NCBI GenBank assembly: GCA_017453305.1
Contig: JAFTKJ010000048.1
Span: 1 to 35,815 of the forward strand
Length of the DNA: 35,815 bases
Direction: 5' to 3'
Origin: Clostridia bacterium
Lineage (GTDB): Bacteria; Bacillota; Clostridia; Oscillospirales; CAG-272
How positions within the stretch are numbered: the first letter of the stretch is position 1; every line of letters begins with the position of its first letter. Below the pieces are notes generated by a model. It saw nothing but the letters and a program-made list of their open reading frames with translations. It did not search any database and was not told where the DNA came from. The position numbers and the translations under genes are program-made. Below are positions 1 through 35,815 of the stretch, in pieces.

Positions 1-171
1 ACGATGCGAGATCAGATACGTGCCGATATTGATGCTGTGGCTAATAATGAATTTCTTTCCAAGAACTTTTACAACCGTATGCGAAGCCTCGGTTATACCT
101 TTGAGCGCCGAGGACAATACCTCCGCATCAAGCCATATGGCTATATTGTCCTATCATTTGACTGCGCTTTC
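1..171 (+). pseudogene. Relaxase (MobA/VirD2-like) C-terminal remnant, partial
   Basis: The frame open from base 1 reads TMRDQIRADIDAV, then NRMRSLGYTFERRGQYLRIKP, ending at a TGA at 169-171. The 'LREQIRADID...' stretch followed by 'mrxLGYxxxRxGxYxxxKPPG' is characteristic of the region behind the nuclease domain of mobilisation relaxases of Firmicutes plasmids and integrative elements. After 'RIKP' the expected proline/glycine-rich continuation is lost and the frame stops about 12 codons later, so this is a truncated copy. The 5' part lies outside the window. It suggests a decayed or rearranged mobilisable element at the left edge. The family call rests on motif memory only. Confidence 0.55.
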
Positions 172-286
172 TGAAACCGAAAACGATAGCAGTCATAAAG
201 AAAAAATAATTAAAATATTGGACATTCTTTTCGAGGGAAATGAGAGCGACTTCATTTCCAAAATTCGTCGAAAAGCATCCAAGTAA
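20..286 (+). CDS. Unassigned short reading frame overlapping the relaxase remnant
   Basis: An 88-codon frame in the second phase. Its first 40 or so codons overlap the relaxase-like frame and read like out-of-frame noise, whereas the last 50 codons (about 137-286: HMAILSYHLTALSETE, then a Lys/Glu-rich helix ending ISKIRRKASK) look like genuine protein and are AT-rich. Two readings are possible: the relaxase frame shifts near base 145 into this phase, or two unrelated gene ends were joined by a deletion. I do not recognise the C-terminal part and give it no function. A strong terminator follows directly. Confidence 0.3.
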   Translation: MPILMLWLIMNFFPRTFTTVCEASVIPLSAEDNTSASSHMAILSYHLTALSETENDSSHKEKIIKILDILFEGNESDFISKIRRKASK

Positions 287-292
287 TTACTC

Positions 293-321
293 GCCCCGCC
301 TCGTGCGGGGCTTCTTCTTTC
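293..321 (+). terminator. Rho-independent terminator after the left-edge remnant
   Basis: GCCCCGC (293-299) pairs with GCGGGGC (305-311) over a short loop and is followed by a pyrimidine-rich TTCTTCTTTCT tract. It lies just behind the stop at 286 on the plus strand. Confidence 0.75.
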
Positions 322-329
322 TGTGTATG

Positions 330-361
330 AAAAAAGCCACCACTTCAAAAAGTGATGGCTA
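330..361 (-). terminator. Rho-independent terminator of the radA unit
   Basis: AGCCACCACTT (335-345) pairs with AAGTGATGGCT (350-360), with one mismatch-type pair. On the minus strand the stem is followed by a TTTTTTC run, so it terminates transcription coming from radA, whose stop is at 413. Confidence 0.75.
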
Positions 362-412
362 ATTTTAATGTTACCGCTGATTTTGTAAGTCCTCGGCTCA
401 CCTGTTTTTTAC

Positions 413-1801
413 TTATTCTTTCTCCGCTTTCATCATATTCAAAACCTCGTAAATGCCGCGGATGGGAATGATATTGATTCCCTCAACCTCGATCTTGCGC
501 TTTTCCACGTTGCGGTAGGGAACAATGGCATGCTTGAAGCCCAGGCGTGCCGCCTCCTTGACGCGTTGCTCGATGTTGGATACCGCACGGCACTCTCCCG
601 CAAGTCCCAATTCGCCCACGGCGATCAGATCGTCGGGAATGATGCGGTCGGTCAAGGAGGAAATCAATGCCATGGCAACCGAAACGTCGGATGCGGGCTC
701 GTCCAGATGCAAGCCGCCAATGACGTTGAGATAAACGTCGTTTTGGTAAAATTTCAAGCCAAGACGCTTTTCCAGCACCGCTATAATCAGGCACATGCGG
801 TTGTAGTCGATACCGTTTGTGGTACGGCGCGGAGCAGGGAAGGCGGTGGGGGTAACAAGTGCCTGAATTTCGGCAATCAGGGGGCGTGTGCCCTCCATGG
901 TACACACGGCACAGTTGCCCGAAATGTTTTTCGGTCTACCTGCCAAAAGCATTTTTGAGGGGTTGTCCACCTCCAAAAGTCCCTTGTCGGTCATTTCAAA
1001 AACACCGATCTCATTGGTCGATCCGTAACGGTTTTTGATGGCGCGAATGATACGGTAGGATTGCTGTCTTTCCCCCTCAAAGTAGAGCACGGCGTCCACC
1101 ATGTGCTCCAGCACCTTGGGACCTGCAATGCTTCCTTCCTTGTTGACGTGCCCGACCATGATCACAGAGATCCCCTCAGCCTTTGCCTTGTTGATAAAGG
1201 AGAGCGCGGTTTCCTTGACCTGCGTGACGCTTCCCGGGGTGGAATTGACCGTGGAAGAATAGATGGTTTGAATGGAGTCGACAATCATGACATCGGGCTT
1301 GATCTTGTCGCTTTCCTTTAAGATGTTCTCAATAGAGGTTTCCGTGAGAATAAAGAGGGAATTGCCCACAACCCCCAATCGCTTTGCACGGAGCTTGAGC
1401 TGACCGCCCGATTCCTCACCCGAAATGTAAAGCACGCGGCGGCTTTCGCCAAGTGCATCGCAGATCTGCATCAACAGCGTGGATTTACCAATGCCGGGCT
1501 CGCCCGAGAGGAGCACGACCGAGCCATGCACCAAGCCGCCGCCCAGCACGCGGTCCAATTCATTCAGCCCCGTGGAGCGACGCATGTAATCGGGAATTTC
1601 CAATTCTGTAAAGCCGACGGCGTGATTGTCACCAATCGACGGGATCATACTGACGCGCTTGGGTGACGACGCGGCGGGAGCGACCTCCTGCACGTCCTCC
1701 ACAAAGGCATTCCAAGCACCGCAGGAGGGGCATTTTCCCATCCATTTGGCGGTCTTGTATTCACATTCCGAGCAGATATAAAACGTTTTTAAGCCTTTCA
1801 T
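413..1801 (-). CDS. radA: DNA repair protein RadA (Sms)
   Basis: A 462-residue RecA-related ATPase/helicase that helps branch migration and processing of recombination intermediates. Residues in order: N-terminal C4 zinc finger (Cys10, 13, 24, 27), Walker A GEPGIGKST (100-108), a Walker B-like VMIVDSIQT (about 171-179), the RadA-specific KNRYG motif (256-260), and a C-terminal Lon-protease-like domain. Length is normal for the family. The reading frame stays open upstream to 1957, but ATG 1801 is chosen because an AAGGAG Shine-Dalgarno site lies 6 bases before it (1808-1813) and because family members begin right at this zinc finger. It follows the cwlD-like gene on the same strand and ends before a terminator. 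Confidence 0.95.
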   Translation of the reverse strand: MKGLKTFYICSECEYKTAKWMGKCPSCGAWNAFVEDVQEVAPAASSPKRVSMIPSIGDNHAVGFTELEIPDYMRRSTGLNELDRVLGGGLVHGSVVLLSGEPGIGKSTLLMQICDALGESRRVLYISGEESGGQLKLRAKRLGVVGNSLFILTETSIENILKESDKIKPDVMIVDSIQTIYSSTVNSTPGSVTQVKETALSFINKAKAEGISVIMVGHVNKEGSIAGPKVLEHMVDAVLYFEGERQQSYRIIRAIKNRYGSTNEIGVFEMTDKGLLEVDNPSKMLLAGRPKNISGNCAVCTMEGTRPLIAEIQALVTPTAFPAPRRTTNGIDYNRMCLIIAVLEKRLGLKFYQNDVYLNVIGGLHLDEPASDVSVAMALISSLTDRIIPDDLIAVGELGLAGECRAVSNIEQRVKEAARLGFKHAIVPYRNVEKRKIEVEGINIIPIRGIYEVLNMMKAEKE

Positions 1802-1883
1802 CCTTTGCTCCTTCTTCCGTATTCTGCTCTTATTATACAGCATCCGTGCTTTTTTTGCAAGTCCTTTTTTCAAATGCTTTGGA

Positions 1884-2612
1884 TCAATTTTGCATTCTGC
1901 TTTCCAGAATGGATGCAACAAGCACCAGAGCCAATTGAGCACGGTATTCTTCATCATTTAATTGCCTTGCTTCTTCGGGATTGGAAAGAAAACCGCACTC
2001 CACCAAAATGGCAGGGCATTCCAGCTGCCGCAAAAGATAGATCGTTCCATTTGACGGTTTGATTCGGCGCGCGTTTTGCGGTTGCAGGGCTTTTATATTG
2101 GTTTGAATTCTTTGGGCAAGCCCGATGGATTCCGTATTATTTTCGGAATACCATACCTGTAGCCCCTTGCAGCTTGTAAGTGGGTGTGTATTCATATGAA
2201 TGCTGACAAAGATGCATTCGCCTGCCTCTTGCGCGATCCGCAGGCGCTCAGCCATATCCAGCACCTTTTTTCGCCCTTGGTAATCTGCATTTTTATCGTA
2301 TAGAAGCGTATCTGTCTTTCGTGTATAGACCACGCGGATGCCGTTGGCTTGCAGCATCTCACCAAGCTGTAACGTAAGAGCGAGGTTGAGATCCTTTTCT
2401 ACAATTCCGTCCGCGCTGCCTGCGCCACCGTCCTCACCGCCGTGCCCGGCATCCAAAACCACGGTGAAAGAGGAGGGTATGGTATCGCTTGGTGTGTGCA
2501 CGTCGGTACTTTTTGGCATATGGAACGTTGAGATCACGCTTATGGTTGTGCATAAAACGCTCAGAAGCAGTAGATGTGTTGTAAACGAAATTAAGAAACG
2601 TCGTTTTTTCAT
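1884..2612 (-). CDS. cwlD: N-acetylmuramoyl-L-alanine amidase, CwlD-like (Amidase_3)
   Basis: A 242-residue zinc amidase that cleaves between N-acetylmuramic acid and the stem peptide. Residues 7-30 form one hydrophobic N-terminal helix (signal peptide or anchor), so the enzyme acts outside the cytoplasmic membrane. Amidase_3 motifs: VVLDAGHGGEDGG with the zinc His at about 57, the Glu in GIVEKDL, the second His in FVSIHMNTH, and the catalytic Glu in ILVECGFLSN. Size and single-domain layout match CwlD, which helps make muramic-delta-lactam in spore cortex, but a vegetative amidase is possible. Start is uncertain: an AAGGA site (2627-2631) lies 14 bases before ATG 2612 and only 2 before GTG 2624. 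radA follows 82 bases downstream. Confidence 0.85.
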   Translation of the reverse strand: MKKRRFLISFTTHLLLLSVLCTTISVISTFHMPKSTDVHTPSDTIPSSFTVVLDAGHGGEDGGAGSADGIVEKDLNLALTLQLGEMLQANGIRVVYTRKTDTLLYDKNADYQGRKKVLDMAERLRIAQEAGECIFVSIHMNTHPLTSCKGLQVWYSENNTESIGLAQRIQTNIKALQPQNARRIKPSNGTIYLLRQLECPAILVECGFLSNPEEARQLNDEEYRAQLALVLVASILESRMQN

Positions 2613-2696
2613 TGCTTGGTGCACCGTCCTTCAAAATGCTTTGATCGCTCGTCGTGGGATGTATCATGTGCCCTTTGGCACCATCGGGATAAGTAA

Positions 2697-2725
2697 AAAT
2701 ATGCATAAAAAGTGAAGAATATTCA
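2697..2725 (-). promoter_or_regulatory. Tentative sporulation-type (SigF/SigG-like) promoter for the cwlD-like gene
   Basis: On the minus strand TGAATA (2720-2725) is followed 16 bases later by CATATTT (2697-2703). This resembles the forespore sigma consensus, but the end of the -10 element deviates. No good SigA promoter was seen on this strand in the divergent gap. The region is AT-rich, so chance is a real alternative. Confidence 0.2.
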
Positions 2726-2734
2726 TTTTTACTG

Positions 2735-2762
2735 TTGACATTTGTTAAAAAATATGTATAAT
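2735..2762 (+). promoter_or_regulatory. SigA-type promoter of the nusB operon
   Basis: TTGACA (2735-2740), 16-base spacer, TATAAT (2757-2762): both hexamers match consensus. Transcription should begin near 2769, which rules out the upstream in-frame ATG codons at 2767 and 2770 as the nusB start. Confidence 0.85.
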
Positions 2763-2844
2763 ATATATGATGGGTTATTATGCGGTCTTATGTCCGATCA
2801 GGGCGAAAAAACTTGCCGCAGAAAAGAAAGGATCTTGCAAGCAT

Positions 2845-3264
2845 ATGGCAGCAATGACAAGAAAAGAAGCCAGAGCAGAAGCATTTCGTCTGCTTTTTGA
2901 AACGGAGTTCCGTACCGATGCTTCCCCCGAGGAGGTCTACGCACTTTCCAAAGAGGAGCGTGAGTTTGCAGAGGACGATTACATCCGCACCGTATATTTC
3001 GGCGTGCGTGAGCATTTGGAAGAGATAGATGAGATCATCGTTCGGCATTCCAACGGTTGGAAACCGAGCCGCATCACTCCCATTTCTCGCAGTGCGATCC
3101 GCTTGTGCATTTACGAAATGAAATATATGGACGAGATACCAAATGCGGTTTCCATCAACGAGGCGATCGAATTGGTCAAAACCTTTGACGATTTGAAAAT
3201 GCGCACCTTTGTCAACGGCGTTTTGCACGGAGCAAAGACCGAACTGGAAGAAGCAGGCGTATGA
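2845..3264 (+). CDS. nusB: Transcription antitermination protein NusB
   Basis: A 139-residue all-helical RNA-binding protein that works with NusE (S10) on boxA for rRNA antitermination. It begins MAAMTRKEARAEAFRLLFE, the standard NusB opening, and carries the C-terminal signature AVSINEAIELVKTF followed by FVNGVL. The open frame extends to 2767, but the promoter -10 box lies at 2757-2762 and the AAAGGA site (2827-2832) serves ATG 2845; ATG 2854 is an alternative. Length then equals the family norm. It is the first gene of the operon, and its stop overlaps the next start (ATGA). Confidence 0.93.
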   Translation: MAAMTRKEARAEAFRLLFETEFRTDASPEEVYALSKEEREFAEDDYIRTVYFGVREHLEEIDEIIVRHSNGWKPSRITPISRSAIRLCIYEMKYMDEIPNAVSINEAIELVKTFDDLKMRTFVNGVLHGAKTELEEAGV

Positions 3265-4211
3265 CGAACTGCTTTGTGGGGATCGATACCAGCAACTACA
3301 CCACCTCTGCGGCTGTTTGTACCGAGAAGGGGGATGTCGTTGCCAATTTTAAGATCCCTTTGCCGGTAAAGCCGGGCGAGTGTGGATTGCGGCAGAGCGA
3401 CGCAGTGTTTGCTCACGTCAAAAATCTGCCCGTGATCATGCAACGGCTGAAATTCTTTTTGCACGAAGCATATCGCCCAGTGGCGATCGGTGTATCCGCG
3501 CGTCCGCGTGAAGTGGACGGCTCTTACATGCCATGCTTTTTGTCCGGTGTCGCCGCGGCTGAGGCGTTTGCCGCAGGCTTGGATATTCCGTTGTTGCAAT
3601 TTTCGCACCAGGACGGGCATATCATGGCGGCGGCGTATTCCGCAGGGGTAGGCAAAGAGGTCCTCGGCTCCCGTTTTGCCGCGTTTCACGTTTCGGGCGG
3701 AACGACCGAGGTTTTGATCGCAGAGCCAAAAGCATGTGGCTTTTCGGCGACCTTAAAGGCGCAAACGCAGGATATCAACGCAGGACAAGCCATTGACCGT
3801 GTGGGTGTTATGCTGGGGTTGCAATTTCCTTGTGGAAAAGAGCTTGAGGCTTTAGCGTTGAAGAATATGAAAAAAATTCCAAAGCCGCGTATCTGTGTCA
3901 GGAATGGATGCTGTAATCTGTCGGGACTTCAGAACCTTGCGCAAAAGCTTTGGGAGGAGAGTGGGGATGCCCCTCTTGTTGCGGCATACACGTTGGAGTT
4001 CGTGGGGGCAACACTTTTGGAAATGACCGCACAGCTGGATCAGCAAATTCCGGGACTTCCGATCATATATGCCGGCGGAGTGATGAGCAACCGTCACCTG
4101 CAGGAGCTACTCTCACGTCGTAGCAATACCTATTTTGCCGAACCGCAGTTTTCCTCCGATAATGCTGCCGGGATCTCTCTGCTTTGCAGACGGCAAATGA
4201 GGGAAGATTAA
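3261..4211 (+). CDS. TsaD/Kae1-like protein (peptidase M22 family paralogue)
   Basis: A 316-residue ASKHA-fold protein related to TsaD, the subunit that transfers threonylcarbamoyl to A37 of ANN-decoding tRNAs. Visible motifs: N-terminal phosphate loop FVGIDTSNYTTSAAV (5-19), the metal-binding HxxxH as HQDGH (His116, His120), HVSGGTTEVL (about 143-152) and a C-terminal YAGGVMSNR. It is shorter than typical TsaD (about 340) and the sequence around the HxxxH motif is divergent. Many Clostridia carry such a second copy next to nusB/xseA besides the true tsaD in a tsaB/tsaE context, so I call it a paralogue and leave the gene symbol empty. It overlaps nusB by four bases, suggesting translational coupling. 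Confidence 0.75.
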   Translation: MTNCFVGIDTSNYTTSAAVCTEKGDVVANFKIPLPVKPGECGLRQSDAVFAHVKNLPVIMQRLKFFLHEAYRPVAIGVSARPREVDGSYMPCFLSGVAAAEAFAAGLDIPLLQFSHQDGHIMAAAYSAGVGKEVLGSRFAAFHVSGGTTEVLIAEPKACGFSATLKAQTQDINAGQAIDRVGVMLGLQFPCGKELEALALKNMKKIPKPRICVRNGCCNLSGLQNLAQKLWEESGDAPLVAAYTLEFVGATLLEMTAQLDQQIPGLPIIYAGGVMSNRHLQELLSRRSNTYFAEPQFSSDNAAGISLLCRRQMRED

Positions 4212-4232
4212 CAACAAAGAAAGGAGCGCATC

Positions 4233-5441
4233 ATGCAGCAAGACAGAAGAACGTTGTCCGTAACGCAGTTGAATGAATACTTAAAAATGCTGCTGGACGG
4301 CGATCGTGTTCTTTCCAGCGTATGGGTGCGCGGTGAAATATCAAACTTTAAGCTGTATCCCTCGGGGCATGCGTATTTTACCTTAAAAGATCCAACGGGA
4401 CAGCTGAAATCGGTCATGTTTCGCTCTCATGCTTCACGACTTGTGTTTTTGCCTACGGATGGAATGCGTGTGATTGCACATGGAAACGTGTCGGTTTACG
4501 AATCGAGCGGACAGTACCAGCTTTACGTGGACGAGCTTCAACCCGATGGGGCAGGCTCACTTGCCCTGCAATTTGAACAATTGAAGCAACGCCTGGCGGC
4601 GGAGGGGCTTTTTGACGAGGCTCGAAAAAAGCCGTTGCCCGCAATTCCGTGGCGTATAGGGGTAATCACGTCCCCCGCAGGTGCAGCTGTGCACGACATC
4701 AAAAATGTGTTGGGCAGACGCTTTCCGGCGGCAGAGATGATCTTATTTCCGTCGGCTGTGCAAGGTGCAGATGCACCAATGCAGCTGATTGCGGGAATTG
4801 AATTTTTCTCGATCACAAGGCTTGTCGACGTGATCATCATCGGTCGCGGCGGAGGCTCTGCCGAGGATCTTTGGGCATTCAATGACGAAGCACTTGCGCG
4901 TGCCGTTGCGGCGTGCCCGATCCCGGTGATTTCGGCGGTGGGGCACGAAAGTGATTTTACAATCTGCGATTTTGTTGCCGATCGGCGTGCTCCCACGCCA
5001 AGTGCAGCTGCAGAGCTGGCAGTTCCCGAGCATCTTGAGCTGTTGCATAGGTTAGCTGTCTCGGGTCAGCGTATGCAAACGTTGATGGAGAACAGATTGG
5101 CGCAAGAATCGCGCGTTCTGAGACAAATCGCGCAATCCCGTGTATTTACCTCAACAGATCGTCTTTTGGACAGTTACCGCATGCGCGTGGCAGAGGCTGA
5201 TGCGAACCTTGAGCGCGCGAAGGAGCAATGGATGACCAAGCATCGTAACACACTTGCCTCTCTTGCGGGAAGGTTGGAGGCGTTGAATCCCTTGTCGGTG
5301 CTTGCTCGCGGATATGCCGCAGTCAGCATGGATGGGAAAACGGTTACGAGTGCAGATGAATTAAAGCCTTGCAATGTGATTGACGTCCGATTTGCGGATG
5401 GCGTTGTATATGCCTCGGTTTTGGATGAGAAGGAGAATTAG
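4233..5441 (+). CDS. xseA: Exodeoxyribonuclease VII large subunit
   Basis: A 402-residue catalytic subunit of exonuclease VII, which degrades single-stranded DNA from both ends into oligonucleotides. It has an N-terminal OB-fold (SVTQLNEYLKMLLDGD, then SNFKLYPSGHAYFTLKD), the central catalytic domain with IGVITSPAGAAVHDI and the signature GRGGGSAEDLWAFNDE, a coiled-coil segment (about 265-345) and a C-terminal ALNPLSVLARGYA motif. Length is normal. An AAGGAG site precedes ATG 4233. The small subunit follows at once, as is usual. Confidence 0.95.
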   Translation: MQQDRRTLSVTQLNEYLKMLLDGDRVLSSVWVRGEISNFKLYPSGHAYFTLKDPTGQLKSVMFRSHASRLVFLPTDGMRVIAHGNVSVYESSGQYQLYVDELQPDGAGSLALQFEQLKQRLAAEGLFDEARKKPLPAIPWRIGVITSPAGAAVHDIKNVLGRRFPAAEMILFPSAVQGADAPMQLIAGIEFFSITRLVDVIIIGRGGGSAEDLWAFNDEALARAVAACPIPVISAVGHESDFTICDFVADRRAPTPSAAAELAVPEHLELLHRLAVSGQRMQTLMENRLAQESRVLRQIAQSRVFTSTDRLLDSYRMRVAEADANLERAKEQWMTKHRNTLASLAGRLEALNPLSVLARGYAAVSMDGKTVTSADELKPCNVIDVRFADGVVYASVLDEKEN

Positions 5442-5442
5442 A

Positions 5443-5682
5443 ATGGCAAAGAAAACGTTGACCTTTGAGGCTTCAATGGAGCGCTTGGAGGAAATTATGC
5501 ATACCCTGGAGGGCGGAAAGGAAAGCCTTGATGATTCCTTGAAGCTTTATGAGGAGGGAATTGGATTGATTCGCGCTTGCACTGCACGTCTGGAAGCGGC
5601 AGAGCAGAAGGTGAAAATGCTGCAAATGAATGAGAGTGGAAACGCGGAGCTGATTGATCTTTCTTTGGAGGAGGAGAAATGA
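5443..5682 (+). CDS. xseB: Exodeoxyribonuclease VII small subunit
   Basis: A 79-residue protein that forms the long helical hairpin bound to XseA. The sequence MAKKTLTFEASMERLEEIM followed by LEGGKESLDDSLKLYEEGI is the standard XseB pattern. The frame extends upstream into xseA, but ATG 5443 has an AAGGAG site at 5430-5435 and gives the normal length. It starts one base after the xseA stop, and its own stop overlaps the ispA start (ATGA). Confidence 0.95.
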   Translation: MAKKTLTFEASMERLEEIMHTLEGGKESLDDSLKLYEEGIGLIRACTARLEAAEQKVKMLQMNESGNAELIDLSLEEEK

Positions 5683-6569
5683 CACCCGAGGTTTTAGAGC
5701 TTTTGATGCATCGAGACACGGTTATGGTGGAGGATGCGTTGAGAAAATATTACGTGGATGAGCCCGGTGTGCGCCGCTTGCTGGAGGCTGAGCAATACAG
5801 CCTTTTTGCGGGAGGAAAGCGCATTCGTCCCATGCTGACCCTAGAGTTTTGCCGTTTGTTTGGCGGTGATGAGGCTGCGGCACTTCCGTTTGCCTGCGCC
5901 GTGGAAATGATTCATACCTATTCTTTGATCCACGATGATCTTCCTTGCATGGATGACGACGATCTGCGTCGCGGAAAGCCGACCAACCACAAGGCTTTTG
6001 GTGAGGCAACGGCAGTATTGGCGGGAGATTCCTTGCTGACGGGCGCTTTTGAAGCTGCCGCCTCCAATACGGAGGTAGGAGCCGAGATCTCGGCTATGGC
6101 GGTTGCGTATCTTGCCAATTGTGCAGGACGCTACGGCATGATCGGTGGACAGATCATGGATCTGGAAGGGGAAGAAAAGCAATTGAGCCTGGACGAGCTG
6201 ATACGCCTGCACTCTATGAAAACGGGAGCTTTGATCGGCGCTTCTGCAGTGCTGGGCGCTTTGGCGGCAGGTGTTTCTTTTCAAGATCCTTGCATGCAGG
6301 ACGTTGTGACGTATTCGGAAAACATCGGTCTTGCATTTCAGATCGTAGACGATATTCTGGATGCCACCGGGGACGCCGACTCTCTTGGAAAAAATGTCGG
6401 TGTGGATTCCAAGCATCAGAAAAATACCTTCCTGAGCTTTTACTCGGTAGAGGAAGCACAGTTTTATGCGGACCGCTTGACGCAGGAGGCAATCACCGCT
6501 TTGCGGAAGTATCCGGAGTCGGATGCGCTTTGTTCCTTGGCGGAATGGCTCTCGACTCGCAAAAAATAA
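5679..6569 (+). CDS. ispA: Polyprenyl synthetase (farnesyl/geranyl diphosphate synthase)
   Basis: A 296-residue trans-isoprenyl diphosphate synthase that condenses IPP with allylic diphosphates, probably giving farnesyl-PP for undecaprenyl-PP and quinone-type lipids. The first aspartate-rich motif is DDLPCMDDDD (86-95), the second DDILD (224-228), with the GGKRIRP substrate-binding segment at about 45-51. Length suits short-chain synthases; product length is not settled by sequence reading alone. It is coupled to xseB by a four-base overlap. Confidence 0.92.
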   Translation: MTPEVLELLMHRDTVMVEDALRKYYVDEPGVRRLLEAEQYSLFAGGKRIRPMLTLEFCRLFGGDEAAALPFACAVEMIHTYSLIHDDLPCMDDDDLRRGKPTNHKAFGEATAVLAGDSLLTGAFEAAASNTEVGAEISAMAVAYLANCAGRYGMIGGQIMDLEGEEKQLSLDELIRLHSMKTGALIGASAVLGALAAGVSFQDPCMQDVVTYSENIGLAFQIVDDILDATGDADSLGKNVGVDSKHQKNTFLSFYSVEEAQFYADRLTQEAITALRKYPESDALCSLAEWLSTRKK

Positions 6570-6587
6570 TTTTTGAAAGGTGATTTT

Positions 6588-7067
6588 ATGAAGCCCTTAG
6601 TTGACTTGTTTACAAATTACTATTTGATGTCTGCGGTCTGTGCGTGGCTGTTGGCACAAATCATCAAGGTATTTACCGGCTTTTTTAAGGATCAGAACTT
6701 TTCGCTTAAAACACTTTTCTTTGGAACCGGTGGCATGCCAAGCTCCCATACGGCGGCTGTGTGCGCGCTTTGCACTGCATGTGCCGTCAGTGATGGATTT
6801 GGCTCTCCCTTGTTTGCTATTTCGGGCGTCCTTTCAATGGTCGTTATGATTGATGCTACGGGAGTTCGTCTGGAAACGGGAAAGCAATCCAGAGCCCTGA
6901 ATTTGATCGTTGAGGAACTGTTCAGCTCCGATCCCGAAAACTTTAATGTAAAATTCAAGGAGTTGATTGGACATACACCTTTACAGGTCGTATGCGGCAT
7001 GCTGACCGGAATTTTGACGGCACTCTTGCTGACGCTTATCCCTGCATTTGGAGTCGTTATTGCATGA
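6588..7067 (+). CDS. Divergent PAP2 family membrane protein (YuiD-like)
   Basis: A 159-residue integral membrane protein of the divergent PAP2 (acid phosphatase/vanadium haloperoxidase-related) family. Motifs: N-terminal hydrophobic helix with LLAQIIKVFTGFF, the family signature GTGGMPSSHTAAVCAL with the conserved SSH, and VMIDATGVRLETGKQ, followed by a C-terminal transmembrane helix. The annotated start is ATG 6588 behind GAAAGG; a TTG at 6573 is in frame but overlaps that ribosome-binding site. The family is often found between ispA and dxs in Clostridia; here it is followed directly by tlyA. The true substrate is unknown. Confidence 0.85.
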   Translation: MKPLVDLFTNYYLMSAVCAWLLAQIIKVFTGFFKDQNFSLKTLFFGTGGMPSSHTAAVCALCTACAVSDGFGSPLFAISGVLSMVVMIDATGVRLETGKQSRALNLIVEELFSSDPENFNVKFKELIGHTPLQVVCGMLTGILTALLLTLIPAFGVVIA

Positions 7068-7855
7068 GAGCGGATCAGTATTTGACAGTGTTTGGTCACG
7101 TGCAAAGCAGAAAGCGTGCGCAAACGCTGATTGAAGAGGGTAACGTTACGATCGATGGCGTTGTGGTGAAAAAATCTTCTCAGCAAATAGCGGACGGCAC
7201 GCACGAAGTACGTGTTGTGGATACGATGCGTTACGTCGGACGTGGCGGATATAAGCTGGAGGGGGCTTTGAAGGCGTTTGGTCTTGACGTCAAGAATGTT
7301 GTTGCGTTAGATATCGGCGCCTCGACGGGGGGATTTACCGATTGCTTGCTCCAACACGGAGCCAAACGCGTTTACGCGGTGGACGCAGGGGATGGGCAAT
7401 TGGTGCCTTCCTTGCGTGAAAATCCGGCGGTTGTCTCCCTGGAGCGCCTCAATGCCCGTGAGCTGACACCGATGCATATTGGCAACGAGCTTGTGGATCT
7501 GATCGTGATGGACGTTTCCTTTATTTCGGCAACTTACATCATTCCGCAGTTTCCGGGGTTGCTTACAGAGGACGGACGTGCCGTTTGCCTGATCAAGCCG
7601 CAATTTGAGGTTGGAAAAGCGATGCTTGGTAAGGGTGGAATCGTCAAGGAGGCATCTGCGCACCGCTTTGCAATCGATCGTGTATGCGACTGTGTGCGTA
7701 CGGTGGGCTTGAACCCCATCGATCTGATTTCTTCTCCCATTACGGGCGGTGACGGAAATCGTGAGTTTTTATTGTTGATACAAAGAAATCAAGTTGATAC
7801 GGCTACGTTGACCGATGCACGCATTCGCGCGGTCTTAAATGGTGCCGGAAGTTGA
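7064..7855 (+). CDS. tlyA: TlyA family rRNA 2'-O-methyltransferase (S4 plus FtsJ domain)
   Basis: A 263-residue protein with an N-terminal S4 RNA-binding domain (MRADQYLTVFGHVQSRKRAQ to about residue 60) and an FtsJ-like Rossmann methyltransferase domain carrying the SAM loop DIGASTGGFTDCLLQ, VMDVSFIS and LIKPQFEVGK. TlyA homologues methylate ribose in 16S/23S rRNA; some are also called hemolysin A. ATG 7064 overlaps the previous stop (ATGA); the longer open frame lies inside the upstream gene. It sits before nadK, argR and recN as in many Clostridia. Confidence 0.93.
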   Translation: MRADQYLTVFGHVQSRKRAQTLIEEGNVTIDGVVVKKSSQQIADGTHEVRVVDTMRYVGRGGYKLEGALKAFGLDVKNVVALDIGASTGGFTDCLLQHGAKRVYAVDAGDGQLVPSLRENPAVVSLERLNARELTPMHIGNELVDLIVMDVSFISATYIIPQFPGLLTEDGRAVCLIKPQFEVGKAMLGKGGIVKEASAHRFAIDRVCDCVRTVGLNPIDLISSPITGGDGNREFLLLIQRNQVDTATLTDARIRAVLNGAGS

Positions 7856-7868
7856 GGAGGTGATGAAG

Positions 7869-8747
7869 GTGCTTAAAATTGCACTGATTACCAATTTTAA
7901 TATTACGGAAAAGGCAAATGCCGCTGTGACGGTTGCGAATCGCCTTTTGCAGGAGAATTGTGAGATTCTGATTGCTGCATTCAACCGCGAAAAGCTGATG
8001 CGAATTCACAAGCATCGCGACGAATTTCGCTATTTGCCGCTGGATACGGTGTATGCGGAGAGCGATATTTTGATCGCTCTTGGCGGCGACGGAACGATTT
8101 TAGAGGTTGCAAGACGTGCGGCAAGTCGCGGAACACCCATTCTTGGAATCAATCTCGGACGTCTTGGTTACATGGCAGAGCTTGAGATCGGTGAGATCGA
8201 ATCGCTCAAGGCACTTTTTGAAGGGAATTATACGCTGGAAAAAAGATCGATGCTTCGCGTGGAGTTGTTTTCCGGAAATGAACTACGCTCTTTCTGCTAT
8301 GCCTTGAATGACGCCGTGATTTCCAACGGGTCTGTTTCTCGCATTGTTGATCTGGAGCTTTCCGAAGGGGAAAATCGTGTGGCGACCTATCGAGCCGATG
8401 GATTGATCATTGCAACCCCTACGGGATCTACTGCGTACTCAATGTCCGCAGGAGGTGCGATCGTCGATCCCAACGTTCCGTGCTTCTGCGTCACTCCCAT
8501 TTGTCCCCATTCCTTTATGGCGCGTCCGCTGATCTTTTCCGATGCGGCAACCCTGGAGGTGCGCAACGTTTGTGCGCGAGAGAAAATGCTGTATTTGACC
8601 GTGGATGGACGCATGAATTTTGAGCTTTATCGAAATCAGACGGTTCGCATTACAAAATCGAATCTTCAAACAAATCTGATCCGCTTAAAGCCGTGCGGAT
8701 TTTACAGCAAGCTGCGTTTGAAGATGAGCGCATCCCAAATGGATTGA
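7869..8747 (+). CDS. nadK: NAD kinase
   Basis: A 292-residue ATP/polyphosphate-dependent NAD kinase making NADP. Key motifs: ILIALGGDGTILEVARRA (the GGDGT nucleotide site), LGINLGRLGYMAEL, ALNDAVISNGS and DGLIIATPTGSTAYSMSAGG. I place the start at GTG 7869 because a strong AGGAGG (7855-7860) lies 8 bases before it and the family begins right here with 'xKIxxI'; ATG 7863 is only 2 bases from that site and is the alternative. The ribosome-binding site overlaps the tlyA stop. Confidence 0.93.
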   Translation: MLKIALITNFNITEKANAAVTVANRLLQENCEILIAAFNREKLMRIHKHRDEFRYLPLDTVYAESDILIALGGDGTILEVARRAASRGTPILGINLGRLGYMAELEIGEIESLKALFEGNYTLEKRSMLRVELFSGNELRSFCYALNDAVISNGSVSRIVDLELSEGENRVATYRADGLIIATPTGSTAYSMSAGGAIVDPNVPCFCVTPICPHSFMARPLIFSDAATLEVRNVCAREKMLYLTVDGRMNFELYRNQTVRITKSNLQTNLIRLKPCGFYSKLRLKMSASQMD

Positions 8748-8762
8748 TGGAGGAGCGATGAG

Positions 8763-9221
8763 ATGAAAAAAATTCGTCAGGAAAAAATGCTGGAGTTGAT
8801 CTCCAAGTATGAAATAGATACGCAGGATGAGCTGATCGATCGCTTGCGCGAGAGTGGTTTTGCCGTAACGCAAGCTACCGTATCCCGTGATATTAGAGAA
8901 TTGAAGATTTCCAAAATGACTACGGGCAAGGGGACGTATCGCTACGTGTTGCCAAAGCACACCTCGCAGAGCTCGGGTATGAAGTTCAATACCGCGTTGA
9001 TCGATTCTATTATTACCGTGGATTACGCCTGCAACATTGTGGTTTTAAAAACCTATCCCGGCCTTGCAAATGCCGTTGCGGTTGGAATTGACTCCATGAA
9101 CCTGGAGCAGATTCTTGGTTGTGTAGCCGGGGACGATACCATTATGATCGTTTCTCGAAATGAGGATTGCGCACAGACGATTGCCGATCGCTTCCACGAC
9201 ATGCTCAGAGTGAATCATTAA
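8763..9221 (+). CDS. argR: Arginine repressor ArgR
   Basis: A 152-residue ArgR/AhrC regulator of arginine biosynthesis and catabolism. The N-terminal winged helix includes TQDELIDRLRESGFAVTQAT followed by VSRDIRELKI; the C-terminal hexamerisation and arginine-binding domain has ILGCVAGDDTIMIV. Length is standard. A GGAGG site at 8750-8754 precedes ATG 8763. The argR-recN pair is a very common Firmicutes arrangement and does not imply a local arginine operon. Confidence 0.94.
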   Translation: MKKIRQEKMLELISKYEIDTQDELIDRLRESGFAVTQATVSRDIRELKISKMTTGKGTYRYVLPKHTSQSSGMKFNTALIDSIITVDYACNIVVLKTYPGLANAVAVGIDSMNLEQILGCVAGDDTIMIVSRNEDCAQTIADRFHDMLRVNH

Positions 9222-9224
9222 GCT

Positions 9225-10892
9225 ATGCTTTCGTCATTACATATTGAAAACATTGCAGTGATCCGACGCGCCGACTTAGAGCTTGGCAGTGGTTTTTCTG
9301 CCTTGACGGGTGAAACGGGCGCTGGAAAATCAATGATCATCGACAGCATCAATCTGCTTCTCGGCAATCGTGTTTCCAAGGAGATCATTCGATCGGGTGA
9401 GCATACCGCAACGGTCAGTGCTGTGTTTGAGGGATTGTCTGCGCAGGTGATCGATACGCTGGAAGGTATGGGATTTTCTGTTGAGGACGGTGCATTGATG
9501 CTACAGCGTTCCATCAACACCGATGGTCGCTCGCAAACAAGGCTCAACGGGCAGGTCATTACGCAGAGTATGCAACGAGAGATCGCGCGACTGTTGGTGA
9601 GCATTCACGGACAGTCCGACAGTCAAAAGCTGTTGCAAAAGGCATCGCACCGCGAATTGTTGGATGCATATGCCGACGCTGACGAGGTGTTGGCGGATTA
9701 CCGTAGAATTTATGGAGAACTCAAGGCTTGTCGCAAAAAAGCGGAAGCACTGTCGCGCGACAGTGCCGAAAAGCTTCGCCTTTGCGAAATGCTGAAATAT
9801 CAAATTGAGGATATCGATGCTATGAAGCTGCGCGAGGGCGAGGAAGAAGCGCTGATCAAGGAGCGTGATCGACTTGCAAATCTGGAGCAGATCAATCGTC
9901 AGGTTCGCCTGATCTATCGTGCTCTGCGCGGTTCCGAAAAGGGAAGTGCGTACGATTTGACACGCCGCGCCCAAAACGCATTGGAGTCCTTGAACGGTTT
10001 GGTTGATGGAACAGATGCTATGAGCGACCGTTTGACATTTGTTGCTTCCGAGCTTGACGATATTGCCGAAACGGTGCTCGGTTATGCCGATGAGGACCAT
10101 GAGGATCCCACCGCACGCATCGACCGCATTGAGGGACGCTTGGACGGTATTTCCAAACTCAAGCGGAAATACGGTGCCGACGTGTCTGCCGTTCTTGCTT
10201 TTCGCAACAACGCCGCGGTACAGCTGGAGGAGCTTGAATTGTCCGATGAAGCCCTTGCAGACCTTGAACACGAGATCAAACGTTTGACTGCAAAAGCTGA
10301 GCAAAGTGCGAAGTGCTTGCACGAGAAACGAGTACAGGCTGCGAAACGGATCGTCAAAGAGGTGACCGAATCTTTGGCATTTTTGGATATGCCAAAGGTG
10401 CGCTTTGAAATTTCCATCGTTTCCGCAGAGCTTTCCGAGCATGGTGCCGATGACGTGGAATTTTTGATTGCCACCAACCCCGGAGAGCCGCTGTTACCGA
10501 TGATCAAGATCGCGTCGGGCGGTGAGCTTTCGCGTATCATGCTGGCGTTGCGCTCTGTTTTGAACGACCGTGAGGGTGCCGATACCGTGATTTTTGACGA
10601 GATCGACAGCGGCGTTTCAGGCAAGACGTCACGCAAGATCGGTATCAAACTGATGCAAACGGCGCAAAAGGGTGCGCAGGTCATTTGCGTAACGCATTCG
10701 GCGCAAATTGCCTCCTTGGCAGATGCACATTATCAGATCACCAAAAACGAGCGAAACGGACGCGCAGAAACTGACGTGACGCGTCTGGACGAATTGGAGC
10801 GCGTTGAGGAGATCGCGCGCATTCTCGGTGGTATTGAGATCACAAGTGCCCAGCGTGACGCCGCCCGTGAGATGATAGAAGAATATAGGTGA
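9225..10892 (+). CDS. recN: DNA repair protein RecN
   Basis: A 555-residue SMC-like ATPase acting early in double-strand break repair. N-terminal MLSSLHIENIAVIRRADLEL leads to Walker A GETGAGKSM (about 29-37); a long central coiled coil runs about 150-360; the C-terminal ABC half has IASGGELSRIMLALR (signature), TVIFDEIDSGVSG (Walker B) and CVTHSAQIASLAD. No clear Shine-Dalgarno site is seen before ATG 9225, three bases after the argR stop, so its translation probably depends on coupling to argR. Confidence 0.95.
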   Translation: MLSSLHIENIAVIRRADLELGSGFSALTGETGAGKSMIIDSINLLLGNRVSKEIIRSGEHTATVSAVFEGLSAQVIDTLEGMGFSVEDGALMLQRSINTDGRSQTRLNGQVITQSMQREIARLLVSIHGQSDSQKLLQKASHRELLDAYADADEVLADYRRIYGELKACRKKAEALSRDSAEKLRLCEMLKYQIEDIDAMKLREGEEEALIKERDRLANLEQINRQVRLIYRALRGSEKGSAYDLTRRAQNALESLNGLVDGTDAMSDRLTFVASELDDIAETVLGYADEDHEDPTARIDRIEGRLDGISKLKRKYGADVSAVLAFRNNAAVQLEELELSDEALADLEHEIKRLTAKAEQSAKCLHEKRVQAAKRIVKEVTESLAFLDMPKVRFEISIVSAELSEHGADDVEFLIATNPGEPLLPMIKIASGGELSRIMLALRSVLNDREGADTVIFDEIDSGVSGKTSRKIGIKLMQTAQKGAQVICVTHSAQIASLADAHYQITKNERNGRAETDVTRLDELERVEEIARILGGIEITSAQRDAAREMIEEYR

Positions 10893-10895
10893 ATT

Positions 10896-11369
10896 ATGAC
10901 AAAGACCAATGCCATGCGGCGCTTGGATGCCGCAAAAATACCGTATGAGATTTTGGAATATACCGTGGATGAGAACGATCTGTCGGGAATGCACATTGCC
11001 GAGCAGCTTGCATTTCCACCCGAAAAGATGTTCAAAACCCTGGTTGCAAAGGGAGACAAGACGGGACCTTTGGTCTTTTGTATTCCCGTAGCCGAGGAAA
11101 TTGATCTTAAGCGCGCGGCTTCCATTACGGGGAACAAAAAAATCGAAATGATCCACGTCAAGGATCTCTTGGCTTTGACCGGATATATTCGTGGGGGCGT
11201 TTCGCCCATCGGGATGAAAAAGGCCTTTCCCACCTACGTGGATGAGAGCGCATTACAGTTTGAGCAAATTACGGTCAGTTCCGGCACACGCGGTGCACAG
11301 CTTTTATTGAACCGTGCGGCTTTGTTGCAATTTATACAAGCACAAACGGCTTCTTTGACCGTAAAATAA
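10896..11369 (+). CDS. ybaK: YbaK/EbsC family Cys-tRNA(Pro) deacylase
   Basis: A 157-residue editing-domain protein that hydrolyses mischarged Cys-tRNA(Pro). Recognised by MTKTNAMRRLDAAKIPYEI, the catalytic-region lysine in FKTLVAKGD, and the conserved tail GYIRGGVSPIGMKK. Length matches the stand-alone deacylase. It begins three bases after recN and appears to be the last gene of the nusB operon; the next 75 bases hold a new promoter. No convincing terminator hairpin was seen between the two. Confidence 0.9.
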   Translation: MTKTNAMRRLDAAKIPYEILEYTVDENDLSGMHIAEQLAFPPEKMFKTLVAKGDKTGPLVFCIPVAEEIDLKRAASITGNKKIEMIHVKDLLALTGYIRGGVSPIGMKKAFPTYVDESALQFEQITVSSGTRGAQLLLNRAALLQFIQAQTASLTVK

Positions 11370-11382
11370 TGAATTTTCTATC

Positions 11383-11411
11383 TTGAATTTATAAAAATTT
11401 TATAGTATAAT
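11383..11411 (+). promoter_or_regulatory. SigA-type promoter of argS
   Basis: TTGAAT (11383-11388), 17-base spacer, TATAAT (11406-11411), in an AT-rich gap after ybaK. The -35 deviates from consensus at one or two positions, the -10 is perfect. Confidence 0.75.
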
Positions 11412-11446
11412 ATTAAAGTTGAGTATTTTTATTGAGAGGAACATGT

Positions 11447-13183
11447 ATGCAAACCATTAAAAAACGCATTGCGGAAAAAATCGTTGACGCCGTTTTGCAG
11501 ATCAACGCAGAGGCACAATTGAACGCGCAGGACGTTGCTGCGATGCTGGAGTATCCCCCCGATGCCAACCTTGGTGACCTGGCATTCCCGTGCTTTAAGC
11601 TTTCCAAGGTGCTCCGCCGCTCTCCCGTGCAGATTGCCGCGTCTCTTTGCAAAGCACTGGCACAGGACGAGGTCATCGGCAGCATCGAGGCGGTCAACGG
11701 ATATTTGAATATCAAAATCTCCAATGTTTATCTCGGTTCCACCGTGATTCCCGATATCCTGGGACAGAATGAGCGTTACGGCTCGCAGACCTTTGGCTGC
11801 GGCAAAAAGGTCGTGCTTGACTATTCTTCTCCCAACGTGGCAAAGCCCTTCCACATTGGACACTTGGGCACTACGGTTATCGGTCACGCATTGCGCAAGC
11901 TGCATGAGTTTGCAGGCTACGAGTGCTACGGTATCAACTATCTTGGCGACTGGGGTACGCAATTCGGTAAGCTGATCGTTGCATACCGCAAGTGGGGAAG
12001 CCGTGAGGCAGTAGAAGAGGGCGGCATCGATAAGCTGGTAGAGCTTTACGTGCGCGTCAATAATGCCATCAAGGGAGATCCCGAAAACGGTATTCCTGCC
12101 GACGAGGCTTTGGCAGACCAGTCCCGTGCCGAGTTCCACAAGCTGGAGATGGGAGACGAGGAAAACCTTGCTCTTTGGAAATGGTTTGTTGAGATCAGCC
12201 TTGAGGAATATAACCGCACTTATAAGCAGCTCGGTATTACATTTGACTCCTACAAAGGGGAAAGCTTCTATACCGATAAAATGCCCGCGCAGGTGCAAAA
12301 GCTGCGCGATATGGATCTGCTCAAGATCGATGACGGCGCCTCTATCGTAGATCTTTCCGAATATAATATGCCGCCTTGCTTGATTTTGAAGCGCGACGGT
12401 TCCACGCTTTATCCCACGCGTGACATCGCCGCGGCAGTTTACCGTAAGGAAAACTATCATTTCGATAAAGCCGTTTACGTCACCAGCGCACAGCAGTGCC
12501 TGCACTTTGCACAGTGGTTCAAGGTTGTGGAAATGATGGGATACCCCTGGTACAACGAGCTGGTTCACGTTCCTTACGGAACGGTTTCCCTCAACGGTGA
12601 AAAGCTTGCAACCAGAACCGGCAACGTTGTGTTGCTCAAGGATCTGTTTGCGCTTGCCATCGAAAAGGTCAGTGGCATCATGGAGGAAAAGAACCCTAAT
12701 CTTGAAAACAAGGCGGAGGTTGCAGAGGCGATCGGAGTCGGTGCCATCGTATTCTATTATCTGACCAACAACCGCATGAAGGATATCAATTTCGTCATGG
12801 AAGAGGCACTCAGCTTTGACGGCAATACCGGTCCTTACGTGCAGTACACCTATGCGCGTACCTGCTCGGTATTGAATCGTGCCGGTGAGGTTGCCGATGG
12901 CGAGATCCTGATCACCACCGACGAGGAAGCAACGCTTGTCAAAACGCTTTGCCGTTTTGGGGAGCGCGTATGCGCGGCGATTGCGGATTACGAGCCGAGC
13001 TATATCACGCGTTTTATCCTTGACGTTGCTGCGGCGTTCAACCGCTTCTATCACAATTGCACCATCCTCGGTGCCGACGATCCTGTTGTTCGTGCCTCTC
13101 GCATCAAGCTGACCGAGGCGACAAAGATCGTCCTTGGAAATGCGTTTGATCTGATCTGTCTGAAAAAGACGGAAAAGGTCTGA
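11447..13183 (+). CDS. argS: Arginyl-tRNA synthetase
   Basis: A 578-residue class I synthetase charging tRNA(Arg). Visible: N-terminal Arg-tRNA-specific domain, the HIGH motif within SSPNVAKPFHIGHLGTTVIG, YLGDWGTQFGKL, a degenerate KMSKS-type loop in LNGEKLATRTGN (ArgRS often lacks the lysine) and the C-terminal DALR anticodon-binding domain with YVQYTYARTCSVL. ATG 11447 is preceded by AGAGGA; an in-frame TTG at 11432 is unlikely. The leader is short and shows no T-box. Confidence 0.95.
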   Translation: MQTIKKRIAEKIVDAVLQINAEAQLNAQDVAAMLEYPPDANLGDLAFPCFKLSKVLRRSPVQIAASLCKALAQDEVIGSIEAVNGYLNIKISNVYLGSTVIPDILGQNERYGSQTFGCGKKVVLDYSSPNVAKPFHIGHLGTTVIGHALRKLHEFAGYECYGINYLGDWGTQFGKLIVAYRKWGSREAVEEGGIDKLVELYVRVNNAIKGDPENGIPADEALADQSRAEFHKLEMGDEENLALWKWFVEISLEEYNRTYKQLGITFDSYKGESFYTDKMPAQVQKLRDMDLLKIDDGASIVDLSEYNMPPCLILKRDGSTLYPTRDIAAAVYRKENYHFDKAVYVTSAQQCLHFAQWFKVVEMMGYPWYNELVHVPYGTVSLNGEKLATRTGNVVLLKDLFALAIEKVSGIMEEKNPNLENKAEVAEAIGVGAIVFYYLTNNRMKDINFVMEEALSFDGNTGPYVQYTYARTCSVLNRAGEVADGEILITTDEEATLVKTLCRFGERVCAAIADYEPSYITRFILDVAAAFNRFYHNCTILGADDPVVRASRIKLTEATKIVLGNAFDLICLKKTEKV

Positions 13184-13235
13184 TCGCACCCACGTTTATC
13201 ATAGTGTAATAAATTTTGAAAGGAATATAAAAAAC

Positions 13236-13943
13236 ATGTCCGGACATAGCAAATGGGCGAATATCAAGCACAAGAAAGAAAAAACGGATGCCGCCAGAGG
13301 TAAGATTTTTACTAAGATCGGCAAAGAGATCACCATCGCAGTTAAGGAGGGCGGCGGTGAGCCTGCCTCCAACTCCAAGCTGCGTGACTTGATCCAAAAG
13401 GCAAAGGCGAACAACGTTCCCAATGATAACATCGAGCGTTGCATCAAAAAAGCACTCGGCTCTACGAGTGAGTCCTACGAGGAGGTTTCCTACGAGGGAT
13501 ACGGTCCTGCAGGCGTTGCCGTGATCGTAACCGCAACCACCGACAACCGCAACCGTACCGCAGGTAACGTGCGCGCGTATTTCTCCAAGTACCACGGCAA
13601 CATGGGACAGACCGGTTGTGTGGGCTACCTCTTCACCGACGTTGGTGAGATTGTCATCAACAATGAGGACGGTGACGTGGATGAGGATAAGCTGATGGAG
13701 CAGGCACTTGAGGCAGGTGCTGCAGACTTTAAGGCAGAGGGTGACGTTTTTGTGATCACGACCGAGCCGGATGACGTTTACAGCATTCAGGAAGACCTCA
13801 AAAACGCAGGCTATGAGATCCTTTCCGCAGAAAAAACAAAGCAGGCGTCCACCTCCGTTACGCTTGAGAGCGAGGATGACATCAAATTTATGAACCTCTT
13901 GATCGAAAAGCTGGAAGAGGATGACGACGTTATGGACGTATAA
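13236..13943 (+). CDS. YebC/PmpR family transcriptional/translational regulator
   Basis: A 235-residue YebC/PmpR family protein beginning MSGHSKWANIKHKKEKTDA, the invariant family opening. Length is standard. Members have been described as DNA-binding regulators and, more recently, as ribosome-associated factors easing translation of difficult sequences; which applies here cannot be told. Start ATG 13236 has a GAAAGGA site. A weak AT-rich region separates it from the first T-box promoter. Confidence 0.93.
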   Translation: MSGHSKWANIKHKKEKTDAARGKIFTKIGKEITIAVKEGGGEPASNSKLRDLIQKAKANNVPNDNIERCIKKALGSTSESYEEVSYEGYGPAGVAVIVTATTDNRNRTAGNVRAYFSKYHGNMGQTGCVGYLFTDVGEIVINNEDGDVDEDKLMEQALEAGAADFKAEGDVFVITTEPDDVYSIQEDLKNAGYEILSAEKTKQASTSVTLESEDDIKFMNLLIEKLEEDDDVMDV

Positions 13944-14003
13944 CATAAATGGGAAAACTGCGGAGATTGATCAAAATTTTTTTGAATTTTTTTAAAAAAG
14001 CTA

Positions 14004-14032
14004 TTGACAAACAAAACTCGGTGTGCTATAAT
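14004..14032 (+). promoter_or_regulatory. SigA-type promoter of the Ile T-box unit
   Basis: TTGACA (14004-14009), 17-base spacer, TATAAT (14027-14032): full consensus. Transcription should start near 14039, at the beginning of the T-box leader. Confidence 0.88.
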
Positions 14033-14039
14033 ACGAGTA

Positions 14040-14307
14040 ATTTAAAAAAGGCAATGACGAAGAAGGTCGAAATACGAAGCCTCCAGAGAGTCGGGTAAGG
14101 TGAGAACCGACGGTGAACTGTTTCAGGACCCATCACTTCCGAGCCGGAGGCTCCAAAGATTTTGATTGAGTAGAGTGCTCCCGTGATTGCTGCGTTAATG
14201 CATAGGAATTGTTGGATTCCGAGAGTGGCGACTCTGTCGCAATTTGAGTGGTACCGCGAGTGTATTTTCACACCCGTCTCAAAAAAGAGACGGGTGTTTT
14301 ATTTTTT
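14040..14307 (+). promoter_or_regulatory. T-box riboswitch, specifier AUC (isoleucine)
   Basis: Leader with the T-box sequence AATTTGAGTGGTACCGCG (14241-14258). The UGGU bulge would pair with an ACCA tRNA 3' end, fitting the A73 of tRNA-Ile. Stem I: GGC...TGACGAAG on the 5' side pairs as GGC:GCC and GAAG:CUUC with CTTCCGAGCC (14136-14145), giving the K-turn at the base. The AGAGAG bulge and GGTGAGAAC apical element are present. By the spacing seen in glyQS-type leaders (specifier, one purine, then the stem strand) the specifier is ATC at 14132-14134. UUGAG and CUCAA form the competing antiterminator; the terminator is annotated separately. Uncharged tRNA-Ile should switch the downstream genes on. 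Confidence 0.88.
14270..14307 (+). terminator. Regulated terminator of the Ile T-box
   Basis: ACACCCGTCTC (14270-14280) pairs with GAGACGGGTGT (14287-14297) over an A6 loop, followed by TTTATTTTTT. Part of the 5' arm is shared with the antiterminator. Confidence 0.9.
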
Positions 14308-14326
14308 GCCAAGGAGGAAAATAGTT

Positions 14327-16594
14327 ATGGCAAACTTATCATCTAATAAGCTGCAAGAGGTTGCTTTGCGTATTCGCGAAATGCGAGAGATCTTCGATTT
14401 GTCCGAAGAGACTATGGCGCAAAAGACCGAGGTCAGCGTAGAAGAGTATCGCAGATACGAAAGCGGAGAATTGGATTTTCCCTTTACGTTCATTCATAAG
14501 TGCTCTTTGGCGTTTGGCATTGGTATGACCGACCTTTTGGAAGGACGCAGTGCACACCTTTCGTCTTATACCGTCACCAGACGCGGACAGGGACAGCAAA
14601 CCGCAAGGGAAGATGGTATTGAAATTTCCAACCTGGCACCTATGTTCCGCAAAAAGCTGGCTGAGCCTTATTGGGTTCGCTATGAATATAATCCTGATCT
14701 TCAAAGTCGCCCGATCCATTTGACTAAGCACTCCGGTCAGGAATTCGACTTGGTGATGAAGGGAAGACTCAAGGTACAGATCGGTGATAACGTCGAGTAT
14801 CTCGGCGAGGGTGACAGCATCTATTATAACAGCTCAACCCCTCACGGTATGATCGCTGTGGACGGGGAGGATTGTCTCTTTGTTGCGGTTGTCCTTTCGG
14901 GTGAAGAAGAAAAGGAAAACGTGATCCGCGAGACGCTCTTTCCAAATCGTACCCCCAAAAAGGAATTGGTCTGCGATCACTTTATTTCTACCGTCGAGGA
15001 CGAAAACGGATTGTTGCAATCCATTGACTTCCACAACGACGATCAATTTAATTTCGGCTTTGACGTGGTTGACGCAATTGCCAAAAAGGACCCCGACAAG
15101 CTGGCAATGATCCACGTGGATAAGAACAAGGTCGAGCGCCGCTTCACATTTAACGATATGAAGCGTAAATCGGCGCAATGTGCAAACTATTTCAAGTCTC
15201 TCGGCATCAAAAAGGGCGACCGCGTTATGTTGGTGCTCAAGCGTCACTATCAGTTCTGGTTTGCAATCGTTGCATTGCATAAGCTGGGCGCAATCGTCAT
15301 TCCCGCAACCAATCAGCTGCAGGCACATGACTTCGAATATCGCTTCAATGCTGCCGAGGTCAATGCAATTATTTGTACTGCCGACGGTGACGTTGCGCAT
15401 CAGGTTGACCTGGCACAACAAACCTGCCCGATGCTGACCACCAAGGTGTTGGTTGGTGGCAAGCTGGATGGCTGGAGATGCTTTGACGAAGAATTTGAGC
15501 TTTACAGCACACATTTCTATCGCACCGAGGAAACACCCTGCGGTGATGATCTGATGTTGATGTTCTTCACCTCGGGAACTACGGGTTATCCCAAGATCGC
15601 GGCACATACGTATAAGTATCCGCTCGGTCACTTTGTAACGGCAAAGCATTGGCACGGTGTCAGCGACGGCAGCCTCCACTTCACCATTTCCGAAACCGGT
15701 TGGGGTAAGGCTTTGTGGGGCAAGCTTTACGGTCAGTGGCTCTGCGAGGGATCGGTCTTTACCTATGATTTCGATCGCTTTGCCGCATCCGACATTCTCC
15801 CCATGTTTGCAAAATATAACATTACCACCTTCTGCGCACCTCCCACCATGCTGCGTATGATGATCAAGGAGGATATCTCCAAGTACGATCTTTCCTCCAT
15901 CAAGCATATGACCACCGCGGGCGAGGCACTCAACCCCGAAGTTTACCGTCAATTTGAAAAGGCAACGGGCTTGCAGATCATGGAGGGCTTTGGACAGACC
16001 GAATTGACGCTGACCATTGCAAACCTCATCGGCGGTACGCATAAGCTTGGCTCTATGGGTAAGCCGATCCCGTTGTACGACGTTGACATTGTTGACTCCG
16101 ACGGCAACCCCGTAGCAGACGGTGAAACCGGCGAAATCGTGGTACGTACCGACAAAAAGGTTCCTTGCGGACTCTTTGCAGGCTACTACCGCAATGAAGA
16201 AAAGACCGCCGAGGTATGGCATGACGGTATGTACCACACGGGAGATACCGCTTGGCGTGATGAGGATGGTTTTTATTGGTACGTGGGTCGCGTAGACGAC
16301 GTGATCAAGTCCTCCGGTTACCGCATTGGTCCCTTTGAGATCGAAAGCGTCATCATGGAGCTGCCTTACGTGCTTGAATGCGGCGTTTCCGCTGTACCGG
16401 ATGAAGTAAGAGGTCAAATCGTCAAAGCATCGATCGTCCTGACCAAGGGAACCGAGCCCACGGAGGAGCTCAAAAAAGAAATTCAGAATTACGTCAAGGA
16501 GCATACCGCACCCTACAAGTACCCACGTGTGGTCGTATTCCGCGATGAGCTTCCCAAGACTATCAGCGGTAAGATCCAAAGAAATAAGCTTTGA
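14327..16594 (+). CDS. XRE-cupin-acyl-CoA ligase fusion, Ile unit
   Basis: A 755-residue three-part protein. Residues about 9-66 form an XRE-type helix-turn-helix (LRIREMREIFDLSEETMAQ, VSVEEYRRYESG); about 110-190 a cupin_2 domain (HSGQEFDLVMKGRLKV, GDSIYYNSSTPHGM); the rest is an ANL adenylate-forming enzyme of the acetyl/medium-chain acyl-CoA synthetase type. Ligase motifs: FFTSGTTGYPK (near 415), GFGQTE, YHTGDTAWRDEDGFYWYVGR, and the C-terminal catalytic lysine in PKTISGKIQRNKL. ATG 14327 has an AAGGAGG site 9 bases away. Under an Ile T-box it probably activates 2-methylbutyrate to its CoA ester; the substrate is inferred. The front end looks like a XRE-cupin repressor and could sense an acid or regulate DNA. 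A close paralogue lies at 17898. Confidence 0.85.
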   Translation: MANLSSNKLQEVALRIREMREIFDLSEETMAQKTEVSVEEYRRYESGELDFPFTFIHKCSLAFGIGMTDLLEGRSAHLSSYTVTRRGQGQQTAREDGIEISNLAPMFRKKLAEPYWVRYEYNPDLQSRPIHLTKHSGQEFDLVMKGRLKVQIGDNVEYLGEGDSIYYNSSTPHGMIAVDGEDCLFVAVVLSGEEEKENVIRETLFPNRTPKKELVCDHFISTVEDENGLLQSIDFHNDDQFNFGFDVVDAIAKKDPDKLAMIHVDKNKVERRFTFNDMKRKSAQCANYFKSLGIKKGDRVMLVLKRHYQFWFAIVALHKLGAIVIPATNQLQAHDFEYRFNAAEVNAIICTADGDVAHQVDLAQQTCPMLTTKVLVGGKLDGWRCFDEEFELYSTHFYRTEETPCGDDLMLMFFTSGTTGYPKIAAHTYKYPLGHFVTAKHWHGVSDGSLHFTISETGWGKALWGKLYGQWLCEGSVFTYDFDRFAASDILPMFAKYNITTFCAPPTMLRMMIKEDISKYDLSSIKHMTTAGEALNPEVYRQFEKATGLQIMEGFGQTELTLTIANLIGGTHKLGSMGKPIPLYDVDIVDSDGNPVADGETGEIVVRTDKKVPCGLFAGYYRNEEKTAEVWHDGMYHTGDTAWRDEDGFYWYVGRVDDVIKSSGYRIGPFEIESVIMELPYVLECGVSAVPDEVRGQIVKASIVLTKGTEPTEELKKEIQNYVKEHTAPYKYPRVVVFRDELPKTISGKIQRNKL

Positions 16595-16612
16595 TATTTG
16601 AGGAGAGGAAAA

Positions 16613-17524
16613 ATGAAACGCAAGGTAGGAATTTCACTTTTTAATTTACAAACTATGTACGGTGACCGTCGCGCACTTGAAATTGCACATGAGATCGGTG
16701 CCGATGCGGTTGACTTTAATTTGTGTGATGCATATGATTACCGAAGAGCGGGAAATCTGTACGCAAAGAGTGAGGATGAGATCCGTGCATATTTTTCGGA
16801 TCTGCGTCGCTATGCTGCTTCCATGGGGCTTGAGATCTATCAGACCCATGGGCGCGGCACGGGCTTTAAAAATATTCCGGACGAGGATAATGCCTTGGTG
16901 GAAAATGCACGTCTGGATTGTATTGCCACGGCGGCTCTTGGTGCACGCTATTGTGTTTTGCATACCTGTTCCACGATTTTTCTTGATCTATCGGTTGGCA
17001 GTGCATTGATGCATCAGCTTAACGATGACATGTTCTTGCGCATCCTTCCGTATGCAGTGGAAAACGACGTTGTCATTGCAACCGAGACCTTTGGTGATGC
17101 CATCGGAAAAGGCTGCTGTGAATTCTTTGGGAATATGTCAGAGTTCTTTCCTGCTTACGAGCGCATTGCAGCACATAAGGAATTTGCCGATCATTTTTGC
17201 GTTTGCATGGATGTCGGACATACCAATAAGGCAACGCGCTTTAACAACAATCCGCGTCCTGAGGATGCAATTCGCCTGTTAGGATCTCGTATTCGCGTTT
17301 TGCATCTCCACGATAACGATACCATGACAGATCAGCATAAGATCCCGATGACGGGGTGTATCAATTGGAATGCTGTGATGGATGCCTTGGATGAGATTGG
17401 ATACGATGGAGTATATAATCTGGAGGTTGTCCTGACACATTTCGGTAAAGATTTTGCCATCGAAGAGGCGCGTTTTGCAGTACTTGTGATGAGGCAGATT
17501 CTAAAAACAAGATACGGTGCATAA
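16613..17524 (+). CDS. TIM-barrel sugar phosphate isomerase/epimerase-like protein
   Basis: A 303-residue xylose isomerase-like TIM-barrel protein (AP endonuclease 2 family). The metal-site residues of the family are all present: Glu in ATETFGD, Asp and His in CMDVGHTNKA, His in VLHLHDND, and Glu in YNLEVVLTHF. Substrate cannot be read from sequence. It lies 18 bases behind the ligase and shares its T-box, so a role linked to isoleucine supply is implied by context only. ATG 16613 follows a GAGGAGAGG site; an upstream in-frame TTG at 16598 overlaps it. No clear terminator follows; the next promoter starts 30 bases later. Confidence 0.85.
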   Translation: MKRKVGISLFNLQTMYGDRRALEIAHEIGADAVDFNLCDAYDYRRAGNLYAKSEDEIRAYFSDLRRYAASMGLEIYQTHGRGTGFKNIPDEDNALVENARLDCIATAALGARYCVLHTCSTIFLDLSVGSALMHQLNDDMFLRILPYAVENDVVIATETFGDAIGKGCCEFFGNMSEFFPAYERIAAHKEFADHFCVCMDVGHTNKATRFNNNPRPEDAIRLLGSRIRVLHLHDNDTMTDQHKIPMTGCINWNAVMDALDEIGYDGVYNLEVVLTHFGKDFAIEEARFAVLVMRQILKTRYGA

Positions 17525-17553
17525 TTTGCACGAAAAAAATCGAAAAAAACCTA

Positions 17554-17582
17554 TTGACAAAGTTCTAAAGATGTGATAAAAT
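17554..17582 (+). promoter_or_regulatory. SigA-type promoter of the Val T-box unit
   Basis: TTGACA (17554-17559), 17-base spacer, TAAAAT (17577-17582). It is laid out like the Ile promoter, with one -10 mismatch. Confidence 0.82.
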
Positions 17583-17589
17583 AGTACAT

Positions 17590-17869
17590 ATTCATAGAAA
17601 GGCGTTGACGAAAAGGATGCAAGCAGGCGAACCGTGCAGAGAGTTGGCGGTTGGTGCAAGCCAATGGGGAGCGTTTGTGTCTGTAGTTTCCGAGCCGAAG
17701 GGAAGAACAAGCTTGCGCTTCAGTAGACCCCTTCCGTGATTGCTGCGTTAATGCATAGGAGCTGTTTGGCTCCAAGAGAGGCGATTTAATTCGCAATTTG
17801 AGTGGTACCGCGGGTGTTTTCAATTGCACTCGTCTCAAGGTTATTTCACTTTGGGGCGAGTGCATTTTT
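17590..17869 (+). promoter_or_regulatory. T-box riboswitch, specifier GUA (valine)
   Basis: T-box sequence AATTTGAGTGGTACCGCG at 17795-17812, identical to the Ile leader; the UGGU bulge again fits an A73 tRNA such as tRNA-Val. Stem I base: GGC (17601-17603) with GCC (17693-17695) and GAAA with UUUC, flanking the K-turn; AGAGAG (17638-17643) and GGTTGGTGCAAGCC form the upper elements. Applying the same geometry gives specifier GTA at 17683-17685, followed by G. A 27-base block around the TGCGTTAATGCA element (17734-17760) is identical to 14181-14207 of the Ile leader, showing common descent. Uncharged tRNA-Val should turn the operon on. Confidence 0.87.
17826..17869 (+). terminator. Regulated terminator of the Val T-box
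   Basis: GCACTCGTCTCAA (17826-17838) pairs, with two G-U pairs, to TTGGGGCGAGTGC (17851-17863), followed by ATTTTTC. It competes with the UUGAG/CUCAA antiterminator. Confidence 0.87.
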
Positions 17870-17897
17870 CGTCCCGAGAAGAAACGGAGAGAAAAAA

Positions 17898-20186
17898 ATG
17901 AAACAAATGAGCGGACTGGATTTTAAGATCCTGGAAATGGCGGAGCGTATTCGCGAGCTTCGTGAGATCACCCGTTACACCCCCGAGGAAATGGCCTCTA
18001 AAACCGACGTGTCGGTTGAGGAATATATGGCTTGTGAGAACGGGCAGAGTGATTTGAACTTTGCATTTATTTATCGTTGCGCGTTGGCGTTTGGCGTCAA
18101 CGTTACCGATATTATCGACGGTGTCAGCCCGACCTTGAAATCTTATACCGTTACGCGCAGCGGCGCTGGACAGCGCATTGAGCAGGCACACGGTATGACC
18201 TATTACAACCTTGCGCACGCCTTTCAAAACCGTATTGCCGAGCCGTTGTACGTTCGTAGCGGATACAGTGAGGAGGCACAGCATAGGGATATTGAACTGA
18301 CTACGCACGCAGGTCAGGAATGCGATATTGTTATTTCCGGACATCTGATGGTGCAGGTTGGCTCTCACAAGGAAGTCCTGCGTCCCGGCGACAGCATTTA
18401 TTACGATAGTAGCACGCCTCACGGTATGATCGCGGTGGATGGGCAGGATTGTGAATTCTACGCAATCGTCCTCAATCCTACGGGTGAGCCGATTCCCGAA
18501 TTGATGCCCACAAAGCTGGTGCAGGGAAGACCTACCCTACAAAAGGATACCAAGGAGCGCATTTACCAAAAGTTTATCGACGTTGAGGAAAACGAAAACG
18601 GCACTCCTACCTCCATTCAATTTAAAAATACCGAGCATTTCAACTTTGCTTTCGATCTTGTGGACGCACTTGCGGAAAAAGAACCGAACAAGCTTGCAAT
18701 GCTTCACATTTCCAATGACAAAACCGAGCGTCGCTTTACCTTCAAGGATATCAAAAAGGCTTCCGCGCAATGCGCAAACTACTTCAAGTCTCTTGGAATC
18801 AAGAGAGGCGACCGTGTCATGCTGGTGCTTAAGCGCCACTATCAGTTCTGGTTTGCAATGCTGGGACTGAATAAGCTTGGTGCCATTGCAATTCCTGCAC
18901 CTAATCAGCTCCAGGAGCACGATTTTGAGTATCGTTTTCAAGCGGCCGGGGTTAGTGCTATTCTTTGCACCGCAGATGGCGACACCGCACACCAGGTAGA
19001 GCTTGCGGCGAAAAAATGCCCTGAACTAAAGCACTTTATGCTGGTAGGCGGAGAGCGCGAGGGCTGGCGTAGCTTTAACGAAGAGTATACGCTTTACAGC
19101 TCTCATTACAATCGTACCGAGGATGCGCCCGGAGGAGATGACTTGATGCTGATGTTCTTTACGTCCGGCACTACGGGGTATCCAAAGATCGCTGCACATA
19201 ATTACAAATATGCACTCGGTCATTTCCACACCGCAAAGTATTGGCACAGTGCCGATCCTAACGGCTTGCATTTTACCATTTCCGATACCGGTTGGGCTAA
19301 GGCGATGTGGGGCAAGCTCTATGGTCAATGGTTGTGTGAGGCGGCGACCTTCGTTTACGACTTCGATCGTTTTGACGCAGCGGAAATTCTTCCGATGTTT
19401 GCAAAATACAACATTACGACCTTCTGCGCACCTCCTACCATGCTGCGCATGATGATCAAGCAGGACATTTCCAAATACGATCTTTCTTCCGTCAAGCATA
19501 TGACAACGGCAGGCGAAGCGCTCAACCCCGAGGTCTATCGTCAGTTTGAAAAGGCAACCGGCTTGCAGATTCTGGAAGGCTTTGGTCAGACTGAGAGCAC
19601 CATGATCATCGGCAACATGATCGGTGCGTCGCATAAGATTGGATCCATGGGTAAGCCTGCACCAATTTACGACGTGTCTCTTGTTGACGCCAATGGGGAT
19701 CCCGTCGACGTAGGTGAAACGGGCGAGATCGTGGTCAACGTTCAAAACGGTGCACCGTGCGGACTCTTTACCGGTTACTATCGCGACGCCGAAAAGACCG
19801 CAGAAGTATGGCACGACGGCTACTATCATACGGGTGACCTTGCATGGAAGGATGAGGATGGCTTCTATTGGTACGTGGGACGTGCCGACGACGTCATCAA
19901 GTCCTCCGGCTATCGCATCGGTCCCTTTGAGATCGAGAGTGTGATCATGGAGCTGCCTTACGTGCTGGAGTGTGGTGTATCCGCCGCTCCCGACGAGGTA
20001 AGAGGACAGATCGTCAAGGCATCCATCGTTCTGACCAAGGATACCGAGCCTACGGATGAGCTCAAAAAAGAAATTCAGAATTACGTCAAGGAGCATACCG
20101 CTCCCTACAAATATCCGCGTCTTGTGGTGTTCAGAGATGAGCTTCCCAAAACGACCAGCGGAAAAATTCAGAGGAATAAATTATGA
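17898..20186 (+). CDS. XRE-cupin-acyl-CoA ligase fusion, Val unit
   Basis: A 762-residue paralogue of the protein at 14327 with the same order: XRE helix-turn-helix (about 12-70; MAERIRELREITRYTPEEMA, VSVEEYMACENG), cupin (HAGQECDIVISGHLMVQV, GDSIYYDSSTPHGM), then the ANL ligase (FFTSGTTGYPK, GFGQTES, YHTGDLAWKDEDGFYWYVGR, and the lysine in PKTTSGKIQRNKL). The last 150 residues are almost identical to the Ile copy, while the XRE and cupin parts differ more, so substrate or ligand recognition may have diverged. By its Val T-box it probably activates isobutyrate; this is inference. ATG 17898 lies behind GGAGA; the frame stays open upstream into the terminator, which cannot be coding. Confidence 0.85.
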   Translation: MKQMSGLDFKILEMAERIRELREITRYTPEEMASKTDVSVEEYMACENGQSDLNFAFIYRCALAFGVNVTDIIDGVSPTLKSYTVTRSGAGQRIEQAHGMTYYNLAHAFQNRIAEPLYVRSGYSEEAQHRDIELTTHAGQECDIVISGHLMVQVGSHKEVLRPGDSIYYDSSTPHGMIAVDGQDCEFYAIVLNPTGEPIPELMPTKLVQGRPTLQKDTKERIYQKFIDVEENENGTPTSIQFKNTEHFNFAFDLVDALAEKEPNKLAMLHISNDKTERRFTFKDIKKASAQCANYFKSLGIKRGDRVMLVLKRHYQFWFAMLGLNKLGAIAIPAPNQLQEHDFEYRFQAAGVSAILCTADGDTAHQVELAAKKCPELKHFMLVGGEREGWRSFNEEYTLYSSHYNRTEDAPGGDDLMLMFFTSGTTGYPKIAAHNYKYALGHFHTAKYWHSADPNGLHFTISDTGWAKAMWGKLYGQWLCEAATFVYDFDRFDAAEILPMFAKYNITTFCAPPTMLRMMIKQDISKYDLSSVKHMTTAGEALNPEVYRQFEKATGLQILEGFGQTESTMIIGNMIGASHKIGSMGKPAPIYDVSLVDANGDPVDVGETGEIVVNVQNGAPCGLFTGYYRDAEKTAEVWHDGYYHTGDLAWKDEDGFYWYVGRADDVIKSSGYRIGPFEIESVIMELPYVLECGVSAAPDEVRGQIVKASIVLTKDTEPTDELKKEIQNYVKEHTAPYKYPRLVVFRDELPKTTSGKIQRNKL

Positions 20187-20845
20187 TAAACAAACGTGTT
20201 TTGTTGCTGTGCGGTCATTACGGAAGCGGCAAAACCAACATTGCGGTCAATCTTGCATTTCGGTTAAAGGAAGAATATCCAACCGTTACGATTGCTGACC
20301 TTGACATTGTCAATCCTTACTTTCGCAGTAAGGATAGTGCCAAGGAGCTTGAGGCAGCGGGAATTCGCTTGATCTGTTCCAATTACGCCAACAGCAACGT
20401 TGATATTCCCGCACTCCCACCCGATCTCTACGCCCTGACAGACGACCGCCGCATGCGTGCGGTGATCGACGTTGGCGGTGATGATCGCGGTGCGCTGGTG
20501 CTTGGTCGTATTGCTCCGGCTCTCCTGGAGGAGAACGACTACGAGATGCTGATGGTCATCAATTGCTACCGCCCCCTGACGCGTGATGCCGCATCCACCA
20601 TTGAGGTGATGCGAGAGATTGAGGTCGCAGGCGGAGTGCGCTTTACGGGATTGGTTAACAACTCTAATCTTGGTACCGAAACAACGCCCGAGGACGTGCT
20701 TGCCTCCGTACCGTATGCCAATGAGGTTTCCGCGCTTTGCGGTTTGCCTCTTGTTATGACAACAGCAGAGAAGGAAATTGCGGCAAAGCTTGAAGGAAAG
20801 ATATCCAACCTGCTTCCATTAGACCTGCAAAAGAAGATTCAATGA
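20183..20845 (+). CDS. P-loop ATPase (MinD/ParA/CobQ-like), role unknown
   Basis: A 220-residue soluble P-loop protein. Walker A CGHYGSGKTNIAVNLA (about 10-25), a switch-type TIADLDIVNPYFRSKD, and the second motif RAVIDVGGDDRGALVLGR. The fold resembles SIMIBI-class ATPases (MinD, CooC, CobQ), but the deviant 'signature lysine' position means it is not a plain ParA. Its ATG overlaps the ligase stop (ATGA) and the ferredoxin/VOR genes follow, so it could help metallocentre or complex assembly as CooC does for CO dehydrogenase. That role is a guess from position. Confidence 0.75.
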   Translation: MINKRVLLLCGHYGSGKTNIAVNLAFRLKEEYPTVTIADLDIVNPYFRSKDSAKELEAAGIRLICSNYANSNVDIPALPPDLYALTDDRRMRAVIDVGGDDRGALVLGRIAPALLEENDYEMLMVINCYRPLTRDAASTIEVMREIEVAGGVRFTGLVNNSNLGTETTPEDVLASVPYANEVSALCGLPLVMTTAEKEIAAKLEGKISNLLPLDLQKKIQ

Positions 20846-20888
20846 TATTTCGCAGACCTCGTCTGCAGTAATAAAGGAGTACATAAAC

Positions 20889-21095
20889 ATGGCAAAATTA
20901 ACATTTAAGACCGACAATTGTAAGGGTTGCGGACTGTGTGTGGACGCTTGCCCTAAAAAGGTGCTTCGTTTGGCACCTGATAAGATCAACAAAAAGGGAC
21001 ATCACCCCGTAGAGGCTGAAAAGCCCGAGGCTTGTATCGGTTGTGCATTCTGCGCAACCATGTGTCCCGATTGCATTATCACAGTGGAAAGGTGA
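20889..21095 (+). CDS. vorD: 4Fe-4S ferredoxin subunit of 2-oxoacid:ferredoxin oxidoreductase (VorD-like)
   Basis: A 68-residue protein with two 4Fe-4S binding motifs: CKGCGLCVDACPKK (about 14-27) and CIGCAFCATMCPDC (about 47-60). This is the small delta subunit or domain that passes electrons between the thiamine enzyme and free ferredoxin. It precedes alpha, beta and gamma subunits, which is a usual order for VOR/KOR-type complexes. An AAAGGAG site lies before ATG 20889. Confidence 0.88.
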   Translation: MAKLTFKTDNCKGCGLCVDACPKKVLRLAPDKINKKGHHPVEAEKPEACIGCAFCATMCPDCIITVER

Positions 21096-21103
21096 GTAGA
21101 ACA

Positions 21104-22174
21104 ATGGCAGAGAAAGTATTGATGAAGGGTAATGAGGCGATCGCCGAGGCGGCGCTTCATGCCGGATGCAGACATTATTTTGGATATCCGATCACTCCCC
21201 AGACCGAAATTGCCGCTTACATGGCAAAAAGAATGCCCAAGATTGGTGGTACGTTCTTGCAGGCAGAGAGTGAGATCGCGGCAATCAATATGGTTTACGG
21301 TGTGGCTTCTGCCGGTTACCGTGTCATGACCTCCTCCTCCAGCCCCGGAATCTCGCTTAAGAGCGAGGGACTGTCTTATCTGGCAGGAGCGGATCTTCCG
21401 TCCCTCGTTGTCAACGTACAACGCGGAGGTCCCGGACTTGGCGGCATTCAGCCCAGCCAATCTGACTATTTCCAGGCTACCAAGGGTGGCGGACATGGTG
21501 ACTTCCGTATGATCGTTCTTGCTCCCGCATCCGTGCAGGAAATGGCGGAATTGACCGTCAAGGGCTTTGAGCTTGCCGATACCTATCGCATGACTGCGAT
21601 GATTTTGGCAGACGGTACCATGGGACAGATGATGGAGCCCGTATCTTTGGATGCACTTGAGGTCAAGCCCGCGCCCGAAAAGCCTTGGGCTACCACGGGC
21701 ACGAAGCTGCAGCGTCCTCATAACATTGTAAACTCGCTCTCTCTTATTCCCGAGGAGCTGGAGAAATTCAACTTCGCACGCTATGAGCGCTATCGCACCA
21801 TTGAGGAAAAGGAAGCCATGTGGGAGGAGTACATGATGGAGGATGCAGAGATCTGCATTGCCGCATTCGGTATTGCCGCTCGTGTTTCCAAGAATGCAAT
21901 CAACGAAGCGAGAAAGCAGGGAATTAAGGTTGGTATGATCCGTCCCATCACGCTCTGGCCCTTCCCGAAGGATGCCTTCCGCCGTGCGGCAGATCAGGTC
22001 AATTCCTTCATTTCCGTGGAGCTTTCTATGGGTCAGATGATTGAGGACGTGCGCCTTGCTTCCGAGTGCCGCAAGCCCGTAACGCTTTGCAACCGCGCAG
22101 GTGGTATGATCCCGTCTCCGGATCAGGTATTGGAGGCAATCAAAAACGCAGCGAAAAACGGAGGTGCTAACTAA
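21104..22174 (+). CDS. vorB: 2-oxoacid:ferredoxin oxidoreductase alpha subunit (VorB-like)
   Basis: A 356-residue alpha subunit of the pyruvate:ferredoxin oxidoreductase superfamily. It begins KVLMKGNEAIAEAALHAG with the conserved FGYPITPQTEIAAYMAK, then MTSSSSPGISLKSEGLSYLAG and QRGGPGLGGIQPSQSDYFQA, which are typical of branched-chain (VOR) and 2-oxoglutarate (KOR) types. With the beta and gamma subunits it interconverts 2-oxoacids and acyl-CoA plus CO2 using ferredoxin. ATG 21104 is chosen; the frame extends upstream through the ferredoxin gene in another phase. The gene runs into the beta subunit with a one-base overlap. Confidence 0.92.
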   Translation: MAEKVLMKGNEAIAEAALHAGCRHYFGYPITPQTEIAAYMAKRMPKIGGTFLQAESEIAAINMVYGVASAGYRVMTSSSSPGISLKSEGLSYLAGADLPSLVVNVQRGGPGLGGIQPSQSDYFQATKGGGHGDFRMIVLAPASVQEMAELTVKGFELADTYRMTAMILADGTMGQMMEPVSLDALEVKPAPEKPWATTGTKLQRPHNIVNSLSLIPEELEKFNFARYERYRTIEEKEAMWEEYMMEDAEICIAAFGIAARVSKNAINEARKQGIKVGMIRPITLWPFPKDAFRRAADQVNSFISVELSMGQMIEDVRLASECRKPVTLCNRAGGMIPSPDQVLEAIKNAAKNGGAN

Positions 22175-22932
22175 TGGTAGTATTTGAAAAACCGCATGCA
22201 TTGGCAGACGTGCCTCTGCATTATTGCCCCGGCTGTACCCACGGTATCGTTCACCGCTTGGTTGCCGAGGTCATTGACGAATTGGGCATCGAGGGAAGAA
22301 CCATTGGCGTTGCTCCCGTTGGATGCTCGGTTATGGCTTACAATTATTTTAACTGTGATATGATCGAAGCGGCACACGGACGTGCTCCAGCCGTTGCAAC
22401 CGGCGTTAAGCGCGCAAACCCCGAGGAGCACATCGTCTTTACCTACCAGGGTGACGGTGACCTTGCCTCCATCGGTATGGCAGAGACGGTACACGCTGCC
22501 GCAAGAAACGAAAATATCACCATTATCTTTATCAACAATGCGATCTACGGCATGACGGGCGGTCAGATGGCGCCCACGTCGCTCCCCGGACAGGTCACCC
22601 AAACCTCTCCTTACGGTCGTGACGTCAAGGCCTGCGGTTATCCGATCCGCGTTTGCGAAATGCTTTCTGAGCTGGAAGGCCCCGAGTACCTCGCACGCGT
22701 GACCGTGAATAACGTTAAGAACGTAAACAACGCGAAAAAGGCGATCAAAAAGGCGTTCCAAAATCAAATTGAGGGCAAGGGCTTTTCCTTGGTAGAGGTG
22801 CTTTCCACCTGTCCTACCAACTGGGGTATGACTCCGCAGAAGGCTCTGCAATGGATCGATGAAAAAATGATCCCGTATTATCCTTTGGGTGTTTATAAAG
22901 ATAGAAGCGCAAAGGAGGAGTCGGCACAATGA
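22174..22932 (+). CDS. vorA: 2-oxoacid:ferredoxin oxidoreductase beta subunit, TPP-binding (VorA-like)
   Basis: A 252-residue thiamine diphosphate-binding subunit. It has the N-terminal YCPGCTHGIVHRLVAEV motif, the TPP/Mg motif YQGDGDLASIGMAE...NN (about 88-125) and IYGMTGGQMAPTS. The single CPGC motif and separate ferredoxin subunit fit the four-subunit VOR/KOR type. Substrate cannot be proved by sequence; the BCAA aminotransferase and Val T-box in the same unit point to 2-oxoisovalerate and related branched-chain acids. It overlaps the gamma subunit start by four bases. Confidence 0.92.
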   Translation: MVVFEKPHALADVPLHYCPGCTHGIVHRLVAEVIDELGIEGRTIGVAPVGCSVMAYNYFNCDMIEAAHGRAPAVATGVKRANPEEHIVFTYQGDGDLASIGMAETVHAAARNENITIIFINNAIYGMTGGQMAPTSLPGQVTQTSPYGRDVKACGYPIRVCEMLSELEGPEYLARVTVNNVKNVNNAKKAIKKAFQNQIEGKGFSLVEVLSTCPTNWGMTPQKALQWIDEKMIPYYPLGVYKDRSAKEESAQ

Positions 22933-23462
22933 GCACAAAGCAAATGTTATTTTCCGGCTTTGGCGGACAGGGAATTCTGTTTGCCGGAAAGTTTATCGCT
23001 TATAAGGGATTGATGGAGGAAAAGCAGGTCAGCTGGTTGCCTTCCTACGGTCCCGAGATGCGCGGCGGTACTGCAAGCTGCAGTATCATTGTCAGCGATG
23101 AGCCCGTAGGCTCTCCCATTGTTTCCAATCCCGACGTTCTGGTTGCTATGAACCTGCCTTCCTTGGATAAGTTTGAGGCTACCGTTGCACCGGGCGGCAT
23201 GATCTTTGCAGATTCCACACTGATCGAGCGCAAGGTAGAGCGCACCGACCTCAAGGTGTTCTACATTCCCGCAACACAGCTTGCAAGTGAGAATGGAATG
23301 GCAACGCTCGCCAATATGATCATTGTAGGAAAGATCCTCAAGGAGCTTGGCGAATACGACGAAGAAAAGATCACAGATGCTTTGAAGAAGGTCATTTCCG
23401 CAAAGCGTGCCGATATGTTGGAAACAAATCTTAAGGCAATGCGCATTGGCGCAGAGAACTGA
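22929..23462 (+). CDS. vorC: 2-oxoacid:ferredoxin oxidoreductase gamma subunit (VorC-like)
   Basis: A 177-residue gamma subunit. Signature FSGFGGQGILFAGK (about 8-21), then VSWLPSYGPEMRGGTASC, both typical for the family. It completes the alpha-beta-gamma-delta complex encoded in this unit. The start overlaps the beta stop (ATGA) behind AAAGGAGG. Confidence 0.92.
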   Translation: MSTKQMLFSGFGGQGILFAGKFIAYKGLMEEKQVSWLPSYGPEMRGGTASCSIIVSDEPVGSPIVSNPDVLVAMNLPSLDKFEATVAPGGMIFADSTLIERKVERTDLKVFYIPATQLASENGMATLANMIIVGKILKELGEYDEEKITDALKKVISAKRADMLETNLKAMRIGAEN

Positions 23463-23489
23463 TTTTTATCAGTAAAAAGGAGAAATACC

Positions 23490-24563
23490 ATGTTGAATAT
23501 TTCGATTACGAAAACCACCAGCCCGAAGGAAAAGCCCGACAGCGCAACCCTGGGCTTTGGTAAAAAGTTTACCGATCACATGCTGATCGTGGATTATTCT
23601 CACGAAAAGGGCTGGTACAATGCCAGAATTATTCCGTTTGCAAACCTTTCCTTGCATCCCGCGTCCACCGTATTGCACTATGGCTCCGAGATCTTTGAGG
23701 GTATGAAGGCATATCGCCGCGCCGACGGAAAGGTTCAGCTTTTCCGCCCTTTGGAGAACATTCGCCGCATGAACAACTCCGCAGAGCGCTTGTGCTTGCC
23801 GCAGATGCCCGAGGAGGATATGTTGCAGGCACTCCTGACCTTTGTGGAGTTGGAGCAGGATTGGACACCCTCCGCACCCGGAACCTCTCTTTATCTGCGT
23901 CCGTTCCTCTTTGGTAACGACGAAACGCTCGGCGTACACGCAGTACATAACGCAACCTTTGTCATTATTGCATCTCCCGTAGGAAGCTACTATGCAGAGG
24001 GCATCAATCCCGTTAAGATCATGATCGAGGACGAGGACGTTCGCGCGGTCAGAGGCGGTACGGGCTACGCAAAGTGCGGCGGTAACTATGCCGCAAGTAA
24101 CCGCGCAGGGGAAAGAGCCGCGCAAAAGGGCTATTCTCAGGTTCTTTGGCTTGACGGCGTGGAGCGCAAATATATCGAAGAAGTTGGCGCTATGAACGTT
24201 ATGTTCAAGATCAACGGAGAGATCATCACGCCTATGCTTTCCGGATCGATCCTTCCCGGTATCACGCGCAAATCCTGCATTGAGGTTCTCAAAGCAAAGG
24301 GCTACAACGTCACCGAGCGCTTGCTCAGCATCGACGAGCTTTCCAACGCGATGGAAAACGGAACCTTGGAGGAGGCTTGGGGTTGCGGAACCGCTGCCGT
24401 CATTTCTCCCATTGGCGAGTTCTGCTACAAGGACGTTCGCTATACCGTAAACAACGGTGAGATCGGAAAAGTATCCCAGGAGCTTTACGATACCTTGACA
24501 GGAATTCAATGGGGCAAGATCGAGGATACCTACGGCTGGACTTATCTGATTGAAAATAATTGA
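23490..24563 (+). CDS. ilvE: Branched-chain amino acid aminotransferase
   Basis: A 357-residue fold-type IV PLP enzyme that makes Val, Ile and Leu from their 2-oxoacids with glutamate. Motifs: EIFEGMKAYRRADGKVQLFRP (67-87), the PLP lysine Lys195 in TGYAKCGGNYAAS, and YIEEVGAMNVMFKI. Length matches the larger Gram-positive/eukaryote-like BCAT group. Its place at the end of the Val T-box unit, right behind VOR, gives the last step of the proposed acid-to-amino-acid route. The Leu promoter starts 18 bases after its stop, with no strong terminator between them, so read-through into the Leu leader is possible. Confidence 0.94.
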   Translation: MLNISITKTTSPKEKPDSATLGFGKKFTDHMLIVDYSHEKGWYNARIIPFANLSLHPASTVLHYGSEIFEGMKAYRRADGKVQLFRPLENIRRMNNSAERLCLPQMPEEDMLQALLTFVELEQDWTPSAPGTSLYLRPFLFGNDETLGVHAVHNATFVIIASPVGSYYAEGINPVKIMIEDEDVRAVRGGTGYAKCGGNYAASNRAGERAAQKGYSQVLWLDGVERKYIEEVGAMNVMFKINGEIITPMLSGSILPGITRKSCIEVLKAKGYNVTERLLSIDELSNAMENGTLEEAWGCGTAAVISPIGEFCYKDVRYTVNNGEIGKVSQELYDTLTGIQWGKIEDTYGWTYLIENN

Positions 24564-24581
24564 AAAAATTTTCAAAAGCTC

Positions 24582-24610
24582 TTGACAAATAAACAAACAA
24601 GTGGTATAAT
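24582..24610 (+). promoter_or_regulatory. SigA-type promoter of the Leu T-box unit
   Basis: TTGACA (24582-24587), 17-base spacer, TATAAT (24605-24610): full consensus, directly behind ilvE. Confidence 0.88.
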
Positions 24611-24616
24611 AAAGCA

Positions 24617-24895
24617 TATTTTTTGAAATGCGTTGAGGGAATTATTTCTTTTTGACACTCTTTTCAGAGAAGCGGCGGTCGGTGCGAGCCGTAAAAGAGA
24701 AAAAGGAAAGTCTCATTCCGGAGCAGGATCGCAGAACCCAATCGGTAGTAAGCGGTCACGGCATGCACCGTTATCAGGGCAAGGGACTTGATGGAGTCCT
24801 ATGAGGTGACCGATTTGATATCGGTAACCGGGGTGGTACCGCGAATGTTGTCATTCGTCCCCGAGGCAGAGTTTACACTGCCTCGGGGATTTTTG
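24617..24895 (+). promoter_or_regulatory. T-box riboswitch, specifier CUC (leucine)
   Basis: T-box sequence AACCGGGGTGGTACCGCG at 24826-24843; UGGU bulge again fits A73. Stem I base: TGC with GCA and GGAA with UUCC around a K-turn of the GTTGAG type; the GGTCGGTGCGAGCC apical element lies near 24677-24690. With the same geometry as the other two leaders (specifier, purine, four-base stem strand, then GGAGCA) the specifier is CTC at 24712-24714, the codon also used by Bacillus leu leaders. The stem III region differs from the Ile and Val leaders, so this T-box was not derived from the same recent duplication. Confidence 0.87.
24859..24895 (+). terminator. Regulated terminator of the Leu T-box
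   Basis: CCCCGAGGCAG (24859-24869) pairs perfectly with CTGCCTCGGGG (24878-24888), followed by ATTTTTG. Confidence 0.9.
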
Positions 24896-24939
24896 TATGT
24901 ATACGAGGCAGAATTTTTTCAAATGAGGAGAACACTATC

Positions 24940-26325
24940 ATGAAACGAATCAAAATTGCAGACGCTACACTTTGTTGTGCTGAGAGTTCTTTTTCCTTTA
25001 AGGAAAAGATCGAAATCGCACGTCAATTGGAAAAGCTGGATGCGGACATTATTGAAATGCCCGAAATTCAAAACGCGCGCATTGATACCTTACTGATCAA
25101 AACCGTTTCCACATTTGTTAAAAACAGCGTGATCTCGGTGGCGGCAGGCTCTACGGCTGAGAGTGTAGAGAATGCAATCGCGGCACTTTCCAATGCGGTG
25201 CATTCCCGTGTTCGTATCGAGTTGCCCGTTTCTCCCGTCAGCATGGAATACGTTTGCCACAAAAAGCCGGATAAGATGCTTACATGGATCGAAAAGGTTG
25301 TTGCCATGGCAAAGGGAAATTGCGAGGAATTGGAATTTTGTGCTTTGGATGCAACACGCGCCGAATCGGATTTTCTTATCAAAGCGCTCAACACCGCTGT
25401 TGCGGCAGGCGCCGATGAGGTGACCGTTTGTGAGGATGCGGGTGAGATGCTGCCCAATGATTTTGCAGCCTTTGTAAGGGGCATTACCGCAGCAGTCACC
25501 GTTCCCGTAAGCGTTCGTTGCAGCAACAAGAACGCAATGGCGTGCGCAAATGCCATTCTGGCAGTTGAGGCAGGCGCTGCAGGCGTTAAGACCGCTGTAG
25601 GAGATCAAACCGTTTCTTTGGAAAAATTTGCGGATATGATCAAAAATTGCGGCAATCATTACGGCTTTTCCTCCGACATCCGCTACACTGAGCTTCACCG
25701 CATCATCAAACAGATTGGCTGGGTTTTGAGCAATGCAAAGAACGCAAAGGGCACCGTAGGTACGGTGAGCGCGGATGCAGAGCCCGTACACCTGGACACC
25801 AATGACGATAAAGACACGGTTTCTGCCTCCGTTGCAAAGCTTGGATACGATCTGTCCGAGGAGGATAAAACGCGCGTTTATGAGGAGTTTTTGCGTGTCG
25901 CAGAAAAGAAAAAGGTTGGGGCAAAGGAGCTGGAGGCTATCGTTGCAAGCGTAGCATTGCAGGTTCCTCCCACGTATGAGCTGGTCAGCTACGTGGTCAA
26001 CAGCGGAAACGTCATTTCCACAAGTGCCCAGATCACTCTGAAAAAGGACGGCGAGCAGATGCCCGGTATTTGCCTGGGTGACGGTCCTATTGACGCCGCA
26101 TTCCGTGCCATCGAGCAGATCATCGGTCACCGCTATGAATTGGACGATTTCCAGATTCAGGCAGTTACCGAGGGCGCCGAGGCAATGGGCTCTGCGTTGG
26201 TCAAGCTTCGCTCTGATGGAAAGCTGTATTCCGGAAACGGTATTTCCACCGATATTATCGGTGCGGGCATTCGTGCCTACATCAACGCCGTCAATAAGAT
26301 CGTTTACGAGGAGGCATCCGTATGA
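24940..26325 (+). CDS. LeuA-like (2-isopropylmalate synthase family) protein lacking canonical metal ligands
   Basis: A 461-residue protein with the two-part LeuA layout: an N-terminal HMGL-like TIM barrel (about 1-265) and a C-terminal LeuA allosteric domain (about 345-455; YELVSYVVNSGN, the ICLGDGPIDAAF and GAGIRAYINAVNKI motifs). The C-terminal domain is well kept. The active site is not: the TLRDGEQ motif reads TLCCAES, and the HCHND motif reads RCSNKN, so the catalytic Arg, metal Asp and both metal His are replaced. The Leu T-box supports a leucine link. It may be inactive as a synthase and act as a leucine sensor or scaffold, or use altered chemistry. Start ATG 24940 lies behind GAGGAG; its stop overlaps the next gene (ATGA). 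Confidence 0.8.
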   Translation: MKRIKIADATLCCAESSFSFKEKIEIARQLEKLDADIIEMPEIQNARIDTLLIKTVSTFVKNSVISVAAGSTAESVENAIAALSNAVHSRVRIELPVSPVSMEYVCHKKPDKMLTWIEKVVAMAKGNCEELEFCALDATRAESDFLIKALNTAVAAGADEVTVCEDAGEMLPNDFAAFVRGITAAVTVPVSVRCSNKNAMACANAILAVEAGAAGVKTAVGDQTVSLEKFADMIKNCGNHYGFSSDIRYTELHRIIKQIGWVLSNAKNAKGTVGTVSADAEPVHLDTNDDKDTVSASVAKLGYDLSEEDKTRVYEEFLRVAEKKKVGAKELEAIVASVALQVPPTYELVSYVVNSGNVISTSAQITLKKDGEQMPGICLGDGPIDAAFRAIEQIIGHRYELDDFQIQAVTEGAEAMGSALVKLRSDGKLYSGNGISTDIIGAGIRAYINAVNKIVYEEASV

Positions 26326-28829
26326 AATTCTCGTTTTCAACCAAGGGGTGGCATAACCACACGTTTGAGGAGTTTTGTGAGATCGCTTCCGCAATGAACT
26401 TTGAGGGAATTGAGCTTCACAACATTAATAACAGCATGTTTACCGATAAAGACGGCGCTTTTTACGATTACGCCGCCGCGGCGACTCTGCGTCGCATGTA
26501 TGAGCGCAAGCTTTGCATTCCTTGCATCGACGCCATTTGCGATCCCGCGGATGCCGCCGCTAAGGAAACCAATATCACGGAGATACGCAAATGCATGCAG
26601 ATCGCATCCAATTTGCACATTCCCAACATCCGTCTGCGCGCCAACGCCGCACAAGACGAGGACACCGCGGTAGAGAACACCGCCGCCGTAATTGCGGAGC
26701 TGCTTCCCGAGGCAGAGCGCATCGGCGTTACGCTTTTAATGGAAACCGCAGGGCTGTTTGTAAGAACCGAAAAGCTCAGAGCCTTGCTTGACCGCTTTGC
26801 AAGTGACTATTTTGCATCTCTTTGGAATTTCTCCGCCGCTTATTTTGACGGTGGCGAATCCCCCGAGCAGATCATCAAAAATTTGGGCGCGTACGTACGC
26901 CACGTACACATCAGCGATGCCAAAAAAACGGAGGAAGGCATGGAGCATTGCCTGATCGGCGAGGGTGACCTTCCCATCAAGGATATGATGCTGGCTCTGC
27001 GCTCCGTCAACTACGACGGCTTCCTCTCTTTGGTGTGGGATCCCGCATGGTGTGAGGAGCTTGACGATATGGAGATCATCTTCTCTCAGTTTGTCGGCTT
27101 TATGCGCCAATTCAACGATCCCGCAAGAAATGAAAAAACGCTCTACTACAACCGTGCACACACAGGTAAGTTCGTTTGGAAAAAGGATCTTTTGATCGAT
27201 TTGACATTCTCCGAGGTACTGGATCGCATGGTAGAGGAGTTCCCGGACCAATACGCATTCAAGTATACAACGCTTGATTACACCCGTACCTATAGCGAGT
27301 TCCGCGATGACGTAGATGAATTTGCACGCTCCCTGGTTGCGCTGGGCGTAAAGGCAGGTTCACACGTTGCTGTTTGGGCTTCCAACGTACCGCAATGGTA
27401 CATCGCCTTTTGGGCAACGGTAAAAATCGGCGCGGTTCTTGTCACCGTCAATACCGCATATAAGATTCACGAGGCAGAGTATCTTCTCAAGCAATCGGAT
27501 ACGCATACCCTGATTTTGACCGAGGGCTCCAAGGATACGCACTATGGCAAGATTATTGCCGAGCTTTGCCCCGAGCTCGCCTCTCTCAAGCCCGGTATGG
27601 CTCTGCACAGTAAACGCTTACCCTTCCTTCGCAATGTCATTACCGTTGGTTTCCGTCAAAAGGGCTGCATGGATTGGAACGATGCGCTGGAGCGCGCCCA
27701 TCAAACTCCCGTCAGCGAGGTCTACCGTATGGCAGCGGCAGTTAACAAGGACGACGTCTGCAACATGCAATATACCTCCGGAACAACGGGATTCCCCAAG
27801 GGCGTTATGCTGACGCACTATAACGTCGTCAACAATGGTAAATACATTGGTGACCACATGGATCTTTCCACAGCTGACCGCATGATGATCCAGGTACCCA
27901 TGTTCCACTGCTTTGGAATGGTGCTTTCCATGACCGCATCCATGACGCACGGTACCACTATGCTGCCGCTTCCGTATTTTTCACCCAAGCCGGCACTTGC
28001 GTGCGTGCACAATGAGCACATCACCGCATTCAACGGCGTTCCTACCATGTTTATTGCCATGATGGAGCACGAAGACTTTGCAAAGACCGATTTCTCCTAT
28101 ATGCGCATCGGTATTATGGCAGGCTCCAACTGTCCCGCCGACTTGATGAAAAAAGCAACGCAGGTAATGAACATGAAGGAGATCGTATCCGTTTACGGTC
28201 AGACCGAGGCGTCTCCCGGATGTACCATGAGCAGCTATTACGATACGCTTGAGGTACGTACGGAAACGGTTGGAAGTGCCTTTGCAAACGTCGAGTGCAA
28301 GATCATTGATCCCGAAACGGGCGAGGATTGCCCCGATGGTGTCAACGGCGAATTTGTGGCACGCGGCTACAATATTATGAAGGGCTACTACAAAATGCCC
28401 GAGGCAACCGCATCCGCAATCAATGCCGAGGGCTGGTTGCATACGGGTGACTTGGCTTGCCGCACTCCCGAGGGCAACTACCGTATTACTGGTCGCCTGA
28501 AGGATATGATCATTCGCGGCGGCGAGAACATTTATCCCAAAGAAATTGAAGAATTTATTTACACCTGTCCCAAGGTCAGTGACGTGCAGGTGATTGGTGT
28601 CCCCGACGAAAAGTACGGCGAGGAGATCATGGCATGCGTGATCCTCAAGGAGGGTGAGAGCATGACCGAGCAGGAAATGAAGGAGTTTGTTGCGGCAAGC
28701 ATGGCGCGTCACAAGGTGCCGAGATACGTCGATTTTGTCGACGCGTTCCCGATGAATGCCGCAGGTAAGATCCTCAAGTACAAAATGCGTGAAAACGCAG
28801 TCGAAAAGCTCGGCTTGAAAAAAGGATGA
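26322..28829 (+). CDS. TIM-barrel / acyl-CoA ligase fusion, Leu unit
   Basis: An 835-residue fusion. Residues 1 to about 265 are an AP-endonuclease-2/xylose-isomerase-like TIM barrel; about 290-830 are a FadD-like AMP-forming acyl-CoA ligase with MQYTSGTTGFPKGVMLTHYN (near 481), VYGQTEASP, GWLHTGDLACRTPEGNYRI, KDMIIRGGENIYPKEIEEF and the catalytic lysine in NAAGKILKYK. In the barrel the usual metal set Glu-Asp-His-Glu is incomplete: Glu in LMETAGLF and His in HVHISDA remain, but the expected Asp is Asn in SLWNFSAAYF and the last Glu is Val in LSLVWDP. The ligase differs from the two XRE-cupin ligases and is a distinct lineage. Isovalerate is the likely acid from the Leu T-box, by inference. 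Confidence 0.85.
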   Translation: MKFSFSTKGWHNHTFEEFCEIASAMNFEGIELHNINNSMFTDKDGAFYDYAAAATLRRMYERKLCIPCIDAICDPADAAAKETNITEIRKCMQIASNLHIPNIRLRANAAQDEDTAVENTAAVIAELLPEAERIGVTLLMETAGLFVRTEKLRALLDRFASDYFASLWNFSAAYFDGGESPEQIIKNLGAYVRHVHISDAKKTEEGMEHCLIGEGDLPIKDMMLALRSVNYDGFLSLVWDPAWCEELDDMEIIFSQFVGFMRQFNDPARNEKTLYYNRAHTGKFVWKKDLLIDLTFSEVLDRMVEEFPDQYAFKYTTLDYTRTYSEFRDDVDEFARSLVALGVKAGSHVAVWASNVPQWYIAFWATVKIGAVLVTVNTAYKIHEAEYLLKQSDTHTLILTEGSKDTHYGKIIAELCPELASLKPGMALHSKRLPFLRNVITVGFRQKGCMDWNDALERAHQTPVSEVYRMAAAVNKDDVCNMQYTSGTTGFPKGVMLTHYNVVNNGKYIGDHMDLSTADRMMIQVPMFHCFGMVLSMTASMTHGTTMLPLPYFSPKPALACVHNEHITAFNGVPTMFIAMMEHEDFAKTDFSYMRIGIMAGSNCPADLMKKATQVMNMKEIVSVYGQTEASPGCTMSSYYDTLEVRTETVGSAFANVECKIIDPETGEDCPDGVNGEFVARGYNIMKGYYKMPEATASAINAEGWLHTGDLACRTPEGNYRITGRLKDMIIRGGENIYPKEIEEFIYTCPKVSDVQVIGVPDEKYGEEIMACVILKEGESMTEQEMKEFVAASMARHKVPRYVDFVDAFPMNAAGKILKYKMRENAVEKLGLKKG

Positions 28830-28835
28830 TAGAAC

Positions 28836-29648
28836 ATGATTCAAAATAAATACGAGGTCATTGACGCACACTGTCACATCTATCCCGAAAAGATCGTGGA
28901 TCGCGCAGTTGCGGGTACGGATGCCTTTTACTCCACACGCGCCGCTTGTCGCGGCGTGGCGGGGGAGCTTTTGGAAATCGGTGAGCGCGTTGGAATTGAC
29001 CGCTTTGTGGTGCAATCGGTTGCCACCACGCCAAAGCAAGTTTCCAGCATCAATCACTTTATCGCTGCCGAGGTCGAAAAAGCCCCTACGCGCTTTACGG
29101 GCTTGGGGGCGGCGCACCCCGACTGTGAGGATCAGGATGCGGTGATTGAAGAGATCAAATCTCTGCATTTGCACGGTATCAAGATCCACCCCGACATTCA
29201 GGGCTTTGCCATTGACGACGCGCGCATGATGCGTGTATACGAACGGTGCGAGGAGGAGGGCTTGGTTGTGCTGATGCACACGGGCGATCATCGCTACGAT
29301 TTTTCCAATCCCAACCGCTTGTTGCCGGTGCTCAAGGCGTTTCCGCGCTTAACGGTAATCGGCGCGCATTTTGGCGGTTGGTCGGTATGGGACGATGCCT
29401 CGCGTAAGCTGTGCGATTTTCCCAATCTGTATGTAGATTGCTCCTCTACGTTTCCGTTTGCCAATCAGGATCTCTCGCTTGGCGAAACACTGATCCACCG
29501 TTACGGAGCGGATCGCGTTATGTTTGGCAGTGATTTTCCCATGTGGTCACCCAAGGATGAGCTGGAGACCTTTATGAAGCTTCGTTTAACCGACGAAGAA
29601 CGCCGCATGATCCTATCCGAAAACGCAAAGCGCGTTTACAAAATCTAA
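28836..29648 (+). CDS. Amidohydrolase family 2 (TIM-barrel metal hydrolase)
   Basis: A 270-residue amidohydrolase-related protein with EVIDAHCHIYPEKI (metal HxH), a central GIKIHPDIQGF, LMHTGDH, VIGAHFGG and RVMFGSDFPMW containing the conserved Asp. All expected metal residues seem present. Family members hydrolyse or decarboxylate diverse small acids; the substrate here is unknown. It is the last gene of the Leu T-box unit, starting six bases after the ligase, so it may process an acid or lactone in the same pathway. Confidence 0.85.
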   Translation: MIQNKYEVIDAHCHIYPEKIVDRAVAGTDAFYSTRAACRGVAGELLEIGERVGIDRFVVQSVATTPKQVSSINHFIAAEVEKAPTRFTGLGAAHPDCEDQDAVIEEIKSLHLHGIKIHPDIQGFAIDDARMMRVYERCEEEGLVVLMHTGDHRYDFSNPNRLLPVLKAFPRLTVIGAHFGGWSVWDDASRKLCDFPNLYVDCSSTFPFANQDLSLGETLIHRYGADRVMFGSDFPMWSPKDELETFMKLRLTDEERRMILSENAKRVYKI

Positions 29649-29651
29649 AAC

Positions 29652-29697
29652 AAACAGCATCAAAGAGAGCGAATTGCCTTTTTTGATGCTGTTTTTG
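29652..29697 (+). terminator. Terminator of the Leu unit
   Basis: AAACAGCATCAAA (29652-29664) pairs perfectly with TTTGATGCTGTTT (29682-29694) over a 17-base loop, followed by a short T run. It closes the branched-chain locus. Confidence 0.85.
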
Positions 29698-29792
29698 AAT
29701 ACAAAACGAAGTATGGAAATGTCATTTTTCTGCGCTTTTACAATGTGAAGCAGACAATAAAACGGGGCCATCTGCTTTTTATCAAAAAAGTA

Positions 29793-29821
29793 TTGTATTT
29801 TGTTTTACAATATGTTATAAT
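29793..29821 (+). promoter_or_regulatory. SigA-type promoter of prfC
   Basis: TTGTAT (29793-29798), 17-base spacer, TATAAT (29816-29821). It excludes in-frame upstream ATG codons for prfC. Confidence 0.75.
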
Positions 29822-29870
29822 AATAAAGTTAACGTTAATTTTGAAGATTGTCAGAGAGGTTTATAGCACG

Positions 29871-31454
29871 ATGAGTAAGCTGCAACAGGAAATCAACCGA
29901 CGCAGAACGTTTGCGATCATTTCGCACCCCGACGCAGGTAAAACGACGCTGACCGAAAAGTTTTTGCTTTACGGTGGCGCAATTCAGACCGCGGGATCGG
30001 TCAAGGGAAAGGCATCCGACCGTCACGCCGTTTCCGACTGGATGGAAATGGAGAAGAAAAGAGGTATTTCCATTACCTCGTCCGTGATGCAATTTGAGTA
30101 CGAGGGTTATTGCATCAATATCCTTGATACCCCGGGTCACCAGGATTTCTCGGAGGACACCTACCGCACCCTGATGGCGGCAGACAGCGCCGTTATGGTC
30201 ATTGACGCCGCAAAGGGAATTGAGCCGCAAACGCGTAAGCTGTTTAAGGTTTGCGCCATGCGTCATATCCCGATCTTTACCTTTATCAACAAGCTGGACC
30301 ACGAGGCGCGCGATCCGTTTGATCTGATTGACGAATTGGAAAAGGAATTTGGTATTGGCACCTATCCCATGAACTGGCCCATTGGTTGCGGCGTCGGCTT
30401 TAAGGGTGTATATGACCGCGACGGGCACAGAATTCTTGCATTTGGCGATTCTCACCGTGGGCGTGACCGCTTGTCTTCCATTCCTTGCGACATCAACGAT
30501 ACTGCACGCATGGACGAGCTGATCGGCTCCTACGCGCGAGAGGAGCTTGTCGAGCAAGTGGAGCTTTTGGACGGTGCATGCTTTGATTTTGACATTGATG
30601 CCGTACGTTGCGGCAAGCTCAGCCCGGTGTTCTTTGGCTCGGCGCTCAACAATTTTGGTGTGGAGTTTTTCTTAGAGCACTTCCTCAAAATGACCACAGC
30701 GCCGCTTTCGCGCAAGGCAGGGGATGTTGAGGTGACACCTTTTGAAGAGACCTTCTCCGCTTTTGTGTTCAAGATCCAGGCAAATATGAACAAGGCGCAC
30801 CGCGACCGTATTGCCTTCATGCGCATTGTTTCGGGTAAGTTCGAGTCCGAAAAGGAATATTTCCACGTGCAGGGCGGCAAGGCGTTGCGACTTTCTCAGC
30901 CCCAGCAAATGATGGCGCAGGAGCGCTCCGTAATTGAGGAGGCGTATGCAGGAGATATCATCGGTGTATTTGACCCCGGTATCTTTTCTATCGGAGATAC
31001 CATTTGCGATAAAACAACCAAGGTACAATTTGAAGGCATTCCCACCTTTGCACCCGAGTGCTTTGCTATGGTCGAGCAGATCGACAGTATGAAGCGTAAG
31101 CAGTTTGCAAAGGGGATGAACCAGATCGCGCAAGAAGGTGCCATCCAGATCTTTATCGAGCCGGGTGGAGGTCTTGAGCGCGTGTACGTCGGCGTTGTAG
31201 GCATGCTGCAATACGACGTGCTGGAATCCCGTATGAAGGCGGAGTACGGTGTAACGTATCGCCAATATCCGCAATCCTATCAGTATATTCGCCGTATTGC
31301 CAACGGCGCAGACCCGAAAAAGCTGCACTTGTTTGACGTCAAGTGGGTGCAGGATTTCCGAGGGAACGATTTCTTACTCTTCAACAGCGAGTGGCACATC
31401 CGTCACACATTGGATAATAACGAGGGGCTGGAGCTTGTGGAGTTTGGCAGTTAA
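29871..31454 (+). CDS. prfC: Peptide chain release factor 3
   Basis: A 527-residue translational GTPase that recycles RF1/RF2 after termination. G-domain motifs: ISHPDAGKTTLTEK (G1), RGISITSSVMQF (G2), DTPGHQDFSEDTYR (G3, with the RF3-type FSEDT) and FINKLDHEARDP (G4). Length is normal. ATG 29871 follows AGAGAGGT; the reading frame is open upstream to 29745 but passes through the promoter. Confidence 0.95.
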   Translation: MSKLQQEINRRRTFAIISHPDAGKTTLTEKFLLYGGAIQTAGSVKGKASDRHAVSDWMEMEKKRGISITSSVMQFEYEGYCINILDTPGHQDFSEDTYRTLMAADSAVMVIDAAKGIEPQTRKLFKVCAMRHIPIFTFINKLDHEARDPFDLIDELEKEFGIGTYPMNWPIGCGVGFKGVYDRDGHRILAFGDSHRGRDRLSSIPCDINDTARMDELIGSYAREELVEQVELLDGACFDFDIDAVRCGKLSPVFFGSALNNFGVEFFLEHFLKMTTAPLSRKAGDVEVTPFEETFSAFVFKIQANMNKAHRDRIAFMRIVSGKFESEKEYFHVQGGKALRLSQPQQMMAQERSVIEEAYAGDIIGVFDPGIFSIGDTICDKTTKVQFEGIPTFAPECFAMVEQIDSMKRKQFAKGMNQIAQEGAIQIFIEPGGGLERVYVGVVGMLQYDVLESRMKAEYGVTYRQYPQSYQYIRRIANGADPKKLHLFDVKWVQDFRGNDFLLFNSEWHIRHTLDNNEGLELVEFGS

Positions 31455-31469
31455 TCAAAAGGAGGACTT

Positions 31470-32597
31470 ATGCGCAACCGATTTTTAGCTTTTTTATTTG
31501 TAATTTTATTTGTTGTTTTTCCCCTGACGGGATGTGGTCTTGACGGCTCGCAGGATACACCGCGCGAGACGACGCGGGATGACACGACGAAGGAGCAGGG
31601 AAGTTCAAATCCGCTTCCTACAAACTCTTCTTTTGCAGTGCATTTTATTGACGTTGGTCAAGCGGACGCGGCACTGGTCATTTGCGATGACAAAACCATG
31701 CTCATCGACGGAGGAAACGTGGGCGACAGTGACCTGATCTATTCCTATCTCAAAAAACTGAATATTAGCTATCTTGACTACGTAATCTGTACACATCCGC
31801 ATGAGGATCACGTGGGCGGGCTTTCGGGTGCGCTTTCCTATGCAACGGTTGGTGTGGCGTATTCACCTGTATTGACCTATACCACAAAGGCATTTGAAAA
31901 TTTCTTAGACAAGGTTATTTCGCAGGGAAAAAATTTAACTGTCCCGACTCCCGGTGAGTCGTTTTTCCTGGGAAGCGCAAAGGTGACGATTTTAGGTCCC
32001 TTACACACGGATTATGACGAAACCAATGACCTTTCCATCGTTTTGCGCATTGAATACGACGAAGTCTCCTTCCTCTTTACAGGAGATATGGAGCGCAAGG
32101 CAGAATCAGATCTTTTGGAGGCAGGTTACGATCTGCGATCCACCGTGATCAAGGTTGGACATCACGGAAGCGAGACCTCCAGCTCGTATGCATTTTTGCG
32201 TGAGGTATCTCCGACTTACGGTGTGATTTCGGTTGGAGTTGATAATGACTATGGGCATCCCGACGAGGATGTTCTCTCACGCTACCGTGACGCCGAGGTA
32301 AAGCTGTATCGTACCGATCTGCAGGGAGATATTATTTGTACCTGCGAAGATGGCAAGACCTTGCGCTTTACCACTGCCAAGAATAGTGATGCAATCACCA
32401 ATCCCACCGAGGGAAATTCATCCGGCTCGGGAAACAACGGCGTGACGGAATATGCCTACGTAGGCAATCTTTCCAGCAAAAAGTATCACCGTACCACCTG
32501 CGGCTCCTTGCCCGCAGAGGATAACCGCATTTACTTTACCACAAAGGAAGAAGCCGAAAATGCAGGATATCTCCCGTGTGGCAACTGTGATCCGTAA
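31470..32597 (+). CDS. Lipoprotein with ComEC-like metallo-beta-lactamase domain
   Basis: A 375-residue surface lipoprotein: signal peptide with lipobox FPLTGC (Cys22), a Thr/Asp/Ser-rich linker (about 25-50), then a metallo-beta-lactamase fold as in the C-terminal domain of ComEC: VHFIDVGQADAALV, THPHEDHVGGL (metal HxHxDH, about 109-115), FLFTGDMERKAE and IKVGHHGSETSS. A second linker (about 310-325) leads to a small C-terminal Cys-containing domain (YVGNLSSKKYHRTTCGSL, then LPCGNCDP), seen also behind secreted nucleases. Likely an extracellular nuclease/phosphodiesterase. It is 15 bases behind prfC with an AAAGGAGG site, so probably co-transcribed. Confidence 0.85.
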   Translation: MRNRFLAFLFVILFVVFPLTGCGLDGSQDTPRETTRDDTTKEQGSSNPLPTNSSFAVHFIDVGQADAALVICDDKTMLIDGGNVGDSDLIYSYLKKLNISYLDYVICTHPHEDHVGGLSGALSYATVGVAYSPVLTYTTKAFENFLDKVISQGKNLTVPTPGESFFLGSAKVTILGPLHTDYDETNDLSIVLRIEYDEVSFLFTGDMERKAESDLLEAGYDLRSTVIKVGHHGSETSSSYAFLREVSPTYGVISVGVDNDYGHPDEDVLSRYRDAEVKLYRTDLQGDIICTCEDGKTLRFTTAKNSDAITNPTEGNSSGSGNNGVTEYAYVGNLSSKKYHRTTCGSLPAEDNRIYFTTKEEAENAGYLPCGNCDP

Positions 32598-32619
32598 ATT
32601 TTAAATATGTGCAGAACAA

Positions 32620-32709
32620 ATGTATCTGTATTATGATGCCAATGGCGAAGGCGAGGATACTTGGTTCAAAAATGGCATTAACATAAAAATTTCCGTAACA
32701 AAAAAATAA
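32620..32709 (+). other. 29-codon ORF, possible gene remnant
   Basis: The frame reads MYLYYDANGEGEDTWFKNG and ends KISVTKK-stop. It has protein-like composition but no ribosome-binding site, and a stop lies five codons upstream in frame. It may be the tail of a decayed extracellular protein gene or chance. Confidence 0.2.
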
Positions 32710-32712
32710 ATG

Positions 32713-32753
32713 AAGCACGAGAGGAATGCAAAGCTTACGTTCCTCTCGTGCTT
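32713..32753. terminator. Bidirectional terminator between convergent genes
   Basis: AAGCACGAGAGGAA (32713-32726) pairs perfectly with TTCCTCTCGTGCTT (32740-32753). T-rich tracts follow on both strands (TTTTAGTTTG on plus, a T7 run shortly after the stem on minus), serving the lipoprotein gene and the kinase-like gene. Confidence 0.85.
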
Positions 32754-32768
32754 TTAGTTTGTATTTGT

Positions 32769-33392
32769 TTATCTCTGCTCCAGCATGTGGGCCAACGCCT
32801 CGGCGCATTCCTTGACAGAAACGGCAGAGGTATTGACACAAAGGTCGTAATTGGAGCGGTCACCCCATTTTTTACCTGTATAATACTCGTAGTATTTTGC
32901 GCGATTTTTGTTGATCTTGATGATCTTTTTACGCAATTGAGTGTCAGTCAGATTTTCATCCTTTTCTGCCTTCAGCTTGCAACGTTCGATTTTAGAATCC
33001 ATATCTGCGTAAACAAAGATGCGCAAGGGCTTGTGGCTTTTTAAGATATAGTCTGCACAACGACCAACGATGATGCAGTCGGATTTTTCAGCCATTTCGC
33101 GCAGAACGTTGGCTTGCTCGGTATAAACGGAGGTATATTGCTTGAGCATATAGTCGGTACCAACCGTATGATGTACGTGGTGCAGGGTGCGTCCAATGGT
33201 AATGGGGAAGAATACGCCCGTTCGTTGCTCTACAATTTGCTGTACGTAGCTTTCGGCAAGCTGTGTGCGCTTTGCAATCTCCTCGATAATTTCTTTGTCG
33301 TAATAAGCGCATCCCAAAAGATCGGAAAGTCGCTTTCCAAGCTCGCGTCCGCCGCTTCCAAATTCACGTCCTATGGTGATAATTCGATTCAT
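32769..33392 (-). CDS. Cytidylate kinase-like family protein
   Basis: A 207-residue P-loop kinase-like protein of the cytidylate-kinase-2 family. Walker A GREFGSGGRELGKRL (about 8-22), CAYYDKEIIEEIAKRT, CIIVGRCADYIL and a basic lid region RKKIIKINKNRAKYYEYY. It is common in gut Clostridia; true substrate unproven, and the housekeeping cmk is usually a different protein. ATG 33392 is preceded by AGGAGG on the minus strand. Confidence 0.9.
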   Translation of the reverse strand: MNRIITIGREFGSGGRELGKRLSDLLGCAYYDKEIIEEIAKRTQLAESYVQQIVEQRTGVFFPITIGRTLHHVHHTVGTDYMLKQYTSVYTEQANVLREMAEKSDCIIVGRCADYILKSHKPLRIFVYADMDSKIERCKLKAEKDENLTDTQLRKKIIKINKNRAKYYEYYTGKKWGDRSNYDLCVNTSAVSVKECAEALAHMLEQR

Positions 33393-33433
33393 GTAACAGC
33401 CTCCTGTCCATAATTTTCCATATCCATACTTTT

Positions 33434-33462
33434 ATTATACACCGTGTTTTGGATTTTGTCAA
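33434..33462 (-). promoter_or_regulatory. SigA-type promoter of the cytidylate-kinase-like gene
   Basis: On the minus strand TTGACA (33457-33462), 17-base spacer, TATAAT (33434-33439): full consensus. Confidence 0.85.
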
Positions 33463-33493
33463 GAGAAAAATGTGTAACCGTAAAAAAAACGAC

Positions 33494-33522
33494 TTGTAAT
33501 TTGTGCAATTATCTGCTATAAT
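33494..33522 (+). promoter_or_regulatory. SigA-type promoter of the DUF1294 gene
   Basis: TTGTAA (33494-33499), 17-base spacer, TATAAT (33517-33522), upstream of a GAAAGGAG ribosome-binding site. Confidence 0.75.
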
Positions 33523-33551
33523 AAAACCAAGACCTTGAAAGGAGCAAAGAC

Positions 33552-33824
33552 GTGAGCACCTATCTTTTGTATGCTTATTTGATCATTGGAATATTGGCGT
33601 TTTGGGTTTACGGCGCAGATAAGCAAAAGGCAAAGAGAAAACGTCGCCGCATTCCCGAATCCGCATTGCTCGGTTTGGGCTTTTTCGGGGGTGCAATCGG
33701 TGCACTTCTGGGAATGAATCTCTTTCGGCACAAAACCCGTCATTGGTATTTTTGGACGGTCAATTTGCTCGGATTGATATGGCAGGTGGCTCTTTTTCTC
33801 TTATTGCGGAAAAACGGATTTTAA
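33552..33824 (+). CDS. DUF1294 small membrane protein
   Basis: A 90-residue membrane protein with three hydrophobic helices (about 4-20, 38-56, 65-85). The DUF1294 pattern is clear: FWVYGADKQKAKRKRRRIPE, LLGLGFFGGAIGALLGM and the RHKTRHWYF motif. Function unknown. The start is GTG 33552, behind AAAGGAG (33539-33545) at 6-base spacing. Confidence 0.88.
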   Translation: MSTYLLYAYLIIGILAFWVYGADKQKAKRKRRRIPESALLGLGFFGGAIGALLGMNLFRHKTRHWYFWTVNLLGLIWQVALFLLLRKNGF

Positions 33825-33888
33825 AAAAACTGTAACCAAATCTGTTTTTTGACGACTTTAACTATGAAACAGTAAGGGAGGTGTCGTT

Positions 33889-35283
33889 TTGAAGAAAGGT
33901 TTGATTTTTTTGCTGATTTGTACTCTGCTGCTTTCGGCATCGGTGTTGCCGTGCTTTGCCAACTCGGCGGTGCGCGATTGGGAGGGAGCAACAGGACTTG
34001 GTGTGGTCAGCGGTGACGGGGAATGTCCGATTGAAGTTTTGCACGAGACCTTGACCTTTGATATCCCACATTTTCCCGATTCTGCCGACGCTTACCGTGC
34101 AAGCGTCAGCGCCGAATACACACTTTTCAATCCTACGGATCATGAGATTACCGTCAACCTGGCATTCCCATTCGGGGAGTATCCGCGTTATCCCTTTGAG
34201 GCAGATTTCGACGAGATTGGAGCGAATATTTACGATATCACGCTGGATGGAAAACAGATTGAAAAGACCTTGCGGCACACCTATTCCTCGGGTGTGTTTG
34301 AGGTAGCAGAGGATCTTGACAAGCTGCATGATGGTATTATGGAGCACTTCTTTTATTCTCCCGAATTGCCCGTAACCAAATATACCTACGTTGTTTCCAC
34401 TATCTCGCGAGAGAATTACATTCTTGCACGCGTGAAGATTGAGAACCAGGATGAAGAAAGAAGAATTTTCGTACCAAACAGCTCTTCTCCTTATGAGGAG
34501 GGAGAAGTACATTTGCAAACCCAGGTGCACAATCAATCCTTCTTTTCCGTCTACGTGATTGGAAAAGATCTGGAATCGCCGCTTGAATGGGAGCTTTATG
34601 CGCAAAGTTATTACTCCGGTACCTCTCAAAAGGTGGATGGTACCGTGGAGCTGATCGGTACGACGCCAATGACGTATTACGAGCTTGCCATGAGCGAATA
34701 TCACGAAGACGCAGATATATTGGAGGCGGACTGGTATAATGCGGTCACCGACGTTCTTTCCTCCTACGAAAGCTATTACGGCATTACGCACAGCGATGGA
34801 GATCTTGACGTTTATTCGCATTTGCTTCGCTGGTATGAATACGAGATCACGATTCCCGCAAACGGAACGGTCGTCAATCGGGTAACGGCACCGATCTATC
34901 CCGACATCGACGAATATTACAATCCTTCGGTTTATACCTATCGCTACCTCTTGTCACCCGCATCCACGTGGGCAGACTTTGGAACGCTAGAGATCGTGAT
35001 CAATACGCCTTATTTTATCTTGGAGGAAGAAGGCGCGCAATATCAAAAAACGGAAACGGGATATCGCAGAACCCTCAAAGGACTTCCGGATGAGGAGCTT
35101 CGCTTTTTACTGTGTTCTTCCGAAAATCCAAAGGGTAGTGGCTCTGCATGGGGAATTGCCGCTGTCGTTACGATTTTGGGACTGTTTGTTTTTTATGCAC
35201 TCATCGCCGGGACGTTTGTTCTATTTATCGTTGGAATCGTCTTTCTCATTCGCGCCTTGATCCGTCATCAAAAATTAAAATAA
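33889..35283 (+). CDS. Secreted, C-terminally membrane-anchored protein of unknown function
   Basis: A 464-residue exported protein: signal peptide (1 to about 24, ending CFANS), a large extracellular domain rich in aromatic residues and beta-strands (about 25-415) and one C-terminal transmembrane segment (about 425-455) with a short basic tail (RALIRHQKLK). The N-terminal part (ASVSAEYTLFNPTDHEITV, LAFPFGEYP) resembles the beta-sandwich of DUF4424-like proteins, but I do not recognise the family with certainty. GTG-free start ATG is absent: the initiation codon is TTG 33889 behind GGAGG (33877-33881). Confidence 0.75.
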   Translation: MKKGLIFLLICTLLLSASVLPCFANSAVRDWEGATGLGVVSGDGECPIEVLHETLTFDIPHFPDSADAYRASVSAEYTLFNPTDHEITVNLAFPFGEYPRYPFEADFDEIGANIYDITLDGKQIEKTLRHTYSSGVFEVAEDLDKLHDGIMEHFFYSPELPVTKYTYVVSTISRENYILARVKIENQDEERRIFVPNSSSPYEEGEVHLQTQVHNQSFFSVYVIGKDLESPLEWELYAQSYYSGTSQKVDGTVELIGTTPMTYYELAMSEYHEDADILEADWYNAVTDVLSSYESYYGITHSDGDLDVYSHLLRWYEYEITIPANGTVVNRVTAPIYPDIDEYYNPSVYTYRYLLSPASTWADFGTLEIVINTPYFILEEEGAQYQKTETGYRRTLKGLPDEELRFLLCSSENPKGSGSAWGIAAVVTILGLFVFYALIAGTFVLFIVGIVFLIRALIRHQKLK

Positions 35284-35290
35284 CACACAA

Positions 35291-35328
35291 GGGCTGTTTC
35301 AAACGTGAATTTGAGACAGCCCCCGATT
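35291..35328. terminator. Terminator between convergent genes
   Basis: GGGCTGTTTCAAA (35291-35303) pairs with TTTGAGACAGCCC (35310-35322) with a single mismatch. ATTTTATTT follows on the plus strand, and an AT-rich tract follows on the minus strand, so it may work for both the membrane protein gene and sigK. Confidence 0.75.
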
Positions 35329-35694
35329 TTATTTCAGTGCATCACGCAGAGTGATCAACGCCGCTTTTTCAATTCGGGAAACGTAGGAGCGCGAAATGCC
35401 GAGTGTGGCGGCGATTTCACGTTGCGTTTGTGCTTTGATGCCGCCCAAGCCGTAGCGCATCATGATGATTTGTCGTTCACGTGGAGAGAGAAGAGTTTCT
35501 ACGTAGAACATCATTTTATCGGTGGTGATCTTTTTATCCACCTCTTCGGCAATATCCTCCTCACAGCAAACAACGTCGATGTAGGTCAAAGGGTTTCCGT
35601 CGCGGTCGATATCAATGGTCTCATTGATGGAAACCTCGGCGGCAAGCTTTTTTTGTGAACGGAAATGCATGAGTATTTCATTCGCTATCCTCAC
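35329..35694 (-). CDS. sigK: Sporulation sigma factor SigK, 3' half (split gene, SpoIIIC-like)
   Basis: The C-terminal half of a SigK-type factor (regions 3/4). It begins at ANEILMHFRSQKK, the residues that follow 'RCIE' in intact SigK, and includes region 4 with LSPRERQIIMMRYGLGG and TQREIAATLGISRSYVSRIE, closer to SigK than SigE (LMH rather than LMY, SRSYVSRIEK). Regions 1.2-2.3 are missing. Homology stops precisely at the AAT-GAA codons (35677-35682); upstream codons GTG AGG ATA GCG do not match. This is the same break point as in the Bacillus subtilis skin element, so the fragment should become functional only after excision in the mother cell. The short GTG-started frame alone is probably not translated to use. 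Confidence 0.85.
   Translation of the reverse strand: MRIANEILMHFRSQKKLAAEVSINETIDIDRDGNPLTYIDVVCCEEDIAEEVDKKITTDKMMFYVETLLSPRERQIIMMRYGLGGIKAQTQREIAATLGISRSYVSRIEKAALITLRDALK
35678..35682 (-). other. Predicted recombination core (AATGA) of a sigK intervening element
   Basis: On the minus strand the five bases AATGA (35682 down to 35678) encode the Asn-Glu of the sigK 3' half. The same core is known at both ends of the B. subtilis skin element. Sequence right of it is not sigma-factor coding, making this the element/chromosome junction. Confidence 0.7.
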
Positions 35695-35815
35695 CTAACG
35701 GCTCGTAAAAATCCTCTAAAATTTCATCGGGATTTTTGTCGGAATTGCCGTTATTTCCGCTATTTCCGTCGGGTGGAGTGGGAAATTCATAGTCTCCATC
35801 GTTGTGGAAGAGGTA
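35678..35815 (-). CDS. C-terminus of an unknown element-encoded protein, partial
   Basis: A 45-codon frame open to the window edge: YLFHNDGDYEFPTPPDG, an Asn/Gly-rich stretch, then EILEDFYEPLGEDSE and a TGA. The stop codon is made of the last three bases of the AATGA core, so the element's gene ends exactly at the junction. The tail is acidic and low-complexity, unlike the basic coiled-coil end usual for large serine recombinases, so I make no assignment. Confidence 0.5.
   Translation of the reverse strand, partial: YLFHNDGDYEFPTPPDGNSGNNGNSDKNPDEILEDFYEPLGEDSE

Follow-up and report, generated by a model that had tools for sequence, protein, structure and literature searches.

Here, we identified a locus of three T-box-controlled units with Ile, Val and Leu specifiers which, judged from its sequence, is very probably a biosynthetic salvage system that converts branched acids to these three amino acids. 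The locus lies within positions 14,004-29,697 of the Clostridia bacterium contig JAFTKJ010000048.1 (GCA_017453305.1), whose 35,815 nucleotides were analysed as a whole and are referred to below as the window (Table 1). T-boxes turn genes on when the charged tRNA is short. In the proposed route, branched acids from gut neighbours would enter the cell and be activated by AMP-forming acyl-CoA ligases, with 2-methylbutyrate as the probable substrate of the Ile-unit enzyme, isobutyrate of the Val-unit enzyme and isovalerate of the Leu-unit enzyme. A shared ferredoxin-dependent oxidoreductase (VOR), presumably working in the reductive direction, would turn the three acyl-CoAs into 2-oxo acids by carboxylation, and transamination of these by IlvE would give Ile, Val and Leu. 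Each ligase unit has a T-box of its own, by which uncharged tRNA of the matching kind would permit transcription. VOR and IlvE would be expressed with the Val unit, and a LeuA-like protein (pseudo-LeuA) and the cupin domains may act as feedback sensors. The leaders, their specifiers, the gene content and its conservation, the absence of ilvC and ilvD matches, and the agreement of ligase clade, specifier and residue are what is read from the sequence.

Table 1. Features of the T-box-controlled locus (positions in the window)
Feature	Position	Strand	Evidence or remark
Ile-unit promoter, TTGACA-17-TATAAT	14004..14032	+	consensus 12/12
Ile-unit T-box leader, specifier AUC	14045..14284	+	RF00230 80.2 bits, E 2.6e-16, gathering 93 not reached
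Ile-leader intrinsic terminator	14270..14297	+	among three top-ranked terminator-like hairpins of region
HTH-cupin-acyl-CoA ligase fusion, 755 aa, predicted 2-methylbutyrate--CoA ligase	14327..16594	+	Pfam, NCBIfam and 3ETC matches
AP_endonuc_2 TIM-barrel protein, 303 aa	16613..17524	+	profile match; probably outside core pathway
Val-unit promoter	17554..17582	+	consensus 11/12
Val-unit T-box leader, specifier GUA	17596..17840	+	RF00230 92.3 bits, E 2e-19, gathering 93 not reached
Val-leader intrinsic terminator	17825..17864	+	among three top-ranked terminator-like hairpins of region
HTH-cupin-acyl-CoA ligase fusion, 762 aa, predicted isobutyrate--CoA ligase	17898..20186	+	Pfam and NCBIfam matches, 3ETC, Ala at 467
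P-loop (ParA/Mrp-like) protein, 220 aa	20183..20845	+	sub-cut-off matches only; in 52/80 loci
2[4Fe-4S] ferredoxin / delta subunit, 68 aa	20889..21095	+	Fer4 families
VorB, alpha subunit of 2-oxoacid:ferredoxin oxidoreductase	21104..22174	+	NF005507 549 bits, cut-off 399
TPP-binding beta subunit	22174..22932	+	PF02775
Gamma subunit	22929..23462	+	PF01558
IlvE, branched-chain aminotransferase	23490..24563	+	TIGR01123 400 bits, cut-off 250
Leu-unit promoter	24582..24610	+	consensus 12/12
Leu-unit T-box leader, specifier CUC	24624..24865	+	RF00230 112.3 bits, E 1.4e-24, above gathering 93
Leu-leader intrinsic terminator	24857..24890	+	among three top-ranked terminator-like hairpins of region
Pseudo-LeuA, 461 aa, HMGL + LeuA_dimer domains	24940..26325	+	PF00682, PF08502
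TIM barrel-acyl-CoA ligase fusion, 835 aa, predicted isovalerate--CoA ligase	26322..28829	+	AP_endonuc_2 + AMP-binding
Amidohydro_2 family protein, 270 aa	28836..29648	+	PF04909
Probable Leu-unit terminator, hairpin then T run	29648..29698	+	sequence read by eye; also sub-threshold match to patAB

The three T-box leaders are real. In a covariance-model search all of them aligned to RF00230 over model positions 1 to 219, at E values of at most 2.6e-16 and with the Leu leader alone passing the gathering score, and the T-box sequence (UGGNACCGCG), AGAGA element, specifier loop and terminator are all present. Ranked over the region, the top three promoter-like sites are those immediately upstream of the leaders, and the top three terminator-like hairpins are those at their 3' ends; because the totals of such sites in the region are not above chance (18 vs 16.1 promoter-like and 19 vs 18.7 terminator-like), the evidence for these elements is their rank and position. 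The specifier triplets were taken from the covariance-model alignment, and the same reading elsewhere in the genome, used as a positive control, gave AUC before ileS and UUC before pheST, two genes whose identity is above the profile cut-off. An earlier note, made from the letters of this DNA, had proposed the three leaders, a promoter before and a terminator after each of them, and the specifiers AUC, GUA and CUC, and the present searches agree with it on every one of these points.

The same note had predicted Ile, Val and Leu specifiers for the three units, and this prediction holds in a comparison set of 80 related loci plus the window. Among the leaders that could be parsed (window included), an Ile specifier (AUC) precedes the Ile ligase in 41/42, a Val specifier the Val ligase in 60/60 (52 GUA, 7 GUC and 1 GUG) and a Leu specifier the Leu unit in 12/12 (11 CUC and 1 CUG); 19 further T-box cores in related loci were unparseable and stand outside these counts, and the single Ile-leader exception (CGA in L037), which is retained in the 41/42, is probably a mis-parse by the script. 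A T-box core was found upstream of 41/53 Ile ligases, 71/80 Val ligases and 15/26 pseudo-LeuA genes. Each orthologous gene thus keeps one amino acid, and its specifier changes between relatives only synonymously. One locus (L093) has a Val leader that shares 82% identity with the Ile leader of the same locus, yet GUC replaces AUC; by this comparison, it is a naturally occurring switch in which the specifier goes with the gene.

Profile searches bear out the earlier description of three acyl-CoA ligases, one per leader, all of them AMP-forming. The Pfam domains of the Ile-unit ligase are Cupin_2 and AMP-binding, with a weak HTH_3 (21.3 bits, cut-off of 23 not reached). For both the Ile and the Val ligase the nearest solved relative is 3ETC (E of 4e-183 and 2e-186, respectively), which is MacsMa, the medium-chain acyl-CoA synthetase of Methanosarcina acetivorans; the match spans the ligase part only (from about residue 237/242), whereas the HTH-cupin part is absent in MacsMa, and we know of no T-box control for that enzyme. 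The best NCBIfam match of both is MbcS of Staphylococcus aureus (NF047394; 441 and 442 bits), and both are homologs of MbcS that score below its equivalog level, at about half of the cut-off of 850. According to the accessible parts of the respective reports, MacsMa prefers 2-methylbutyrate (PMC10455477), while 2-methylbutyrate and isobutyrate are good substrates of MbcS and isovalerate is a poor one (PMC10026030).

In the ligase tree, the Ile-controlled and Val-controlled enzymes form two clades with a single label change. Position 467, near the acyl pocket, separates them completely, being Gly in 48/48 Ile-type and Ala in 81/81 Val-type ligases. MacsMa shares the Gly of the Ile ligases at this position, four residues before Trp259, which is reported to be critical for substrate binding, and Gly is likewise found in a more distant, third type of ligase whose leaders read AUC. 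In the search that covers this third type, the first triplet was taken in the 3/14 specifier rows where a later GAG site offered a second one. Some loci of that search seem to repeat earlier ones, with contigs of equal length (L006/L033, L009 and L032/L060), or to be the window itself (L003), and what the search adds is therefore mainly third-type ligases. On the other hand, three unfused outgroup ligases have Ala too, and Ala at 467 alone is therefore not diagnostic for isobutyrate. A Val-type ligase occurs without an Ile-type ligase inside the sequence stretch examined in 27/80 loci.

The earlier note had also named a VOR-type oxidoreductase with ferredoxin and a branched-chain aminotransferase, and both identifications stand on profile matches, those of VorB and IlvE being above their cut-offs; none of ilvB/C/D or leuB/C/D, which it had reported missing, is found among the 19 window proteins scanned by profiles. 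VorB is present in 48/53 two-ligase loci, the remaining five stretches stopping at a contig end, and IlvE is linked in 41/53. Beyond that description, the window holds the LeuA-like gene, the HTH-cupin fusions, a TIM-barrel fusion as well as a separate TIM-barrel gene, the P-loop protein and the amidohydrolase. The separate TIM-barrel gene (16613-17524) was considered as a ligase partner and rejected, as it recurs in 1/80 related loci, at 25% identity.

If the amino acids are salvaged, genes of their de novo synthesis should be scarce in carriers; the earlier note had suggested looking for ilvC and ilvD there. A profile search of the own genome, which is 80% complete, gave no ilvC and no ilvD match; at this completeness, the argument from absence leans on relatives. 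Among 19 genomes of the genus, a strong ligase match was found in 13 and ilvC in 4, with both in only one (G012). In the order sample (147 genomes), ilvC is present in 9/48 genomes with the fused ligase vs 67/99 others, and in the class sample (343 genomes) in 19/60 vs 181/283; the genome samples share members and lack phylogenetic independence, and the fused-ligase lists of these two were compiled by hand from match rows. In the class sample, ilvC was found in 0/17 genomes with a Val-type ligase at an identity of at least 68%. For ilvD and leuC, the search among relatives covered 30 genomes. Carriers mostly lack ilvC, but the 9/48 and 19/60 genomes as well as G012 combine it with the fused ligase, so salvage does not replace de novo synthesis in every carrier. 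In two congeners with ilvC whose clusters were read, it is the leuA or ilvA operons that have Leu and Ile T-boxes. Such ilv/leu leaders belong to the same RNA class (RF00230) and respond to the same amino acids, whereas the leaders described here control acid-activating ligases, with one amino acid per ligase.

An alternative is that the products of the ligases go into branched-chain fatty acids of the membrane, with amino acids as a side product. This is the role of their best NCBIfam match, since MbcS primes branched-chain fatty acid synthesis in S. aureus according to the accessible part of its report (PMC10026030). However, the linkage to VorB and IlvE, the separate Ile, Val and Leu T-boxes and the lack of ilvC in most carriers argue against it, and we consider it improbable as the main function, although the ligases may have a dual role in fatty acid and amino acid supply. 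Biosynthetic salvage, as proposed in the earlier note, is supported by the specifiers, the ligase homology, the clade and residue split and the scarcity of ilvC.

A different division of labour would be that Val and Ile are salvaged and Leu is made from 2-oxoisovalerate by an active LeuA-type route. The first gene of the Leu unit, pseudo-LeuA, does share the HMGL and LeuA_dimer domains with the 2-isopropylmalate synthase LeuA, but the catalytic RDGEQ or metal-binding HxHND motif is kept in 0/23 family members and much of the sequence after the barrel is missing. Its scores are also far below the cut-offs of TIGR00973 (235 bits vs 598.7) and PRK00915 (266 bits vs 532). In contrast, the leucine regulatory domain is retained (PF08502, 104 bits), and 58% of LeuA-invariant residues are kept in it vs 37% in the catalytic part. 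Besides this motif-less copy, the own genome has two LeuA-type matches, of which one is a weak fragment and the other a protein of 479 aa from a cluster of aconitase and isocitrate dehydrogenase genes; the leuC-type match of the genome is an aconitase. An active LeuA route is thus very improbable. The salvage reading would instead supply Leu through the Leu-unit ligase, whose best NCBIfam match is PRK12583 (654 bits, cut-off 832). This enzyme belongs to a ligase group other than that of the Ile and Val ligases, which fits the poor handling of isovalerate by the MbcS type. Isovalerate, suggested by the T-box, the neighbours and elimination, is the weakest of our assignments.

Least probable of all is a catabolic locus, in which amino acids would be transaminated, VOR would carry out the oxidation, and cleavage of the acyl-CoAs to acids would yield energy. 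In its favour, both VOR and IlvE catalyse reversible reactions, and catabolism is the usual annotation of VOR. Against it, the AMP-forming ligases (AMP-binding family) favour activation, most carriers lack ilvC, and T-boxes on all three units would switch the genes on when charged tRNA is scarce, the last being the argument that the earlier note had raised against a catabolic default for VOR.

It has long been known that rumen and hindgut anaerobes need isobutyrate, 2-methylbutyrate and isovalerate, which are fixed with CO2 into amino acids. In the 1960s, Allison and co-workers reportedly described in physiological terms how rumen bacteria reductively carboxylate such acids; one of the papers is cited in PMC7356843. 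The net chemistry proposed here is the same (acid plus CO2 to amino acid), whereas the genes and the tRNA-sensing control are proposed from the present analysis. If true, a nutrient requirement of the rumen that has been on record for decades would gain its genes, with the whole route proposed. Because the T-box codon would label each ligase with its product, the substrates of genes otherwise known as 'acyl-CoA synthetase' could each be put to the test individually. The locus also provides a conserved pseudo-enzyme and the hypothesis that one residue sets specificity, could help to sort uncultured gut Clostridia genomes into acid-dependent and self-sufficient species, and has a bearing on branched-acid feeding of ruminants. 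A literature search outside subscription journals and preprints found, among the papers listed, no description of such T-box/ligase/oxidoreductase units; in the main text of a T-box survey, as far as accessible (PMC2494555), the words 'acyl' and 'ferredoxin' are absent. The available part of a Geobacter paper from this search concerns leuA.

A further operon, at another place in the genome, encodes an acyl/aryl-CoA ligase and an indolepyruvate oxidoreductase and carries a Tyr T-box. Tentatively, the locus might belong to a broader tRNA-gated scavenging of carboxylic acids for protein synthesis that covers branched acids (Ile/Val/Leu) and, by way of aryl-CoA ligases under T-box control together with indolepyruvate oxidoreductase, arylacetates (Tyr/Phe), with the dead LeuA sensing leucine on behalf of the isovalerate ligase, the cupins doing likewise for the other two ligases and Gly or Ala setting 2-methylbutyrate or isobutyrate, a picture that we would still lean slightly against. 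Full replacement of aromatic synthesis by arylacetate salvage found no support, as prephenate dehydratase is present in 26/30 genomes, the own genome included. As for the last gene of the Leu unit, the Amidohydro_2 gene occurs in 15/80 loci, and all 15 carry both ligases.

Branched-chain amino acid (BCAA) salvage, that is, an anabolic use of branched acids by the three units, is strongly supported for Val and Ile and moderately supported for Leu. Each unit would be opened by shortage of its own charged tRNA; a branched acid would enter, and the matching ligase would make its acyl-CoA, from which, with CO2 and reduced ferredoxin, a 2-oxoacid:ferredoxin oxidoreductase (VOR) would form the 2-oxo acid that the aminotransferase IlvE would convert to the amino acid. 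The chemistry of such salvage is old knowledge. No account of the tRNA-gated gene units, of a dead LeuA or of a match between a ligase residue and the specifier codon was found in our literature searches. The VOR and IlvE genes both sit in the Val unit; during an Ile-only or Leu-only shortage they may be supplied by Ile-unit read-through, basal transcription or copies elsewhere.

The earlier note had described three T-box leaders with promoter and terminator, with specifier codons AUC, GUA and CUC, and behind them three acyl-CoA ligases (one per leader), a VOR-type oxidoreductase with ferredoxin, and a branched-chain aminotransferase; covariance-model search, site ranking and profile searches bore out this whole arrangement. 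A near-perfect promoter precedes and a strong terminator hairpin follows each leader, and these were the top-ranked sites of the region, although the total number of sites there was no higher than chance. In a scan of six related loci, the Rfam gathering score was reached by all six of the Leu leaders and by one Ile leader, and was missed by the remaining eleven Ile and Val leaders.

T-box leaders of the three units and aromatic T-box loci in the same genus
Feature	Position	Strand	Evidence and content
T-box leader, Ile unit	14045-14284	+	Rfam T-box model 80.2 bits, E 2.6e-16, below gathering score 93; model matched end to end
T-box leader, Val unit	17596-17840	+	Rfam T-box model 92.3 bits, E 2e-19, below gathering score 93; model matched end to end
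T-box leader, Leu unit	24624-24865	+	Rfam T-box model 112.3 vs gathering score 93, passes
Tyr T-box operon, own genome	L155 1317-6930 (G000 C41)	-	Specifier UAC; 544-aa acyl/aryl-CoA ligase, iorA, iorB, PaaK-type ligase
Phe T-box, congener G007	L161 7506-12290 (G007 C7)	-	Specifier UUC; PaaK-type ligase and ACT-domain protein (named by eye)

According to the profile searches, the Ile unit encodes a 755-aa fusion of HTH, cupin and acyl-CoA ligase domains together with a TIM-barrel protein. The Val unit encodes an HTH-cupin-ligase fusion (762 aa), a P-loop protein, ferredoxin, VorB, the TPP and gamma subunits and IlvE. In the Leu unit, a LeuA relative is followed by an 835-aa protein in which a TIM barrel is fused to an acyl-CoA ligase, and then by an amidohydrolase. 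The two HTH-cupin fusions are 69% identical; the HTH match is over the Pfam cut-off in the Val ligase and weak, under the cut-off, in the Ile ligase. The P-loop gene between Val ligase and ferredoxin (20183-20845) was also present in 52 of 80 related loci.

The specifier codons were read from the covariance-model alignment, and two leaders of the own genome read alike served as positive controls, giving AUC before ileS and UUC before pheST (both genes over the profile cut-off). In relatives, codons were parsed by a fixed geometry anchored at the 3' end of stem I. Counting the window, an Ile specifier was found in 41 of 42 parsed Ile leaders, the single odd one probably being a mis-parse, a Val specifier in 60 of 60 Val leaders (52 GUA, 7 GUC, 1 GUG) and a Leu specifier in 12 of 12 Leu leaders (11 CUC, 1 CUG); 19 further T-box cores were not parsable and are outside these counts. 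In this frame variation was limited to the third position and was synonymous. Frames shifted by one base either way gave mostly His/Cys/Ser or Ser/stop/Ser for Ile/Val/Leu leaders and did not fit. The frame two bases upstream is also consistent, because it reads Pro in 29/42, Leu in 46/60 and Val in 10/12 of the Ile, Val and Leu leaders, respectively; it was rejected, the pairing of gene and amino acid being wrong. In the related locus L093 the Val leader is 82% identical to that locus's own Ile leader with the specifier masked, yet the two read GUC and AUC. This Val-unit leader (L093, about 20-3100) has the look of an Ile-unit leader that was copied and had its AUC changed to GUC.

Searching genomes with the two fused ligases as queries confirmed at least 576 relatives. 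Among the best 80 of these, the titles were mostly of Clostridia MAGs from rumen and hindgut, and 53 loci contained both fused ligases. VorB was present in 48 of the 53, the remaining five stretches being cut off by a contig end, and IlvE in 41; of the same 53, 26 had the LeuA relative (pseudo-LeuA) and 25 had the Leu ligase. A T-box core lay within 400 nt upstream of 41/53 Ile ligases, 71/80 Val ligases and 15/26 pseudo-LeuA genes, and in 13 of the 80 loci all three units were present and each had a core of its own. In eight loci (L050, L057, L068, L072, L086, L087, L088 and L097), pseudo-LeuA and Leu ligase were upstream of the Ile ligase in the same direction. Two of the 80, L103 and L108, come from Spirochaetes MAGs (labelled Spirochaetaceae/Spirochaetales); their ligases are closely related to the Val ligase (74% identity), one of them has a T-box core, and they reflect either gene transfer or binning error.

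With regard to substrate preference, 129 ligases were labelled as Ile-type (48) or Val-type (81) according to which window protein they matched best, and their tree showed two clades with one label change. From residue 216 onward only three positions reached at least 85% in separating the clades; one of these, position 467 (Val-ligase numbering), was exceptionless: Ala in 81/81 Val-type and Gly in 48/48 Ile-type sequences. The closest solved structure to both ligases is 3ETC (E 2e-186 and 4e-183), the Methanosarcina acetivorans enzyme MacsMa, which is reported to prefer 2-methylbutyrate (PMC10455477). With the MacsMa numbering offset set by hand from the published Tyr460 and Arg490, the equivalent residue is Gly255, four residues ahead of Trp259. 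This Trp stands where acetyl-CoA synthetase has its acyl-pocket Trp, and it is reported to be critical for binding the substrate. In the same alignments position 467 is Ala in 4-hydroxybutyrate ligase, Val in acetyl-CoA synthetase and Ile in ACSM2A. A third type of ligase, more distant at about 60% identity and forming the sister group of the Ile and Val types, carries Gly and lies behind AUC leaders. A second set of 24 loci gave 22 ligase rows, and all 14 with a parsed specifier agreed (Gly with AUC 7, Ala with GUA 7), several rows being the window or contigs already counted among the 80. Since this position is Leu in two related ligases of the 24-locus set that have no T-box, and Ala in three outgroup ligases that are unfused, its setting of ligase specificity is offered as a hypothesis, not proof.

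The best named family of the Ile and Val ligases was MbcS (441-442 bits vs cut-off 850), which is reported to activate 2-methylbutyrate and isobutyrate and to handle isovalerate poorly (PMC10026030). The Leu ligase belongs to another group (PRK12583-like, 654 bits vs cut-off 832); a separate group is what would be expected if the Leu unit requires an enzyme for isovalerate, for which this ligase is a candidate.

The pseudo-LeuA set comprised 23 members (22 loci and the window) and was compared with three genuine LeuA of relatives. The RDGEQ motif and HxH metal ligands, present in the three, occurred in none of the 23; stretch 276-335 of LeuA was mostly gone (56% gaps), and the motif glutamate at EDxxR was kept in 6/23. 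LeuA-invariant residues were kept at 58% in the LeuA_dimer part vs 37% in the catalytic part. In 22 Leu ligases the fused TIM barrel was far less conserved than the ligase part (22% vs 63% of columns at 85%). We infer that pseudo-LeuA may sense leucine and act on the Leu ligase.

A profile search of the own genome (80% complete; 119 contigs, 2.63 Mb, with the window as its 35.8-kb contig) gave no match to ilvC or ilvD, but ilvC occurred in some fused-ligase genomes. The leuC-type match of the own genome proved to be an aconitase (971 bits vs cut-off 612). Three kinds of LeuA-type match were seen there: the window copy, a weak fragment and a 479-aa protein adjoining that aconitase and an NADP isocitrate dehydrogenase. 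The 479-aa protein had no NCBIfam match at E 1e-50. Because the ilvC-bearing congeners G009, G012 and G013 have a similar match pair plus their own LeuA, this protein was taken for a putative citrate-synthase-type enzyme of the glutamate branch. The cut-off of the LeuA model used is not decisive, since the congeners' genuine long-type LeuA reach only 170-210 bits; no match like these was found in the own genome at its 80% completeness.

Within the genus (19 genomes including the own), four had ilvC (G009, G012, G013 and G018), a fused ligase was matched strongly in 13 (E below 1e-180; two of the matches partial), and only G012 had both. In larger samples, whose p-values overstate independence because the samples overlap and the genomes are related, ilvC was present in 9/48 genomes with vs 67/99 without a fused ligase order-wide (147 genomes; Fisher p 2e-8), in 19/60 vs 181/283 class-wide (343 genomes; p 6e-6), and in 0/17 of the class-wide genomes whose Val-type ligase had 68% identity or more (p 2e-7). 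Order-wide, 2/15 with a Val-type ligase of at least 67% identity had it. In G013, two T-boxes stand ahead of ilvA, leuA, leuC, leuD, leuB, ilvB, ilvN, ilvC and ilvD (leuD and ilvN named by eye), the first, truncated, reading CUC by eye and the second AUC, supported by covariance-model alignment; in G009 a CUC T-box precedes leuA and ilvB. As these two ilvC-bearing clusters carry Leu/Ile T-boxes, sister species use the same amino acid signals to control synthesis in one case and salvage in the other.

The aromatic loci in the table suggest that arylacetates are handled by the same T-box logic. In the Tyr operon, IorA scored 717 bits (cut-off 650.9) and the PaaK-type ligase 548 bits, under its cut-off of 646; the operon possibly serves arylacetate-to-tyrosine salvage. 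The Phe T-box of G007 adjoins an Ile-specifier T-box with a third-type HTH-cupin-ligase. Because prephenate dehydratase is also present, arylacetate salvage would be an addition to, not a replacement of, aromatic synthesis.

Other T-boxes of the own genome were also observed. One of them, strong at 139.8 bits (L156 510-3413, G000 C43), has the Val specifier GUC. The 875-aa ORF about 54 nt downstream of it starts with a P-loop, helicase-like stretch and had no NCBIfam match at E 1e-30, which makes it an unusual target for a Val T-box. Another, UAC (Tyr) by eye, precedes a sodium/solute symporter (L158 450-2401, G000 C74). On the minus strand of G000 C29 (L157 3372-5047), a T-box with specifier UGG (Trp) precedes a TrpB-like enzyme, perhaps indole salvage in the same style.
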